Part shown: one piece after another, positions 1-64,000 of the stretch | Layout: each line of letters opens with the position of its first letter | Position numbering within the stretch: the stretch's first letter is position 1 | From: Sphingobium arseniciresistens | GTDB lineage: Bacteria > Pseudomonadota > Alphaproteobacteria > Sphingomonadales > Sphingomonadaceae | Assembly: GCA_029167225.1 (NCBI GenBank) | Contig: JARFNK010000011.1 | Location: 62,001-126,000, forward strand | Direction: 5' to 3' | DNA: 64,000 nucleotides | Notes under the pieces: generated by a model | What the model saw: only the letters and a program-made list of their open reading frames with translations | Database searches by the model: none | Told to the model about the DNA's origin: nothing | Position numbers and translations under genes: made by a program

Positions 1-135
1 ATCGAAGCGGTGCGGATCGTAAACCGAGAGATCGATCCCCATCGCGCTCGCCGCTTCCTGAAAGCGCAGGACTTCGGGCACCTCTGGGATCGCCGGATCC
101 AGTTCATGATGGAAGAGGATCCAGCCATGCAGCAT
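1..135 (-). CDS. N-terminus of an ATP-grasp (RimK-like) protein, partial
   Basis: The reverse strand opens an ATG at 135 and stays open to the window edge, giving 45 codons beginning MLHGWILFHHELDPAIPEVP. A GGGAGC ribosome site lies just upstream. The opening, with 'GWILFHHELDP' followed by 'PEVLRFQEAASAMGIDLSVY', resembles the N-terminal pre-ATP-grasp region of RimK-family alpha-L-glutamate ligases and related ATP-grasp proteins. The ATP-binding core lies outside the window, so the family call rests only on this short stretch and is tentative. The gene is transcribed away from the usp operon in the same direction, 183 bp after it. Confidence 0.5.
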   Translation of the reverse strand, partial: MLHGWILFHHELDPAIPEVPEVLRFQEAASAMGIDLSVYDPHRFD

Positions 136-318
136 CTTTTGCTCCCAATTCCTGTTTGATCCCCGGTGGGCTGGCGGTCACTCTGCAGTGCGATGCTATG
201 CCCTACACGCCGCTTGAAAGCCTTTCGTGACAGCCGTGCTGGTCGCAGGCTTCGATCATGATGGCTTTCCCGCTAGCATATTTGGTCCAGGATTTCCCGC
301 GCGCGATGCCGGGCACCC

Positions 319-1134
319 TCAATGAACGATGAGGACCGGCGTGGTGTGCCGGTTGCGAATGACTTCATCCGTCACGCCGCCAAAGACGCTCTCCCTAATC
401 GGTGAATGCCCAAATCCACCCAGAATGATCAGGTCGGCATTGCCCGCCACCGCATGTGCCAGCAGCGTGGCAGCGACAGTCTCATGCTCGGCTCTCGCAA
501 GGCTTTGCCTCGCATTTAGGTTCCGTGCCTGGAGCCGGGCGCACATATCGTCCGCGGACGTCCGCAAGATCGGCGATCCGGGCAACGGCAGGACCGAGAT
601 CAGATCGAACTCAGCGTCGCTTGCACACAGCGTCAAGGCGCAGTCCAGGGCACGCGTCACTTCGCGCAGTCCGTCCCAGCCCACGACGAGACGACGAGGG
701 CGACCCTCCAGGCCGGCAGGCGGCAGAAGGAGGATCGGTTTACCGGACAGGAGGAGGAGTTTCTGGAGGAGCATGTGATAAAGGTCGGCGTCGGCGAACG
801 TGTCGATCGGACCGACAAGCAGCATGTCATGGCAACGCGATTGACGCACCACGGCGCTCAGAGCGGCGTCGACCAGGTCCACGAAGATTCGGACCTCGCA
901 ATTCTCCTTGCGGGCGACGCTCCAGAGGCGCTTTTCCTTCGCCTCCACAAGCTCGTTGAACCGTTGGGTGGTCAGGTGCCTCGGATATGCGCGTTCGCCC
1001 GCAACGGGCGCGGGCGCTAGAAGCGCGAGAGTCAGTTCAGCCTCGAATATCCTGGCCACGCCCAGCATAGTGTCAGCAAACCCGTCGGTCGCTTCGGTGG
1101 GATCGAAAATCGCCAATATGGAAGAAATCGTCAC
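319..1134 (-). CDS. Universal stress protein, tandem UspA domains
   Basis: A 271-aa protein made of two Usp domains in tandem (about 1-140 and 145-271). The second keeps the ATP-binding loop signature GGFGHSPIRESVFGGVT near the C-terminus; the first lacks a clear version. USPs of this type are cytoplasmic, bind ATP or act as stress effectors, and often accompany oxygen-limitation regulons. The start is GTG at 1134 with GAGG upstream. It is the last gene of the minus-strand run usp-mgtA-UPF0104-usp, 44 bp after the flippase-like gene. The biochemical role of this copy is unknown. Confidence 0.9.
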   Translation of the reverse strand: MTISSILAIFDPTEATDGFADTMLGVARIFEAELTLALLAPAPVAGERAYPRHLTTQRFNELVEAKEKRLWSVARKENCEVRIFVDLVDAALSAVVRQSRCHDMLLVGPIDTFADADLYHMLLQKLLLLSGKPILLLPPAGLEGRPRRLVVGWDGLREVTRALDCALTLCASDAEFDLISVLPLPGSPILRTSADDMCARLQARNLNARQSLARAEHETVAATLLAHAVAGNADLIILGGFGHSPIRESVFGGVTDEVIRNRHTTPVLIVH

Positions 1135-1178
1135 AGTCCGGCCTCATTGACAGTGGGTGTCCCGCGCAAGCCTCCAAA

Positions 1179-2177
1179 TCAGCCGCTCCTGGGCGATCGC
1201 AGCAGGATGAGGCCGGGGAGCAGTGGCAGCCACAGCGTGAACAGGCGTGTCAGCATCGTGCCGGCAAAGGCCGCCGCGAGCGGAACGCCGAGATGATGGA
1301 GCATTGCGGTCGATGTTGCTTCGAAGCTGCCCAGGCCCAGCGGAACCGGACCCAGTGTCACCACGATCGACGCCATGACGAGCGCAATGAAGGCCGGCGC
1401 AAAGGGCAGGGCCTGTCCTAGAGCCCGGACACTTGCCCATAGCGTTGCCGCATCGGCCACGAAGACGAACGCGTTAAAGCCTGCCACTTTGAGGATGAGG
1501 GATCGGTCACGAAGCGATTCCGGCGGTGCTTCGCCAACAGTCTGCATGAAAGTCCGCACGACGCCTATTTTCGCCAATGCCGGCGGGAGCGGGCGGCGTC
1601 CCCGGCGACGCAGCCACAGGGCAAGCGCGGGAATGGCGAACGCGACCGCCAGGAATAAGGTCACGGTGCCGGCAATAAGGGGAGACGCCGCGCCATTGTG
1701 CCAAAGCAGGAAGAGCATGAGCAGGGCCAGGATCGCGAAGGCGGCGTAAAAGCCGATCATCGATACGAGCAACGCGGCCACAGCGGCGCCGCGCGGCACA
1801 CCCAGGGCATGAAGCCGATCGACGAGCAGCACATTGCCGCCCATGCCAGCGCTCGGGATGGCCTGATCGGCAAACAGCTTGATCACGGCGATACGGATGA
1901 GCCGGGAGAGGGGCTGCGGCGCGCCGTTCCGGCGCAGTGTCGCCGACCAGCCGCACGCCACGCTCGCATAGGTCGCCAGTTGCAAGCCGAGGATAAGGAT
2001 GAGCCAGCCTGGCTGCGCTTCCTCGATGAGCTGCGCGAATTGTTCGAACTCGGTGAGATGCCCGATGGCTCCGACAACCAGGCCGACAAGCAGAATGCCG
2101 GTCAGCCATCGGCCTGGCCCGCTCGTTCGCGTCCCTCTGCGATGCTCTTCCAACATAGGCGCCGGCCGCTCGGTCAT
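1179..2177 (-). CDS. UPF0104/LPG synthase TM-region family membrane protein
   Basis: A 332-aa integral membrane protein with about eight hydrophobic helices after a short charged N-terminus. The pattern 'DQAIPSAGMGGN' near residue 105 and 'LGPVPLGLGSFEATST' near 275 is typical of the YbhN/UPF0104 family, which is the membrane part of lysylphosphatidylglycerol synthases without the catalytic C-terminal domain. Members are thought to flip or handle lipids; the substrate here is unknown. Its ATG overlaps the mgtA stop by four bases (ATGA), so the two are probably translationally coupled. This ties membrane-lipid handling to a cation ATPase and stress proteins in one operon. Confidence 0.85.
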   Translation of the reverse strand: MTERPAPMLEEHRRGTRTSGPGRWLTGILLVGLVVGAIGHLTEFEQFAQLIEEAQPGWLILILGLQLATYASVACGWSATLRRNGAPQPLSRLIRIAVIKLFADQAIPSAGMGGNVLLVDRLHALGVPRGAAVAALLVSMIGFYAAFAILALLMLFLLWHNGAASPLIAGTVTLFLAVAFAIPALALWLRRRGRRPLPPALAKIGVVRTFMQTVGEAPPESLRDRSLILKVAGFNAFVFVADAATLWASVRALGQALPFAPAFIALVMASIVVTLGPVPLGLGSFEATSTAMLHHLGVPLAAAFAGTMLTRLFTLWLPLLPGLILLRSPRSG

Positions 2178-4729
2178 GATGCTGGACGAAGGGCAAAGCG
2201 CTTCATCACCTCGGAGATGGCAAGATAGGCGGCGACCAGGAGGGCGATCGCGCCCACCACCATGCCGCTTGGCGGCGCGAAGTCCAGAAACGAAGCGAAT
2301 GGCAGGAAGGGCAGGGCGAGCGCGGCCAGAAGCCCGCCCAGGGCGGTTACGACCAAGGCGATGTGGGCGCGGCTCGTCCAGGCCGGCCGGGCGGTGCGGA
2401 TGATGAAGACCACCAGGATCTGGGTCGCCATCGACTCGATGAACCAGGCGGACCGGAAGGTCGCGACGTCGACGTGGAAGACCTTGAGCAGGAGAACGAA
2501 GGTCGCAATGTCGAAGATCGACGACAGCGGTCCCATGATGGCCGTGAAGCGCACGAGGCCCGGCATATCCCAGCCACGCGGCCGCGCGAGATCGCTCGCA
2601 TCCGCGCTGTCGAAGGGAATGCCGATTTGCGAGAGGTCGTAGATCAGGTTGTTGAGTAGGACCTGCACCGCGGTCAGCGGCAGGAAGGGCAGCACCAGGG
2701 AGGCCAACGCCATGGTCAGCATGTTGCCGAAGTTGGAGCTTGTCCCCATCCGGATATATTTCATGATGTTGGCATAGGTGCGGCGGCCCTCGACCACGCC
2801 GTCGGCCAGGACGCCGAGATCGGGCGCCAGGAGAATCATGTCGGCCGCCTCCCGCGCGACGTCGGTGGCGCCGTCCACCGAGAGGCCCACGTCTGCGGCG
2901 TGGATGGCGGGAGCGTCGTTGATCCCGTCGCCCATGAACCCGACCGTATGGCCCCGCGCACGAAGCGCCCGCACGACCCGCACTTTCTGGTCGGGCGTCA
3001 CGCGCGCGAACAGATCGACAGTGTCGACCCGCGCGGCGAGCGCCGCATCGTCCAGCTTGCCGATCTCCTCTCCAGTGAGCAGGCCCTCTACAGGCAGCGC
3101 CAGACTCGCGACCAGATGCTCGACAACGGCGCCGGCGTCACCCGATATGACCTTGATACGAATGCCGGCGGCCTCTAGCCTGGCGACCGCCTCAGCCGCG
3201 CTCGCCTTGGGCGGATCGACAAAGACGCAATAGCCCGCGAAGATGAGGCCATCCTCGTCACCGTCGCCGATGCGCTGCTGGTCCGGTGCGGGCTTCCAGG
3301 CAATTCCGAGCAGGCGCAAGCCCTGCGCGGCGCGTTCGTCATGGAGTTGAGTCAGGCGTGCGCGTAGTGCCTCGTCGATCGCGACCAGAGCGCCGGACCG
3401 ATCCCGCGCCTGCCGACAAAGCGCCAGCATCGTCTCTGGCGCGCCCTTGACGATCTCGATCCGCTCGCCTTCGCGCTCGGCCAGCACCGATACCCGCCGC
3501 CGCTCGAAGTCGAACGGGCGTTCGTCGAGCTTCGTCCAGTCGTCAATTGGTCGGCCGGTCATGTGGGTGATCAGAGCCTCGTCGAGCGGACTCTTGAGAC
3601 CGGTTTCGAACCGCGCGTTGATCGCCGCCAATTCGGCGACGCGATCGTCGTCCGCGCCATCGATGCCCGGATGTCCGACCAGGGTGATCCGCGCTTCGGT
3701 GAGCGTGCCGGTCTTGTCGGTGCACAGCACATCCATCTCGCCCAGATCGTGGATCGCCGAAAGACGCTTCACAACAACCTTCGCGCTCGCCATGCGTTGC
3801 GCGCCGCGCGCCAGCGACACCGTCATGATCATCGGCAGCAGCTCGGGCGTCAGCCCGACCGCCAGCGCCATCGCGAACAGGAAGGACTGCAGAGGAGGGC
3901 GGCCGAGCGCCAGATGCGCCAGCAGCACGAACAGCACGAGGAAGATCGTGAGCCGCGCGATCAGCATGCCGAGCTTGTGGATGCCGCGCTCGAACGCGGT
4001 GGGTGCGGGCGCAGCCGCCAGGGATTGCGCGATGGCGCCGAACCGGGTCCGCGCACCTGTCTCCACGACCAGCATTGTCGCCGTGCCCGCGATCACTGAC
4101 GTACCATGGAACAGCGCGCCGCTGGCCTCGGCGGGAGTCGAGGCTTCCGGATCCGGTCCGATGCGCTTCTCGACCGGATAGGGTTCCCCGGTCAGCAGCG
4201 CCTCGTTGACCTGCGCGCCGTTGGAGGCGAGCACGATCCCGTCGGCCGGGACAAGATCGCCCGCACAGAGCTGCAGCACATCGCCCGCCACGATGGCACT
4301 GACCGGGAGTTCGATCGGCTTGCCGTCGCGCAGCACGGTCGCGTGGAGCGCGATCGAGCGCTTGAGCGCTGCGGCCGTGGCTTGCGCCCGATGTTCCTGC
4401 ACCATGTCGAGCAGCGTCGAGAGGATCACCACGGCCAGAATGATGATGAAGCTCGCAAGATCGCCGGTGACGCCGGCGATGGCGGCTGCGACGAGGAGGA
4501 TGGCGACCAGCGGGTTGGCGAGGCGGTGGAGAAGGTCGACGAAGATGTGCCGCCGTGCGGTTTCCCCGATCTCGTTGGGGCCGTCACGGGATAGCCGCGT
4601 GTCCGCCTCGGCCTCAGCCAGGCCTTCGCGGGTAGACTCGAGGCGTGTCAGCAGCGCGTCCGGGCCATATTGCCAGAACGCGCCGCCGATATCCGCGGAC
4701 GGGGACGATGCGGCCAGGGCCCGCGACAA
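2174..4729 (-). CDS. mgtA: Magnesium-type P-type ATPase (MgtA/MgtB family, P3B)
   Basis: 851 aa with the full P-type layout: cation-ATPase N-domain (about 18-75), TM1-2, actuator domain with TGE at 180-182, TM3-4 with GLTPELLPMI near 292-301, phosphorylation motif CTDKTGTLT with the aspartate at 338, hinge GDGINDAPA, and six C-terminal helices. 'SSNFGNMLTMALASLVLPFLP' (split over helix 5) and 'NNLIYDLSQ' match MgtA-type transporters, which take up Mg2+ at the expense of ATP. It follows the upstream usp by one base and overlaps the flippase-like gene by four. No Mg2+-sensing leader is apparent because it is internal to the operon. Substrate is inferred from family only. Confidence 0.88.
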   Translation of the reverse strand: MSRALAASSPSADIGGAFWQYGPDALLTRLESTREGLAEAEADTRLSRDGPNEIGETARRHIFVDLLHRLANPLVAILLVAAAIAGVTGDLASFIIILAVVILSTLLDMVQEHRAQATAAALKRSIALHATVLRDGKPIELPVSAIVAGDVLQLCAGDLVPADGIVLASNGAQVNEALLTGEPYPVEKRIGPDPEASTPAEASGALFHGTSVIAGTATMLVVETGARTRFGAIAQSLAAAPAPTAFERGIHKLGMLIARLTIFLVLFVLLAHLALGRPPLQSFLFAMALAVGLTPELLPMIMTVSLARGAQRMASAKVVVKRLSAIHDLGEMDVLCTDKTGTLTEARITLVGHPGIDGADDDRVAELAAINARFETGLKSPLDEALITHMTGRPIDDWTKLDERPFDFERRRVSVLAEREGERIEIVKGAPETMLALCRQARDRSGALVAIDEALRARLTQLHDERAAQGLRLLGIAWKPAPDQQRIGDGDEDGLIFAGYCVFVDPPKASAAEAVARLEAAGIRIKVISGDAGAVVEHLVASLALPVEGLLTGEEIGKLDDAALAARVDTVDLFARVTPDQKVRVVRALRARGHTVGFMGDGINDAPAIHAADVGLSVDGATDVAREAADMILLAPDLGVLADGVVEGRRTYANIMKYIRMGTSSNFGNMLTMALASLVLPFLPLTAVQVLLNNLIYDLSQIGIPFDSADASDLARPRGWDMPGLVRFTAIMGPLSSIFDIATFVLLLKVFHVDVATFRSAWFIESMATQILVVFIIRTARPAWTSRAHIALVVTALGGLLAALALPFLPFASFLDFAPPSGMVVGAIALLVAAYLAISEVMKRFALRPAS

Positions 4730-4730
4730 G

Positions 4731-5525
4731 TCAGTGACCGAGAATCAGCGGGAGTTTGCTATGGGCGAGCATGCGCTTGGTCACACCGCCAAAGGTCTCC
4801 ATCAGCCGTCCGCGGCCATAAGCGCCCATCAGGATATAGTCCGCGTGCCAGTTCGCGGCTTCGTCGGCGATGAGCTGATCGGCAGCAGTCAAGCCATCGT
4901 CGACGATGCGGATCGAGGCATGGATATTGTGCCGCGACAGATATTGCGCGGCTTCCGTCGGCTCGGTCTGCTCGGCGCCGTCGCGCGCCATGAAGATCTG
5001 CACCTCTTCGGCGAGCGCCAGGAGCGGGACGCACGCCTGCATGGTCGCTGCGGCCGACCCCTGTCCGTCCCAGGCAATGAGCGCGCGGCCAAGTTTAAAG
5101 CCTCTCACGTCGTCCGGCACCGCGACGACGGGCTTGCGCGCCTTCACGACGATGCGGCTCGCCAGCTCCCGCATGTCCGGATAGGGGAACTGATCGAGCT
5201 TGCGGTTGAGGACGATGAGATCGGCAAGCGCCGCCGCCTCGATAACGGCCTCAGCGGCGAAACCCGTCACATCGCTCCAGCTCCACACGACATCTTCGGA
5301 CGCCAGGCGGGCTTCCAGAGCGGCCTTGTTTCCCGCTTCGCGGTCGCGCTCGTCGGCCAGCAGCATGGCCGATCCGGTGCCGTCATAGTCGCCCGCGATA
5401 TTGGGAACCATCGTGACATCGATGCAGGACAGGTGGCCGTCCAGTGCTCGGGTCAGGTCCAGAGCGGCCTGCAGCCGGGCTTCCTGACCCTCATCATCAT
5501 GTACCAGTAGAAGGATATTTTTCAT
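4731..5525 (-). CDS. Universal stress protein, tandem UspA domains
   Basis: 264 aa, first gene of the operon that continues into mgtA. Two Usp domains; the C-terminal loop GAYGRGRLMETFGGVTKRM is the ATP-binding signature. The opening MKNILLLVHDDEGQEARLQ and overall length are very close to the usp ending at 15870 (about 267 aa), so these are paralogues. ATG at 5525 has GGAGGCGACG upstream. A candidate FixJ-type promoter element (5581-5594) lies 56-69 bp before the start. Likely a cytoplasmic stress effector induced under low oxygen; that regulation is inferred. Confidence 0.9.
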   Translation of the reverse strand: MKNILLLVHDDEGQEARLQAALDLTRALDGHLSCIDVTMVPNIAGDYDGTGSAMLLADERDREAGNKAALEARLASEDVVWSWSDVTGFAAEAVIEAAALADLIVLNRKLDQFPYPDMRELASRIVVKARKPVVAVPDDVRGFKLGRALIAWDGQGSAAATMQACVPLLALAEEVQIFMARDGAEQTEPTEAAQYLSRHNIHASIRIVDDGLTAADQLIADEAANWHADYILMGAYGRGRLMETFGGVTKRMLAHSKLPLILGH

Positions 5526-5580
5526 CGTCGCCTCCGTCTCGTTTGGAGGAGGCTATGGTGCGTTCGAGCCGGTCTATATG

Positions 5581-5594
5581 CGGGATATTACGGA
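5581..5594 (-). promoter_or_regulatory. Candidate FixJ-type box upstream of usp-mgtA operon
   Basis: Read toward the gene: TCCGTAATATCCCG. It matches the window-wide pattern TNCGTANNNTCCCC and lies 56-69 bp before the usp start at 5525, the same spacing as the other members. A second, weaker repeat follows ten bases on (CGCATATAGA). Confidence 0.5.
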
Positions 5595-5647
5595 GGCCGA
5601 TCATACAACCCCGCCGGTGATTTAACTTTTCGAAACAGATGTTTGGG

Positions 5648-6544
5648 CTATTCTTTGGGCCGATAGCGGACGATCAGAAGATCGCCTTCGAGCGTTTCCA
5701 CAAGTGTCTTCGCCGTGCTTCCGATCAGCGCGTCGAACAAGGCTCCGCGGCCATGGCTGCCGATGACGGTCAGATCGACATGCTGGTCCTCAACATAGTC
5801 GCTCAGCAACCGCTCAGGGCTGCCGTGCGCGATCACGATGTCGGTCCTGTCCCTGAGGCGGTCGTCGACGCGCTCATCGGCCAGAAACTTGTTGCCGAGC
5901 TCCTTCTCCATGACGCCGAGGTCGCGCTTGAAATCCTGCTCGTCGAGATATCCGGAGAAGGGAACGTCATAGCCGTGGAACAGCGTCAGCGCGGCTGACG
6001 GAAAACAAGCCGCCGTCGTGAGCAGCGCCTGTAGCGAGGCCTCCGAGAAGTCTGTGCCGACGACAATGTCGCGATAGTGCCGGACCGCGCGATCATGGAC
6101 GACCAGGACAGGCACCGGCGATCCGCGCACCAGCCGGTTGACGGTGTTGCCGAGGAACATGCGACCGAGCGTTTCGTCGCGGGCAATGCCGGTCACGATG
6201 AGGTCGCAGCCCTCGCGCAATGCCATTGAAAGGAGCAGTTCGGCAGGCTCGCCTTCCTCGACAAGGATTCGGATGGTGTCGGCCGACTTCCCCAAGTCGC
6301 GCCTGAGGCGCCATTTCATCCGGTCGATGGGGCTTGGCAGCCGCCTCCAGGACGCCGGCGTGCGATCGAAGCGGAACTGCCGTGTCTCCGAGGGATCGAT
6401 GACATAGGCCGCGATCAGCTCTGCATCCCGCTCCTGCGCCAGTTGCACGGCGCGGTCGAGCGCCCGGTCGCAGCGGCAACTCATATCCGTAGCAAGGAGA
6501 ATTTTCCGGGGGCTGTTCGGGATGGTCATGAGAGATCCATTCAT
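5648..6544 (-). CDS. Universal stress protein, tandem UspA domains
   Basis: 298 aa with two complete Usp domains. Domain 1 (about 12-150) has VTGIARDETLGRMFLGNTV, domain 2 (about 160-296) has IGSHGRGALFDALIGSTAK; both carry the G-X2-G-X9-G-(S/T) ATP-binding pattern, unlike most USPs in the window, which show it clearly only in the second domain. It lies 15 bp after the P2-type ATPase and is presumably cotranscribed with it. The ATG at 6544 has a poor ribosome site; an in-frame ATG at 6529 (MTIPNS) is an alternative start. Function of the individual protein is not known. Confidence 0.88.
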   Translation of the reverse strand: MNGSLMTIPNSPRKILLATDMSCRCDRALDRAVQLAQERDAELIAAYVIDPSETRQFRFDRTPASWRRLPSPIDRMKWRLRRDLGKSADTIRILVEEGEPAELLLSMALREGCDLIVTGIARDETLGRMFLGNTVNRLVRGSPVPVLVVHDRAVRHYRDIVVGTDFSEASLQALLTTAACFPSAALTLFHGYDVPFSGYLDEQDFKRDLGVMEKELGNKFLADERVDDRLRDRTDIVIAHGSPERLLSDYVEDQHVDLTVIGSHGRGALFDALIGSTAKTLVETLEGDLLIVRYRPKE

Positions 6545-6559
6545 CGTTGGGGAGGGGGG

Positions 6560-9241
6560 TCAGTTGAGCTCCTCGAACCAGCCGAGGCGGCGCATCAGCA
6601 GCTTTTCGCCTTCGAGGCAGAAGAACAGCGCAAGTCCTAGGACGATGATGAGCCCGCCGTCGCCCAAGGTGAGCGAGCGGCTTTCGAAGATCGCCTGCAT
6701 GAAGGGGGCGTAAGTGTAGAGAAGCTGCGCCAGCACCACGACGGCGATCGCACCAAGAACGGCGGGCGTTCCGATGGCGCCGCGCCAGGTCAGCGAACGC
6801 ATATGGAGGTAGCGCACGTTGAAGAGATAGAAGATCTCCGCGACGACCAGCATGTTCACGACCATGGTACGCGCTGTCTCAAGATCGCGGCCCTGTCCCA
6901 ACGTATGGAAGAAGACACCCAGCGCGAGGCCAGCCAGGAGGACTGAGACCAGCAGCACCCGCCAGAGCATGAACGGCGAGAGCAGAGGCGCGCTTGCCGG
7001 CCGCGGACGCCGCGCCATCGTTCCGGGCTCGTTCGGCTCGAACGCCAGCACCAGACCCAGCGTCACGGCCAGTACGAGATTGATCCAGAGGATCTGGGTC
7101 GCGGTCATCGGCAAGGTGAAACCGATCAGGATCGCCAGCACGACGGCTACGGTCTCGCCGCCATTGGTGGGCAAGGTCCAGGCGATCACCTTTCGGATAT
7201 TGTCGTAGACGGTGCGGCCCTCACGGACCGCGGCAACGATCGAGGCAAAATTATCATCGAGCAGCACCATCTCGGCCGCTTCCTTGGCGGCCTCGGTGCC
7301 CTTGTGGCCCATGGCGGTGCCGACATCGGCCTGCTTCAGCGACGGGGCGTCGTTGACGCCGTCGCCGGTCATCGCGACGATGAGGCCATGGGACTGCAAC
7401 GCACGGACGATCCGCAGCTTATGCTCGGGGCTGGTGCGTGCGAAGACATCGATCTCGAGCACGCGGGCAGCAAGAACGTCGTCGGAAAGGGCTTCGAGGT
7501 CTTTGCCCGTAAGGCCCCGCGGATACTCGCTGATCTGGAGCTGGCGGGCGATGGCAAGCGCCGTGCCGAGATGGTCGCCCGTGATCATCTTGACCGCGAT
7601 GCCGGCCGAACGGCATTCGGCGATCGCGGCTTTGGCCTCGTCGCGCGGCGGGTCGATGAACCCCATCAGTCCCAGAAACTCGACGCCGCCTTCGAGATCC
7701 TCGAAGGCGATGCGCGCCTTGCCCGCCTTTAGCCGCTTCATCGCGAAGCCGAGAAGTCGTTCGCCATGATCGGCCGCCCGTGCGATCCGCCGCTCCCATA
7801 ATCGCTGATCGACGCCGGCGATCGCCATCACCTCCTCCGGCGCACCCTTGAGGAAGATGACATGCTCGCCGGCCGGTCCCGAATGGAGCGTCGCCATGAA
7901 CCGGTAGGCGGCGTCGAACGGGATCTCGTCCAGCCGCTTCCATTCGGCACGCAGATGATCGGCGTTGAGGCCGGCCTTCATTGCCAGCGCGACGAGGGCG
8001 CCCTCCATGGGATCGCCGTCGACCTTCCACTGGCCGGCGTCACGCTTCAGCCGCGCGTCGTTGCAGAGCAGCCCGCAACGAAGGATCGCGCTTGCCGCAG
8101 CAATCGCATCGGCATCATCCTCGGCGCCTTCGCTGGTGAGACCTCCTTCGGGCGCGTAGCCTGATCCGCCAACGAGAATGGTATCCCGCTCGATGAGCAG
8201 ACGACGGACCATCATCTCGTTGCGTGTCAATGTGCCGGTCTTGTCAGAGCAGATGACCGAAGTGGCGCCCAGTGTCTCGACGGCGGGCAACCGCCGGATG
8301 ACCGCGTTGCGCGAAGCCATCCGTTGCACGCCGATCGCCAGCGTGATGGTGATGACGGCTGGCAGGCCTTCAGGGATGATGCCCACGGCAAGCGCGACCA
8401 CTGCGATCAGCGCGTCGATCCAGTGAAACTCACGCGCGACGACGGCGAACGCGAACAGCAGCACCGAGCCGGCCATCACCAGCCAGGTGAAGCGGCGCGC
8501 GAAGCGATTGATCTGCCGGAGCAGAGGCGTGGTGACGGTCTCGACGGCCTGCAGCAGACTGCTGATCCGGCCGATCTGCGTTTGTGTCCCGGTCGCTGCG
8601 ACAACGCCGCTGGCCTGGCCAGAGGCGACCAGCGTGCCGGAGAAAGCCATGCTGCGCTGGTCTGCAATGCCGGCCATATCCTCGACAGGTTCTTCCTGCT
8701 TTTCGACGGGCACGGATTCGCCGGTGAGCGGAGCTTCATCGATCAACAAGCCCCGCGCGCGAAGCAGACGCAGGTCGGCCGGGACCCTATCGCCTGCTTC
8801 GAGCATCACGATATCGCCGGGGACCAGATCGGGGACCGAGACCGTCCGGCGCCCGCCGTCGCGCAACACGGTCGCGTGCGGAGCGATCATGTCGCGGATG
8901 GCGCCCAGCGCTCGCTCTGCCTTGCCTTCCTGGGCAAAGCCGACGATCGCGTTGACCAGGACGACGACCGCGATGACGAATGCGTCGACCAGGTGACCGA
9001 GCAAAGCCGCGGCGAAGGCCGCCGCGAGCAGAAAATAGATGAGCGCGTTGTTGAACTGGGCCACAAATCGCAAGACAGGATGCGTGCCTGCCGTGCTGGG
9101 GAGCGCATTCGGCCCGTGCCGGACCAGTCGTTCGTCGGCCTCGCTCTGGCTGAGCCCGGCGATATCGGCATCCAGCCGGTCGAGCACGGAGTCGGCCGCC
9201 ATGGCGTGCCAGGCTTCAATCTTTTCCAGCTTCACCATCAT
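6560..9241 (-). CDS. P2-type cation-transporting ATPase (Ca2+/Na+-like)
   Basis: About 893 aa. Visible parts in order: N-terminal cation-ATPase domain, TM1-2, actuator with PLTGES at 171-176, TM4 with GIIPEGLPAV near 287-296 (the P2 ion-site signature), ICSDKTGTLT with the phosphorylated aspartate at 333, nucleotide domain with KGAPE, hinge GDGVNDAPS, and a C-terminal cation-ATPase domain. Closest in layout to bacterial SERCA/PMCA-like pumps that export Ca2+ or monovalent cations; which ion cannot be read from sequence alone. The start is set at ATG 9241 (MMVKLEKIEAW); an upstream extension to 9379 would be unconserved. A candidate FixJ-type box lies 50-63 bp upstream. Confidence 0.88.
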   Translation of the reverse strand: MMVKLEKIEAWHAMAADSVLDRLDADIAGLSQSEADERLVRHGPNALPSTAGTHPVLRFVAQFNNALIYFLLAAAFAAALLGHLVDAFVIAVVVLVNAIVGFAQEGKAERALGAIRDMIAPHATVLRDGGRRTVSVPDLVPGDIVMLEAGDRVPADLRLLRARGLLIDEAPLTGESVPVEKQEEPVEDMAGIADQRSMAFSGTLVASGQASGVVAATGTQTQIGRISSLLQAVETVTTPLLRQINRFARRFTWLVMAGSVLLFAFAVVAREFHWIDALIAVVALAVGIIPEGLPAVITITLAIGVQRMASRNAVIRRLPAVETLGATSVICSDKTGTLTRNEMMVRRLLIERDTILVGGSGYAPEGGLTSEGAEDDADAIAAASAILRCGLLCNDARLKRDAGQWKVDGDPMEGALVALAMKAGLNADHLRAEWKRLDEIPFDAAYRFMATLHSGPAGEHVIFLKGAPEEVMAIAGVDQRLWERRIARAADHGERLLGFAMKRLKAGKARIAFEDLEGGVEFLGLMGFIDPPRDEAKAAIAECRSAGIAVKMITGDHLGTALAIARQLQISEYPRGLTGKDLEALSDDVLAARVLEIDVFARTSPEHKLRIVRALQSHGLIVAMTGDGVNDAPSLKQADVGTAMGHKGTEAAKEAAEMVLLDDNFASIVAAVREGRTVYDNIRKVIAWTLPTNGGETVAVVLAILIGFTLPMTATQILWINLVLAVTLGLVLAFEPNEPGTMARRPRPASAPLLSPFMLWRVLLVSVLLAGLALGVFFHTLGQGRDLETARTMVVNMLVVAEIFYLFNVRYLHMRSLTWRGAIGTPAVLGAIAVVVLAQLLYTYAPFMQAIFESRSLTLGDGGLIIVLGLALFFCLEGEKLLMRRLGWFEELN

Positions 9242-9290
9242 ACCCCGCTCGCCGATTGCACTTGCGGGAAAGATCAGGGCCGGGGCTGCT

Positions 9291-9304
9291 CGGGAATATA
9301 CGGG
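9291..9304 (-). promoter_or_regulatory. Candidate FixJ-type box upstream of P2 ATPase-usp
   Basis: Gene-strand sequence CCCGTATATTCCCG, 50-63 bp before the ATG at 9241. A second copy, CGTATGATCCCG, precedes it and overlaps by two bases, giving a ten-base tandem period (about one helical turn), as at 5581. Confidence 0.5.
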
Positions 9305-9427
9305 ATCATACGAGGTTTTGATCGAGCCGAACCCAACAGGATTAGGTCCACGATCGCGCAAATATATATATCGGTGCAAATCATATAGAAACCAATATAG
9401 CGGCCCCAGGCGATGGCAGACAACTAC

Positions 9428-11032
<1,605 letters not shown>

Positions 11033-12337
11033 TTATCGTGGGTGCTCCAGAGACTCTCGAAAGTCCGGGTGCGCGATGGCGATGAGGGCGCGGGCCCGTT
11101 CGCTGACACTCTTGCCCTTGAGGTCTACCCAGCCATGTTCGGTGACGACGATGTGGGTGTCATTGCGCGGCGTCGTCACCGGCCCGGACAAAGCCGGGAC
11201 GATGCGCGACACCGTGCCGCGAGCAGCCGTGGAATGGCAGGCGATGATGGACCGGCCTCCCCTGGACGCATAAGCGCCGCGAACGAAGTCCAGTTGTCCC
11301 CCGGCGGCACTGAACTGGCGCCCGTTCATGAACTCCGAATTGCACGCGCCTTCCAGGTCGACCTGCAGGGTGGCGTTGACAGAGACCATCCGGTCGTTGC
11401 GGGCGATTACCGCCGGGTCGTTCACATAATCGACCGGGTGGGCCTCCAGCAGGGGATTGCCGTCGATATAGTCGTAGAGCGGCGCATCGCCCATCGCGAA
11501 GGTGAAGACCGAACGACCGGCATGCTGCTGCTTGCGGCTGTTATCCACGACCCCGAGGCGCATGAGCTCCGCCATGCCGGGGGTCATCAATTCGGTATGG
11601 ATGCCCAGATGCCGATGGCCGCGCAGAGCCGAGCAGACCGCGTCGGGCAAAGCCCCGATACCCATCTGGAGACAGGCGCCGTCCTCGACCAGTCCCGCGA
11701 TGATCTTTGCGATCGCCAGATCTTCTGCGCCGGGGCTCGCCTCCGGCAGCGCGAGCAAAGGCGCGGCATGCTCGACCAGCGCCGTCACCTGCGAGACATG
11801 GATCACGCAATTGCCCTGGACCCGCGGCATGTGCGGATTGACCTCCAGAATGACGCGACGCGCAGATCGGGATACGGCAAGGGCGTAGTCGGTGTTGGTC
11901 CCGAAGCTGAAATTGCCGTCCTCATCCATCGGCGATACGGTGATGAGGAGCGTGTCGACGCCGATATGCTCCGTAAGCATGCGCGGCACCTGACTGAACG
12001 CGACCGGGATCACCTCGACCAAAGGAACGTTCTCGCGAAGGCCGATCGCATCAAGAGCGCGTTCCACTCCGCTGTGGAACAGGCTGACGGGCCGGATGCG
12101 ATCACGCAGTTCGTAACGCAGCACGGTCTCGCCGGCGATGGCGGTGGCGAGCATGTAATAGAGCGAAATGTCCGAGACTTCGCCCGCGCCGGCTCGCTGG
12201 GCCAATGCCTCCAGAAGCGCCGGGGGTTGGGAGACGCCGAGCCCCATCGCGACCTTCGAACCCGACGGGATCAGAGCCGCCGCCTGGCCGGGGGAAATGC
12301 GCTTGCTGGTGTAAAGGGACGCGAAGAGATCGCTCAT
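11033..12337 (-). CDS. 4-hydroxybutyrate CoA-transferase-like / acetyl-CoA hydrolase
   Basis: 434 aa when started at ATG 12337, which overlaps the acyl-CoA dehydrogenase stop by four bases (ATGA); a longer open frame to 12619 runs inside that gene and is not used. N-terminal CoA-transferase half with AMGLGVSQPPALLEAL, C-terminal half with GIGALPDAV and HTELMTPGM, where glutamate 249 is the expected catalytic residue. Length and motifs fit the AbfT/Cat2-like branch that transfers CoA between acetyl-CoA and hydroxy or short-chain acids. Acid substrate is not determinable from the sequence. Confidence 0.82.
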   Translation of the reverse strand: MSDLFASLYTSKRISPGQAAALIPSGSKVAMGLGVSQPPALLEALAQRAGAGEVSDISLYYMLATAIAGETVLRYELRDRIRPVSLFHSGVERALDAIGLRENVPLVEVIPVAFSQVPRMLTEHIGVDTLLITVSPMDEDGNFSFGTNTDYALAVSRSARRVILEVNPHMPRVQGNCVIHVSQVTALVEHAAPLLALPEASPGAEDLAIAKIIAGLVEDGACLQMGIGALPDAVCSALRGHRHLGIHTELMTPGMAELMRLGVVDNSRKQQHAGRSVFTFAMGDAPLYDYIDGNPLLEAHPVDYVNDPAVIARNDRMVSVNATLQVDLEGACNSEFMNGRQFSAAGGQLDFVRGAYASRGGRSIIACHSTAARGTVSRIVPALSGPVTTPRNDTHIVVTEHGWVDLKGKSVSERARALIAIAHPDFRESLEHPR

Positions 12338-14079
12338 GCCGCCAGTTCCCCAGCGGTCAGGGCATAAAGCGGGGCTGCGCCCGCCAGCGCGGCGGACTTC
12401 AGGCCTGTCGCTTCGGGCACGATCTGGTCGAGATGGAAGCGGGCTGCGGCGATCTTCGACTTGAGGAAGGCGGGATTGCCTTCGCCTTTGACCATCAGGG
12501 CCGCGGCAACCCCGGCTTGCCGGGCCATCAGCCAGCCACAGGTCAGCGTCGCCAGCATGGTCAGGAAGGAATAGCTTCCGGCCAGGCGGTCGTTCACGCT
12601 CGCCTCGTTCAGCATCCATGCGGCGATCTGCTCGACGGCATCGGCCAGAGTGGCAAGCGTGATCTCATCACCGATTTCCGCACGGATGTCGGCAACCAGC
12701 GCCCGCAGCGCCGCGCCGCCATCACCGGTCAGCTTGCGCCCCACCAGATCGGCGGCCTGGATACCGTTCGTGCCTTCATAGATCGGGGTGATGCGGGCAT
12801 CGCGGTAATGCTGGGCGGCGCCAGTCTCCTCTATGAAGCCCATGCCGCCATGCACCTGCACGCCCAGCGACGCGACCTCGCAGCCGATGTCGGTGCCATG
12901 CGCCTTGACGAGAGGCGTCACCAGATCGACCCGCGCCTTTGCCGCCGCGTCCCCCATATGCGCGCGGTCGACCTGACCGGCCGCATAATAGAGCAGCGCA
13001 CGGGCGGCCTGGGTCTGCGCTTTCATCCGCAGGAGCATCCGGCGCACGTCGGGATGCTCGATGATGGCGACTGAAGCCTTGCCCGAACTGCCGTCGGCAC
13101 TCGGCGACTGGATGCGGTCACGGGCATAGGCGATCGCCAGCTGGGTCGCGCGCTCGGCCACCTGGACGCCCTGGTTGCCGACATTGATCCGCGCGTTGTT
13201 CATCATCGTGAACATCGCTCTGATCCCGGCGCCTTCGGGGCCGACCAGTTCGCCGACACAATCGTCATTGTCGCCATAGGACATGACACAGGTGGGGGAT
13301 GCGTGGATGCCCAGCTTATGTTCGATAGACACACAATGGACGTCGTTCAGCACGCCGGGTTCGCCAGCTTCGTCCAGTCGGTATTTGGGGACGAGGAACA
13401 GCGAAAGGCCTTTGGTGCCCTCTGGTGCGCCGGGTGTGCGGGCCAGCACCAGATGGACGATATTGTCGGCCAGGTCATGTTCGCCGAAGGTGATGAAGAT
13501 CTTCTGCCCTTTGACTCGCCAGGTGCCGTCCGGTGCCTGCGTGGCGGTGGTGCGTATCGCGCCCACGTCCGAACCGGCCTGGGGTTCGGTCAGGTTCATG
13601 GTCCCCGGCCACTCTCCCGTGATCAGCTTGGGCAGCCAGGCGGCCTGCTGCTGCGGGTTGCCATGGGCGACCAGCGATTCGATCGCGCCGGGGGTCAGCA
13701 TGTTGACCAGGGAGAAACCCATATTGGCCGTGCCCAGGTCCTCCATGACCACAGTCGCCAGCGAAAAGGGTAGCCCCTGTCCGCCGAACGCTACCGGGCC
13801 TGCGAGCGTGCCCCAGCCATTGGCCACAAAGGCCCGATAGGCTGCCCGGAAGCCATCCGGCATGGTGACGACACCATTGTCCCATCGCGCTCCGACCGTG
13901 TCCCCTGAACGCAGCAGGGGCGCATACTCCCCCTCGGCGAAGGCAGCAGCGCCCTCCACGATCGCATCGACCATGTCTTCACTGGTCGCTGAAAAACGCG
14001 GATCGGCGCCAATCTCGCCAATCCGCGCGATGTGGGCAAGCACAAAGCGCTGTTCATCAACGGGAGCCGCGTAGGTCAT
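12334..14079 (-). CDS. Acyl-CoA dehydrogenase (long form with C-terminal domain)
   Basis: 581 aa: N-terminal helical domain, beta domain with MNLTEPQAGSDVGAIRT (FAD/acyl-CoA binding), C-terminal helical bundle with GGMGFIEETGAAQHYRDARI and IYEGTNGIQ, whose glutamate is the usual catalytic base, followed by the extra ~120-residue C-terminal domain of the DmdC-like/long ACAD branch. FAD-dependent oxidation of an acyl-CoA to the enoyl-CoA with electrons to ETF. First gene of the run with two CoA-transferases, suggesting activation and oxidation of one organic acid. The ATG at 14079 has GAAGAGGAT upstream. Confidence 0.9.
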   Translation of the reverse strand: MTYAAPVDEQRFVLAHIARIGEIGADPRFSATSEDMVDAIVEGAAAFAEGEYAPLLRSGDTVGARWDNGVVTMPDGFRAAYRAFVANGWGTLAGPVAFGGQGLPFSLATVVMEDLGTANMGFSLVNMLTPGAIESLVAHGNPQQQAAWLPKLITGEWPGTMNLTEPQAGSDVGAIRTTATQAPDGTWRVKGQKIFITFGEHDLADNIVHLVLARTPGAPEGTKGLSLFLVPKYRLDEAGEPGVLNDVHCVSIEHKLGIHASPTCVMSYGDNDDCVGELVGPEGAGIRAMFTMMNNARINVGNQGVQVAERATQLAIAYARDRIQSPSADGSSGKASVAIIEHPDVRRMLLRMKAQTQAARALLYYAAGQVDRAHMGDAAAKARVDLVTPLVKAHGTDIGCEVASLGVQVHGGMGFIEETGAAQHYRDARITPIYEGTNGIQAADLVGRKLTGDGGAALRALVADIRAEIGDEITLATLADAVEQIAAWMLNEASVNDRLAGSYSFLTMLATLTCGWLMARQAGVAAALMVKGEGNPAFLKSKIAAARFHLDQIVPEATGLKSAALAGAAPLYALTAGELAA

Positions 14080-14182
14080 GAAATCCTCTTCCAGATATAG
14101 GCTTCAAGGTTCCTCTTTCGAGGCGGTGTCTTCCTAGATATTGATGTCGTGCTGCCGCCTTGAGTTGGCTTCACCCCTCCGG

Positions 14183-14638
14183 CTACTCGAGGTCGGATGG
14201 CTCACTCATCCTGTTTTCGAGAATCCTGAAAATGCGCTGGGCCGCTTCGATGTCTTCGTCGGGAACGCCTGCCAGCAGCGTGCGGCGCTGCCGCGCGAAC
14301 CGGGCTTCGACATCCGCTGCAACCCGCCGCCCCGCGATGGTCAAATACAGATTCCTGGCGCGCCGGTCGGCCGCATCTTCGACCCTCTCCACGAGGCCGA
14401 GCGCACATAGCCTGTCCAGTTGACGAACGAGGGCAGGACCTTCCACGCCCAGAGCTTGCGCCAGACTTCCCTGGCGCGTCCCCTCTCCCATGCGGCTCAA
14501 TATCGCGAGTGGAATAGCGCTCGAACCCGACAATCCCAGGTCATCGACGACCTTGTCGAGTTGCCGAGAGTAATGCCGCCCCAACAATATCAGTCCGGTC
14601 GTCAACTGCTGCTCGCTCAGGGTGCGCTTGTCTGCCAT
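14183..14638 (-). CDS. MarR-family transcriptional regulator
   Basis: 151 aa winged-helix protein. The helix-turn-helix region 'GSLAQALGVEGPALVRQLD' and the wing 'VERVEDAADRRARNLYLT' are typical of MarR. The arginine-rich wing and short length fit a dimeric repressor of small-molecule response genes. It lies between usp-adh and the acyl-CoA dehydrogenase operon, both on the same strand, and is separated from the latter by about 100 bp, so it may control that operon. An AT-rich imperfect inverted repeat sits immediately upstream of its own start (14645-14666), pointing to autoregulation. Confidence 0.85.
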   Translation of the reverse strand: MADKRTLSEQQLTTGLILLGRHYSRQLDKVVDDLGLSGSSAIPLAILSRMGEGTRQGSLAQALGVEGPALVRQLDRLCALGLVERVEDAADRRARNLYLTIAGRRVAADVEARFARQRRTLLAGVPDEDIEAAQRIFRILENRMSEPSDLE

Positions 14639-14644
14639 GTCAGA

Positions 14645-14666
14645 TTGATAACGTGATAATTATTAA
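14645..14666. promoter_or_regulatory. Candidate MarR operator
   Basis: TTGATAA, eight bases, TTATTAA: an imperfect inverted repeat (6 of 7 pairs) in a strikingly AT-rich patch directly before the marR start codon, in an otherwise GC-rich region. Placement suggests autorepression. Confidence 0.4.
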
Positions 14667-14783
14667 CCTGCAATCTATTGTCGCGCAGGAATTTTGGCCA
14701 GCCGAGCCGTGCTATCTCTTCAGTACGAAGGACACTCGTTGTCCGGTTGACCCGAGTAACCGGATCAATCGTGCGGCGCCTGT

Positions 14784-15815
14784 TCATGCTGTCAGATCGA
14801 GAACGACGCGGCCCTCGATCTGACCTTTGTGCATGCGCTCGAACACGGTGTTGATGTCCGACAAGCCGGCCGTCTCCACCGTCGCTCGAACCTTGCCCTG
14901 CGCCGCAAAATCGATGGATTCCTGCAGGTCGAGCCGTGTTCCAACGATCGAGCCACGCACGGTGATGCCGTTCAGCACCATGCCGAAGATGTTGAGCGGG
15001 AAATCTCCCGGTGGCAGGCCGTTCAGCGCGACCGTGCCGCCGCGGGCGACGACGCCAACGGCCTGCGCAAAGGCCTTTTCGCTGACCGCCGTCACGAGCA
15101 CGCCGTTCACGCCCCCGCCGGTTTCGCGCTTGATGACCTCAGCCGGGTCTTCGTTGCGGGCATTGACGGTGATGGTCGCGCCAAGCCGCCGGGCAAGATC
15201 GAGCTTGGCGTCATCGATGTCGATCGCCGCCACATTAAGCCCCATCGCCTTGGCATATTGCACGGCCATGTGGCCCAGCCCACCGATGCCGCTGATCGCG
15301 ACATAGTCGCCGGGCTTGGTATCGGTCATCTTCAGCCCCTTGTAGACCGTGACGCCGGCGCACAGGATCGGGGCGATCTCGATGAAGCTGATGTTCGGGG
15401 GCAGATGGCCGACATAATTTGGGTCGGCGACGACATAGTCGGCAAAGCCGCCATTGACGGAATAGCCGGTATTGAGCTGGGTTTCGCACAGCGTCTCCCA
15501 GCCGCCCAGGCAGTGGACGCAATGACCGCAAGCACTGTAGAGCCAGGGGACGCCCACCCGGTCGCCCTCCTTGATATGGGTCACGCCCGCGCCAACCTGC
15601 GATACGAAGCCCACGCCCTCATGGCCGGGGATGAAGGGCGGATTGGGCTTTACGGGCCAATCGCCTTCGGCGGCGTGGAGATCGGTATGGCAAACGCCGG
15701 AGGCCTGGATGGCGACCTGGATCTGCCCTGGACCGGCTTGGGGTACGGGCACCTCGTCGATGGTCAGCGGCTCGCCGAATTGGCGGACGACCGCCGCCTT
15801 CATGGTCTTGGGCAT
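14784..15815 (-). CDS. adhP: Zn-dependent alcohol dehydrogenase (AdhP type)
   Basis: 343 aa from ATG 15815, which has AAAGGAAC upstream. Medium-chain dehydrogenase: catalytic zinc ligands in GVCHTDLH and IPGHEGVG, structural zinc cysteines in [15 protein letters not shown], Rossmann motif [11 protein letters not shown], and '[15 protein letters not shown]' with the acidic residue preferring NAD+. Closely AdhP-like, the propanol-preferring ethanol dehydrogenase. Follows a usp by 54 bp in the same direction; likely cotranscribed and used for fermentative redox balance. Substrate preference is inferred. Confidence 0.9.
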
Positions 15816-15869
15816 TGGGTGTTCCTTTCGGAGGGAATGGCCCCGCCTCAAGCGGCGAGGGCAAAATTA

Positions 15870-16673
15870 TCAGTGGCCGAGAATGAGCGGCAGCTTGCTG
15901 GTGCTCAGCATTCGGCGTGTCACGCCACCGAAGAGGGCTTCGACGAGCCGGTTGTGGCTAAAAGCGCCCATGAGGCAGTACCTTGCCTCCGATGCGGCGC
16001 ATTCCTCAGCGATTATATCGTCGGCATGCCGGTGCTTGCCGGCGACGCGCCTGATCGTGGCATGGATGTCGTGGCGTGAAAGATAGGCGGCCGCCTCTTC
16101 CGCGGGAACTCCTTCGCCTCCATCATCGATCGTCAAGAGCTGGATCGCCTCGGCGAGCTTGAGGAGGGGTACGCAGGCGCGCATCGTGGCCATCACCGGA
16201 TCCGAGCCGTCCCAAGCGATCAGTGCGCGGCCTGTGACGTCGAGGCTTCGGACATTGTCGGGCACAGCGACCACCGGTGTCCCGGAGCGGACGGCGATCG
16301 ATGCGGTGACGCCGCGCATGTCCGGCTCTGGAAAGACATCGAGCTTGCGATTGACGACGATGAGGTCGGCAAGTCCAGCCGCACGGGTAACGCATTCCGC
16401 GAGACCGCCGCTGCTCTCGATCCAGTCCCATGGCACGCCTTCATGGGCCAGCCTCGCCTCGAGCGTCACGCGATTGGCGGCTTCCCGCTCCCGCTCGTCG
16501 GCCATCAGCATTGCGGTTGCGGCGCCACCCGAATAATCGCCCGCGATCACCTGCACCTGCGCGACGTCGAGACAGGTCAGATGGCCTTCAAGCGCGCGGG
16601 TGATGTCGAGCGCGGTCTGGAACCGTGCCTCCTGTCCCGCGTCGTCGTGCACGAGGAGCAATATGTTCTTCAA
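15870..16673 (-). CDS. Universal stress protein, tandem UspA domains (TTG start)
   Basis: 267 aa from TTG at 16673, preceded by GGAGG six bases upstream; this start aligns exactly with MKNILLLVHDD of the paralogue at 4731-5525, whereas the longer open frame adds eight unconserved residues. Two Usp domains; the C-terminal loop is MGAFSHNRLVEALFGGVTR, where the usual GxxG glycine pattern is partly altered (AFSHN). Leads the usp-adhP pair. A candidate FixJ-type box lies 72-85 bp upstream. Confidence 0.87.
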   Translation of the reverse strand: MKNILLLVHDDAGQEARFQTALDITRALEGHLTCLDVAQVQVIAGDYSGGAATAMLMADEREREAANRVTLEARLAHEGVPWDWIESSGGLAECVTRAAGLADLIVVNRKLDVFPEPDMRGVTASIAVRSGTPVVAVPDNVRSLDVTGRALIAWDGSDPVMATMRACVPLLKLAEAIQLLTIDDGGEGVPAEEAAAYLSRHDIHATIRRVAGKHRHADDIIAEECAASEARYCLMGAFSHNRLVEALFGGVTRRMLSTSKLPLILGH

Positions 16674-16744
16674 TTCCCGCCTCCATCCACGCGGCACCTG
16701 CGTTTCATTGACATGACTATGCGCGTCTCTTTGACCCGATAATT

Positions 16745-16758
16745 AGTAAGTCTACGCA
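16745..16758 (-). promoter_or_regulatory. Candidate FixJ-type box upstream of usp-adhP
   Basis: Gene-strand TGCGTAGACTTACT, sharing TGCGTAGA with the box at 55034; the CCCC part is replaced. Lies 72-85 bp before the TTG start at 16673. Confidence 0.42.
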
Positions 16759-16793
16759 TCTTCAGGGCAGCAGAAGCCTGCGTTATGAGAGCG

Positions 16794-17444
16794 CTACAGG
16801 ACGACGATGTGATCCTCGACGATGGTGACGCCCGGCGCGGCCCAGGCCGCTCGCTCGGCGATCTGCCGTTCACTCCATGCGCGGACCTTGCCGCCCAAGG
16901 TGACCTTGCTTCCGTCGGTGATCACCGTGACCGACGCGGCATCGAGATCGGCGTTCCGCTTGAATGCCGCGACGATCAATTCCTTGACGTTGGTGGCGGT
17001 CGGCACCTTGCGCAGTTCGAGCAGATTGCTGACCCCGGTGACGCCGTGGATCTTGCTCGCGGCCTTCCGCGCCTCGTTCATCTGATAATACCAGTCTACC
17101 GTGCCGGTGAGTGTCACCCGTCCATGCTCGACCTTGACCGCAATCTTGTCGTGGGGAATCGCCGCCGACCATTCGAACAGATCGAGAATGCGCCGGGCGA
17201 TCTCGTGGTCGGCCGTCTTCGGCTGTGAAGCCAGACGCACGGTGATTTCCTCCGCGATGGCCTTGACCCCTGCAACGCGGCGGGCGGCCTTTTCGGCAGC
17301 CATTTTCTGGGTAAAGCTTTTGACGAAGCCCGACAGGGTCACCACGCCATCGGTAACCGCGACGCCGATGTCGGCGTGGTCGATGCTGGGTTCCCATTCA
17401 AGCTCGGCAAGCACATCATGCTGCAATTGGGCGTCGTTGTTCAT
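16794..17444 (-). CDS. Triple BON-domain protein
   Basis: 216 aa from ATG 17444 (GGAGGAGA upstream); the open frame continues upstream but lies inside the histidine kinase gene. Three BON domains at about 4-70, 77-145 and 150-215, each with the 'V-x-G-x-V-T-L-x-G' core (GVVTLSGFV, GRVTLTGTV, SKVTLGGKV). No signal peptide, so probably cytoplasmic, unlike OsmY. BON domains bind phospholipids or small molecules; role here unknown. Its start overlaps the end of the upstream kinase gene by 29 bases. A divergently oriented paralogue of identical length is at 18479. Confidence 0.85.
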   Translation of the reverse strand: MNNDAQLQHDVLAELEWEPSIDHADIGVAVTDGVVTLSGFVKSFTQKMAAEKAARRVAGVKAIAEEITVRLASQPKTADHEIARRILDLFEWSAAIPHDKIAVKVEHGRVTLTGTVDWYYQMNEARKAASKIHGVTGVSNLLELRKVPTATNVKELIVAAFKRNADLDAASVTVITDGSKVTLGGKVRAWSERQIAERAAWAAPGVTIVEDHIVVL

Positions 17445-18183
17445 CGCTGATCTCCTCCGTATCGCACTGCATTTTTGCGGGTGTGTCTGCGGTTGCGGCG
17501 CCGGTGATGTCGGTGCCAAGCGGCAAGGTGACACAGACAATGGTGCCCTGGGCCTTGCGGCTGCGGATGCGCAGATTGCCTTGGGCATTCATCGCGAAAT
17601 GTCCAATACGCGCAAGGCCGGTGCCGTTCGCAGCTGGCTTGTCGGCGGGCGTCAAAGCCCGAGCAAGCTCGACCTTGGTCATGCCATTTCCATTGTCTGC
17701 GACGATGAGCTGTGCGAAGCGCCCTGCGGATTTGGTGCGGATCAAAATCGCGCCCGAGCCGACCACGGCCGAACAGGCGTTGGAAACCAGTTCCAGTACC
17801 GCCGCATCGAGGCCCGCAAGATCGAGCCGTACCGGCAGTGGGGCCGTGCATGGCTTGAAGCTGATCTCGATTTGCCCGTTACCGTGGGCGCGGAGAAGCG
17901 GCTCGAGGCCGCGCAGATGCGCATTGAGATCAACAGACGCTCCAGGGTTCGGCACGGCTTGCGAAAGCATTGCGGTGGTGAGCCGATCACCCCGGAAGGC
18001 AGCGTCCTCGATCGCATCGAGCAGGAGGGTGCGGCGCTCGCCGGTGGGGTTGTCGTCCAGCATATGTCTGGCGGAGGCAACGATGCCAAACAGGTTGCGC
18101 AGATCGTGGATCGTCTCACGCAGCGTGACGTCGGTAACTGTGTGTGAAGCCCTCTGCATGGCGCACCTCTGATGACGCTGCAT
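17416..18183 (-). CDS. Sensorless histidine kinase (HisKA-like/HATPase)
   Basis: 255 aa, no membrane segment and no PAS/GAF sensor. A phospho-acceptor-like helix ETIHDLRNLFGIVASAR (about 23-39) is followed by an ATP-binding domain with N-box LELVSNACSA, G1 DNGNGM and G2 NGTGLARIG. The 'HDLRN' H-box resembles HWE/HPT-like kinases that regulate general stress signalling. The start could be ATG 18183 or ATG 18159, which has the better AGAGG site. Downstream and overlapping lies a triple-BON gene. It probably receives input from a partner protein; no dedicated response regulator is adjacent. Confidence 0.75.
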   Translation of the reverse strand: MQRHQRCAMQRASHTVTDVTLRETIHDLRNLFGIVASARHMLDDNPTGERRTLLLDAIEDAAFRGDRLTTAMLSQAVPNPGASVDLNAHLRGLEPLLRAHGNGQIEISFKPCTAPLPVRLDLAGLDAAVLELVSNACSAVVGSGAILIRTKSAGRFAQLIVADNGNGMTKVELARALTPADKPAANGTGLARIGHFAMNAQGNLRIRSRKAQGTIVCVTLPLGTDITGAATADTPAKMQCDTEEISDEQRRPIAA

Positions 18184-18207
18184 TTTTTCCGCGAACGCAG
18201 CGGGGTG

Positions 18208-18225
18208 AGTATCCGCAATGATACT
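18208..18225. promoter_or_regulatory. Perfect inverted repeat in kinase/BON divergent promoter
   Basis: AGTATC-N6-GATACT, arms perfect, 25-42 bp before the kinase start at 18183. Looks like a dimeric regulator site; regulator unknown. Confidence 0.35.
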
Positions 18226-18303
18226 TAAAGCGGGCGGAGCCGGCGCATCGAACCGCGGCGCCGCGACGATTTGAGAGCGCCCTGCCTGATGTCCATTTCG
18301 AGA

Positions 18304-18319
18304 TCCGTAAACTTACGGA
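18304..18319. promoter_or_regulatory. Palindromic TCCGTAA element upstream of BON gene
   Basis: TCCGTAA, AC, TTACGGA: seven-base perfect arms. The left arm (TCCGTAAA) matches the candidate FixJ-type half at 27283. It is 160-175 bp before the BON start at 18479, farther than the other boxes. Confidence 0.35.
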
Positions 18320-18478
18320 ATGCCGCTCATGTGCGTGACGCTAAGACTGCATCGCGACGGGCTCCGGGCAGTTAAAGGCGACTTTGCCCTGAGCTTGCCG
18401 CATCGGTTTATCCATCAATCCTCCGCCCAACCTAATGTCGAGACGTGCCGAGCGTTCAAAGACTTACGGAGAAACATC

Positions 18479-19129
18479 ATGTCCAAGGATCGTCATCTTC
18501 AGGAAAGCGTTCTCGCCGAGTTGACCTGGGAGCCCAGTGTCACCGCCGCCCATATCGGTGTTGCGGCTGACAATGGCGTGGTCACGCTGAGCGGCCACGT
18601 TACCAGTTTCGCCGAAAAGCATGCAGCGGAAGGCGCCGCCCGCAGGGTGAAGGGCGTCAAGGCCGTGGTCGAGGAAATCGAGGTTCGGCTGCCCGCCCAT
18701 GCAAAGCGTGAGGACGAGGAAATCGCGGCGGCTGCGGTTCATCGCCTCGCCTGGGATGTCTCGATTCCGCGCGATGCCATCAAGGTCCAGGTTGAGAAGG
18801 GATGGATCACGTTGACCGGCGAAGTCGATTGGCATTTCCAAAAGGAAAACGCCAAGCACGCCCTCCTGCGGCTACCGGGGGTGATCGGGATATCCGACAA
18901 GGTCACCATCAAGCGCAAAGTCGATGTGACCAACATCAGCGACGAGATCATGCATGCGCTGCATCGGTCATGGTATTTCGATCCCAAGACGGTCACGGTC
19001 AGCGCTCACGATGGCACGGTCGTGCTGGGAGGGACAGTCCCGTCTCCCCATGACAGGCAGGTAGCCGCCGCGACGGCGTGGGCCGCACCAGGCGTGACCG
19101 ACGTCCGCAACGAGATCATAGTCGCCTGA
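18479..19129 (+). CDS. Triple BON-domain protein
   Basis: 216 aa from ATG 18479 with ACGGAG seven bases upstream; the longer frame from 18320 is not supported by a ribosome site or by the paralogue. Three BON domains (about 4-70, 77-145, 150-215) with GVVTLSGHV, GWITLTGEV and GTVVLGGTV. Same length and opening as the protein at 16794-17444 on the other strand, so the pair arose by duplication around the kinase gene. No secretion signal. Likely a stress-induced cytoplasmic protein, function unknown. Confidence 0.86.
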   Translation: MSKDRHLQESVLAELTWEPSVTAAHIGVAADNGVVTLSGHVTSFAEKHAAEGAARRVKGVKAVVEEIEVRLPAHAKREDEEIAAAAVHRLAWDVSIPRDAIKVQVEKGWITLTGEVDWHFQKENAKHALLRLPGVIGISDKVTIKRKVDVTNISDEIMHALHRSWYFDPKTVTVSAHDGTVVLGGTVPSPHDRQVAAATAWAAPGVTDVRNEIIVA

Positions 19130-19172
19130 GATATCAAAAGCTGCTTGGTAGTCCGCGAGCAGGCAGACACGG

Positions 19173-19195
19173 CGGGCCGGTCGGGAGCCGGCCCG
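19173..19195. terminator. GC-rich stem-loop between convergent genes
   Basis: CGGGCCGG, seven-base loop, CCGGCCCG: a perfect eight-pair stem between the BON gene (ends 19129) and the alcohol dehydrogenase (ends 19202). No T-run follows, so it is a possible bidirectional terminator rather than a classical one. Confidence 0.45.
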
Positions 19196-19201
19196 GGCAT
19201 G

Positions 19202-20185
19202 CTATGGAACGAGGACGGCCGCGCCTTCGAACCGTCCTGCTCTAAGGTCGCTCAGCGCCTGGTTGGCCTGATCGAGAGGATAGCGGTTCGTATGTGTGAC
19301 GATGCCGATCCTCGGCGCCAGCCCGAGGAAGTCGAGACCATCCTGGCGCGTCAGGTTGGCGACCGACATGATCTGCCGTTCTCCCCATAGCAGATCATAG
19401 GGGAATCCCGGTATCTCGCTCATGTGGATGCCGGCGCACACGACGCGCCCACCTTTGCGCAGTGCTTTGAGGGCGGCTGGAACCAGCTCGCCGGAGGTCG
19501 CATAGATAATCGCGGCATCGAGAGGCTCGGGCGGTAGTTCGTCGGAGCCGCCTACCCAGGCGACACCGAGGGAACGGGCGAACGCCTGGGTGGTGACATC
19601 TCCGGGGCGGGTGAAGGCAAAAACGGAACGGCCCTGCCATCGGACCACCTGCGCGACGATATGCGCGGCGGCGCCAAACCCGTAGAGCCCGACCCGATGG
19701 CCTTCGCCGGCCATGACGAGAGAGCGCCATCCGATCAGGCCGGCGCACAGCAGAGGGGCCAGTGACACGTCGTCGCCGGCCTCGCCGAGCGGGAACGCAT
19801 AGCGGGCGTCGGCGATCGCCGCAGTCGCAAAGCCACCATCGCGCGTGAAACCGGTGAAGAGGGGGTGGTCGCAGAGGTTTTCGCGGCCCGCCGTACAATA
19901 GGAACACACTCCGCAACTATGGCCGAGCCAGGGAATCCCGACCCGGTCTCCCAATCCCAGTCCTTCCACACCTTCACCAATCGCATCGATGCGGCCGACG
20001 ATTTCATGACCGGGAATGATGGGAAGGACGGGGTTGGGTAGATCGCCATCGACAACATGGAGATCCGTCCGGCAGACAGCGCATGCGGAGACTTTGACAC
20101 GGATCTCTCCCGGTCCCGGCGAGCGGTCCGGAAGGGCGGTCCAGACGAGGGGCCGGCCAAGCTCGTTCAGCACCATTGCCTGCAT
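19202..20185 (-). CDS. Zinc-binding alcohol dehydrogenase family protein
   Basis: About 327 aa from ATG 20185; an upstream TTG at 20212 and a later ATG at 20176 are alternatives and none has a strong ribosome site. Zinc ligands in CAVCRTDLH and IPGHEIVG, structural cysteines in CGVCSYCTAGRENLC. The Rossmann loop reads LYGFGAAAHIVAQ instead of GxGxxG with a glycine third position, as in the 'alcohol dehydrogenase catalytic domain / zinc-binding' subgroup related to YogA/AdhA. Follows a usp by 30 bp, repeating the usp-adh pairing at 15-16.7 kb. Substrate not predictable. Confidence 0.85.
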   Translation of the reverse strand: MQAMVLNELGRPLVWTALPDRSPGPGEIRVKVSACAVCRTDLHVVDGDLPNPVLPIIPGHEIVGRIDAIGEGVEGLGLGDRVGIPWLGHSCGVCSYCTAGRENLCDHPLFTGFTRDGGFATAAIADARYAFPLGEAGDDVSLAPLLCAGLIGWRSLVMAGEGHRVGLYGFGAAAHIVAQVVRWQGRSVFAFTRPGDVTTQAFARSLGVAWVGGSDELPPEPLDAAIIYATSGELVPAALKALRKGGRVVCAGIHMSEIPGFPYDLLWGERQIMSVANLTRQDGLDFLGLAPRIGIVTHTNRYPLDQANQALSDLRAGRFEGAAVLVP

Positions 20186-20215
20186 GTCGAGATCAGACCT
20201 TCGGTAGCTCAATCA

Positions 20216-21046
20216 TCAGTGGGACAGGAGAGCGCATCGGTTGGCAGCCAGGAGGAGATCCGCGGTGACCCCGCCCAACACCCATTCGCGCAGACGGCTA
20301 TGGCCGTAGGTGCCGGCCACGATCACGCTGGCGGCCTGCTCCTGCGCAACGGCTTCGATCGCGGACGCATCGTCACCTGTGGCCTGCATCACAAGAGGCA
20401 CGGCCGCGATACCATGGCGTTTGAGCCAGTCCGCGACATCGTCGAGTCGCTTGCCCGCCTGCGCCATGTCGTCTTCCGAGGCGATCTCGACGAGCGTGAC
20501 GTGCGATGCCATTTCCAGCAGGGGCAGGGCGTCGAGCGTGGCCCGCCTCGCTTCCCGGCTATCCTTCCACGCAATCATCACCCGGTCGGACGAGAGCCTG
20601 GTCGCACCGGCGGGCACAAGAAGGACCGGCCGACCGGCGCGGATGATCAGGTCGCCCATGTCGACGTTTCGTGTCCGGTCGAGCAGCGAACCGCCCCGGT
20701 CCGGTTTGGTGATCAGGAGGTCCGCGCTGCGGACCTCTTCACCGATATAGTCGGCGATCGACGCCCTGGTAATCGCGAAGCGCCAGTCGAGGTCGGTTAC
20801 CCTGCCGCCGAGCACCGCCCGGAATTCCGTTTCGGCTGCGTCGGCCTCACGTTGAATCTCGGCGAGATTCTGGTCCAGCACCTCGCCGGATATGAAGCCG
20901 TCGCCATACACATATTGGATAGGTTGGCATGCAGCGATGCCAATCACGCTTGCCTGAAACCGCTCGGCGAGTTCGCCCGTGATCTTGAGCAGATCGGCGT
21001 TCGATTTGCCGAGTTCGACGTGGACCATAAGCGTAGCATAGCTCAT
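20216..21046 (-). CDS. Universal stress protein, tandem UspA domains
   Basis: 276 aa from ATG 21046 (AGGAGATGACCCG upstream; longer frame rejected). Domain 1 has 'ITKPDRGGSLLDRTRNVDMGD', domain 2 ends with AGTYGHSRLREWVFGGVTADL, the ATP-loop signature. The opening MSYATLMVHVELGKSNADL is typical of a widespread alphaproteobacterial USP group. First gene of a usp-adh pair. A weaker version of the promoter element (gene strand TAAGTATATCACCC, 21146-21159) lies 100-113 bp upstream. Confidence 0.9.
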   Translation of the reverse strand: MSYATLMVHVELGKSNADLLKITGELAERFQASVIGIAACQPIQYVYGDGFISGEVLDQNLAEIQREADAAETEFRAVLGGRVTDLDWRFAITRASIADYIGEEVRSADLLITKPDRGGSLLDRTRNVDMGDLIIRAGRPVLLVPAGATRLSSDRVMIAWKDSREARRATLDALPLLEMASHVTLVEIASEDDMAQAGKRLDDVADWLKRHGIAAVPLVMQATGDDASAIEAVAQEQAASVIVAGTYGHSRLREWVLGGVTADLLLAANRCALLSH

Positions 21047-21145
21047 CGGGTCATCTCCTGTAGCTGCCCGCGTTCGCGTGTTGCCGGGCCGGCATCTCCA
21101 ATGGATGCGCACGAAATCTACGGTGCCCGCCCACGACCAAATATT

Positions 21146-21159
21146 GGGTGATATACTTA
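21146..21159 (-). promoter_or_regulatory. Weak FixJ-type-like element upstream of usp
   Basis: Gene-strand TAAGTATATCACCC matches the window pattern at about 9 of 14 positions, but is 100-113 bp from the start codon, outside the usual spacing. Listed as a possible divergent member. Confidence 0.25.
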
Positions 21160-21398
21160 TCTCCGCGCCAGCCACGTGATCGCGAGTGGCTATTCGCCAT
21201 GCCAGGAAATTACGTAACCTTACCGATTTGAGCACAGCGGACCCGTGCATAGGAGGGAGGCTCATAAGGTTCACGGTTCAGCCCCGGGAACTAGCGCGCG
21301 AGAAAGCTGTATGGCCGACCACAGCCCGACGTAGCGGCAGCGGTCGTGGCCATGGTGATCGTGTGGATGGCACTTCTTCTGGCAGTAAAGGAAAAGAT

Positions 21399-22034
21399 GT
21401 GAGTGTTTCGACGATTGCTCGTTGCGCCATGACGGGGCTCTTCGCCGCTGTAGGATTGTGCGGCGTACCGGGTGCGCTTCTTGCTCAAATCCCCGAGACC
21501 GCCAGAACCGTTCCGGCAGAAGTGCCTCTCGGTTTCACCCCTGATGGTGACGTCCTGATCCACACAGCCAGCGGATTTCGCTTTCCTGCACAGGTTGCAG
21601 GTTTCACGCGCATGAAGGAGCGCGGGTCAGATCCAAGCGGCGAATATATCGCGATCGGATATGAGCGACAGCTGGGCCGGGACGACAAGATCATCGTACG
21701 GATAGCGATCGTCCATCTGGTGGACATGACGGCCGCAGAACATTACACCATCATGAAGCCGGTCGCGATGTCCCACTTTTCTGCGGTTTCCGTCGTGTCC
21801 GAGACCAAATTCTCAATTGGGGGGCAACAGCATATTCCGGGGTACCGCGGAGTCTTTGCGGGCGAACGAGACGGACATCCCTGGCGCTTCAACCTGACAA
21901 CCGTGGACTTCGGCTACTGGGATGGACGCTTGGCATCGGCCTATCCCGCGGTGCGGGCGAGCGACGCCGAGAGCGCTTTAGACGGGCTTCTTTCCGCGTT
22001 CCGCTGGCAGCGTCCCGTCACGCCAGTGCGGTAA
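21399..22034 (+). CDS. Secreted protein of unknown function
   Basis: 211 aa from GTG 21399, which has AAAGGAAAAGAT directly before it; the frame is open further upstream but without a ribosome site. N-terminal signal peptide: short start, hydrophobic AMTGLFAAVGLCGVPGALLAQ with cleavage near ALLA-Q. The mature part (about 185 aa) has no motif I recognise; it contains 'PAQVAGFTRMKERGSDPSGE' and ends in a helix-like 'ESALDGLLSAFRW'. Probably periplasmic. Flanked by a divergent usp-adh operon and a decayed USP fragment. Confidence 0.65.
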   Translation: MSVSTIARCAMTGLFAAVGLCGVPGALLAQIPETARTVPAEVPLGFTPDGDVLIHTASGFRFPAQVAGFTRMKERGSDPSGEYIAIGYERQLGRDDKIIVRIAIVHLVDMTAAEHYTIMKPVAMSHFSAVSVVSETKFSIGGQQHIPGYRGVFAGERDGHPWRFNLTTVDFGYWDGRLASAYPAVRASDAESALDGLLSAFRWQRPVTPVR

Positions 22035-22103
22035 GGTTCGTACCGGGATATGCTTTTACAGAATGCCAACGGGATGGATGGATTTTGAAATAGTCGGGTT
22101 TGA

Positions 22104-22220
22104 AACGGCCGCGCTGACGGCGTCGGCACCTACGGGCGTTCACGGTTGAGGGAGAACGTCTTCGGCGGCGTCACGCGTGAACTGCTGCGCGGCGCGATTT
22201 CGATCCTGCCGGAGCATTGA
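22104..22220 (+). pseudogene. C-terminal remnant of a universal stress protein
   Basis: A 38-codon stretch in frame, after a stop at 22101, reads GTYGRSRLRENVFGGVTREL and then LLRGAISILPEH before TGA at 22218-22220. This is the conserved C-terminal ATP loop of a USP (compare GTYGHSRLREWVFGGVT in the usp at 20216). Nothing upstream encodes the remaining Usp fold, so a whole USP gene has been lost or truncated here. Positions 22221-22386 between it and lysR hold no gene I can support. Confidence 0.75.
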
Positions 22221-22386
22221 TGGCTAACTAACCAGCGCGCCGCGCGGGCAGCAAGCTGTTCGTCAACGATGGCTTCGCGTATCATTGGCATCCGCTCAGG
22301 ACCAGCGTCGCGCTGCTCCGGTTCTGCCAGCATGCTTTGGGCGATCATGAGCTTAGGGATCACGCCGATAGTGCTGAGCACGACCT

Positions 22387-23346
22387 TTAGCATGGACGGG
22401 CCAACTTTGTGGCACGAACATCCGGGTGAACCAGGATTTCGCGTCCCAGTAGATCGACGAGCCAGTCAGCGAAGACCTGCAATCTTCGCGAAAGATGCTG
22501 ACGGTGCGGATAGAGTAAGGTCATCGGCATGGATCCCGCGCGATGATCCGGCATCACCTCGATCAGTTCCCCAGCGGCAAGGTGCGCCTTCACGTCATAA
22601 GCTGGTATCTGGATGAGGCCGAGGCCCGCCAGACAGCAGGCGATGTAGGCTTCGGCGCTATTCACGGTAACGAAACCGGACATGGCCAGCATTCTCGTCG
22701 TGCTGTCCTCGATCCATTCCCAGTCCTCGACCCGGCCGCTCGACGGCGATGCGTAACGGACTGCCCGATGGGTATGGAGGTCCATCGGCACAATCGGAAC
22801 GCCATGGCGCGCGATGTAATCGGGGCTGGCGACATTGATCAGCGCCAATTCACCGACTGACCGGGCGATCATGCCGGAATCTACGAGTGGCCCGACCCGC
22901 AACACGCAATCGACACTGTCCTCGACAAGGTTGACCGCGCGATCGGTGACCCCCAGGCCGATCTCGATATCAGGGTAGCGGGCGAAGAACTCCGGCAGCG
23001 CGGGAGCAATGACGAGACGCCCGATCCGTCCCGGCACGTCGATGCGCAACATACCGCTCGGTCCCAGCGAAGTCTGGCGGAACAAGCCCTCGGTCTCCTC
23101 GACATCGGCAATCAGCCGCAGGCAGCGGTCGTAGAAAGCAACGCCGTCCTGTGTTGGCGTAACGCGGCGGGTCGTGCGATGCAGCAGGCGCGCCCCGACG
23201 CGCCCCTCCAGGTCCTGAATGGCAGCCGATACCGAGGAGCGCGGCATCCCCAGCATATCGGCAGCGCGGGTGAAACTCGCGCATTCGACGACGCGGACAA
23301 ATGTCCTGAAAAGGTCGATACGATCCACTTGCCCCCACTCCGTCAT
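22387..23346 (-). CDS. LysR-family transcriptional regulator
   Basis: About 319 aa from ATG 23346 (AGGCGA upstream); ATG 23370 is an alternative. N-terminal winged helix-turn-helix with SFTRAADMLGMPRSSVSAA and ARLLHRTTRRVTPTQDG, then the LysR substrate-binding domain. Divergent from the SDR gene at 23464; a perfect palindrome lies between them. By the usual LysR rule it likely controls that SDR in response to an unknown inducer. Confidence 0.88.
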   Translation of the reverse strand: MTEWGQVDRIDLFRTFVRVVECASFTRAADMLGMPRSSVSAAIQDLEGRVGARLLHRTTRRVTPTQDGVAFYDRCLRLIADVEETEGLFRQTSLGPSGMLRIDVPGRIGRLVIAPALPEFFARYPDIEIGLGVTDRAVNLVEDSVDCVLRVGPLVDSGMIARSVGELALINVASPDYIARHGVPIVPMDLHTHRAVRYASPSSGRVEDWEWIEDSTTRMLAMSGFVTVNSAEAYIACCLAGLGLIQIPAYDVKAHLAAGELIEVMPDHRAGSMPMTLLYPHRQHLSRRLQVFADWLVDLLGREILVHPDVRATKLARPC

Positions 23347-23358
23347 TGTTCGCCTGTG

Positions 23359-23375
23359 CTGACATGTCATGTCAG
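23359..23375. promoter_or_regulatory. Perfect 17-bp palindrome between lysR and SDR
   Basis: CTGACATG-T-CATGTCAG, perfect eight-base arms, 13-29 bp before the lysR start and about 90 bp before the SDR start. Position in the divergent promoter suggests the LysR operator, although the palindrome is tighter than the usual T-N11-A site. Confidence 0.5.
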
Positions 23376-23463
23376 AATGATCGGCTTTATGGAAACAATC
23401 GAGAGGGTAGGTTGATCTCACCCGGCGTCGTGGCCGATCCCAATATTCAACAGGAGGCCGCGC

Positions 23464-24237
23464 ATGGTCGATCATAGCATCAAGGGTAAAACCGTTCTCA
23501 TTGCAGGCGGCGCTAAGAACCTGGGTGGATTGCTTGCCGCCGATCTCGCGCTCCACGGCGCGAAAGCTATCGCTGTTCATTACAACAGCGCGTCAACCGC
23601 GGCTGACGCGGAGCAGACGGTCGCGGCAATCAAGGCGGCTGGCGCAGAGGCTATCGCTTTCCAGGCCGACCTCACCACGGCGGGCGCAGTCGAGAAGTTG
23701 TTCGCCGACACCATCGCCGCCATCGGCAACCCCGACATAGCGATCAACACCGTGGGCAAGGTACTCAAGAAGCCGTTCGTCGAAATCAGCGAAGGCGAAT
23801 ATGACGAGATGACGGCGGTCAATTCCAAGTCCGCCTTCTTCTTCCTGAAGGAAGCGGGGCGGCATCTGAACGACAATGGCAAGATCGTCACCCTGGTCAC
23901 TTCGCTGCTCGGCGCGTTCACGCCGTTCTACGCCGCCTATGCGGGCACCAAGGCGCCCGTGGAACATTTTACGCGGGCAGCGTCGAAGGAATTCGGCGAG
24001 CGCGGCATCTCCGTGACGGCGATCGGGCCGGGGCCGATGGACACGCCCTTCTTCTACCCGGCCGAAGGCACGGATGCCGTCGCTTATCACAAGACAGCCG
24101 CTGCTCTATCAGCGTTCACCAGGACCGGCCTTACGGACATCGAGGACATCGTGCCCTTCATCCGGTTCCTTGTTTCGGATGGCTGGTGGATGACCGGCCA
24201 GACCATCCTCGTCAACGGCGGCTACACGACCAAGTGA
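23464..24237 (+). CDS. Short-chain dehydrogenase/reductase
   Basis: 257 aa classical SDR. Nucleotide motif IAGGAKNLGG near 13-22 (TGxxxGxG variant), NTVGK in place of the usual NNAG, catalytic serine in TSLLGAF and YAGTK as the YxxxK pair, C-terminal WMTGQTILVNGGY. AGGAGG stands seven bases before the ATG. The GGAKNLGG variant is common in a subgroup of SDRs regulated by adjacent LysR proteins. Divergent from the LysR gene. Substrate unknown. Confidence 0.88.
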   Translation: MVDHSIKGKTVLIAGGAKNLGGLLAADLALHGAKAIAVHYNSASTAADAEQTVAAIKAAGAEAIAFQADLTTAGAVEKLFADTIAAIGNPDIAINTVGKVLKKPFVEISEGEYDEMTAVNSKSAFFFLKEAGRHLNDNGKIVTLVTSLLGAFTPFYAAYAGTKAPVEHFTRAASKEFGERGISVTAIGPGPMDTPFFYPAEGTDAVAYHKTAAALSAFTRTGLTDIEDIVPFIRFLVSDGWWMTGQTILVNGGYTTK

Positions 24238-24267
24238 AGGGCCAGCCCACTCTGCAGTGCGGCCCTT
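24237..24267. terminator. Stem-loop after SDR gene
   Basis: AAGGGCC, 17-base loop, GGCCCTT: seven perfect pairs between the convergent SDR and kinase genes. The loop contains CACTCTGCAGTGC, a sequence also found near 179. No strong T-run. Confidence 0.35.
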
Positions 24268-24314
24268 AAGCCTGAAAATCCGCGCTCCTGAAGCCATCAT
24301 GGCCACCCGATCGT

Positions 24315-25946
24315 TCACACGCCGTCAACTTGCGATCCCAGAATGCCACGGGCGGTGGCCGCGATATGTTCAAGCGGACCCGTTGCTTGGACGCATCGCC
24401 AAGGTCCAAGATCGCCAATCGTCAGGTCGCCTTGAGCTCTCGCAACGGCGACATCGGCGTCGGATGCGTCGACACCGCGCCCTTCGACCCGACGCAGTCG
24501 GGTATCAGGAGCCGCTTCAAGCCACAGCCCATTGAAAGGCACACCGGCTCGATCGGCGATCGCCTCGATCTCGAGCCGATGAGAGAGTTGTGCGAACACT
24601 GCATCCACAATGACCGACTGGCCGCAGGACAAGGCAGCAAAGGCCAGCTTGTCGGCGCAGTCATAGACCGATGCGGCCGCCTGGTCGGAATAGCTATTTC
24701 GAGGCAGTCTTTCTTCCGGAGGAAGCCCGGCAAGACGCTTGCGCAGGACGTCGTTGCGAAGAATTCTTGCTCCCGGAGCGCGTCCGATGCCGCCGGCCAG
24801 GACACGTGCCAGACTGGATTTGCCCGTTCCGGACAGGCCGCCGATTACCACCAGCCGCGGCCGAGCAGGCTGAAGGAGGGCTAGCGCCAGATCGAGGTAG
24901 CTGCGTGCATTGTCGGCCGTCGATCGGTCTGCGCCGGCGCGCATCGCCTGCGCAGCGAGGACGTGGGCCCGTATCGTGGCACGCACCGAAAGGAAGAGCG
25001 GCATCAGCGCGACACCATCTTCATCTTCGCCTGACACATCCAGATAGCGGTTGAAGACGAGACTGGCTTCGGTGCGCAGGTTACGATGCCAAAGGTCCAT
25101 CAGCAGAAAGGCGAGGTCGTAGAGAACATCGATCGTCGCGAGCTCGGTGCTGAATTCGAGGCAGTCGAACAGCGTGGGCCTGTCCTCGATGAGAGCGATG
25201 TTGGCGAGGTGAAGATCGCCATGGGCGTGGCGCACGCGGCCCCGTGCACCGCGAGCATCGAGCAATGGCGCCATCTTCGCCGTCAGATCGAGCAGGCGCC
25301 TGCCCAGCAGGCTGGATTGTTCGGGGTCGAGGACATCAGGGCAACGTGCCATGCTGTCGACATTGCCTTCGACGACGCTTTGAAAGCGGGCCGACCCCGA
25401 GTCGGTCGCAAAGACTTCCGCTGCAGCATGGAAGGCGGCAATCTGATCGGCGAGCGCCATCAGCATTCGCTCGTCGAGGTGACCATGGGCGGCCTTCTCG
25501 TCGAGCAATGCATCGTCGGGAAAGCGCTGCATCTCGAGGATCCAGTCGATGGTATCTCCGACGCCTCCGACTTCCAGGCGACCATTAGGGCTTTGGCTGA
25601 TGGGATGCACCGCACGGTAGAGTTGCGGCGCTGTCCGCCGGTTGAGGCGCAGTTCAGTTTCGAGGGCGTCGCGCCGCCGCTCGGGCGTAGAGAAGTCGAG
25701 ATAGCCAAACGTCACGGCACGTTTGATCTTCCACGCCCGATCCCCTTCGAGAAATATACTGGCGCAGTGGGTGTCGATGCGCCGCGGGATTTCGCGGCTG
25801 TCGAACGCCTGGCCGCTTTCGAGGAAGGCGATAACATCTTTCTGGCCGTCTTGGCAGGGCGCTCCTGATCGCTGTGCGGCCATGTCGTCAGATCCGGCCC
25901 GTGACGCGGAAGGCACGGCGGGCAGGCCTCCCATCGAACACGCCAT
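24315..25946 (-). CDS. APH-like kinase fused to AAA/P-loop kinase
   Basis: 543 aa bifunctional protein. N-terminal aminoglycoside-phosphotransferase-like fold (about 30-335) with HAHGDLHLAN at 240-249 (Brenner motif) and LFDCLEF near 259-265. C-terminal P-loop kinase (about 360-540) with GGLSGTGKSS at 369-378 and VDAVFAQLSHR. This is the COG2187/COG0645 fusion common in proteobacteria; physiological substrate is unknown, and resistance should not be assumed. ATG 25946 is used; ATG 25883 is an alternative start closer to the conserved fold. Often seen next to USP/low-oxygen genes. Confidence 0.82.
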   Translation of the reverse strand: MACSMGGLPAVPSASRAGSDDMAAQRSGAPCQDGQKDVIAFLESGQAFDSREIPRRIDTHCASIFLEGDRAWKIKRAVTFGYLDFSTPERRRDALETELRLNRRTAPQLYRAVHPISQSPNGRLEVGGVGDTIDWILEMQRFPDDALLDEKAAHGHLDERMLMALADQIAAFHAAAEVFATDSGSARFQSVVEGNVDSMARCPDVLDPEQSSLLGRRLLDLTAKMAPLLDARGARGRVRHAHGDLHLANIALIEDRPTLFDCLEFSTELATIDVLYDLAFLLMDLWHRNLRTEASLVFNRYLDVSGEDEDGVALMPLFLSVRATIRAHVLAAQAMRAGADRSTADNARSYLDLALALLQPARPRLVVIGGLSGTGKSSLARVLAGGIGRAPGARILRNDVLRKRLAGLPPEERLPRNSYSDQAAASVYDCADKLAFAALSCGQSVIVDAVFAQLSHRLEIEAIADRAGVPFNGLWLEAAPDTRLRRVEGRGVDASDADVAVARAQGDLTIGDLGPWRCVQATGPLEHIAATARGILGSQVDGV

Positions 25947-25990
25947 CCCCGCAATCCTTCCGGCACGAGCATCGACTGGGTCCAGCGGGA

Positions 25991-26242
25991 TCAGGCGAAC
26001 AGCGCATGCTCACCTGTTTCCTCGATCGGCTCCGGCACGACCAGCTGGTCATGGTCCTGATGAAGATGGTGCGGGTGCTGAAGCCGTGGCATGTGCGGGT
26101 AGAAAGTATCGACGACCGCGTTCCACCAGAGCGTGTAGAACGTCATCGGCGCTGCCCAAAACCGTTGAGCGACGAGCATCGGTTCCAGCGCGGACGGAGC
26201 GTCCGACTGTCGCGGCACTTCTGGCGTAGGTGCATGAGCCAT
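25991..26242 (-). CDS. Small 83-aa protein, unknown function
   Basis: 83 aa with AGAGGAAG correctly spaced before ATG 26242 and a strong candidate FixJ-type box 60-73 bp upstream. Composition: proline/alanine-rich N-terminus, a central aromatic segment 'FWAAPMTFYTLWWNAVVDTF', and a histidine-rich tail 'HPHHLHQDHDQ'. The aromatic segment could be an amphipathic or membrane-associated helix; the His/Asp run could bind metal. I do not recognise a family. Real expression is supported by the ribosome site and promoter element rather than by homology. Confidence 0.6.
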   Translation of the reverse strand: MAHAPTPEVPRQSDAPSALEPMLVAQRFWAAPMTFYTLWWNAVVDTFYPHMPRLQHPHHLHQDHDQLVVPEPIEETGEHALFA

Positions 26243-26301
26243 TCGAGCTTCCTCTGACGAGTCGCACCAAAGATTAGGGCTGGGTCAGAATCGGCCCCAT
26301 T

Positions 26302-26315
26302 GGGGAGTCTACCTA
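26302..26315 (-). promoter_or_regulatory. Candidate FixJ-type box upstream of 83-aa gene
   Basis: Gene-strand TAGGTAGACTCCCC, 60-73 bp before ATG 26242; one of the three best copies with an intact CCCC end. Confidence 0.55.
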
Positions 26316-26483
26316 GCGGCCAATACCTTGCACCTGATACCTGGTCAGCGTCCGTCTGCTGCCCGCTCCACTTGCGGTCGTCGACACAAATTCACCAGTA
26401 GCTCTAAGTCCGCCGTCCATTCAGCAACTGCTCTGCATGAACTCCAGCTTGGCCGTTGCGTGTCGGCGTGACAGATTAGCCAG

Positions 26484-27119
26484 ATGGGCACTGATCTGCA
26501 TTCCGATCCAACCTCGCGATCTTCGGCGTCGTTGCCGGGCGTCCTGTTCCTGCTGGCAATCCTATCGACCCTGGTCGTGATCTGGACCACGGTGCTGCCG
26601 ATGATCGACGCCGAGGCATGGCCCCGCCATGCCGGGCATTTGCGGCTCATCCTTACCCATGTCACCGGCGGTCTTTCCATGATCGTTCTGGGGGCCGCAG
26701 CCCTGTTCATCGGCTGGACGCGGCGGTTGTTCCGCTGGCACCGCTGGGTCGGGCGCGCCTATCTGATACTCGGATCGATGGCCGCGATCCTTGTCTTCGT
26801 GCTGGGGGCGATCGCGCCGCACGACCCGAGAAGTCTCTATATCGCTACCGACACGCTTGCTCTCGTCTGGTTGGCCGTCGCCGGGATGGGATGGCGCGCT
26901 GCCCGCAACCGGCGCTTCGCGTCGCATCGCGAGTGGATGATCCGCAGCTACGTCCTGAGTTGGACCTTCGTCGGCTGCCGTCTGGCGACGACGATCGACT
27001 TCTACCCCTGGCTTGGAATCGAGGGCGTGACGGCGGCGGTGTGGGTCAACTGGATCGTGCCGTTGATCATCTGCGAGGTCGCCCTACGCTGGCGGGATGG
27101 CAGCCGACTTCCCGCGTAA
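26484..27119 (+). CDS. DUF2306-type membrane protein
   Basis: 211 aa with about six transmembrane helices (first near 18-40). Conserved-looking loop residues: 'HVTGGLSMIVLG', 'RWHRWVGRAYL', 'SHREWMIRSYVLSW', typical of DUF2306 proteins, whose histidines suggest a heme- or redox-type membrane protein, unproven. Weak ribosome site at ATG 26484. Sits alone between a minus-strand small gene and the usp-ndvB pair; the following 330 bp (27120-27450) hold only a promoter-like element near 27283. Confidence 0.75.
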   Translation: MGTDLHSDPTSRSSASLPGVLFLLAILSTLVVIWTTVLPMIDAEAWPRHAGHLRLILTHVTGGLSMIVLGAAALFIGWTRRLFRWHRWVGRAYLILGSMAAILVFVLGAIAPHDPRSLYIATDTLALVWLAVAGMGWRAARNRRFASHREWMIRSYVLSWTFVGCRLATTIDFYPWLGIEGVTAAVWVNWIVPLIICEVALRWRDGSRLPA

Positions 27120-27282
27120 GCGCCTGGAGGCCGCGAAAATGCCCACCGTCGCATAGCCAGCAGGTCTCGACGTTTGCACAGGGTCCCAAGCGAACTGACC
27201 ACCAGAGTACGCGCAGGCCAGCGGCAGGAAAGACACGCGCGTTTGGCCGTTATGCTGAGAAGTGCGGACCGCGTGCGATCCA

Positions 27283-27296
27283 TCCGTAAATCCCCC
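27283..27296 (+). promoter_or_regulatory. Candidate FixJ-type box upstream of usp-ndvB
   Basis: TCCGTAAATCCCCC, same orientation relative to the gene as the other boxes and matching about 11 of 14 positions, but about 155 bp from the start at 27451, so a long leader would be needed. The rest of 27120-27450 holds no gene I can support. Confidence 0.4.
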
Positions 27297-27450
27297 TATT
27301 TCGGCAGGACTGTCGTTCCGCCACGCTGCATTGAAAGACGCGATTAGCGGCGACCCGGCTGGCTCGATGAGAGCGTGCCTGTTGCCCGCACGACAAGCCC
27401 TGCTCGGCAGCAGACGTCGCGTTTCACGAACGACCAGAGGAGATCGTGAC

Positions 27451-28464
27451 ATGCCGGCATGCAAAACGCTTTCGCCAATCGCGACGACCGAGCCCGCCAA
27501 GGCAACGTTCAACATCATTGCTTGCGTGGGCCGTGGCCCGCATGCCGACTTCATCGTCCCGCACGCGCTTGCGGTGGGAAAGGCGCTGGGTGCGCCCGTC
27601 ACATTGCTGCAGGTTCTCGAGGCCCAGGCTGTGCGCGACCCCCGGCCTGACCCGATCGAATGGGATATGCGGCGTCATGACGCTCGCAAAATGCTGGGTG
27701 GCCTCGCAATGGTCGCTGGCGACCCGTCGGGACGCGCCGACATCGCCCTTGCGGAAGGCCGGACCGTCGATGAGATTTGCCGCTACGCCAACGGCAAGGC
27801 AGAGTGCGTCATCATTCTTGGCCGTGGCGCCGGGGAAGACGTCGATCCACGCCGGATAGGCAGCACGGTCCACAATGTCGCAGGGCGCGCGCCTGGCTCG
27901 ATCCTGCTCGTGCCCAACGATGCCAACGCCGATCCGGCACCGCGCTACCGACGGATCCTGGTACCGGTGGACGGCTCCGCCTGGGCCGAAAGCGTGCTTC
28001 CACTCGCTGTACGGATGGCAAGAGCCAACGATGCCGAACTGATCCTCGTTCATGTCGTGCCGACGCCTGAACTGACCGAGATCGGTCCGCTCGAGCCCGA
28101 AGATATCCAGCTCCGCGCCCGTGTCGTCGAGCGCAACGAGCGCACGGCGGAAGCCTATCTGGCGCGGGTCAAAGCCTATCTGGCGCAGAATGGGGTTCAT
28201 GTTCGCACGCTGTCGCATCGAAGCGACGACGTTCGTGCCTCCCTGGTCGACCTGATCCGTAGCGAGGCGGCCGATCTGGTCGTTCTCTCTGCACGGGGAC
28301 ATGGCGGACGATACCATGCCGACCTGCGCTATGGCAGCGTCTCGGCCTATCTGATGGCGCAATCACCCGTGCCGCTGCTGATCGTGCGCCCGCGTGAAAG
28401 CGAGACCGCAGGATTGCGGGACGAAAGCATCCATCTGCGGCGTCCTTCGGTTGGGCAAGGTTGA
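27451..28464 (+). CDS. Universal stress protein, tandem UspA domains
   Basis: 337 aa from ATG 27451 (GAGGAG eight bases upstream); longer frame to 27262 rejected. Two Usp domains: residues about 22-150, with GRGAGEDVDPRRIGSTVHNV, and about 160-320, beginning RRILVPVDGSAWAES and ending SARGHGGRYHADLRYGSVSAYL. The second domain is a canonical ATP-binding Usp domain. Three bases separate it from ndvB, so the two are almost certainly one transcript. Confidence 0.88.
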   Translation: MPACKTLSPIATTEPAKATFNIIACVGRGPHADFIVPHALAVGKALGAPVTLLQVLEAQAVRDPRPDPIEWDMRRHDARKMLGGLAMVAGDPSGRADIALAEGRTVDEICRYANGKAECVIILGRGAGEDVDPRRIGSTVHNVAGRAPGSILLVPNDANADPAPRYRRILVPVDGSAWAESVLPLAVRMARANDAELILVHVVPTPELTEIGPLEPEDIQLRARVVERNERTAEAYLARVKAYLAQNGVHVRTLSHRSDDVRASLVDLIRSEAADLVVLSARGHGGRYHADLRYGSVSAYLMAQSPVPLLIVRPRESETAGLRDESIHLRRPSVGQG

Positions 28465-28467
28465 CGC

Positions 28468-31400
28468 ATGGCGGATATTGAACGGTCCGCTGCGCCCATT
28501 GCAGCGTCGGCCGATGAAAGTGCGATCCGACACCGGCTGGCGGGACGGATGCCGCGTGCCGAGCCGGTGCCGGTCTGGTCCGAGATCTCTTCGCTACCCA
28601 AATGGTTGAGGCGCGCTCGAGCCGCAGCAAGCACCGCTGACAGCCGGAATGCCGTCGCCGCAGAATGGCTGCTGGACAATGATTATCACGTCCAGCGCGC
28701 TATCCTGCAGATTGGCGAGGACCTGCCCCCCAGCTTCTACCAGCGCCTGCCGGGCATCGCCGGAGAGCAGGCGAGGGGAGCCCCGCGTGTTTATATGCTC
28801 GCACATGCCTTGCTGCGCGCATCGCACCTGCAGATCGCGCTTGGCTCGGCGGTGGAGTTTATCGAGCATTATCAGGACGAAGAGCCGCTCAGCATTGCCG
28901 AGCTCTGGGCATTCCCCACAATGTTGCGGCTTGCTTGCCTGGAACTGCTGATCGCGGGCTTCGCACGGCTCTTCAAGGATGTGCCGCCGCCGTTCGAGAT
29001 CCACCCCGAGGGGCAACTGTCCGCGGGCGCGGACGATACCGAATGCGTATCGCGGGCGATCGCCAATCTGGCGGTCATCTCGTCGATTCCCTGGAAAATG
29101 TTCTTCGATCGGGTCAGCAGGGTGGAAGCCATCCTGTGGCGCGATCCGGCAGCCGTCTACGCGCGCATGGATTTCGACACCCGCGATCGGTATCGGCACG
29201 CCGTCGAACAGCTCGCAGCCCACAGCGGTCTTAGCGAGTGGGATGTTGCGGAGCGGCTGCTCAGCCAGTGTCACACCCAGGGCGATCTCCCCACGGGTCA
29301 CATCGGCTACTGGCTGGTCGGTGCCGGCCGGCCGGCGTTTGAGGACGCTCTTCATGCCCGACCGCTGACATTTGTCTCGCTTGGCCGGTGGTTGGCCCGT
29401 TATCCTGCCGCGCTCTATACGGCCGCGCTCATTCTGGTCGGCATTGCCGGTTTCGTATTGCCCGCCGCCTATCTTCTGACCGTCGAGGCGAAGCTCTCCT
29501 CGTGGTTGATCGGAATCGCTTTGATCACGATCCCGGCGTCGGTCCTGAGCGTGACCTTCGTCAACTGGCTCGTGACCTTGCTGGTCGCGCCGCGCGTGCT
29601 GCCCAAGCTGGACTTTGAAAAGGGCATCGCCGCCGATTGCCGGACCGCTGTGGTCATGCCCGTCATTGTTGGAAATGTCGCGGACATTACACCGTTGCTG
29701 CAACGGCTCGAAAGCCATCGGCTCGCCAATCCCGATTCATCCCTCCGATTTGTTCTGCTCAGCGACCATGTGGATGCCGACACGGCGATCATGCCCGGCG
29801 ATGCGGCGATTGAACGGGCACTGGTCGAAGGAATCGAGCGCCTCAATCGACGCTACCCAGGCCCGGACGGCAAGGGCCCCTTTCACCTCCTGCATCGCCC
29901 GCGGCTGTACAACGCGGCCCAGGGCTGCTGCATGGGATGGGAGCGAAAGCGTGGCAAACTCGCGCAGTTCAACGCCCTGATCCTCCACGGGGCGTGCGCA
30001 CCGTTCAGCGTTGCGGTCGGCGAGACCGTCCGTCTGGCCGGGATACGCTTTGTGGTGACCGCCGATGCCGATACGCGTTTGCCACCCGGCGTCGTCAACC
30101 AGATGGTGGCCGCCCTCGCGCACCCGCTCAATATCGCCCATTTCGATCCGCGCTCGGGCCGGGTGTCGAGCGGATACACCATCCTTCAGCCGCGCGTGGA
30201 GATCGCGCCCGAGAATAGTGGGCGGTCGCTGTTCACGCACTTCTTCGGGGGTGACACGGCGATCGACATTTATTCCCGCGCGGTTTCGGACGTCTATCAG
30301 GACATTTTTGGATCAGGCATATTCGTCGGCAAGGGCATCTACGACGTGGCGGCCTTCGAACGCAGCCTTGCGGGCCGTGTTCCGGAAAACACGCTGCTGA
30401 GCCACGATCTGTTCGAAGGTCTGCACGGACGGGCGGGGCTCGCCAGCGACATCATCGTCTATGAAGGCTTTCCCGCAGGCTATCTCGACTATAGTCGGCG
30501 CTGGCACCGGTGGGTCCGCGGGGACTGGCAGATCCTGGCCTGGCTGTTCCCGCTGGTCCCGGGCGCCGATGGCAGCCGCGTGCGCAACCGCCTGACATGG
30601 TTCGACCGGCTCAAGATCTTCGACAATCTGCGGCGCAGCGTGGTTCCGGCGAGCCTTGTTGCCCTACTGATCGGCGGCTGGTTCCTGCTGGGGGGTAATC
30701 CTCTTGTGTGGACATTGCTCGCGCTGGCAGCGCCGGCTGCCTATCTGTTTACCGACCTCGTGACCGGCCTTGCCCAGGGCCGCCGACGCGGCGTGCTCCA
30801 GGGGGTGCTGCGGCGCTTGTCGGACCATGCCGGCCGGTGGGCGCTCGCGATCACCTTCCTGGTGAGCGACAGCGCGATCGCACTCTCCGCCATCGCGACC
30901 ACTCTCACCCGGCTCACTACCAGGCGCCGGCTTCTCGAATGGACGGCGGCCGCGCAGATGTCAGCCCATGTCGCGACACTCCATCCGAGGTGGGCCGCGT
31001 GGCGCGCGATGTTGGTGTCACCCCTTTTTGCGATTGCCGTGGCCGTAGCGCTGGCATTGATCGAACCAAAGGTCCTCTTGATCGCGGGCCCTATCTTGCT
31101 GCTCTGGCTGCTCGCGCCCGAGATCGCCATCTGGATCACGCGTCCGATCGCGCGTTCCGTCGAGACGCTGGATGATGAGGATCGCCTGTTTCTGCGTCGC
31201 CTCGCGCGGCGAACATGGCTGTTCTTCGAGACATTCGTGCGGCCCGAGGACAACTGGCTTCCGCCTGATAATTATCAGGCGCCTCCGGACGAAGCGACCG
31301 CGCACCGCACATCGCCGACCAATGTCGGCATGATGATGCTCTCGACGCTGACAGCATGGAAGCTCGGCCATATCGGTGCGAACGAAGTCGCTGTCCGCCT

Positions 31401-34400
31401 GCGGAACGTCCTCGATACGCTCGACCGCCTCGAGCGGTATCGCGGCCATATGCTGAACTGGTATGATACCCGCACCGGACAGGCGCTTGAACCGCGCTAT
31501 GTGTCAGCCGTCGACAGCGGCAATCTGGCGGTCAGTCTGGTGGTCGCGAAGAGTGCATGCCGCGAGGCGGCGCGTGCGCCGATCCTTTCGCACCAGCGCT
31601 GGGATGGTCTTGTCGATGTGCTGGATCTTCTCGCGGAGGCGCTCGGCGTGGAGGGCATCGATGCCGACGGCGCCTGCCGCAAACTCGTCGCCGCGATGCG
31701 CGAATCCGCTACGACTGCGCCCGGGGAGCCGGCGGCCTGGCATAAGCGCCTCAGCGCCCTGCTCGAGCGGGACTGCCAGCAACTGCAGGACCAGGTCCAC
31801 CACATCATTGCCATGGGGGACATGCTTCCGACCGAAGCGCTGCACGAAGTCCAGGTCTGGGTCGAGCGCACGGATCATCACCTTCGGGCGATGCAGCGCG
31901 ATGTCGACACTCTGCTGCCGTGGCAACCGTTCCTCGAGGCACCGCCCGAAGGCTGTTCCGAGATTGCCGATGGGCTTCGCCCGATGCTGGTCGATGCCTT
32001 GTCGGCCGGCTCGGAAGCGACCGCCCTGCGGGCTCGCGCGACCATCGCCGCCTTCGAACAGAAGCAAGGGGAGGGCGGTACCCGTGATTGGGCGCGCGAA
32101 CTGGGCGCTGCACTCGACCTGGGAGCGACCGCGTCCGCGGCCCTGCGCGATGATCTCGAACGCCTTGCGTCGGACGCCGCACGGCAAGCTGAGGCGATGG
32201 ACTTTGCCCTGCTGTTCGATGCAACGACCAAGCTGTTCAATATCGGCTATAATGTCAGCGCCGATCGGATCGACCCGCATCATTATGATTTGCTCGCGAG
32301 CGAGGCGCGGCTGGCAAGCTTCTTTGCCATCTCCAAGGGAGATGTGCCCGCCGAGCATTGGTTCTCGCTTGGCCGTCCCATCACCAAGCAGGCCCATGGG
32401 CTCGCACTGGTGTCGTGGAACGGATCGATGTTCGAATACCTTATGCCCAACCTGTTCCTGCGCAGCGATCCGGAGACTTTGCTGGGGCAAAGCGATCGCA
32501 GCGCCGTCGATCTGCAACGGGATTATGGCGCTGCGCGCAACATCCCTTGGGGCATTTCCGAATCCTCCTTCGCATCGATGGGCGCCGATCGCGTTTATGG
32601 CTATCACGCCTTTGGCGTTCCCGCGCTCGGCCTGCGCCGGGGCCTGTCGCGGGACCTGGTGGTGGCGCCTTACGCGACCGCGCTGGCGCTGGCCGCGCGG
32701 CCGGGGCTCGCGATCCGGAATATGCGCGAACTCGCAGCGCTCGGACTGATCGGTCGTTACGGCTTTTACGAAGCGGTCGATTTCACGCCGGAGCGGGTTC
32801 CGGCAGGCGACCGGTTTGCGATCGTCCGTTCCTATATGGCCCATCATCAGGGCATGGCATTGGCGGCGATGGGCAATGCCTTGTGCGGCGACATGTTCGT
32901 CGACTGGTTCCATGCCGATCCGCATATCCGCACGATCGACCTGCTGCTGAACGAGCGCATTCCCTGGGAGCTACCCCCCGAAATCTCGCGGATCGAAACG
33001 CGCGAAGCCGCGCCGGTGCCGGAAGGCGCCATCCCTCCTTTGCACAGCTGGCCGGCGGAGAGCTCGGGTCGAACGATCGCGGTTCATGTCATCGGCAACG
33101 GTCGCATGGCGAGCCGCCTTGCCGAGGGCGGGAGTGGCAGTCTCCATTGGCATCGGCATGCGCTGACACGGTCGGACGCGTCTCCCTCCGCCAGCGGCAT
33201 ATCGATCTACCTGCGGGAACGGGCTTCCGGCGCGCTATGGTCCGCCGGTCCAGAGCCAATCCGCTCGGGAGCGACTGACGTTCACACCCGATTCCACGGA
33301 CATCAGGTCGAATATCACCGCCGCGATCATGGCATCGCCACGAGCATGACCGTTTCAATCCCGCACGGCGACGATGTCGAGATCCGCCGGATCATGGTCG
33401 TCAATGAAACCGATCGGACGCGCACAATCGATTTCACGAGCTATGCCGAGGTCGTTCTGGCGCCGTCCGCCGATGCCGCGCGCCACCCTGCCTTCAGCAA
33501 GCTGTTCGTCGGCAGCGAAATGCTCCCCGCAATGGACGGTCTTCTGTTCAGCCGCCGCGCGCGCGACCCGAAGGAAAGCCCCCCGGTGCTCCTTCACCGC
33601 GCGATCGCCGATGAGCCAGGCCTGCGCGTGCGTGGCGTCGAAACCGATCGCCTCGCATTCCTGGGCCGGCACGGTCATGAATCAGCGCCGGCGGCATTGA
33701 ACGGCGACACCTTGCCCGGTGGTCTTGGCTGGACGCTCGATCCGGTGATCGGCCTGCAGGCGGAGATTGAGATACCGCCCTTCGGCCGACGTGAGATCGC
33801 CTTCCTGACGATCGCGGCCGGATCGCGCGAGACCGTGCAGGAGATCGCGGAGCGGTACACGACGATCCCATCCATGGACTGGGCGGTGAGCGACGCGGCA
33901 ACCGCAATGGCGCGCGAGATGCATACGCTCGGACTTGCGCCGCATCGCGTTCCCGAGGCCCAGAAGCTTTTGTCCCGGCTGCTTCAACCCGTATCGCCAC
34001 GAGCGACTTGCGAGGCTGTGGGCAGCGGGAGAGCGAGCCGCCAGGATCTCTGGGCGCTTGGTATATCGGGCGACCATCCGATCCTCCTGCTAGGCGCTGG
34101 AGACGCGGAGCGGTCGGGCCTGCTGCGGTTCCTGCTTTCCGCGCATCAGCTCTGGCGGCATCGCGGCGTGTCCGTCGATCTTGTCGTGATGCACGAAGGC
34201 GCCGAGGGATATCTTGAGCCGGTACGCGAACGTTTGCTGGCGGTCTTGCGGGATGCGGGGATCCAGGATCAGCTGGGCCAGAATGGCGGCGTCCATCTGG
34301 TCGGCATCGACCGTGCCGATGGCGATCGCGCGCGGCTGCTCGGGCGCTCTGCGCATCTTCGGCTCGATGAGCGGGGAGGCTCTATCGCCGATCAGCTCTC

Positions 34401-36921
34401 GCGTCTCGACGCGGAGCCGTTGTCGGGCCCTCGGTTCACGCCCGTCGTGCCGGACGGGCCGGTCGAGGTGCCGGCGGCAGCAGCGTCACGTCTGAGGGAA
34501 AACCTCGCCTTCGACAACGGACTGGGCGGCTTCACGGACGGCGGGAGGGAGTATGTCGTCGCGCTTGCGCCTGGGGTGCAAACGCCGGCGCCCTGGTCCA
34601 ATGTGCTCGCCAACAGCGGGTTCGGCACGATCGTCACCGAGGCGGGGCTCGGGTTCAGCTGGGCGACCAACAGCGGTGAGAACCGCATCACTCCCTGGCA
34701 CAACGACCCCGTCAAAGACCCGCAGGGGGAAATCCTCTACGTACGAGACGAGGAAAACGGGCGGGTGTGGACGACCACCCCGCAGCCGGCCGGAGGCGAT
34801 TCCGCCGTGCGGGTACGCCACGGCGCCGGCTACACGATCTGGGAACGGGAGAGCGAGGGCCTCGCCCAGGAACTGACCGTCGCGGTTCCGACCGACGATC
34901 CGGTGAAGCTCGTCCGTCTGCGTCTGCGCAATCTCCTGCCCCGAACCCGCCGGGTCACCGCGACCTATTATGCCGAGTGGCTGCTCGGGGCGGTACGCGG
35001 CGAATCCGCGCCGCTGCGTGCTGCGGACTATGATGCGGGCGCGCATGTGCTTCTCGCCACCAATCCTTGGAACGAGGAGTTCCAGGATCGGACAGCCTTT
35101 TTGACGAGCACGGTGCCGCCACACAGCCTGACGACGTCTCGCTCGGACTTCCTCGGGCGTGGCGGCGATGTGCGCCGTCCGCAGGGTCTGGACAAATGGG
35201 ACCTGGGCGGGCGGCAGCAGGCGGCCGGCGGCGATTGCTGCGCGGCGCTGCAGGTCCATCTCGATATCGCCCCGGGTGAGACAGCCGAGGTTTGCTTCGT
35301 GCTCGGACAGGGCACGGACCGCGCCCATGCGGTCGCGCTCGCGCAAAGCTGGCAGGATCCTGCGGCGATCGATCGCGGCATGGTGCAGGTGCGCGAAGCC
35401 TGGGAGGCCCGCCTCGGCGCGGTTTGCGTGACCACGCCTGACCCCGCGTTCGATATCATGGTCAATCGCTGGTTGCCCTATCAGGTGACCAGCGCCCGGG
35501 TTCGTGCGCGCGCCGGCTTCTATCAGGCTGGCGGTGCTTTTGGCTATCGCGACCAGTTGCAGGACGTGCTGGCGCTTCTTCACAGTGATCCGGGGGCGGC
35601 CCGGGCGCAGATCCTCGCGGCGGCCGCGCACCAGTTCGAGGAAGGCGATGTCCTCCACTGGTGGCATCCGCCGTTCGATCGAGGTGTGAGGACGCGCTGC
35701 TCGGACGACATGCTGTGGTTGCCCTATGCGACCGCGACCTATGTCGAGGCGACAGGTGACCGCGCAATCCTCGATGAAGAGCTGGCCTTCCTGCGCGGCC
35801 CGCAGCTTTCCGAAGGCGAATCCGATCGCTATGCCCGCTTCGACGTAACCGATCACCCGGTGTCACTGTTCGAGCATTGCGAACGCGCGCTTGATCGCGG
35901 TTATCGCCTGGGCGCACACGGTCTCCCGCTGATGGGCGCGGGCGACTGGAATGACGGGATGAACCGGGTCGGCGAGCATGATCGCGGTGAGAGCGTTTGG
36001 CTGGGATGGTTCCTTATCACGGCGATCGATGGTTTTGTGCGGCTATGTGGCGGCAGAGGCCGGACCGATCTCGCCGACCGCTGGACGCAGCGCGCGCGCA
36101 GGCTCGGGGAGGCCGTCGAAAGGTCCGGATGGGACGGCGACTGGTATCTGCGCGCGTTCGACGATGACGGCCGACCCTGGGGATCGCATAACGACGAGGA
36201 ATGCCGGATCGACGCGATCGCGCAATCCTGGGCGGTTCTGTCTGGCGCGGGGGACAAGGCGCGCGCCGTTCGCGCGGTTGCCGCCGCGAGACAGGAACTG
36301 GTGCGTGATGACGATTGCATCGTTCGGTTGCTGACGCCGCCGTTCGACCGGACGCCGCGCGATCCAGGCTATATCAAGGCCTACCCGCCTGGCATCCGCG
36401 AGAATGGCGGGCAGTATACGCATGCCGCAGCATGGCTCGGCATTGCCACCGCGCGACTGGGCGACGGGCAGGGGTCGATGGCACTGTTCGAGCGCATCAA
36501 TCCGATCAACCATGGCCGCAGCCCTGCCGAGACCGCGCAGTACAGAACCGAACCCTATGTGCTTGCGGGCGATGTCGCCGGAGCGGCGCCGCATGTCGGG
36601 CGCGGGGGCTGGAGCTGGTACACCGGCGCTGCGGGCTGGGTCTGGCGCTGGGCGGTCGAAGAGATACTGGGACTGCGGCTGGTGGAAGGCGGTATTGCCA
36701 TTTCCTGCTGCCTGCCGCCGAACTGGCCGTATTTTGAAGCACAGATCACACGCGCTTCGGGAAGCCTGCAGATCCGCGTGGACAATCCGGCCGGCCTCGC
36801 GACCGGCGTGCAACGGATCAAGGTGGATGGTGCGGCGTGGGAAGAGCCGATAATCCCGTTTCCCGTCGATGGCGGCACGAGGATGGTCCATGTCGAGCTC
36901 GTCCCGCCTTCCGGGAAGTGA
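28468..36921 (+). CDS. ndvB: Cyclic beta-1,2-glucan synthase-like protein (NdvB family)
   Basis: 2817 aa, close to the ~2830 aa of rhizobial NdvB. Layout: N-terminal region, membrane segments near 305-375, a GT84 glycosyltransferase domain with ADADTR near 531 (UDP-glucose/metal site), HDLFEG near 645 and RWVRGDWQ near 680, further membrane helices about 720-900, long central glucoamylase-like and carbohydrate-binding regions, and a C-terminal GH94 phosphorylase-like domain with FGYRDQLQD near 2350 and GAGDWNDGMN near 2490, the catalytic aspartate region that trims chain length before cyclisation. Expected product: periplasmic cyclic beta-1,2-glucan made at the inner membrane. Coupled to a usp. 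Confidence 0.88.
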   Translation: MADIERSAAPIAASADESAIRHRLAGRMPRAEPVPVWSEISSLPKWLRRARAAASTADSRNAVAAEWLLDNDYHVQRAILQIGEDLPPSFYQRLPGIAGEQARGAPRVYMLAHALLRASHLQIALGSAVEFIEHYQDEEPLSIAELWAFPTMLRLACLELLIAGFARLFKDVPPPFEIHPEGQLSAGADDTECVSRAIANLAVISSIPWKMFFDRVSRVEAILWRDPAAVYARMDFDTRDRYRHAVEQLAAHSGLSEWDVAERLLSQCHTQGDLPTGHIGYWLVGAGRPAFEDALHARPLTFVSLGRWLARYPAALYTAALILVGIAGFVLPAAYLLTVEAKLSSWLIGIALITIPASVLSVTFVNWLVTLLVAPRVLPKLDFEKGIAADCRTAVVMPVIVGNVADITPLLQRLESHRLANPDSSLRFVLLSDHVDADTAIMPGDAAIERALVEGIERLNRRYPGPDGKGPFHLLHRPRLYNAAQGCCMGWERKRGKLAQFNALILHGACAPFSVAVGETVRLAGIRFVVTADADTRLPPGVVNQMVAALAHPLNIAHFDPRSGRVSSGYTILQPRVEIAPENSGRSLFTHFFGGDTAIDIYSRAVSDVYQDIFGSGIFVGKGIYDVAAFERSLAGRVPENTLLSHDLFEGLHGRAGLASDIIVYEGFPAGYLDYSRRWHRWVRGDWQILAWLFPLVPGADGSRVRNRLTWFDRLKIFDNLRRSVVPASLVALLIGGWFLLGGNPLVWTLLALAAPAAYLFTDLVTGLAQGRRRGVLQGVLRRLSDHAGRWALAITFLVSDSAIALSAIATTLTRLTTRRRLLEWTAAAQMSAHVATLHPRWAAWRAMLVSPLFAIAVAVALALIEPKVLLIAGPILLLWLLAPEIAIWITRPIARSVETLDDEDRLFLRRLARRTWLFFETFVRPEDNWLPPDNYQAPPDEATAHRTSPTNVGMMMLSTLTAWKLGHIGANEVAVRLRNVLDTLDRLERYRGHMLNWYDTRTGQALEPRYVSAVDSGNLAVSLVVAKSACREAARAPILSHQRWDGLVDVLDLLAEALGVEGIDADGACRKLVAAMRESATTAPGEPAAWHKRLSALLERDCQQLQDQVHHIIAMGDMLPTEALHEVQVWVERTDHHLRAMQRDVDTLLPWQPFLEAPPEGCSEIADGLRPMLVDALSAGSEATALRARATIAAFEQKQGEGGTRDWARELGAALDLGATASAALRDDLERLASDAARQAEAMDFALLFDATTKLFNIGYNVSADRIDPHHYDLLASEARLASFFAISKGDVPAEHWFSLGRPITKQAHGLALVSWNGSMFEYLMPNLFLRSDPETLLGQSDRSAVDLQRDYGAARNIPWGISESSFASMGADRVYGYHAFGVPALGLRRGLSRDLVVAPYATALALAARPGLAIRNMRELAALGLIGRYGFYEAVDFTPERVPAGDRFAIVRSYMAHHQGMALAAMGNALCGDMFVDWFHADPHIRTIDLLLNERIPWELPPEISRIETREAAPVPEGAIPPLHSWPAESSGRTIAVHVIGNGRMASRLAEGGSGSLHWHRHALTRSDASPSASGISIYLRERASGALWSAGPEPIRSGATDVHTRFHGHQVEYHRRDHGIATSMTVSIPHGDDVEIRRIMVVNETDRTRTIDFTSYAEVVLAPSADAARHPAFSKLFVGSEMLPAMDGLLFSRRARDPKESPPVLLHRAIADEPGLRVRGVETDRLAFLGRHGHESAPAALNGDTLPGGLGWTLDPVIGLQAEIEIPPFGRREIAFLTIAAGSRETVQEIAERYTTIPSMDWAVSDAATAMAREMHTLGLAPHRVPEAQKLLSRLLQPVSPRATCEAVGSGRASRQDLWALGISGDHPILLLGAGDAERSGLLRFLLSAHQLWRHRGVSVDLVVMHEGAEGYLEPVRERLLAVLRDAGIQDQLGQNGGVHLVGIDRADGDRARLLGRSAHLRLDERGGSIADQLSRLDAEPLSGPRFTPVVPDGPVEVPAAAASRLRENLAFDNGLGGFTDGGREYVVALAPGVQTPAPWSNVLANSGFGTIVTEAGLGFSWATNSGENRITPWHNDPVKDPQGEILYVRDEENGRVWTTTPQPAGGDSAVRVRHGAGYTIWERESEGLAQELTVAVPTDDPVKLVRLRLRNLLPRTRRVTATYYAEWLLGAVRGESAPLRAADYDAGAHVLLATNPWNEEFQDRTAFLTSTVPPHSLTTSRSDFLGRGGDVRRPQGLDKWDLGGRQQAAGGDCCAALQVHLDIAPGETAEVCFVLGQGTDRAHAVALAQSWQDPAAIDRGMVQVREAWEARLGAVCVTTPDPAFDIMVNRWLPYQVTSARVRARAGFYQAGGAFGYRDQLQDVLALLHSDPGAARAQILAAAAHQFEEGDVLHWWHPPFDRGVRTRCSDDMLWLPYATATYVEATGDRAILDEELAFLRGPQLSEGESDRYARFDVTDHPVSLFEHCERALDRGYRLGAHGLPLMGAGDWNDGMNRVGEHDRGESVWLGWFLITAIDGFVRLCGGRGRTDLADRWTQRARRLGEAVERSGWDGDWYLRAFDDDGRPWGSHNDEECRIDAIAQSWAVLSGAGDKARAVRAVAAARQELVRDDDCIVRLLTPPFDRTPRDPGYIKAYPPGIRENGGQYTHAAAWLGIATARLGDGQGSMALFERINPINHGRSPAETAQYRTEPYVLAGDVAGAAPHVGRGGWSWYTGAAGWVWRWAVEEILGLRLVEGGIAISCCLPPNWPYFEAQITRASGSLQIRVDNPAGLATGVQRIKVDGAAWEEPIIPFPVDGGTRMVHVELVPPSGK

Positions 36922-36958
36922 GCGCGATGTGGAACTCGATCACCAAGATCGGCCCCAC

Positions 36959-37885
36959 CTATTCCGTCAACTGGGCGAAAAGCCGCTCCACATCATCGCG
37001 GTGACAAAGATCATTGCCCGGCGTCATCACCGCTGCGGTTCCTGCGGCCAGCCCGTACCTGAAGGCGTCGTGCGCGCTTCTGCCGGTCGCAAGGGCATGG
37101 GTCATCGCGGCGACGAAGCTGTCGCCTGCACCAACCGCGCTTTGCGCCGCGACGGCGATCGCCGGCAGGCGCAATATCCCATCCGCGTTCGCGAGCAGGG
37201 CGCCCTCATGACCCATCGTGACGGCAAGATGGGCTGTCTCGCCTTGGGCCGTGAGCGACCGGGCGGCCGCCACCAGCCTGTCCGGATCGCGCAGGGGCGT
37301 GCCCATCAACTGTTCGAACTCTCCCAGGCTCGGCTTCACGAGGAAGATCCCGCCAGAGGCCAGAGTGCGTGCGAGCGCCGGACCCGATGTGTCGAGAACA
37401 ACACGTGCCCCCCGGCTCCGTGCGACATCGCCGGCGCGTATATAGAAATCGTCCGGAACGCCTCTTGGCAGCGATCCGCTCAAGACGAGCCAGTCAAAGT
37501 CGAGGGCTTCCAGAGCAACAAGGCATGCCTGCCATTCCGTCCCAGCAATGAGGGGTCCGTCGGGCACGAAGCGATATTCCCGGCCCGTGCTGGCTTCATG
37601 AACCGCAAGGCTGATCCGCGTGTGATCGTCGATATCGATGCACAGCCGCGGGAGTGCATATTGGTCGACGAGACTGTTCAGCACAGTCCCCGTCGCGCCG
37701 CCGGCAAGATAGACGGTAAGCACTTCTCCGCCCAATCTTTGTATGACCCGGCCCACATTGATCCCGCCCCCACCTGCATCATAGCGTTCATTGGTGGTCC
37801 GAACCTTATGGGTATGCCGCACTTCCTGTGCCGCACATGCGCCGTCGATGGCGGGGTTGAGGGTCACTGTCACAATGTTCGTCAT
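36959..37885 (-). CDS. pfkB: 1-phosphofructokinase / PfkB-family kinase
   Basis: 308 aa from ATG 37885 (AGGAG five bases upstream; a TTG one codon earlier is too close to the site). PfkB signatures: opening VTLNPAIDGAC, substrate loop AGGGGINVGRVIQRLGG, and the anion-hole/catalytic base GAGDSFVAAM. Best fit is the E. coli PfkB (6-phosphofructokinase 2)/FruK group. Convergent with ndvB. With phosphoketolase, PEP synthase and NdvB in the same window, it belongs to a hexose-phosphate management set; direction of flux is unproven. Confidence 0.85.
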   Translation of the reverse strand: MTNIVTVTLNPAIDGACAAQEVRHTHKVRTTNERYDAGGGGINVGRVIQRLGGEVLTVYLAGGATGTVLNSLVDQYALPRLCIDIDDHTRISLAVHEASTGREYRFVPDGPLIAGTEWQACLVALEALDFDWLVLSGSLPRGVPDDFYIRAGDVARSRGARVVLDTSGPALARTLASGGIFLVKPSLGEFEQLMGTPLRDPDRLVAAARSLTAQGETAHLAVTMGHEGALLANADGILRLPAIAVAAQSAVGAGDSFVAAMTHALATGRSAHDAFRYGLAAGTAAVMTPGNDLCHRDDVERLFAQLTE

Positions 37886-38081
37886 CAACGCTCCTGGTCA
37901 TGCTCGTTTCGTTGGGCTGCTCTCCTGACACCAGAATCGGCGCAGGAGACCTGGGTTTTCCTCCATCATTTCATCGGTCATCCAGCATGCCTGGAAGGTA
38001 AACCAAGGACGATCTGCGTTAACCCTGAAAGTGGGGAGCTATATCCGGCTGTCAGGCGATCATGATTCCGTAGAAGCACTT

Positions 38082-38459
38082 ATGGCATCTTTCGAACGCA
38101 TCAATTCCCCCGATCTGCGCCGGGACACGCGCTTTGCCACGGCCTTCGACGCGCAGATCATCGTCGATGATCGCCGGTTGAGCGTGATTGTCGGGGACAT
38201 TTCCAGCGGCGGGGCGCAGGTCAAGGGAGACACGCCGCTTGCCCTTGGATAGAAGATCCGCCTCCGCGCCGCCGGGCTCGACATGGTCGCGCGCGTGATG
38301 GGGGTCCATGACGGTCTGTGCGGCATCTCCTTTGCACATCCGGTCAATGCTCTTGCGATCGTGCGCGACAACATCTCCTACTTCCGCGAGATGCGCACCA
38401 GGCGCGGTGACGCCACTTTGCCATCCCAGGCATGGGAGAATTGGCCGATTGCTCCCTAG
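38082..38459 (+). pseudogene. PilZ-domain gene with in-frame stop
   Basis: A PilZ-like frame starting MASFERINSPDLRRDTRFA, with RRDTR resembling the RxxxR c-di-GMP motif and GDISSGGAQVKG matching the (D/N)xSxxG motif, is broken by TAG at 38250-38252 (codon 57). The same frame continues with KIRLRAAGLDMVARVMG and DGLCGISFAHP to TAG at 38457-38459, exactly the missing half of the domain. Both halves are in frame with no shift, so a single base change (or read error) separates this from an intact 125-aa single PilZ protein. Confidence 0.72.
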
Positions 38460-38527
38460 GAACCCGCGTGGTTCGCCCTATTGTTGCAGACATCAGGAGT
38501 CGGCCCGCGTCATCGACTTTAACTTGG

Positions 38528-38544
38528 GGATATCCCTTATATCC
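38528..38544. promoter_or_regulatory. Inverted repeat upstream of ppsA
   Basis: GGATAT-CCCTT-ATATCC, perfect six-base arms, 30-46 bp before the ppsA start. Resembles part of the elements at 5581 and 9291 (ATATCCC) but lacks the CGTA half. Confidence 0.3.
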
Positions 38545-38573
38545 GTGCAGGGCTGAGGCGTCATGCTGCGGTC

Positions 38574-41027
38574 ATGCAGACTCATTCCATCAGCGCGGTT
38601 CAAACCCCATCGGACGATGCCTCCCCGGCCGACGGTGGCGGACCCTATATCGTCTGGCTCGAAGATGCCCGCAAATCGGATGTCGCCAGCGTCGGGGGTA
38701 AGAACGCATCGCTTGGCGAGATGATCAGCGCGCTGCAGCACCGGGGTATCCGCGTTCCGGGTGGTTTTGCCACGACCGCGAACGCCTACAGGGCCCTGGT
38801 CGAGGCGCACGACATTCGCTCGCCGCTCAATGCATCGATCGAGGCATTCCGGGCGGGGCAATCCACCTTGCAGGATACCGGCGAAGCGATCCGACGCCTG
38901 TTTCTCGACGCGGACCTGCCCGAAAACGTCGCGGCCGCCATTCGGGATGCCTATCGCGCTCTGTCCCGGCGGTCAGGCAAGAAGGAAGTGGCACTCGCCG
39001 TGCGGTCGAGCGCCACTGCAGAGGATCTGGCGGATGCAAGCTTCGCGGGGCAGCAGGAGACGTTCCTCAATGTCGTGGGGGAACGGGCGCTGCTCGATGC
39101 CTGCCGGCGCTGCTACGCCTCGCTGTTTACCGATCGTGCGATAGCCTATCGAGAGGCAAAGGGTTTCGACCACCTCGATGTCGCGCTGTCGATCGGCATC
39201 CAGTTGATGGTCAGATCCGATCTGGCCGGGGCGGGCGTGATGTTCTCCATCGATACCGAGACCGGCTTTCCCGATGTCGCCGTCATCAGTGCCGCGTGGG
39301 GGTTGGGGGAGACTGTCGTCCAGGGATCGGTAGATCCTGACGAATATGTCGTATTCAAGCCGCTCGCTCTGGACGGCCGGTGCCATCCGATCGTCGAAAA
39401 GCGCGTGGGCGAAAAAGCGCGCAAGCTCATCTACGCATCGGGGGGGAGCGCGCGGACGACCGTCGTCGATACCGTCCCGTCGGAGCGATCGCGTTTCGTG
39501 CTGGAAGACGAGGAAATCCTCGAACTGACGCGCTGGGCTATCATCATCGAAGAGCATTACGGCCAGCCGATGGACATGGAGTGGGCGAAGGACGGTGAAA
39601 CGGGTGAGCTGTTCATCGTCCAGGCCCGGCCGGAAACCGTGCAATCCTTACGCGATACGACGACGCTGAGAACCTACCGGCTTGACCACCCCGCAACGCC
39701 TATTTTGACGGGGGCAGCGGTGGGCGAGGCGATCGCCAGCGGAGAGGTCTGTCTGATCCGCGACCCCAAGGACATTGCCAGCTTCCGCGATGGAGCCGTT
39801 CTCGTCGCCGAAATGACGGATCCCGACTGGGTGCCGGTGATGAAGCGCGCTGCCGGCATCATCACCGATCATGGCGGCGCGACAAGCCATGCTGCCATCG
39901 TCAGCCGCGAACTCGGCGTCCCCGCCATTGTTGGAACAGGCACGGCCACCCAGTTGCTGCGCGAAGGGCAGGCGGTGACGCTCTCCTGCGCGGAAGGGGA
40001 CCGGGGCGCGGTCTATGACGGCGCAATTCCGTTCCAGAGTGAGGAACTGAACATCGGGGAGCTTCCCCATGTCCGCACCGAGTTGATGGTGAACGTCGCC
40101 AGCCCCTCGGCGGCATTCCGCTGGTGGCGGTTGCCGAGCAACGGCGTCGGCCTCGCCCGCATGGAGTTCATCATCAGCAACCTGATCAAGGTCCATCCGA
40201 TGGCGCTTGTCCATCCTGAGCAGGTCCGGGACGCCGATGCGAACAGGCAGATCGACGCCCTGACGAAAGGCTATCCCGATGGAAAGGCCTATTTCATCGA
40301 GACGCTGGCGCGCGGCATCGCGCGCATCGCGGCGGCCCATTATCCCAAGCCGGTCATCGTTCGGCTGAGCGATTTCAAGACCAATGAATATGCGCATCTG
40401 ATCGGGGGCGCCGGCTTCGAGCCGTCCGAAGAGAATCCGATGCTCGGCTTTCGCGGCGCCTCCCGCTACTATGATGAGCGGTATCGCGACGGCTTCGGGC
40501 TCGAGTGCCGGGCACTCAAGCGAGCCCGGGAGCATATGGGCTTCAAGAATATCATTGCGATGGTGCCGTTCTGCCGGACTCCGCTCGAGGCCGATAAAGT
40601 GCTCGCTGAGATGTCGAGACACGGTTTTGGTCGTCACGACGAGGGGCTGCAAGTCTATATGATGTGCGAGATTCCTTCGAACGTGATCCTGGCCGAAGAC
40701 TTCGCAGCGCGCTTTGACGGCTTCTCTATAGGGTCGAATGACCTGACCCAGTTGCTGCTTGGTGTGGACCGGGACTCAGCGCTGCTCGCACCGCTGTTCG
40801 ATGAGCGCAACGAGGCGGTGACCCGCACGATCGCCGATGTCATCCAGCGTGCCCATGCCTGCGGCATCAAGGTTGGAATTTGTGGTCAGGCGCCGAGCGA
40901 TCACCCCGATTTCGCGGCCTTTCTGGTCGACCAGGGAATCGATTCCATTTCGCTCAATCCGGACAGTTTCGTGTCCACGCTGCTGCATGTGGCGGAAGCA
41001 GAACGTGCGCGGAACGAAGGGCATTAA
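38574..41027 (+). CDS. ppsA: Phosphoenolpyruvate synthase
   Basis: 817 aa. N-terminal pyruvate-phosphate dikinase ATP-binding domain (about 22-360; SVGGKNASLGEM, RSSATAEDLADASFAGQQE), central phosphohistidine domain with GGATSHAAIVSREL (the swivelling catalytic histidine), and a C-terminal PEP/pyruvate TIM barrel with GICGQAPSDHPD, whose cysteine is the expected proton donor. Converts pyruvate + ATP + water to PEP + AMP + Pi. Length and motifs fit PpsA rather than PPDK. Ribosome site is weak. Its presence with phosphoketolase suggests re-routing carbon from pyruvate during energy stress. Confidence 0.92.
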   Translation: MQTHSISAVQTPSDDASPADGGGPYIVWLEDARKSDVASVGGKNASLGEMISALQHRGIRVPGGFATTANAYRALVEAHDIRSPLNASIEAFRAGQSTLQDTGEAIRRLFLDADLPENVAAAIRDAYRALSRRSGKKEVALAVRSSATAEDLADASFAGQQETFLNVVGERALLDACRRCYASLFTDRAIAYREAKGFDHLDVALSIGIQLMVRSDLAGAGVMFSIDTETGFPDVAVISAAWGLGETVVQGSVDPDEYVVFKPLALDGRCHPIVEKRVGEKARKLIYASGGSARTTVVDTVPSERSRFVLEDEEILELTRWAIIIEEHYGQPMDMEWAKDGETGELFIVQARPETVQSLRDTTTLRTYRLDHPATPILTGAAVGEAIASGEVCLIRDPKDIASFRDGAVLVAEMTDPDWVPVMKRAAGIITDHGGATSHAAIVSRELGVPAIVGTGTATQLLREGQAVTLSCAEGDRGAVYDGAIPFQSEELNIGELPHVRTELMVNVASPSAAFRWWRLPSNGVGLARMEFIISNLIKVHPMALVHPEQVRDADANRQIDALTKGYPDGKAYFIETLARGIARIAAAHYPKPVIVRLSDFKTNEYAHLIGGAGFEPSEENPMLGFRGASRYYDERYRDGFGLECRALKRAREHMGFKNIIAMVPFCRTPLEADKVLAEMSRHGFGRHDEGLQVYMMCEIPSNVILAEDFAARFDGFSIGSNDLTQLLLGVDRDSALLAPLFDERNEAVTRTIADVIQRAHACGIKVGICGQAPSDHPDFAAFLVDQGIDSISLNPDSFVSTLLHVAEAERARNEGH

Positions 41028-41207
41028 CCGCCCGTCAGGAATGCGGGTCAGGGTGTGCCAGGACCAGCACAACCAAATGGCAGTTCATAGGGCAGGTCTC
41101 GCGGCAGACTGCATGAAAGCCGGCGCCGTTTGCGACGATGACCTCTCCCTGATAGTGGACATTGGCTGTCAGTCTTGTCACTCTGAGCGGGACAGGGGGC
41201 GACGTTG

Positions 41208-41807
41208 ATGAACAGGGAACGCATCACCCGATCATTTCTATGGCTGGCGGTGCTGGTAGGCGGCCCCTTGGTCGGAGCGAAGCTGTTCGACCTTCTGGTA
41301 CTCGCCGGAGCCTGGAGCGCCCACCCGCCCGCATCCCTGGCAATGATGCCATACGGCAAGGCCTGGCCCGTGGACACGGGTGTATTTTTCATTCCGTTCT
41401 CGGCGGCAATGCTGATCGCAGGGTTCGGGGGCCTTACCGCAGGATGGAAGACGCCGTGGCGCTACCGCTGGCTCTTGTGCTTACCGTCCATTGGCATCCT
41501 GGTACTGCTCATACTCACAGTCGTGGCATTCTGGCCGATGAATGCGGCGCTATTCTATCATGGCGTCGGTTCGCCAAAGGATAGCATTACGGACGAGCAG
41601 TCCATTGTGATGGCACGCTGCTGGGTCCAGCTTGACTGGGTACGTGTGGCCGGCGCAACGGCCGCCTTCGTATCGGCCCTTCGGGCATTGACGCTTCCCT
41701 GGCCCGCGGAGATCGCAGTTAAAGACCCTCCCATCGTGCGAGCCATCCTCGCACTCGCACTCGTCGGTGTGGCCGCCTTCATGCTGTGGTTCGTGTCCAA
41801 CTTATAG
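41208..41807 (+). CDS. Integral membrane protein, possibly DUF1772-like
   Basis: 199 aa, four to five hydrophobic segments (about 10-30, 62-80, 92-112, 147-165, 178-197). The stretch WPMNAALFYHG followed by MARCWVQLDWVRVAGATAAF recalls the 'W...N...W...R...' pattern of DUF1772 membrane proteins, but the match is loose. ATG 41208 is chosen over TTG 41205. No obvious operon partner; it stands between ppsA and the convergent sufB. Function unknown. Confidence 0.55.
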   Translation: MNRERITRSFLWLAVLVGGPLVGAKLFDLLVLAGAWSAHPPASLAMMPYGKAWPVDTGVFFIPFSAAMLIAGFGGLTAGWKTPWRYRWLLCLPSIGILVLLILTVVAFWPMNAALFYHGVGSPKDSITDEQSIVMARCWVQLDWVRVAGATAAFVSALRALTLPWPAEIAVKDPPIVRAILALALVGVAAFMLWFVSNL

Positions 41808-41991
41808 CCAGCTTTCGACCGTTGCAGTTCCGGCCACAAATGACCGATTCTAGGTCTGGAGCGGTCAAGAGATTCTGCGTCGATGGGTTCGTCGCTCGCT
41901 TTTCTGCATCAGGATAGTGGCGACGCACCCCGTGCGGGCGACGACGTCATGCCTGTTGGCGATCTGTCGCGGTCGAAAGCGATAGCCCGTT

Positions 41992-43104
41992 TCACATCGA
42001 TCCGGAGTTGGCGGCCGCGATCGTTCGACTGACCTCGACGCGGATCGCTTCCGGAAGCTGCTGCGTGTCCAGATTGAGGAAGCCTTGGATGATCAGATCT
42101 CTGGCCGCGTCCTCGCTCATCCCGCTCGCCATCAGGTAGGAAAGTTTGGCCTGGTCGATCATGCCGATGGAGGCCTCGTGGGACAATTGCGCCTGGGCGC
42201 TGCGGGCTCGCAACGCCGGTACCGATAGAATCTCTCCCTCGTCGCTGAGCTTCAGTCCGTTGCAGCCGAGGAAGCCCCGCGTGTCCCGCCCTTCGCCGAC
42301 GAGGGTGGTGCGATTGGCGATGGTGCCGCCGCCCGTGACCATGCGTGTGATGCTCTCCGAGCGCGCGCCGACGCCCTTGAGATGGATCTCGCTCTCCATG
42401 ACGCGTTCGGTAGCGGCCGGCGCAAAGATAACCGACTGGTCGTTTGAGACGCCGCCGTCTTCAATGACCGTGCGGCTTTGCGAGTAATGATGTTTGAGCG
42501 GCGATACCTGGATATTGCTTTGGATGACGCGCGCGTCCTTGCCGACGTGGGCGCGTGCGTAACTATGGACCTCCATCGCTGATCCCCAGTGTTCGATGGA
42601 CACGGAGCGGCATGTCGCGCCTTCCCGAAGATAGGTCTCGGAGATCGAGAGATGGTGTCCCGCATGAACCGACGCCGGGACTGCGGATCCGGAGATCATT
42701 TCGACTTCGGCGCCTTCCTCGACGACCGTGATGTTGTGATGGAACTGCCGGCCCTGTGGCGTCTCAAGCAGCGTGAAGACCTGCACGGGTAGCCGTACTT
42801 TTGCGCCCTTGCGGATGCGGATGAAGTGACCGACCGGGGCGTGGCGGCTTTCGGCAGCCTGGGCGACATGCTCGTTCTCGGCCGGGTCGATCAGGTTGAA
42901 CATGAGATCCTGCACCCAGTCGTAGCGCGCCAGCGCGTCCTTAAGCGGGAGGATCTCTACGTCCGGGTCATTGACCGTGATATGGCGAACCTCCTGGTTC
43001 ACCAGCACGCACGTTCCGCTGTGCTCGCCTTCGACGCTATAGCCGACGGGAGCCAGCTGCTGCTTTTCTTCCGGAGAGATATCGGCGTCGAGCAGACTGG
43101 CCAT
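41992..43104 (-). CDS. sufB: SufB/SufD-type Fe-S cluster scaffold
   Basis: 370 aa, shorter than SufB of full suf operons (~480). The beta-helix core is visible as repeated hydrophobic turns, and the C-terminal scaffold end has SAQAQLSHEASIGMID, with the histidine/glutamate typical of SufB/SufD, then MSEDAARDLIIQGFL. The expected cysteine region reads TRGFLGCNGLKL. AAGGAAGGAA precedes the ATG, 15 bp after sufC. It forms a two-gene sufC-sufB unit without sufD, sufS, sufU or sufE, like the minimal SufBC systems of archaea and anaerobes. Confidence 0.85.
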   Translation of the reverse strand: MASLLDADISPEEKQQLAPVGYSVEGEHSGTCVLVNQEVRHITVNDPDVEILPLKDALARYDWVQDLMFNLIDPAENEHVAQAAESRHAPVGHFIRIRKGAKVRLPVQVFTLLETPQGRQFHHNITVVEEGAEVEMISGSAVPASVHAGHHLSISETYLREGATCRSVSIEHWGSAMEVHSYARAHVGKDARVIQSNIQVSPLKHHYSQSRTVIEDGGVSNDQSVIFAPAATERVMESEIHLKGVGARSESITRMVTGGGTIANRTTLVGEGRDTRGFLGCNGLKLSDEGEILSVPALRARSAQAQLSHEASIGMIDQAKLSYLMASGMSEDAARDLIIQGFLNLDTQQLPEAIRVEVSRTIAAANSGSM

Positions 43105-43119
43105 GAAAAATTCCTTCCT

Positions 43120-43866
43120 TCAGATCGCTTGCTGAATATCTGCCTCGGCCAGCGGCAACGAGTAGCCGTGCGCCTTGATGTGGCGGAATAGGGTGCGCGG
43201 CTCCTCAGAGCCGACGATGCGACCGTCGACCATCAGATGGCCGACATCGGCATGAATATAATCCAGAATGAAGCCGGTATGGGTGATCACAAGCGCTGTT
43301 CGTTGCGGATCGGCGGGTGTATCGGCCCCGAGCAACCTGTCGATGGCTTTGCCGACAGCCGCGATATGCTCGAGGTCCACCCCGCTCTCCGGTTCGTCGA
43401 AAAGGCACAGATCGGGACGTTTGAGGAAGAGCTTCAGGATTTCCCATCGTTTGATCTCGCCACCCGAGAAACCGACATTGACATCGCGTTCAGCAAAGCC
43501 GCCGAAATCGAGCGCCGAGGCTTCCGTTTCCAGGAGCGCGGTGGATCCGATCGCCGCCGTGAATGCCTCGACCGTGACGCCTTCCAGAGCCGGCGGCCGC
43601 TGGAACGACATGCCGAGGCCCATCTGTGCGCGCTGATCCACGGGCAGCGCATCGATACGCCGGCCTTTGAACCAGATCTCCCCGCTCGTCACCCGATAGG
43701 GCGCAAGACCCATGATCGTCGCGAGGAGCGACGATTTGCCCGATCCGTTCGGGCCGAACAGTACATGCGTTTCACCCGCCGGGATCGTGAGATTCACGCC
43801 GTGCAGGACAGGCAAGCCGTCCGCTGAAACGTTCAGATCCCGGATCTCCAGAAGGGTATCGGTCAA
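43120..43866 (-). CDS. sufC: SufC-type Fe-S assembly ATPase (TTG start)
   Basis: 248 aa from TTG 43866, eight bases after a strong AAAGGAG; the frame is open upstream to 44268 but without conservation. ABC ATPase: Walker A GPNGSGKSS (38-46), Q-loop FQRPPALEGV, signature FSGGE (133-137), Walker B LCLFDEPE (153-160), H-loop VITHTG. The FSGGEIKRWEILKL signature is diagnostic of SufC. Energises Fe-S cluster building on the SufB scaffold encoded just downstream. A TACGTA-core element lies 53-66 bp upstream. Confidence 0.9.
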   Translation of the reverse strand: MTDTLLEIRDLNVSADGLPVLHGVNLTIPAGETHVLFGPNGSGKSSLLATIMGLAPYRVTSGEIWFKGRRIDALPVDQRAQMGLGMSFQRPPALEGVTVEAFTAAIGSTALLETEASALDFGGFAERDVNVGFSGGEIKRWEILKLFLKRPDLCLFDEPESGVDLEHIAAVGKAIDRLLGADTPADPQRTALVITHTGFILDYIHADVGHLMVDGRIVGSEEPRTLFRHIKAHGYSLPLAEADIQQAI

Positions 43867-43918
43867 AGGGGGGACTCCTTTGACCTCAAGTTCCCACGTC
43901 GATGGCCCCCGGAATATC

Positions 43919-43932
43919 TGTAAGGATACGTA
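43919..43932 (-). promoter_or_regulatory. TACGTA element upstream of sufC
   Basis: Gene-strand TACGTATCCTTACA, 53-66 bp before the TTG of sufC. Keeps the palindromic TACGTA core but only part of the TCCCC side. The remaining ~430 bp to fixL (43933-44368) hold no supported gene; a second weak copy on the minus strand reads TGCGTATTCCCC near 44140. Confidence 0.38.
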
Positions 43933-44368
43933 GTTCGGAGTGGTGCAAACGATGCGCATTATAGGGCGCACGCAATAAGTTGGTTCGGGTCGGAATGAAC
44001 TACCCTGTGGACACGCGTCGCCGAAAATCATAGCGTGCCCTGGCCTTTCCCGATCTTGATCGTGAGGAAAAGGTCGCAATTGGCGCGTTGAACATAGGCT
44101 CTCGGCTTCGGTCGGGCGGCCTGCGAAATGAAAGACCTTCGGGGAATACGCAGGGCGCGTTTTCCTATGTTTGCGCGCGATCAACCGTCCCGGCTGGCGG
44201 GGCGGCAGCGGGAGTGCGTCATGTCTCTGCCCTCTTCGAGGCGATCCGCGGGATGGATCGCCGCCCATTCAGAGCGCCACCATGCGGGGCGAGAGACTGT
44301 ATGCCTTTGCCGATCGGCTCCCGATACCAATTTATTGACCTGCCCGCCTGAAGGTTCGTGGTGAACTC

Positions 44369-46258
44369 ATGATGGCCGGTAGTGAAACACAGGTGGAACG
44401 CTCCCGGGTGGCGGCGTCGGTCATCACGGTAACCGCAGTCCTGATCGCAATCGTTGCTCGCTACACGCTCAAACCCTGGCTCGCCGCCGGCGAGCCCTAT
44501 TTCCTCTTCTGCGTGGCCGTTTTGGTCGCTGCTATCGCCGGCGGAGCGCGCCAAGCGCTGCTCGCCGCGATCCTGTCGATTGTCGCCGCAACGGTGCTCG
44601 AACTGGCCGAACCATCCGTCATGTTCGATCCGATCAGCGTTGTGACAGCCCTGGCGCTGACCGGCGGTATCATATTGTTCGCTGCAGGTAATGCGCCATG
44701 GCAACGACGGTCACGCCAGGAGAATGCGCGAGTCGCGGCGCGTCTGCGTGAAGGAGCGGCCGCCGCCGAAGAGCTGAACCTGCTGATCGACGGCGCGGAG
44801 GGTTATGCAATCTACATGCTGGATCCCGAGGGTCGGGTCACGATCTGGAACGAGGGCGCCGAGAGGCTGAAAGGCTGGACCGAGGCGGAGATCGTCGGAG
44901 AACATTGCTCGATTTTCTATCCCGTCGATGCAGTAGAGGCAGGCAAGCCAGGAGCAGATCTCGCGCGCGCGCGCGAACTGGGCAAATTCGAGGAAGAGGA
45001 TTGGCGGGTCCGTAAGGACGGTTCGGAGTTCCTGGGGCATGTCTCAATCACTGCGCTGCATAACGAGCAGGGAGCGCTTCGCGGGTTCGGCAAGGTCGTG
45101 CGCGACGCCACCCAGCAACGGGCAGCCGAAAGCGCGCTGCAGGCGAACGCCAGCCACCTGCGCTCGATCCTCGCGACCGTACCGGATGCGATGGTCGTGA
45201 TCGACGAGCAGGGTAGCATCATTTCGTTCAGCACTGCCGCCGAAAAGCTTTTTGGCTATGCGGAAGCCGAGGTTGTCGGGTCAAACGTCAGCCGGCTCAT
45301 GCCGTCGCCAGATAGGGAGCGCCATGACGGCTATCTCGAACGCTATCTTGTCAGCGGCGAACGCAGGATCATCGGCATTGGCCGCATGGTGCTGGCCTGT
45401 CGGCGTGACGGTTCGACCTTTCCCATGGAGCTCTCGGTGGGCGAGGCGATCAGCGACAAGCAGCGCGTCTTCACGGGCTTCATCCGCGACCTCTCCGAGC
45501 GACATGAGACGGAGGAACGTCTCGAGGAGTTGCAATCCAAACTCATACACGTCGCCCGCGTCAGCGCGATGGGCACGATGGCGTCGACCCTGGCACATGA
45601 ACTCAACCAGCCGATCACGGCGGTTGCCAACTATGTCGAGGCGGTGCGGGATTTGCTAGCAGAGGGCAACCCCGACGATCTGCCGATGATCACCGAGGCG
45701 CTGAATGACGCAGCTGGTGAAGCGATCCGTGCGGGACAGATCGTCCGTCGCCTGCGGGATTTTGTCGCACGCGGCGAGGTCGAGAAGACGGTTGAAAATC
45801 TGTCCGACCTGATCGCGGAGGCGGCGGCGCTCGGATTGATCGGTGCGAAGGAAAAGGGCGTTCAGTCCCATTTCGATTTCGATACCGGCGCGGTGCTGGT
45901 ACTGGTCGACAAGGTGCAGATACAACAGGTTCTGATCAACCTCGTGCGCAATGCAGTCGAGGCGATGGCAAGCTCGCGGGAGCGGCAGATCTGGGTCTAC
46001 ACACGGCAAGACGACAACGGGATGGTCCGCGTTACGGTGGCGGACACGGGCCCGGGTGTCGCGCAGCATGTCGCGGAGCAACTGTTCACCGCTTTCGTGA
46101 CGACCAAGAGCGAAGGGATGGGCCTGGGGCTTTCGATCTGCCGGACGATCGTCGAGGCAAATGGGGGACGGATTTTTCTTGAGCCGCGCAAAGGGGGCGG
46201 GTCGCAATTTCATTTCACGCTGGTTGGAGCGGACGCGGAGAAGATCAATGACGGATAG
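44369..46258 (+). CDS. fixL: FixL-type oxygen-sensing histidine kinase
   Basis: 629 aa. Four N-terminal transmembrane helices (about 15-110, DUF4118-like), PAS-1 (about 135-250), PAS-2 (about 262-380), HisKA with phospho-acceptor histidine 410 in STLAHELNQP, and HATPase with LINLVRNAVEAM, ADTGPGV and GMGLGLS. PAS-2 carries RHDGYLERY with histidine 319, the heme-ligating position of FixL, and RRIIGIGR with the FG-loop arginine, so heme-based O2 sensing is expected; PAS-1 lacks these. Reaction: autophosphorylation when oxygen is low and phosphotransfer to FixJ, whose gene overlaps by 11 bases. An ATG at 44372 is an equally possible start. Confidence 0.92.
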   Translation: MMAGSETQVERSRVAASVITVTAVLIAIVARYTLKPWLAAGEPYFLFCVAVLVAAIAGGARQALLAAILSIVAATVLELAEPSVMFDPISVVTALALTGGIILFAAGNAPWQRRSRQENARVAARLREGAAAAEELNLLIDGAEGYAIYMLDPEGRVTIWNEGAERLKGWTEAEIVGEHCSIFYPVDAVEAGKPGADLARARELGKFEEEDWRVRKDGSEFLGHVSITALHNEQGALRGFGKVVRDATQQRAAESALQANASHLRSILATVPDAMVVIDEQGSIISFSTAAEKLFGYAEAEVVGSNVSRLMPSPDRERHDGYLERYLVSGERRIIGIGRMVLACRRDGSTFPMELSVGEAISDKQRVFTGFIRDLSERHETEERLEELQSKLIHVARVSAMGTMASTLAHELNQPITAVANYVEAVRDLLAEGNPDDLPMITEALNDAAGEAIRAGQIVRRLRDFVARGEVEKTVENLSDLIAEAAALGLIGAKEKGVQSHFDFDTGAVLVLVDKVQIQQVLINLVRNAVEAMASSRERQIWVYTRQDDNGMVRVTVADTGPGVAQHVAEQLFTAFVTTKSEGMGLGLSICRTIVEANGGRIFLEPRKGGGSQFHFTLVGADAEKINDG

Positions 46259-46871
46259 ACGGATGATCCACATAGTCGATGACGAGGAGGCGATCCGGCG
46301 TTCGGCCGGGTTCATGCTCAAGACGTCGGGCTATTCGGTCGCCACCTATCCCTCCGGCGTCGCGTTCCTGCGGGAGGTGCGCCATGTCGAGCCAGGCTGC
46401 ATCCTCCTGGATGTCCGGATGCCGGACATGGACGGACTCGAGGTGCAGAAGGTTTTGAGTGATCGCGGCGTCGCGATGCCGATCATCATCCTCACGGGCC
46501 ATGGTGACATTTCCATCGCTGTCCGCGCCATGAAGGCTGGGGCGGTCGAATTTATCGAGAAGCCGTTCGAAAAGGCGACGCTGATCGAAGCAATCACCGC
46601 CGGTTTCGAGCGGCTTGACGGGTTGGGGAGGCGTTCCGAGCGCTCCGCTGAGGCGGCTGTGCTGATCGCCGGATTGACGAGCAGGGAGCAGGATGTGCTC
46701 AAGGGGCTTGCCGATGGGCTACCGAACAAGACGATCGCCTTCGACCTCGGCATATCGCCGCGAACAGTCGAGGTTCATCGGGCGAACCTCATGGCAAAGC
46801 TGAACGTAAGAAGCCTCTCCGATGCCCTGCGCATCGCCTTCGCGGTCAATCTTGGCGACAAGGACGCCTAG
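46248..46871 (+). CDS. fixJ: FixJ-type LuxR-family response regulator
   Basis: 207 aa from ATG 46248 (GGAGAAG upstream), overlapping fixL. Receiver domain (about 5-120) with DDEE acid pocket, phospho-acceptor aspartate 55 in LLDVRMPDMDG, and lysine in FIEKPF; LuxR helix-turn-helix at about 143-200 with LTSREQDVLKGLADGLPNKTIA and ISPRTVEVHRANLMAKL. The classical partner of FixL, activating low-oxygen promoters. Multiple candidate sites for such a regulator occur across this window. Confidence 0.93.
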   Translation: MTDRRMIHIVDDEEAIRRSAGFMLKTSGYSVATYPSGVAFLREVRHVEPGCILLDVRMPDMDGLEVQKVLSDRGVAMPIIILTGHGDISIAVRAMKAGAVEFIEKPFEKATLIEAITAGFERLDGLGRRSERSAEAAVLIAGLTSREQDVLKGLADGLPNKTIAFDLGISPRTVEVHRANLMAKLNVRSLSDALRIAFAVNLGDKDA

Positions 46872-46877
46872 GACCAC

Positions 46878-46891
46878 TACGTAAAGACGCA
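46878..46891 (+). promoter_or_regulatory. TACGTA element upstream of orphan receiver
   Basis: TACGTAAAGACGCA, 63-76 bp before ATG 46954; retains TACGTA, not the CCCC end. Spacing fits the other candidate FixJ sites. Confidence 0.38.
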
Positions 46892-46953
46892 CAGGGCACA
46901 TGTCCGTCATCTGACCGATCCGGCACCTTGCCAGCCGGTCTGTCAGGACTATC

Positions 46954-47352
46954 ATGAACGCACATCTTGCAATTCTCGATGCAGCCCGGCCTGTCATCAC
47001 GCTCGTCGACGACGATCCGGGTGTCCGCCGTTCGATCCAGCTCCTTCTTCGGGCAAAAGGCTATGACGTTCGATCCTATGCCTCGAGCAAGGCGTTGCTT
47101 GCCGATCCTCTCGCCTTAGGCGCCGCCTGCCTTGTCACCGACTATCTGATGCCGGAGATCGACGGCATTGGCGTCCTGCAGGCGTTGCGGAACAATGGCT
47201 GGAAGGGGCCGGCAGTGCTCGTTTCCGCCTATCATTCACCCCGTCTGGTCGAACAGGCGATGCGGGAGGGATTTGCCAGCGTCATCGGAAAGCCCCTGCG
47301 TGAGCATAGCCTGGCGGACACCGTTTCACGGCTTGTCGCGGAAAGCATATGA
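46954..47352 (+). CDS. Single-domain response regulator (orphan receiver)
   Basis: 132 aa, receiver domain only. Acid pocket LVDDDPG, phospho-acceptor aspartate 63 in VTDYLMPEIDG, switch serine in LVSAYH and lysine in VIGKPL. No output domain. AGGACTATC precedes the ATG. Directly follows fixJ after 82 bp with its own promoter-like element. Single receivers next to FixLJ often act as phosphate sinks or FixT-like antagonists; that role is inferred. Confidence 0.85.
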   Translation: MNAHLAILDAARPVITLVDDDPGVRRSIQLLLRAKGYDVRSYASSKALLADPLALGAACLVTDYLMPEIDGIGVLQALRNNGWKGPAVLVSAYHSPRLVEQAMREGFASVIGKPLREHSLADTVSRLVAESI

Positions 47353-47475
47353 TCATCAGGCGGATGCCCATGATAGACAGGGCAATCGCTCCTGGTTGTC
47401 GCTGCTGTCGAACATCGCGAGAAGGAGCGAGGGTGCAGAGACGCCAGGACGCTGGCGGTCGATCTAAGGACGGTG

Positions 47476-49053
47476 ATGAACGAGGAAGAGCCTGTTTCGC
47501 TCACATTCCATGGCGCGGGCCGCACCGTGACCGGGTCCTGCATGGAACTGGTCTACGGGGAGCGGCGTCTGCTGATAGATTGCGGGCTATTCCAGGGATC
47601 ACGCAGCCTGGAGCTGCTGAACCATCAGGCGTTCGCTTTCGAACCGAGCACGATCGAGGCGGTGCTCCTCACCCATGCGCACATGGACCATTGCGGCTTG
47701 TTGCCCAAGCTCGTCTCCTCCGGATTTACCGGGAAGGTTTGGTGCACTTCACCAACGCGAGACCTTCTCACGTTCCTGTTGCCCGATGCCGGGCGCGTTC
47801 AGGAGAACGATACTGCACGGCGAAACCGGCGACCTGACCGCGCAGGCGAGCAGCCCTTTGAACCGATCTTTACAGAACGGGACGGCACCCAGGCAGCACA
47901 ACGGGCATGTGACGTTCCCTTGGAGACCTGGTTCGAGCCGGTGCCCGGTATCCGCGCGCGTCTCTGGAATGCCGCTCATATTCTCGGATCGGTTTCGGTC
48001 GAACTGGCTGTCGGGGGGCTCCGATTGCTCTTTTCCGGGGATCTTGGGCCCGAGCACAAGGCCTTCTATCCTGATCCGGTCGCTCCTGCTGCCTTCGACC
48101 ATGTCATTTGCGAAAGCACCTACGGCGACCAGACCCACAAGCAAGCCACCATTCGACAACGGCGCACACTCCTGCAGGGAGAGATCAGGCAAGCCATGGC
48201 GTCAGGGGGCAATCTGATCATTCCTGTATTCGCGCTCGAGCGCACCCAGGAGTTGCTTCTCGATATCGCCAGCCTCCTCAACGCGGGGCGGCTGCCTCGC
48301 GTGCCGGTCTACATCGACTCGCCGCTTGCGGGGAGGGCTACCGAGGTATTCGGGCGATATGCCGACGGGCTCGAAGACATGGGACGCGGCAAAATCTTCG
48401 ATCACCCTTCTTTCCATTATGTGGAATCCTCGACGGATTCGATCGCGCTCAACGCCGTGTCCGGCGCGATTATCCTGGCTGCGTCCGGAATGTGCGAGGG
48501 CGGCCGCATCCGGCATCACCTTTGGCATAATCTGGCGCGTGCGGACTCGACGATCCTCTTCGCAGGGTTTCAGGCGGCCGGCACGCTGGGACGCACCATC
48601 CTCGATGGCGCAAAGCGCGTGCGCATGTCGGGCCGCACGATCGTCGTCCAGGCCCGGATCCGGCAGATCGAAAGCTATGCCGGGCACGCTGATCGCGATG
48701 GCCTTATCGGATGGATTGAGGACCGGCATCCTATCACGGGAAGCCTTTTCCTGACACATGGCGAGGCGCGAACAATCGAATCGCTGCGTGCCGAGTTGGC
48801 TGCGCGCGGCGCGGCACGATCGATCGTGTCCCCTGACATTGGCGATTGCTACCATCTCGCTCGCGGTGGCGCGGCTACCCTCATGAATGGAGTTGGTGAC
48901 GAAGCCAACGAGGCAATCGGCCTGGACTGGCGAAACATGTGCGCGAGCCTTCTCGCCAATCTCAAGGAGGACCTCCAAGCGCTTCCAACGAACGCCGCGC
49001 GATCGGCCGCGCTGCGCCGCATGATGGAAGCCCTCGCTCGACCGCCGAGTTGA
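47476..49053 (+). CDS. MBL-fold beta-CASP hydrolase (RNA-exonuclease-like)
   Basis: 525 aa from ATG 47476 (CTAAGGA five bases upstream; GTG 47473 is too close). Metallo-beta-lactamase motifs: LTHAHMDHCGLLP (HxHxDH zinc site), LFSGDLGPEH; beta-CASP insert with PVFALERTQELLLD, DSPLAGRATEVF, LAASGMCEGGRIRHHL; RMMBL-like C-terminus with GYAGHADRDGLIGWI and FLTHGE. Members are RNA processing nucleases. The family copy is common beside FixLJ/USP clusters; the RNA target is unknown. Third gene after fixJ in the same direction. Confidence 0.87.
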   Translation: MNEEEPVSLTFHGAGRTVTGSCMELVYGERRLLIDCGLFQGSRSLELLNHQAFAFEPSTIEAVLLTHAHMDHCGLLPKLVSSGFTGKVWCTSPTRDLLTFLLPDAGRVQENDTARRNRRPDRAGEQPFEPIFTERDGTQAAQRACDVPLETWFEPVPGIRARLWNAAHILGSVSVELAVGGLRLLFSGDLGPEHKAFYPDPVAPAAFDHVICESTYGDQTHKQATIRQRRTLLQGEIRQAMASGGNLIIPVFALERTQELLLDIASLLNAGRLPRVPVYIDSPLAGRATEVFGRYADGLEDMGRGKIFDHPSFHYVESSTDSIALNAVSGAIILAASGMCEGGRIRHHLWHNLARADSTILFAGFQAAGTLGRTILDGAKRVRMSGRTIVVQARIRQIESYAGHADRDGLIGWIEDRHPITGSLFLTHGEARTIESLRAELAARGAARSIVSPDIGDCYHLARGGAATLMNGVGDEANEAIGLDWRNMCASLLANLKEDLQALPTNAARSAALRRMMEALARPPS

Positions 49054-49149
49054 GGAAGGCTCGGCTTGAGATGACCGGAAGCTTGGCGCGACGGTCTATG
49101 ACTTTGCAGCCTGCCTCACAGCGACAGATGAGCTGTTGGCAAACCCAGT

Positions 49150-49677
49150 TCAGGGCCCGGTCGGCGTCTCCAGATTGCGCGTCACGAGAACGAGGGTCGG
49201 ATCGCCGGGATATTCCTGAAGTGAAAAGCCTGAATCGCGCTCGACCTCGATCGCTGTGCGATTACCCCGGTTCTCGATCGACTCGATGACCTTGAGACCG
49301 CGCTCGGTCGCGCGCTCCGCCAGAAAGGCGAGGAAGGTCCATCCAATGCCTTGATTATGATGGCTGGCGTGAACGGAAATTGCGACCTCGCCACGCTCGC
49401 CCTGCGTATCGCAGGCGAGCATTCCGGTTGCCACCGCCGTGCCATCGGGCTGGAATGCGATGTAGCTGTCGATCGTGCTGTGATCGGCCTGCGTCATCGC
49501 CTTGATCTGATCGGCGCCGACTTCGTTCAGGCCAGTAAGGAACCGAAAGCGCAAATCCTCCGGACTCACATTGTGGAACAGCTCTACCAGGATCGCTGCA
49601 TCGTCCGGCTCTGCCTGTCTCACAAGGAGCGTGAGCCCGGTCCGGGTTTGCAACTTTGTGCTGACGTCGTCAGTCAT
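49150..49677 (-). CDS. GNAT-family acetyltransferase
   Basis: 175 aa from ATG 49677 (AAAGGATT upstream). GNAT fold with acetyl-CoA loop HHNQGIGWTFLAFL near 107-120. The opening VRQAEPDDAAILVELFHNVSPEDLRFRF resembles the C-terminal GNAT domain of Pat/YfiQ-type protein lysine acetyltransferases ('S-P-E-D-L-R-x-R-F'). If so, it could acetylate acetyl-CoA synthetase-like enzymes. Upstream lies a decayed SDR fragment, so the gene's original operon seems damaged and its present promoter is unclear. Confidence 0.78.
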   Translation of the reverse strand: MTDDVSTKLQTRTGLTLLVRQAEPDDAAILVELFHNVSPEDLRFRFLTGLNEVGADQIKAMTQADHSTIDSYIAFQPDGTAVATGMLACDTQGERGEVAISVHASHHNQGIGWTFLAFLAERATERGLKVIESIENRGNRTAIEVERDSGFSLQEYPGDPTLVLVTRNLETPTGP

Positions 49678-49705
49678 GGATAGAATCCTTTCACAGAATG
49701 GCCGG

Positions 49706-49792
49706 TCAGGCCAGCAGATGCTGGCCGCCGTCGACGGGAATGATGGTTCCGAGGATCCGCGTTGCCGCATCGCTGACCGGGAAAGCGAAGTT
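49706..49792 (-). pseudogene. C-terminal remnant of a short-chain dehydrogenase
   Basis: The minus strand encodes FNFAFPVSDAATRILGTII followed by PVDGGQHLLA and a TGA at 49708-49706, the typical SDR C-terminus (…SDAATRITGTVIPVDGGQ). No Rossmann fold precedes it: going upstream the reading frame runs into unrelated sequence and then the PhaC-like fragment. Only about 28 residues remain. Confidence 0.75.
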
Positions 49793-49925
49793 GAAGGGAG
49801 GTTGTGCGCAAGCCGAATCGGCGAAGCGTCGATCCTGAGGGAGGGGCTTCATGGCGGACCCAGCATCCCGCTAGCGCACGCTACGGACTATGTCATCAAG
49901 CAGGTTGCATATCTTCGGTCCGCGA

Positions 49926-50096
49926 TTACGGCGAGTTGCCGGGCGACAAAGCGATGTGGAGACTCCAATCGGCAAGCGCATCATCTGCCGCCGCAGAGGA
50001 AAGACCCGCTGTCAACTGGGCAGATGCTGCATGATCGAGAGTCTCCGCGATCCCATCCAGAGGATCGGGCACGTGCGTCAGGTCAACGGCGGCCAT
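49926..50096 (-). pseudogene. N-terminal remnant of a PHA synthase (PhaC-like)
   Basis: A 56-codon frame from ATG 50096 to TAA 49926, with AAGGAG upstream. It reads DPLDGIAETLDHAASAQLTA then GLSSAAADDALADWSLHIAL and SPGN, which matches the conserved N-terminus of class I poly(3-hydroxyalkanoate) synthases/PhaC-like hydrolases (GLSPAAL...DWxxHLAxSPG). The catalytic alpha/beta-hydrolase part is absent. A TACGTAG element lies 52-65 bp upstream, so the promoter end survives while the body was deleted. Confidence 0.65.
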
Positions 50097-50147
50097 GTCG
50101 AAATTCGCTCCTTAGGATTTGGTCTGGTTGTGCAGGCGCAGCAAGGA

Positions 50148-50161
50148 AATCGCACTACGTA
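50148..50161 (-). promoter_or_regulatory. TACGTAG element upstream of PhaC remnant
   Basis: Gene-strand TACGTAGTGCGATT, 52-65 bp before ATG 50096. On the plus strand the same core continues as TACGTAGATGTCC toward the small gene at 50279. Confidence 0.42.
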
Positions 50162-50278
50162 GATGTCCTCTCACAAGGAGTCCTTCGCGTATCCGGTGCC
50201 TTGGCCTTAGTAACTTCCCGGATATTGGCGCCGCGGACCCAGCACTAGCAACGTCGGCGAAACTGCCATCGGGAGGCT

Positions 50279-50476
50279 ATGATGAAGGATCGCACAAGTG
50301 CCGCTGTTGCTGGTCGGATTGAACAGAGTCGTATCCGGCTTCAGGTCGGCCTTGGTCTCTTCCTGAGCATTTTGCTCGTTCAAGGCGTCGTTTCGATGAC
50401 GCTCCCGGGCAAGCAGGCGACGGATAGCGCCAACTTGCGCGATCGCTCTCCCGTGGCCGAGTTGTGGGCCCGTTAA
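50279..50476 (+). CDS. Small single-span membrane protein
   Basis: 65 aa (or 64 from ATG 50282), preceded by GGGAGG. Charged N-terminus MMKDRTSAAVAGRIEQSRIR, one hydrophobic helix LQVGLGLFLSILLVQGVV (about 21-38), short polar tail. Such a start-proximal anchor fits a small membrane protein. No family recognised. It lies in the decayed patch, about 115 bp after a TACGTAG element, so expression is plausible but unproven. Confidence 0.5.
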   Translation: MMKDRTSAAVAGRIEQSRIRLQVGLGLFLSILLVQGVVSMTLPGKQATDSANLRDRSPVAELWAR

Positions 50477-50506
50477 GCTAGGGCAACCGCATCGCAAATC
50501 CCTCAC

Positions 50507-50927
50507 TTGCCAAAACTGGTGCCCGCCGAGCCCGCCGCGGAGTTCATCGGCTCGTGCACGACCGTCGGCATGAGCGGCTTTACCGGGGTCCGGCTACCCC
50601 AGGCCGTGCCTCTGGCGCTGGCTGCCAAGATCGAGCCGGAGCGCGCCGCCAGCAACTCCTTCCGCCTGCGCGCGTGGACGGGTCCTTCCAGCGGTCCCGA
50701 ATTCGACGGGGCGTTGGCCAAGGTCGATGGGATCGAACTTTGCCTCCCCTACAACTCCGATCCGATTGGCTGGAACAAGATCAATGCGGGCAAGATGGAC
50801 TATCTCGATATGTACCAAGCCAAGTCGCCCCCATGGCGTGGCAGGGCCTCCTGGGGACCTCGATACAGCCGTCATCGAAACGTCGGCGATCCAGGAAGAT
50901 GGTTCGCCGATCCTGTCCTCGTGGTAG
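50507..50927 (+). pseudogene. Frameshifted remnant of an acetyl-CoA hydrolase/CoA-transferase
   Basis: The first ~105 codons ([60 protein letters not shown]) align with residues about 30-112 of the intact enzyme at 9428-10948. Homology then jumps to the second frame ([13 protein letters not shown]) and again to the third (GDLDTAVIETSAIQEDGSPI) before ending near 50927. Two frameshifts and loss of the catalytic second half (glutamate 294 region) show that this is a dead copy. Nothing supported lies between 50930 and 51079. Confidence 0.85.
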
Positions 50928-51079
50928 GAAGGACAATGCGTCATTATGATTGGTTCAGTTGACAGCAGGCATAAGAGCTTGGGATGTCGGGTGGTCTGCC
51001 AGACTGCATCTCTTACCTTGGGTGATCAGGGTTCCAACGCGAACCTGGCCCACCTCGTGGGGATCGAGAGGGACTGGCG

Positions 51080-51751
51080 TCAGCTTCCATCATATATCGC
51101 AGGGGGCGCTACGGCGCTATAACGCTCCACCGCAACGGTCGCGCACACCGATCGTGCTTTTTCCTGAACATCGAAAAGATGCCGGTCGGCGAAGCGCTCG
51201 GCCAGACCTTCGACAATGCTGCCGATATGAAGATAATGAGCGGATTTCATCGAGAAGGCCCGGAAAAGGTATCGGCTCGACAATTCACGCAGCGATTCCA
51301 TCTGGCCCTGCTCGCCCAGCCATGCGTCGCGGGCGCCCGATGTGGTGATCGAGACCATGTGACCGGCAGTCAGCGGTCCCTGTCCCGCGCGTTCCTGAAC
51401 CTGGTGGGGAGTGACGCCCGAACCGATGACACGGTCGACATAGCCTTTCATCATTGCCGGCGGCAGGCCGAACCATATCGGATAGATGAAGGCGACGACG
51501 TCACAGCCTTTGATGGCGTCGAGCTCGGCGCGCACGTCGGGTGTGATCTCGAAGCCATGTCTGTCGGGCCGCTCTTCGTTCCTGAGGATGGGGTTGAAGT
51601 TCATCGCGTAGAGATCTCGCAGGATTACCTCCTGCCCACATTCCTGCACCGCTTCGCAATAGGCTCGGGCTACCGCTGCGTTGAAGCTCGTCGGATCGGG
51701 ATGGGCGAGGACCACTACATGACGGCCATGGGTCTTTGTCGCTTCAGCCAT
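51080..51751 (-). CDS. NAD(P)H-dependent quinone oxidoreductase-like flavoprotein
   Basis: 223 aa flavodoxin-like fold (flavodoxin_2/NQO family). FMN/FAD loop VVLAHPDPTSFNAAVA near 12-27, second motif FIYPIWFGLPPAMMKGYVD, third motif TTSGARDAW. KefF/MdaB-type enzymes reduce quinones with NAD(P)H. AAGGAG stands seven bases before ATG 51751, and one of the best FixJ-type boxes lies 53-66 bp upstream. It has its own promoter, 137 bp after phosphoketolase. A paralogue is at 54323. Confidence 0.85.
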   Translation of the reverse strand: MAEATKTHGRHVVVLAHPDPTSFNAAVARAYCEAVQECGQEVILRDLYAMNFNPILRNEERPDRHGFEITPDVRAELDAIKGCDVVAFIYPIWFGLPPAMMKGYVDRVIGSGVTPHQVQERAGQGPLTAGHMVSITTSGARDAWLGEQGQMESLRELSSRYLFRAFSMKSAHYLHIGSIVEGLAERFADRHLFDVQEKARSVCATVAVERYSAVAPPAIYDGS

Positions 51752-51803
51752 CGAACGACTCCTTCCTCCAAGATGCTAGCCGACCGTGGAAAGGCTCGCC
51801 CTT

Positions 51804-51817
51804 GGGGAAACTACGCA
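51804..51817 (-). promoter_or_regulatory. Candidate FixJ-type box (best copy)
   Basis: Gene-strand TGCGTAGTTTCCCC, 53-66 bp before ATG 51751. Differs by one base from the box at 55034-55047 in front of the paralogous gene, although the flanking DNA differs. Confidence 0.6.
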
Positions 51818-51888
51818 ACGATAGATATTGCCGACCAGGCCGCCGTTCCCCGGGGGCGCATGCTCTCCGTTCATCTCGGGTGACAGCA

Positions 51889-54264
51889 TCAGTCGGACCA
51901 GACCCAGTCCTTGATGTCCGGGAGATCATCGAAATGCTCGCGGATATAGGCTTCATGCTCAATCAACAGCCGTCTGCAATGAAGGGCCAGTTCTTCATTT
52001 GCGGCGAACGAGTGCGGAACATAGCGCATCACATCGAGGCAAAGATGAAGGCGGCTCATCTCGTTGAGGACCACCATATCAAACGGCGTGGTGGTCGTGC
52101 CTTCCTCCATATAGCCGCGTACATGGAAGCGCTCATGGGCGGAACGGCCGTGCAGCAGATCGTGGATGACACCGGGATAGCCATGAAAGGCGAAAACCAC
52201 CGGCGCGCTGGCGGTGAAAATCTCGACAAACTCCGCGTCGCTCATGCCATGCGGATGGCGATCGGCCGGACACAGCCGCATCAGGTCGACGACATTGACG
52301 ACGCGAACCTTCAGTTCGGGTGTGAACCGGCGCAAGAGCCACGCGGCTGCGACGGTCTCCTGTGTCGGTACGTCGCCGGCGCAGGCGAGCACGATGTCGG
52401 GTGCTTCCGGCTGGGAGCTATACATCGGCCAGACGCCTGCACCGCGCGCGCAATGGGCCTCGGCTTCGTCCATCGTCAGCCACTGCAACTGCGGCTGCTT
52501 ATCGATGACGATCAGGTTGAGATAATTTCGGCTGCGAAAGCAATGATCGGCAACCGACAGCAGGCAGTTAGCATCGGGCGGCAGATAGACGCGCGCCACC
52601 ACCGGCTTGCGGTGAATGATCGTGTCGATGAAGCCCGGCCCCTGATGGCTGAAGCCATTATGGTCGTTGCGCCAGCACGTCGAGGTGAGCAGATAGTTGA
52701 GCGACGGTATGTCGGCCCGCCACGGCACGCGGCGGGCATGTTCGATCCATTTGGCGTGCTGCATCGCCATGGAATCGACGATCATCGCGAAGGCTTCGTA
52801 GGTGGCGAACAGACCGTGGCGGCCGGTCAACGTATAGCCTTCGAGCCAGCCATGGCAGCAATGCTCGCTCAGCACCTCCATGACGCGCCCATCGTGCGAG
52901 ACGTGATCGTCGCCGGGCTCGATCGCGCTGACGAGGCACCGATCGGAGGCGTCGAACACGGCGCCGAGCCGGTTCGAGTTGGTCTCGTCGGGGCAGAAGA
53001 GCCGGAAATTGTCGGGATTCGCCCGGTAGATGTCGCGCAGATAGGCACCGAAGATTGCGGTGGATCCCATCCGCTCGCGGGCGCGCTCCTCGAACCGCAC
53101 CTGAAAGGCCGTGTGATCGGGCAGGGTCAACGGTTTCGTCAGAAGCCCGCCATTTGCCTGCGGATTGGAGCCCATGCGGCGCTTCCCGGCAGGGGCGAGG
53201 GCAGCGATATCGGGCTGAAGACGTCCGTCGGCATCGAACAGCTCCTCCGGCCGATAGCTGTGCAGCCATTCCTCCAGGATCTGAAGATGCTCCGGATTGG
53301 TCCGTACCACGGACACCGGCACTTGATGCGCCCGGAACGTGCCCTCGATCTTGACGCCGTCGACGACCTTGGGCCCTGTCCAGCCCTTGGGCGTGCGCAG
53401 GACGATGAGCGGCCAGGCCGGCCGTTCGCTAAGGCCATTCGACCGGGCGTCCTCCTGGATCTCGCGGATTCGCAGCACGGCTGCTTCCAACACAAGCGCG
53501 AACTGGCGATGGACGGTCATGGGATCGTCGCCCTCGACGAAAGCGACCGCGTAGCCCTGGCCTTCGAAGAATTTGCTGAGATCGGCGTCCGTATGTCGGG
53601 CCCAGACCGTCGGCCCGGAAATCTTGTAGCCGTTGAGATGCAGGATCGGCAGCACAGCGCCGTCGCGCACCGGGTTGATGAAGTCGATGCTCTTCCAGCT
53701 TCCGGCAAGCGGACCGGTTTCGGATTCCCCGTCGCCGACGACGGCCGTCACCAGCAGATCGGGATTGTCCATGACGGCACCGAAGGCGTGGAGCAGGACG
53801 TAGCCGAGCTCGCCGCCCTCGTGGATCGACCCCGGCGTCGGCACGCTGACATGGCTCGGCACGCCCCCTGGCGTCGAGAATTGCCGGAAGAGTCGCAGCA
53901 TGCCCGCTTCATCCCGCGTTACATCCGGATAGAAATCCGTGTAGCTGCCCTCGAGCCAGACATTGGCGATGAGGGCCGGCCCTCCATGGCCCGGTCCCGC
54001 CATGTAGATGGTGTCGAGATCATATTTTGAGATCAGCCGGTTCATATGGGCGTAGATAAGATTGAGGCCGGGTGAGGTGCCCCAATGGCCGAGCAGGCGC
54101 GGCTTGATATGCTCGACCAGCAGCGGCTCGCGCACAAGCGGATTTGCCGACAGATAGATCTGGCCGATGTTGAGATAGTTCGCGGCGCGCCACCAGGCGT
54201 CGATGAGGCGCAGCTCCTCTGGATCAAGCTGCGCGAGAAGCGCGAAGGGGGCGTCGCTCATCAT
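51889..54264 (-). CDS. xfp: Phosphoketolase
   Basis: 791 aa from ATG 54264; the open frame to 54468 runs into the preceding oxidoreductase and is not used. TPP enzyme: GHWGTSPGLN near 59-68, GPGHGGPA near 90-97, TPP motif GDGESETGPL near 177-186, and HNGFSHQGPGF in the pyrimidine-domain region. Cleaves xylulose-5-P or fructose-6-P with phosphate to acetyl-phosphate plus glyceraldehyde-3-P or erythrose-4-P. Second gene after a flavodoxin-fold oxidoreductase. No acetate kinase or phosphotransacetylase is in the window, so how acetyl-phosphate is used is open. Confidence 0.93.
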   Translation of the reverse strand: MMSDAPFALLAQLDPEELRLIDAWWRAANYLNIGQIYLSANPLVREPLLVEHIKPRLLGHWGTSPGLNLIYAHMNRLISKYDLDTIYMAGPGHGGPALIANVWLEGSYTDFYPDVTRDEAGMLRLFRQFSTPGGVPSHVSVPTPGSIHEGGELGYVLLHAFGAVMDNPDLLVTAVVGDGESETGPLAGSWKSIDFINPVRDGAVLPILHLNGYKISGPTVWARHTDADLSKFFEGQGYAVAFVEGDDPMTVHRQFALVLEAAVLRIREIQEDARSNGLSERPAWPLIVLRTPKGWTGPKVVDGVKIEGTFRAHQVPVSVVRTNPEHLQILEEWLHSYRPEELFDADGRLQPDIAALAPAGKRRMGSNPQANGGLLTKPLTLPDHTAFQVRFEERARERMGSTAIFGAYLRDIYRANPDNFRLFCPDETNSNRLGAVFDASDRCLVSAIEPGDDHVSHDGRVMEVLSEHCCHGWLEGYTLTGRHGLFATYEAFAMIVDSMAMQHAKWIEHARRVPWRADIPSLNYLLTSTCWRNDHNGFSHQGPGFIDTIIHRKPVVARVYLPPDANCLLSVADHCFRSRNYLNLIVIDKQPQLQWLTMDEAEAHCARGAGVWPMYSSQPEAPDIVLACAGDVPTQETVAAAWLLRRFTPELKVRVVNVVDLMRLCPADRHPHGMSDAEFVEIFTASAPVVFAFHGYPGVIHDLLHGRSAHERFHVRGYMEEGTTTTPFDMVVLNEMSRLHLCLDVMRYVPHSFAANEELALHCRRLLIEHEAYIREHFDDLPDIKDWVWSD

Positions 54265-54322
54265 GTTATCCGATTCTGATAGAGGCGTGCGGCTGGTCCG
54301 GCGTGGCCTGTAGCCCTGACCG

Positions 54323-54982
54323 TCAATCTGTGACCGCGGTCTTGCTCGTCCGGTCTGCCGAAACCGCAACGCAGATGCGGCGTGCCCGACGATCGACGTC
54401 CGCCAGAAGCTGGTCCACGAAAAGTTGGTCGAGCCCTTCTGTCGTCTCGCCGAACTGCAGATCCTCATAGTCCCGAAAGCCGAAGGCGTGCAGCAGATAC
54501 TCGCCCAGGATCGACCGGAGCGACTGAATCTGATGTTCCTGGTTCAGCCATGCGTTGCTGTTTCCAGAGCTGCTGATCGTGACGAGACGCTTTCCGCGCA
54601 TGACCGTGTCGGCGTTGCGCTCCTGGACGTCCCGCGCGGTCACGCCTGCGCCCAGCACCCGCTGGATATAGCCTACCATCATCGCAGGCGGCATGCCGAA
54701 CCAGATCGGATAAACAGCAACGAAAACGTCGCTGCTGCGGATTGCGTCGAGCTCGGCGATCACGTCATGAGAAAGAGCGAACCCTTCCTTGCCGGGCCGC
54801 TCGGAGGCTTTCAGCGCAGGATCGAAGCCGAGGGCATAAAGGTCGCGAACGATGGCCTCTTGCCCACATGACCGCACCGCCTCGCAATAGGCGTCAGCGA
54901 CGAGCCCGTTAAACCCTCCGGGTTCGGGATGAGCGAGGATAACGACATGCCTCGGGCAATACATAGTGTGCTGATGTGACAT
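54323..54982 (-). CDS. NAD(P)H-dependent quinone oxidoreductase-like flavoprotein
   Basis: 219 aa from ATG 54982 (GGGAG upstream); the frame to 55234 is non-conserved, and ATG 54964 is a second choice. Flavodoxin_2 fold with VVILAHPEPGGFNGLVADAY, VYPIWFGMPPAMMVGYIQRV and SSSGNSNAWLNQEHQ. About half identical by eye to the protein at 51080. Leads a two-gene unit with xfp (58-bp gap). A FixJ-type box lies 52-65 bp upstream. Could recycle NAD(P)H via quinones when terminal oxidase activity falls. Confidence 0.86.
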   Translation of the reverse strand: MSHQHTMYCPRHVVILAHPEPGGFNGLVADAYCEAVRSCGQEAIVRDLYALGFDPALKASERPGKEGFALSHDVIAELDAIRSSDVFVAVYPIWFGMPPAMMVGYIQRVLGAGVTARDVQERNADTVMRGKRLVTISSSGNSNAWLNQEHQIQSLRSILGEYLLHAFGFRDYEDLQFGETTEGLDQLFVDQLLADVDRRARRICVAVSADRTSKTAVTD

Positions 54983-55033
54983 TCCGGGCTCCCTCGGGCT
55001 GCACGCTACTGAGCCGGCCCGGCGGCCGCCTTT

Positions 55034-55047
55034 GGGGAATCTACGCA
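55034..55047 (-). promoter_or_regulatory. Candidate FixJ-type box upstream of oxidoreductase-xfp
   Basis: Gene-strand TGCGTAGATTCCCC, 52-65 bp before ATG 54982; one of the two strongest copies in the window. Confidence 0.6.
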
Positions 55048-55249
55048 TAGGGACCGGATCGCCAGTATTCCCTCCTATTGGTACGGTAAGGACAGCGAGT
55101 AGAGCACTTGCCCAGGGGTGATGGTCTTCCTTCAGCCAGTCGCTGGCTCGCAGACGATACCCTGGCGCGATATGGTCACATGCTCTTCTCAGCGGATCGG
55201 GCGCGACGGCCGGGCGGGCTTGCGATTCGTGCACCGCCTTTATCCCTGG

Positions 55250-56140
55250 CTAGTACGGGTCTTGTATGATGTCGATCAAAGCCCGCAACGCCGGTGGTGT
55301 TCTCCGGTTGCCAGAATAGTAAAGCAGAGGCGGGCCTACTGGCGTCGCCCAATCATCAAGAACAACGCACAGGCTGCGTTGGTCGATCATGGACCGCGCC
55401 GCCGTCTCCCATATATAAGCCAAGCCGAGGCCGGCCGCGGACGCAGCGAGCTGTGATGGAATATCTCCAAACGTCATCCTGCCCTTGGGATCAATCGTCT
55501 GCTCATCGCCATCCTTGGCGAACGCCCACTGTAACATACGACCGGTGGTCAATCGCATGCGAATGCAATTGTGGTCGTGGAGATCCTGCGGAACCACCGG
55601 ACATTGGTAGCGCTCAAGATAGCTTCGGGCTGCAACCACCACAAATCGGGATGGGGCAGCCAGCGGCACCCCGATCATGTCGCGTGGAACGGCTTCGTCA
55701 AACCGGATACCGGCATCGCAGCCATTATCGACGATGTCCACCAATCGGCCGTCCGTGACGAACTCGACATGAACATCGGGGTGGCGCTCGTTCAGAGCGG
55801 GTATGAAGCGGTCTAGCAACAGCATGACGGCGGGGGCCGCCGCACTGATGCGAACCGTTCCGCTGACAGTATCGCGGAAACGCCGCGTGTGCTCGACCGC
55901 GGTATCGAACGCGGAGATGAGTGGCTCCATCCGGGAGAGCAATTCCAAGCCTGCCTCGGTCGGTGCGACGCTCCGGGTGGTGCGGTGCAGGAGGCGAACC
56001 CCCAGACCCATTTCCAGATTTCGTATCGTGTGACTGAGCGTCGATGGCGTGATGCCAAGCTCATCTGCCGCGCGCCGGAAGCTGCGAAGGGTCGCCACTG
56101 CACAGAAGGCGGCGATTTCGTTGAGTGTAGGCCGCGTCAC
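55250..56140 (-). CDS. LysR-family transcriptional regulator
   Basis: 296 aa. Winged helix with SFRRAADELGITPSTLSHTI and VRLLHRTTRSVAPTEAG, then a periplasmic-binding-like effector domain. Divergent from the alpha/beta-hydrolase gene at 56231; the 90-bp gap is AT-richer than its surroundings and would hold the shared operator. Likely regulates the hydrolase-enoyl-CoA hydratase pair. Effector unknown. Confidence 0.9.
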   Translation of the reverse strand: MTRPTLNEIAAFCAVATLRSFRRAADELGITPSTLSHTIRNLEMGLGVRLLHRTTRSVAPTEAGLELLSRMEPLISAFDTAVEHTRRFRDTVSGTVRISAAAPAVMLLLDRFIPALNERHPDVHVEFVTDGRLVDIVDNGCDAGIRFDEAVPRDMIGVPLAAPSRFVVVAARSYLERYQCPVVPQDLHDHNCIRMRLTTGRMLQWAFAKDGDEQTIDPKGRMTFGDIPSQLAASAAGLGLAYIWETAARSMIDQRSLCVVLDDWATPVGPPLLYYSGNRRTPPALRALIDIIQDPY

Positions 56141-56230
56141 AGTTGGTCAGATTTCATTAGATCATGCAATTTATCGAGCATTTTGCCAACAATGACAAGC
56201 CGCTATGTCGGCAGTCCGAAGGGATATCCA

Positions 56231-57193
56231 ATGACCACCATCAGCCTCGTTGATCCCGCAGCTCGCACCATGGCTGCCGCCTTTGCCGCGTTTGATCCAA
56301 CCAGCCAGTCTATCGAGGAGTATCGATCGTCACTCGGTGCGGCTATGTCGCTAGCTGGGACTGGCGACAGAACAAATCTTGAAGAGCGTTGGGTACCCGG
56401 TTCTGGCGACCAGCCCGATGTCAGGGTGCTGCTCTATCGTCCCAATGGCGGCATGGCTGATGCGCCGGCCATTTTGTTCATCCACGCGAGCGGGTATATA
56501 GCCGGCAAGCCCGATTGGATGGCGGAGGCGAACCAAGCCTTGGCCAACGCACAAGGTGCCATCGTTGTCGCCGTGAATTATCGGCTGGCACCGGAGACGG
56601 CCTTCCCCGGCCCGCTCGAAGATTGTTACGTTGCCCTGCGCTGGCTCATCGAAAACTCTGCGGAACTGGGCGTGGATCGCGCCAGGATTGTCGTAATGGG
56701 TGAGAGCGCAGGTGGCGGACTTGCCGCTGCTCTGGCGCTACTCGTGCGCGATCGCCAGGGGATCACTTTGGCCGGGCAGGTGCTGGTTTATCCAATGCTC
56801 GACCCGCGAACTGGCACTTCGCAAGCGCCGGTGGAAAACCCCACCACGGGTGAGTTTGTCTGGACGCGTGGGCATAATCGGTTCGGATGGAACGCGATGA
56901 GGGGCGCCGCAGAAATTCCAGCGGAACGTCTTGTGTATTTTGCACCCGCCTTGGCAAGCGACCTTTCAGGTCTACCGCCAGCGTTCCTCGCGGTAGGCGC
57001 ACTGGATCTTTTCGTTGACGAAACCGCCGACTATGCGCTGCGACTTGGCCGCGCGGCGGTGTCTGTCGAGTTCCATCTATATCCTGGTGGCATTCATGGA
57101 TTTGATCTGACCTCCAGCAGGATCGCCGGACAATATAAAGCTGTGCTGGCAGCGGCTCTCGAGCAGATGCTGGCTTGCCAGACGGTCGCCTAG
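56231..57193 (+). CDS. Alpha/beta hydrolase fold-3 (HSL-type esterase)
   Basis: 320 aa from ATG 56231 (AAGGGATATCCA upstream); long upstream frame overlaps lysR and is not used. Nucleophile elbow GESAGGG near 157-163, VNYRLAPETAFPGPLED of hormone-sensitive-lipase-like hydrolases, DETADYAL with the acid and GGIHGFDL with the histidine. The oxyanion motif is HASGYIAG rather than the usual HGGGF, an altered active-site loop. Acts on short acyl esters or lactones; substrate unknown. Confidence 0.87.
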   Translation: MTTISLVDPAARTMAAAFAAFDPTSQSIEEYRSSLGAAMSLAGTGDRTNLEERWVPGSGDQPDVRVLLYRPNGGMADAPAILFIHASGYIAGKPDWMAEANQALANAQGAIVVAVNYRLAPETAFPGPLEDCYVALRWLIENSAELGVDRARIVVMGESAGGGLAAALALLVRDRQGITLAGQVLVYPMLDPRTGTSQAPVENPTTGEFVWTRGHNRFGWNAMRGAAEIPAERLVYFAPALASDLSGLPPAFLAVGALDLFVDETADYALRLGRAAVSVEFHLYPGGIHGFDLTSSRIAGQYKAVLAAALEQMLACQTVA

Positions 57194-57260
57194 TTGGCCG
57201 CTGCGCCAGGCAGACGGTAAGTTTTTCCATCCCATAAATTCACAGATTGAGATCCGAGCG

Positions 57261-57995
57261 ATGAGCGTAGTGGAAATCCGCCATGATGGTGCAACGACGA
57301 TCTTCACCCTCAATCGGCCCGAAGCCAGAAACGCCATCAATGTGGAAATGGCCGAAGTCCTGCATTTCGGGTTCGCAGAATTTGATGCTTCTAGTCAGAA
57401 AGTCGCAATCATCACCGCAGCGGGCGATGATTTCGCCCAAGGGGCCGATCTGGGTGACACGCCCACAGTCTGGAAGGTGTATCCCACCCTTGGACTGAAG
57501 ACCGACAAGCCGGTCATTTGCGCCGTCAACGGCCTGGCGCTCGGTGCCGGATTTATCATGGCCCTCATGAGCGATCTCTGCGTGGCCAGCGAAAGAGCGG
57601 TATTTCACTATTCTGAGGCCCAGATCGGCGTTTCGATCGGTGGGATCGTAACGCTGGCCGCTCGAATACCGCACAAGCTTGCGATGGAAGTCATGCTGCT
57701 GGGGCGCCCCGTTCATGCCCAGCGCGCGCAAGAGATGGGCTTCGTCAATCAGGTCGTTCCCCATGGACAGCAACTTGAAGCCGCTTTGGTGAGGGCGCGT
57801 GAGCTGGAAACCATGGCCCCGCTGGTGCTCAAGATGCTCAAACGCTTTGTTACAGAGCACACACTCAACCAGTCGCCCTATGAAAAAATGGCGCGTATTC
57901 AGAGCGACATTGAAATCGTGTCCAGCAGTGATGACTGGGCGGTCGGCATGGCAGCCTATCTGGACAATCGCTCCGTGTCATTCCGATGGATGTGA
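57261..57995 (+). CDS. Enoyl-CoA hydratase/isomerase family protein
   Basis: 244 aa crotonase fold. LNRPEARNAIN near 17-27, oxyanion loop GDDFAQGADLG, NGLALGAGF, and both crotonase glutamates appear conserved: one in YSEAQIGVSIGG and one in LAMEVMLLGR, which favours hydratase activity. Follows the hydrolase by 67 bp and is convergent with the atp operon. Ribosome site is weak. Confidence 0.87.
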   Translation: MSVVEIRHDGATTIFTLNRPEARNAINVEMAEVLHFGFAEFDASSQKVAIITAAGDDFAQGADLGDTPTVWKVYPTLGLKTDKPVICAVNGLALGAGFIMALMSDLCVASERAVFHYSEAQIGVSIGGIVTLAARIPHKLAMEVMLLGRPVHAQRAQEMGFVNQVVPHGQQLEAALVRARELETMAPLVLKMLKRFVTEHTLNQSPYEKMARIQSDIEIVSSSDDWAVGMAAYLDNRSVSFRWM

Positions 57996-58076
57996 TGGCA
58001 CGCGAGGTCGCGGCTGGCCTTGTCACCTTCCGCTGCGCTTTCGATATTGTCCGGCGCGAACGTGACGCGCGGATGG

Positions 58077-58934
58077 CTACCCCTGTCGGTTCCGGAATCG
58101 CGCGCCCGCTGCCAGTTCGACCGCCTCTGCGGTGATCTCGCTCTGCCGGGTCAGTCGCTCCTCGAGCTGCAAGGCTGCAAGCTTGCCATCGATATGGGTC
58201 TTTGCGGCCGCCATCGTCGCCATGCGCGCTTCGTTCTCGGCCGCAAAAGCTTCCGCCGCCGCCTCGCAGAGCTGTGCGAACACATATTCCTGGGCCAGTT
58301 TCCCAAGAAGATCCGGTGCGGCCAAATTGATCAATGGAACCGGCCCTGACCCGCTGGCTGGGAATGCCTGGGAATCGAGCGGCAGCAGGTTTCGACGGAT
58401 GGTCATCAGCCCCTGACCGGAGGTCCAGTAAGGATAGATCATCGTCACTGGAACGGTGCCTGTATCGGCAAGATAGTCATAGAGTGCGTTAAGGATAAGC
58501 GTGGCAAGATCCGGCAAGGCAGCCACGCGGCTGGGAAGACTGGCGTGCCATGCCGCGGTGAGGCCACGCTCACCTGCCAGCGCTACCGATCGGGCGCCCA
58601 CGAGGAAGACATGCGCGTCGTGAAATTCGCTGGCGGCCGCATCGAGGATACGCTCGGGATAGGCGCCCGCGAAACCCTGCTCCGCGCCGAACAATATGAT
58701 ACCCGGCTTGGGGGGCACGCCTTGATCGTCCGCCTGCTCGCCGGGCCCCATAGGCATCCTGCGCGCCTGCGCAATTGCCCGTCCGGCGGTCTCGGCATAG
58801 GCGCGGATCGCGGGAAGTATCTGCCTGCTTTGCTGCGCGCGGGCACCGGCGATGCCGCGCATCGCGTTCACCACCGCATCGAGCTGGTGTACGCTCGCGA
58901 TCCGCCGCTCGACATCCGCGAGGAGCGCGCTCAC
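58077..58934 (-). CDS. atpG: N-ATPase gamma-type subunit (AtpG)
   Basis: 285 aa from GTG 58934, whose GTGA overlaps the atpA stop; the ATG-based frame to 59066 lies inside atpA. Opens [25 protein letters not shown] (coiled-coil helix) and closes with helix '[24 protein letters not shown]', the two rotor helices of a gamma subunit, although the middle domain is divergent from standard AtpG. Last gene of the N-ATPase order; rotor stalk linking alpha/beta to the c-ring. Convergent with the enoyl-CoA hydratase. Confidence 0.85.
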
Positions 58935-60451
58935 GTCGCGATCTTTGGCGAAAGGCTGTCGACAAGACGCTGCGTGGTCGCCAGCAATGCTGTCATCTGC
59001 GCGCCATCCAATATGGCGTTCGCTTGAAGGCTGGCGACAAGCTCGCCGGCGTCGGCGTCGAGCCATGCGGGCAGAACCGCCCGGAAGCGGGAGACATCGG
59101 CGATCGGCAGTGGATCGAACTGGCCGTCAGCAAGCGCCAACGCCAGTGCGACCTGGTCGATGACGCGCAGCGGCTGAAACAAGGGCTGCCCCAACAGCGC
59201 GCGCAATCTCCTGCCGCGTTCGATCTGTGCCTTCACCCGCGGCTCGGGCTGCTCGCCAAAGCGAGTGAACATCTCGAGTTCGAGGAACTGCGCGTAATCG
59301 AGGCGCATCGTGCCGGTAACGTCGCGCAGAGCCCTCGCCTGGGTCTTTCCGCCGACCCGGCTGACGCTGGCGCCGACGTCGACCGCAGGCTTGTGTCCTT
59401 CGGCGAACAGCCTGGTGTCGAACACGATTTGCCCGTCGGTGATCGAGATGAGGTTGGTCGGGATATAGGCGCTGAGGTTGCCGGCGTCGGTCTCCGCGAT
59501 GGGAAGGGCGGTCAGCGAACCGCCGCCCTTCTCCGGCGACAGTTTTGCGGCGCGCTCGAGCAGCCGTGCGTGCAGATAGAAGACGTCTCCGGGATAGGCC
59601 TCTCGTCCGGGCGGCTGGCCCGTCAGAAGCGCGATCTCGCGGTGCGTCGCCGCGTGCTTGGTGAGATCGTCGATGACCACCAGCGCATGGCCGCCCTTGT
59701 CCCGGAAATATTCAGCGATCGTGACGCCCGCGAACGGCGCGATCCATTGCAGGCCGGGTGCCGACGCAGGGCTCGCCACGACGAAGACGCAGCGTTCCGC
59801 AGCACCATGGCGTCGCACCTGGTCGATCACCCGCGCGACGCTGGAGGATTTCTGTCCGACCGCGATATAGATACAAACGATGTCACTCGACCGTTGGTTG
59901 ATGATGGTGTCGACAGCAAGCGCGCTTTTGCCGGTCGCGCGGTCCCCGAGGATGAGCTCTCGCTGACCGCGGCCGAGTGCGAACATGGCATCGATCACCA
60001 GGGAGCCCGTCTGCACCGGCTGGGTAACAAGATCCCGTTCGATGATCGTCGGCGCTGCCCGCTCCACGGGATCGAACCGCTCCGCCTGGAGCGCCGGTCC
60101 GCCGTCGAGCGGCCGGCCGAGGGGATCCACGACGCGGCCGAGCAGCGCCGGGCCGACCGGTACGCGCACGACCTCGCCGCTGCACGTGACGGTGTCGCCA
60201 GCCTCGACGCTGTCGGCATCATCGAGCAGCACGCAGCCGAGGCGGTCGCGCTCGAGCGTCTGAACGAACCCGACCTGGCCACGCTCGAAATGCATCAGTT
60301 CATCGAGGCGGGCATCGGGCAGGCCGGAGATCATCGCCACGCCGTCGCCGATCGATTCCACGCGTCCGGTCTGATGAAGCGACGCGCCGACCGCGGCTTG
60401 CGCGACCCGCGCTTCTGCCTGCGCCAGCCAGTCGTCAGGCGAGCTGGACAT
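58931..60451 (-). CDS. atpA: N-ATPase alpha subunit
   Basis: 506 aa from ATG 60451 (AAGGAGAACCACC upstream). P-loop GDRATGKSA near 169-177, VIDDLTKHA, and '[26 protein letters not shown]' typical of alpha. Slightly divergent from housekeeping AtpA, as expected of the N-type branch. Overlaps atpF by 17 bases and atpG by four. Non-catalytic nucleotide-binding subunit of the F1 head. Confidence 0.92.
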
Positions 60452-61184
60452 GGTGGTTCTCCTTGAGCGTCGCCAGCATCGCATCGAGATCGGCGCGCCA
60501 ACTATTGCTGACCCGCATGTGGGCCCCGCGCATTTCGAACCCTGCAATCAGGCTCGGATCGACCGCAAATTCCGATGCCGGAGTGTCGGGGAGCACGCCG
60601 TTCAGCGCCTCGAGGTAGCGTGCTCGGTCTGCTTCGCCGACGGGGGCAGGGGTGAGGATTGCGAGTGGGCCATCCTCGGCAAGCTTGCGCTTTTCCGCCT
60701 CCGAAAGGCTGTCCAACCGCTCGACGAGCGCGTCGAACATCGCCTCCGTGGTGTGGAAAGCTGGCAGGCGCTTTAGCAGTGTCTCCGCCATGTTGCCCGC
60801 GAGTAGCCCTGCCTTGTCTTGCCATTCGGCCAACAAATGCGCCCGCTCCGCGTCCGCGGCGGCAGCCGCCTGCTTCGTCACCGCATCGGCGTCGATCCGG
60901 GCCTGGGCAAGCAGGCGGCTGCGGTCGATATCGATATCCGCCTGCATCTCGGTCCGGCGCTGGACAGCTTCTGCCGCGAAGTCGTCATTGCGCGACTTGA
61001 GCGCCGCAGTCTCGGCGAGAGCCGCATCTTTCGCGATCTGGGCATCGGACAGTAAAGCGTCGGCGGCCGCTTGCCTGTCGGCGATGACCTTCATCACCGG
61101 CCGGTAGAGGAAGCGTGCCAGCAGCCAGACGAGGATGAGGACATTGATTGCCTGCAGCGCCAGCGTCCACCAGTCGATGTGCAT
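60435..61184 (-). CDS. atpF: N-ATPase b/delta-type stator subunit (AtpF)
   Basis: 249 aa, longer than a usual b subunit. One N-terminal membrane helix ([18 protein letters not shown]), a long charged coiled coil (about 40-140), then a globular C-terminal ~100 residues with [15 protein letters not shown] that fits a delta-like extension. The N-ATPase operon has no separate atpH, consistent with this fusion. One base from atpE. Confidence 0.88.
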
Positions 61185-61185
61185 C

Positions 61186-61428
61186 TCAGGCGAACGGGTT
61201 GGCGAAGAGCAGGAGCAGCGCGATCACGAGGCAGTAGATCGCCATCGTCTCGATCATCGCGAGACCGACGAACAAGGTGCGCGAAACGGTGTTGGCCGCT
61301 TCGGGCTGCCGCGCGATCGCATCCATGGCGGCCGCAACGGCTCTACCTTGCGCCAGCGCCGGAGCGATGGCACCGATCGCGATCGCGAACGCGGCTCCCA
61401 GAATGCTGACGAGATGTATCCAGTTCAT
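61186..61428 (-). CDS. atpE: N-ATPase c subunit with Na+-site signature
   Basis: 80 aa from ATG 61428 (GGAGACC upstream; a longer open frame is a shadow of atpB). Two helices joined by ARQPEA. Helix 1 ends ALAQG and helix 2 reads IETMAIY: the glutamine, glutamate 60, threonine 61 and tyrosine 65 line up with the Q-E-S/T-Y sodium ligands known from Ilyobacter c subunits, so a Na+-binding ring is expected. Overlaps atpB by four bases. Confidence 0.9.
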   Translation of the reverse strand: MNWIHLVSILGAAFAIAIGAIAPALAQGRAVAAAMDAIARQPEAANTVSRTLFVGLAMIETMAIYCLVIALLLLFANPFA

Positions 61429-62129
61429 GACGAGGTCTCCGGTTGAGGCGTCTGGCAGGTGTCGGTTGTTTCGCTGAGCGCGCTGCCGATGAAGACCATG
61501 GCAAGCGCGCTGAAGATGTAGGCCTGGACGGCGCCGGTCAGCATTTCGAGCGCCATCAGCGGGATCGGGACGAGCAGGCCAGCCAGGCTCAGGATAACCC
61601 CGATCATGAAGACACCGCTCATGACGTTGCCAAACAGGCGCACCATCAGCGAGAAGCTGCGCGTGAACAGCTCCACCAGGTTGAGCGGCACGAGCAGGAT
61701 CGAGGGTTGCGCAAAGGTGCGTAGATAGCCGCGCGCGCCCAGCGCGCGTATGCCGAACCAGATGGTCGCGCCGAATACGATGAGCGCCAGGGCGGCGTCG
61801 GTTTCGAGCGTCGCGGTCGGCGGCTCGACACCGGGGACGAGCGATGCCCAATTGGCGACCAGCAGGAAGATGAAGAGCGTGCCGATCAAGGGCAGATAAG
61901 GTCGCGGTTCGGCTTCCATCGTCTCGCGGATCTGGAGCGCGATGGTGGTGACGAGCAGCTCGAGCGCTGCCTGGGTGCGGGAGGGACGAAGCTCAAGCCG
62001 CCGCGTCAGGAGCCAGCTCCCGACTGCCAGCACCGCCATGATGCCCCAGGTCGTGACGACCGGCTGGCTGATCGGCACCGGTCCGATCGCGAACAGGACA
62101 TGACTTTCGAGTGGAGACGCGAACTTCAT
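61425..62129 (-). CDS. atpB: N-ATPase a subunit
   Basis: 234 aa from ATG 62129 (AGGTGAAAGT upstream). Five or so membrane helices; helix 4 has SLMVRLFGNVMSG with the stator arginine that faces the c-ring glutamate. ESHVLFAIGPVPI is the typical a-subunit opening. Forms the ion half-channels with the c-ring. Confidence 0.9.
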   Translation of the reverse strand: MKFASPLESHVLFAIGPVPISQPVVTTWGIMAVLAVGSWLLTRRLELRPSRTQAALELLVTTIALQIRETMEAEPRPYLPLIGTLFIFLLVANWASLVPGVEPPTATLETDAALALIVFGATIWFGIRALGARGYLRTFAQPSILLVPLNLVELFTRSFSLMVRLFGNVMSGVFMIGVILSLAGLLVPIPLMALEMLTGAVQAYIFSALAMVFIGSALSETTDTCQTPQPETSS

Positions 62130-62392
62130 ACTTTCACCTGCAGGCGCCGGACAACCAGCTGCCGGGCCGCCAGAAAGCCGATCGTCGCTGCCAGAAGCGT
62201 CGGCCAGCCGTGCAGCGCCGCGGCAATCAGGATGCCGGCAGTGAGCAGGAGCCGCGCGAGCCTCAGTCCGACCGCTATGAGAGCCGATCCGCCGTGGACG
62301 AGAAGATCGGCGTCCTTGGCGATCAATGCGAAATGCACGCTCCCTGCCACGGTGCCGAGCATCAGAAAGAGGATGGCGAGGAGGATGTTCAT
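62126..62392 (-). CDS. atpR: N-ATPase accessory membrane subunit AtpR
   Basis: 88 aa with three hydrophobic stretches and paired arginines in the second (VGLRLARLL). The position between atpQ and atpB, and the arginine-bearing helix, are diagnostic of AtpR of N-ATPases, thought to interact with the c-subunit carboxylate during ring assembly. ATGA-type overlaps join it to atpQ and atpB. Confidence 0.87.
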   Translation of the reverse strand: MNILLAILFLMLGTVAGSVHFALIAKDADLLVHGGSALIAVGLRLARLLLTAGILIAAALHGWPTLLAATIGFLAARQLVVRRLQVKV

Positions 62393-62670
62393 TGTCGGTT
62401 GATCCACTTCCAGGCCGACCAGCAGCCAAGCCCGACTCCAAGGATCAGCAATGGGGCCGTCCAGAAAATGCCGCTGGCGAGCCGGTGGTCGAGCCAGCGG
62501 CCGATCGCGAGCGCGACCAGCGCCGGCACCACGATCTGCCATCCGAGCACGCCGATCTGTCCGAAATTGCGGGCGAACGAGGGCAAGCCCCGCGCCTTGC
62601 GGCACCGTTCGGCCCGCTCCCGGACGGCTTCGACCATGCGTTCATGCGGGGGTGGCAAGGGCTCTGTCAC
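62389..62670 (-). CDS. atpQ: N-ATPase accessory membrane subunit AtpQ
   Basis: 93 aa, hydrophilic N-terminus then two membrane helices (IGVLGWQIVVPALVALAIG and a second ending WSAWKW), as in AtpI-like proteins. Position after atpC and before atpR defines it as AtpQ. Possibly aids Mg2+ or c-ring assembly; unproven. Four-base overlaps on both sides. Confidence 0.85.
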   Translation of the reverse strand: MTEPLPPPHERMVEAVRERAERCRKARGLPSFARNFGQIGVLGWQIVVPALVALAIGRWLDHRLASGIFWTAPLLILGVGLGCWSAWKWINRQ

Positions 62671-63077
62671 AAGCCGATGTCCGACGGTCCGCCCTGCAGC
62701 GCCTCAACCACGCGGCGGATGGCCTGCATCCGCAGTCTGGCTGAAGCTGTGCGGCTGCTGCGCTCGGCCTCGATGTGCGTCCGGTATCCGGCGAGCACGA
62801 TCGCTTCGAGTTCCTCGAGATCGTCCCCGAGATGCGTCTCACGTGTCGCAATATCGACGCGCCTGCCATCGCTGACGGTCAGGATGCCGTTGCGGACGGC
62901 ACAAAAGCCCGGCCGACCATCGGTCTCCCGCCAGGAAACGACGGATATCTCAAGGGCAGTGACCAGATCGGCATGGCCCGCGAGGATGCCGAAGCTGCCG
63001 CTCGCGTCCTCGGCGCGAACAGAAGCGACGTCGCGATCGATGACGATCGCGGTCGGATCGGTAATGCGCAGCCTCAT
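62667..63077 (-). CDS. atpC: N-ATPase epsilon-type subunit (AtpC)
   Basis: 136 aa from ATG 63077, overlapping the atpD stop by four bases. Beta-sandwich N-half with [15 protein letters not shown] (the conserved epsilon 'GxLxGHAD' element) and a helical C-half containing '[19 protein letters not shown]'. Sits on the rotor next to gamma. Confidence 0.88.
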
Positions 63078-64000
63078 GGAGTCTTGCCCGCCTTCGCGCG
63101 GGCCTCTTCGAGATCGCCGACCATGTAGAAGGCGCTCTCGGGCCAATCGTCGGTTTCACCCGCCAGGATCGCGCGCACCCCAGCCAGCGTCTGTGCCAGC
63201 GGAACGGACCGCCCCGGCTGGCCGGTAAACGCCTGGGTCACAACGAAAGGCTGGGTCAGGAAGCGCTGGAGCCGGCGTGCGCGGCCCACGGCCAGCCTGT
63301 CGTCCTGCCCCAGTTCCTCGATGCCGAGCAGCGAGATGATGTCCTGAAGCTCGCGATAATGGGCGATCGCCTCCCGTGTTGCCTGGGCCAGCGCATAATG
63401 GTCCTCGCCCACCACGACCGGATCGAGCAGGATGGACGACGATCCGAGAGGATCGACCGCCGGGTACATGCCTTCGGCCGCCATCGCGCGGGACAGAAGG
63501 ACATTGCTGTCCAGATGCGCGGAGATCGCGGTCACCGCCGGATCGGTGAAATCGTCCGCCGGGACATAGACGGCTTCGATCGCCGTGACCGAGGCTCCCT
63601 CGACCGACGCTATACGCTCCTGCAGCGCAGCCACTTCGCTCGCCAGGGTGGGCTGATAGCCGACGCGCGATGGCATCCGACCCAGGAGCCCGGACACCTC
63701 GCTGCCCGCCTGCACGAAGCGGAAGACATTATCCATCAGCAGCAGCACGTTGCGCTTCTGCTCGTCCCGGAAATATTCGGCGATGGTGAGCGCAGTCAGT
63801 CCAACGCGCCAACGTGCGCCAGGCGGTTCATTCATCTGACCGAAGACGAGCGCGGTTTTGGCGATGACGCCCGATTGTCGCATGTCGGTGAGCAACTCAT
63901 GGCCTTCGCGCGAGCGCTCGCCGATGCCGGCGAACACCGCCACGCCCTCGTAGCGAGCGACCATGGCGTTGATCAGCTCCATGACGAGCACGGTCTTGCC
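63074..64000 (-). CDS. atpD: N-ATPase beta subunit, partial
   Basis: 309 codons, C-terminal two-thirds. The window edge cuts in the P-loop: the last visible codons read GKTVLVMEL. Then [13 protein letters not shown] (catalytic glutamate region), [31 protein letters not shown] and [15 protein letters not shown]. The beta catalytic subunit; its N-terminus lies past 64000. First gene of the atpDCQRBEFAG set. Confidence 0.92.

Follow-up and report, generated by a model that had tools for sequence, protein, structure and literature searches.

Does a short promoter box, repeated before many genes of a 64,000-nt stretch of sphingomonad DNA (the window), tie much of this stretch into one regulon and, if so, which regulator would read it? 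A sequence-only reading had proposed precisely this, had likened the TACGTAG core of the box to FixJ sites and had pointed out that FixJ itself is encoded here. Our analysis deals with the regulatory genes, the box and its spacing to promoters, the candidate regulators, and the genes and loci that carry the box.

The FixLJ genes and their neighbours

Three regulatory genes lie side by side:

44369-46258, + strand: FixL-type haem-PAS sensor histidine kinase (Pfam PAS, HisKA, HATPase_c)
46161-46871, + strand: FixJ response regulator (Response_reg and GerE), likely start 46248
46954-47352, + strand: single-domain receiver (Response_reg) adjoining fixLJ

The best solved relatives of the kinase are FixL haem domains (E 1.4e-44) and the alignment conserves both the His of RHD(G/S)Y and the Arg of IGIGR, the proximal and distal haem residues, respectively. 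With haem-PAS His, Arg and kinase domains all present, 44369-46258 is predicted to be a FixL oxygen sensor. That FixJ is encoded here is borne out by its Response_reg and GerE domains, by the match to the solved FixJ structure 5xso (E 3.2e-47) and by a recognition helix (ISPRTVEVHRANLM) one residue apart from that of S. meliloti (ISPRTVEVHRANVM). As in the FixLJ-FixK-FixT system of Caulobacter, FixLJ is accompanied by a single-domain receiver that, judged from its box, would be under FixLJ control. FixT inhibits FixL autophosphorylation, and the receiver 46954-47352 is a possible feedback partner of FixLJ; unlike Caulobacter FixT, its sequence has one Cys only and so lacks a 4-Cys Fe-S motif of the Caulobacter type. 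Among the 40 ORFs scanned with Pfam, genes around fixLJ code for usp, P-type ATPase, flavodoxin-fold, phosphoketolase, PEP-synthase-type, SufC/D-like and BON proteins, and no member of the CRP/FNR family was found among these window proteins. The closest named FixJ loci belong to Sphingobium, most likely the genus of the window too, and in two relatives of that genus (G016 and G008) FixJ has the coordinates that it has in Sphingobium plasmid records.

The box, its density and its promoters

The promoter box forms part of aTACGTAnnnTCCCGnAT, an imperfect palindrome of 18 bp. An unseeded k-mer count over 876 non-redundant upstream regions from FixJ-bearing loci, the window among them, returned TACGTA as the most over-represented 6-mer (87 observed, 10.4 expected), and expectation maximization on 853 regions gave aTACGTAnatTCCCGnAT, an imperfect inverted repeat of 18 bp present in about 28-29% of them. 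The box was recovered from three of five starts; seeds with TTGATC or TTGACA led to low-information motifs and no box. For scoring, a matrix was trained on 612 upstream regions of loci L075-L150 only, and training regions with at least three 14-mers in common with the window were removed.

Above 13 bits, this matrix finds 14 matches in the 8,226 nt of intergenic window DNA and none in its 55,774 coding nt, a tally that treats an 85-codon ORF around one of the 14 (38066-38083) as spurious. The rest of the sampled genome (about 1.57 Mb of 6.6 Mb, window not counted) holds eight matches in 216,518 intergenic and eight in 1,095,346 coding nt, which makes the box 46-fold denser in the window than in sampled intergenic DNA (Fisher p 1.9e-15). 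On the same contig (C12), the sampled part outside the window has seven matches in 27,316 intergenic nt, and across 80 FixJ loci we count 201 matches in 248,495 intergenic against 19 in 1,259,620 coding nt (identical 22-mers taken once, related loci kept in).

Could the box simply be an AT-rich string common between genes? The literal string TNCGTANNNTCCCC would seem to say so, as a whole-genome scan returned five matches, two of them in the window, against five for the reversed control; this lack of enrichment is explained by the pattern, which is too short and takes no account of the second half-site. Moreover, four of the eight background matches fall within one 20-kb piece (L195, G000:C1:40001-60000), and for three of these four no start is predicted in the next 450 bp downstream; the L195 matches are probably false positives. 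Against chance, 500 column-permuted matrices run on the window's intergenic DNA average 0.25 and never exceed three matches where the real matrix has 14, and the box is 46 times sparser in intergenic DNA sampled elsewhere. Together with the conservation and -10 spacing described below, this refutes chance for the site set as a whole and leaves base composition with next to no probability as an explanation. The cores are as follows:

5578-5595, - strand: box core before usp 4731-5525 (21.7 bits; TAGCCT at the -10 position), a gene with P-type ATPase, LPG_synthase_TM and usp genes close downstream
9298-9315, - strand: weak box core before P-type ATPase 6560-9241 (11.8 bits; no -10 at the expected place)
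16742-16759, - strand: box core before usp 15870-16673 (14.3 bits; TAGTCA at the -10 position)
18211-18228, - strand: box core before HATPase-domain gene 17416-18159 (18.1 bits)
18303-18320, + strand: box core before BON-domain gene, predicted start 18479 (17.2 bits)
21143-21160, - strand: box core before usp 20216-21046 (15.9 bits; TAGATT at the -10 position)
21210-21227, + strand: second, near-symmetrical box core in the divergent region shared with 21143-21160 (18.3 bits on +, 13.1 on -; TAGGAG on the + side)
26299-26316, - strand: box core before 83-aa ORF 25991-26242 (17.1 bits; TAATCT at the -10 position)
27282-27299, + strand: box core 151 bp before usp 27451-28464 (21.6 bits)
38066-38083, + strand: core resembling the box, its role doubtful, at 179 bp from gene 36959-37885 (16.5 bits)
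38523-38540, - strand: box core before PPDK/PEP-synthase gene 38574-41027, pointing away (15.1 bits)
43916-43933, - strand: box core before SufC-like ATPase gene 43120-43866 (14.4 bits)
46877-46894, + strand: weak box core before receiver gene 46954-47352 (10.6 bits)
50206-50223, + strand: box core before 65-aa ORF 50279-50476 (17.8 bits; TAGCAA at the -10 position)
51801-51818, - strand: box core before flavodoxin-fold gene 51080-51751 (16.7 bits; TAGCAT at the -10 position)
55031-55048, - strand: box core before flavodoxin-fold gene 54323-54982 (18.9 bits; TAGCGT at the -10 position), a gene with phosphoketolase 51889-54264 close downstream

All six sequences quoted in the sequence-only reading are found at their coordinates on the - strand, and eight of its 11 sites exceed 13 bits; those at 9291 (11.8 bits, with a 5-bp shift of register) and 46878 are weaker and the one at 50148 is poor (7.4 bits). 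Six cores above 13 bits had gone unnoticed (18211-18228, 21143-21160, 21210-21227, 38066-38083, 38523-38540, 50206-50223), and single weak sites (9298, 38066, 50148) may be due to chance. A distance of 50-85 bp to the start, claimed for nine near sites, is roughly right only, because seven end 47-59 bp upstream, 46878 ends 62 bp upstream of start 46954 and 50148, about 117 bp from the closest plausible start (50279), falls outside. These distances rest on the start codons we chose: site 16745 is 47 bp from a GTG at 16697 and 71 bp from the start preferred by the gene finder (16673). That all boxes face their gene does not hold as a rule, since facing and opposed cases among single-direction promoters number 5 and 1 in the window, 44 and 50 in the 80 FixJ loci, 17 and 12 in the islands of relatives and 4 and 7 in other stretches of the same genome. 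Thus, the box occurs in either orientation. The window ends in an ATP-synthase gene cluster (58077-63991; gamma and alpha/beta subunits by Pfam), in which no predicted box exceeds 13 bits.

When 248 promoters (129 forward, 119 reverse) are aligned on the core, no position outside the box is conserved as strongly as A41, with A in 83% of the forward and 61% of the reverse set; forward promoters additionally favour T40 (53%) and T45 (43%). This -10-like element of forward promoters starts 22 bp past the core, at offset 40, where the complete TAnnnT occurs in 32 of 129 forward and 4 of 119 reverse promoters (6 at offset 39), where other downstream offsets average about 0.6; the complete form is hence a minority among forward and rare among reverse promoters. 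Within the window, 8 of the 18 site and orientation combinations printed have TA at offset 40, and in five of these eight TAnnnT is complete. With the last T set at -7, the core would cover about -52 to -35.

Which regulator reads the box

In vitro selection has yielded two FixJ site classes, GTAGTTTCCC and GTAMGTAG, and the same paper gives TAAGTAATTTCCCTTA for S. meliloti and describes an 18-bp imperfect palindrome as the FixJ site of Rhizobiales and Caulobacterales (PMC4999443); fixK of R. palustris carries GTACGTAG (PMC13327599). The first class recurs exactly at 51804 and with one mismatch at 55034, and the TACGTA cores of the window resemble the second, so the earlier impression of a FixJ-like core was well founded: the motif fits both published classes (PMC4999443). 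The published S. meliloti 16-mer is too rare for direct scanning. Run on S. meliloti DNA, the sphingomonad matrix ranks a matching site first in L191 (18.6 kb; 15.8 bits) and second in L193 (12.6 kb; 14.9 bits), where the site has two mismatches to the published 16-mer and the top-ranking match falls within a predicted gene. From its position and the gene order, the gene downstream of the site is probably fixK; it has a helix-turn-helix annotation in L191 and none in L193. In contrast to window sites with TA at offset 40, the S. meliloti site has none there. With TAAG placed near -64 in S. meliloti (PMC4999443), that site would lie about one helical turn further out.

On these grounds the proposal of one regulon read by FixJ gains support: the box is 46-fold denser here, recurs upstream of homologues and fits published as well as S. 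meliloti FixJ sites. Most simply, and most likely, the box is a binding site for the FixJ encoded in the window (46161-46871), which would directly activate its targets at low oxygen. Low oxygen would lead the haem-PAS kinase FixL to phosphorylate FixJ, and FixJ~P would bind the 18-bp imperfect inverted repeat in place of a -35 element, centred near -43, so as to activate a promoter whose -10 starts 22 bp past the core. Low-oxygen survival genes switched on directly in this manner would comprise usp, flavodoxin-fold/phosphoketolase, PEP-synthase, SufC-like, BON and HATPase-domain genes, and kinase-like genes would count among the direct FixLJ targets; P-type ATPase genes may belong to the regulon less surely. 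The receiver adjoining fixLJ would be co-regulated and may damp the signal.

An altogether different regulator travelling with fixLJ might read the box instead. Our 80 loci were picked by FixJ, which makes co-occurrence there partly a matter of design, and a co-inherited regulator would look alike; also, some genomes without a FixJ match exceed their control (G067, 25 against 9). Speaking against such a regulator, FixJ sites in print and the S. meliloti site show this very motif, and FNR/FixK boxes (TTGATNNNNATCAA) are not clearly enriched, so to our minds it is a quite improbable reader. We had considered FNR/FixK boxes at the same promoters and rejected them: allowing up to one mismatch, their density per 10 kb (window 0.31, n=2; islands 0.22) is like that of a random sample (0.18), and the window has no exact copy and two with one mismatch.

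How closely does the box follow FixJ? Among 119 genomes of the family, the ratio of hits to control is 2.06 with a strong FixJ (n=37), 2.29 with a weak one (n=46) and 1.34 with none (n=36). Strong differs from none at p 0.02 and from the rest at p 0.04, with the weak group scoring highest, and presence or absence of FixJ thus explains whole-genome box counts weakly. Clustering near FixJ genes (at least 50% identity) is stronger than this trend: of 142 pattern matches in six few-contig relatives, 46 lie within 50 kb of such a gene, where 9.0 are expected; for 20 kb the figures are 29 and 3.9. In 12 of the 80 FixJ loci, no box scores higher than 12 bits. Covariation with the recognition helix, at first sight decisive, does not amount to proof. 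Boxes per 10 kb of intergenic DNA amount to 16.0 in 42 loci with ISPRTVEVHRANLM and 0.4 in six with CSSRTVEVHRASLM, five of which have much DNA in common and thus offer few independent contexts. Of the eight RAS-type small genus loci (L010, L011, L012, L014, L025-L027 and the distant L018), two besides L018 have matches just above 11 bits (near-copies counted once), and HRAS loci are still enriched in TACGTA (8 against 1.5) and in ACGTAG. Owing to the shared DNA, the leftover matches and this enrichment, we count helix covariation as weak support.

Although FixJ is our preferred reader, it may not be the copy encoded here. The genome (G000) has six FixJ homologues at E 1e-20, on contigs C12, C62, C23, C26 (two) and C66, with recognition helices of the HRAN, HRAS, HRGK and HRGN types. 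The paralogues on C62 and C26 (C26a) keep the HRAN helix and have the box nearby (seven intergenic matches above 13 bits in 12,739 nt); near those on C23, C26 (C26b) and C66, 7,940 intergenic nt hold no match above 13 bits. Sites served mainly or jointly by the C62 and C26 paralogues, so that the window's FixJ is not their main reader, may therefore be envisaged. We regard this as rather unlikely, the box being densest around the window's own fixLJ (17.0 against 5.5 per 10 kb of intergenic DNA near the two paralogues), and it departs from the main explanation only in which FixJ copy acts.

Conservation, target genes and a plasmid relative

With homologues defined by blastp at 35% identity or more and boxes called above 11 bits, boxed window genes have the box at 76 of 109 homologues and unboxed ones at 101 of 303, the latter figure being high because the loci are box-rich. 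Conservation is found for usp 4731-5525 (25 of 28 homologues), usp 15870-16673 (21/24), the receiver gene 46954-47352 (37/59), the HATPase-domain gene 17416-18159 (3/3), the BON-domain gene starting at 18479 (6/12), usp 20216-21046 (3/4, in the upstream region), usp 27451-28464 (3/3, at 151-156 bp) and the SufC-like ATPase gene 43120-43866 (3/4). PPDK/PEP-synthase gene 38574-41027 has a single homologue, which is boxed; that of gene 36959-37885, also single, has no box. Least conserved are the sites of P-type ATPase 6560-9241 (4/9) and the flavodoxin-fold genes 51080-51751 (2/9) and 54323-54982 (2/7).

Taking the loci together, a box precedes 324 of 1,938 genes, most commonly in the families of usp (47 of 62), receiver (41/164), FixL (16/89) and zinc alcohol dehydrogenase (13/44), and further in Hsp20 (11/21), PhaC (9/14) and cytochrome bd subunit I (6/6) as well as CRP/FNR, the class of a classical FixJ target, with 12 of 18 homologues boxed in FixJ loci.

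FixJ is best known as a switch for fixK and nifA. The window resembles the rhizobial FixLJ-fixK/nifA systems (S. meliloti, Bradyrhizobium) in its haem-PAS FixL residues, a near-identical FixJ recognition helix, the 18-bp imperfect palindrome and, in sister loci, CRP/FNR-type targets, but differs from them in that many survival genes are boxed here and the window scan found no CRP/FNR family member. In the available part of one account, the Rhizobiales targets of FixJ number just four (nifA, fixK, fixX and SMc03253), conserved sites in Caulobacter are given only upstream of fixK and the FixLJ section names orthologues only in Caulobacterales and Rhizobiales (PMC4999443); Caulobacter FixJ acts directly and via fixK (PMC7078487). 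Compared with such small published regulons, a whole low-oxygen survival block under direct FixJ control, as the boxes suggest, would be large. A literature search turned up no article on a FixJ regulon in sphingomonads; as subscription journals were thinly covered, this does not establish absence in print. The lxa locus of Burkholderia cenocepacia, with six usp genes, and the DosR regulon of Mycobacterium tuberculosis, with ten, are likewise low-oxygen gene blocks rich in usp (PMC6127331). DosR/DevR is likewise a NarL/FixJ-type regulator, and DevR is among the PDB matches of the window's FixJ. For lxa, control by FixK under FixLJ has been suggested (PMC6127331), whereas here a FixJ-type box sits at the usp genes themselves.

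In Sphingopyxis granuli TFA, expression of usp genes increases 3-4 fold in the absence of oxygen (PMC6472365) and many anaerobically regulated genes are unaffected in a double fnr mutant, with induced stress genes being put down by the authors to nitrite and nitric oxide (PMC7713065). Some of this anaerobic response might be due to FixJ.

Over positions 27000-51900 the window is syntenic with plasmid pLA4 (L192) of Novosphingobium pentaromativorans US6-1 (85% aligned, 91.3% identity), which is typed as conjugative. Boxes on pLA4 precede the counterparts of the 83-aa ORF (2086; 17.7 bits), usp, PEP synthase (13064), SufC-like (17754) and receiver genes, the last at 20715 with 16.3 bits against 10.6 in the window. 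Sphingobium hydrophobicum carries FixLJ copies on two plasmids, and horizontal transfer has been suggested (PMC6783567). Tentatively, and as a possibility we would not yet favour over its opposite, sphingomonad FixLJ may be a self-contained, plasmid-transferable hypoxia-survival module, in which FixJ directly runs tens of genes via a -35-replacing box that serves divergent promoters, in several partly separate, paralogue-run copies per cell. If true, a large direct FixJ regulon (usp and flavodoxin/phosphoketolase, plus PhaC, Hsp20 and cytochrome bd in sister loci) would show how an oxygen sensor was rewired to serve the survival of aerobic sphingomonads, and a FixJ module would be shown to occur on conjugative plasmids. 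The exact site and its -10 spacing are now defined and directly testable.

Some minor features accompany this comparison. On pLA4, fabI lies between a GNAT gene and a divergent box pair. In the counterpart region of the window (49150-50250) the GNAT gene has no box, though 16 of its 20 homologues do, and a short ORF at 49706-49852 looks by eye like a C-terminal FabI remnant; another at 50507-50962 looks, again by eye, like an acetyl-CoA hydrolase fragment. Following the boxed usp 27451-28464 is an ORF of 2817 aa (28468-36921), whose pLA4 counterpart is annotated as a glucoamylase family protein.
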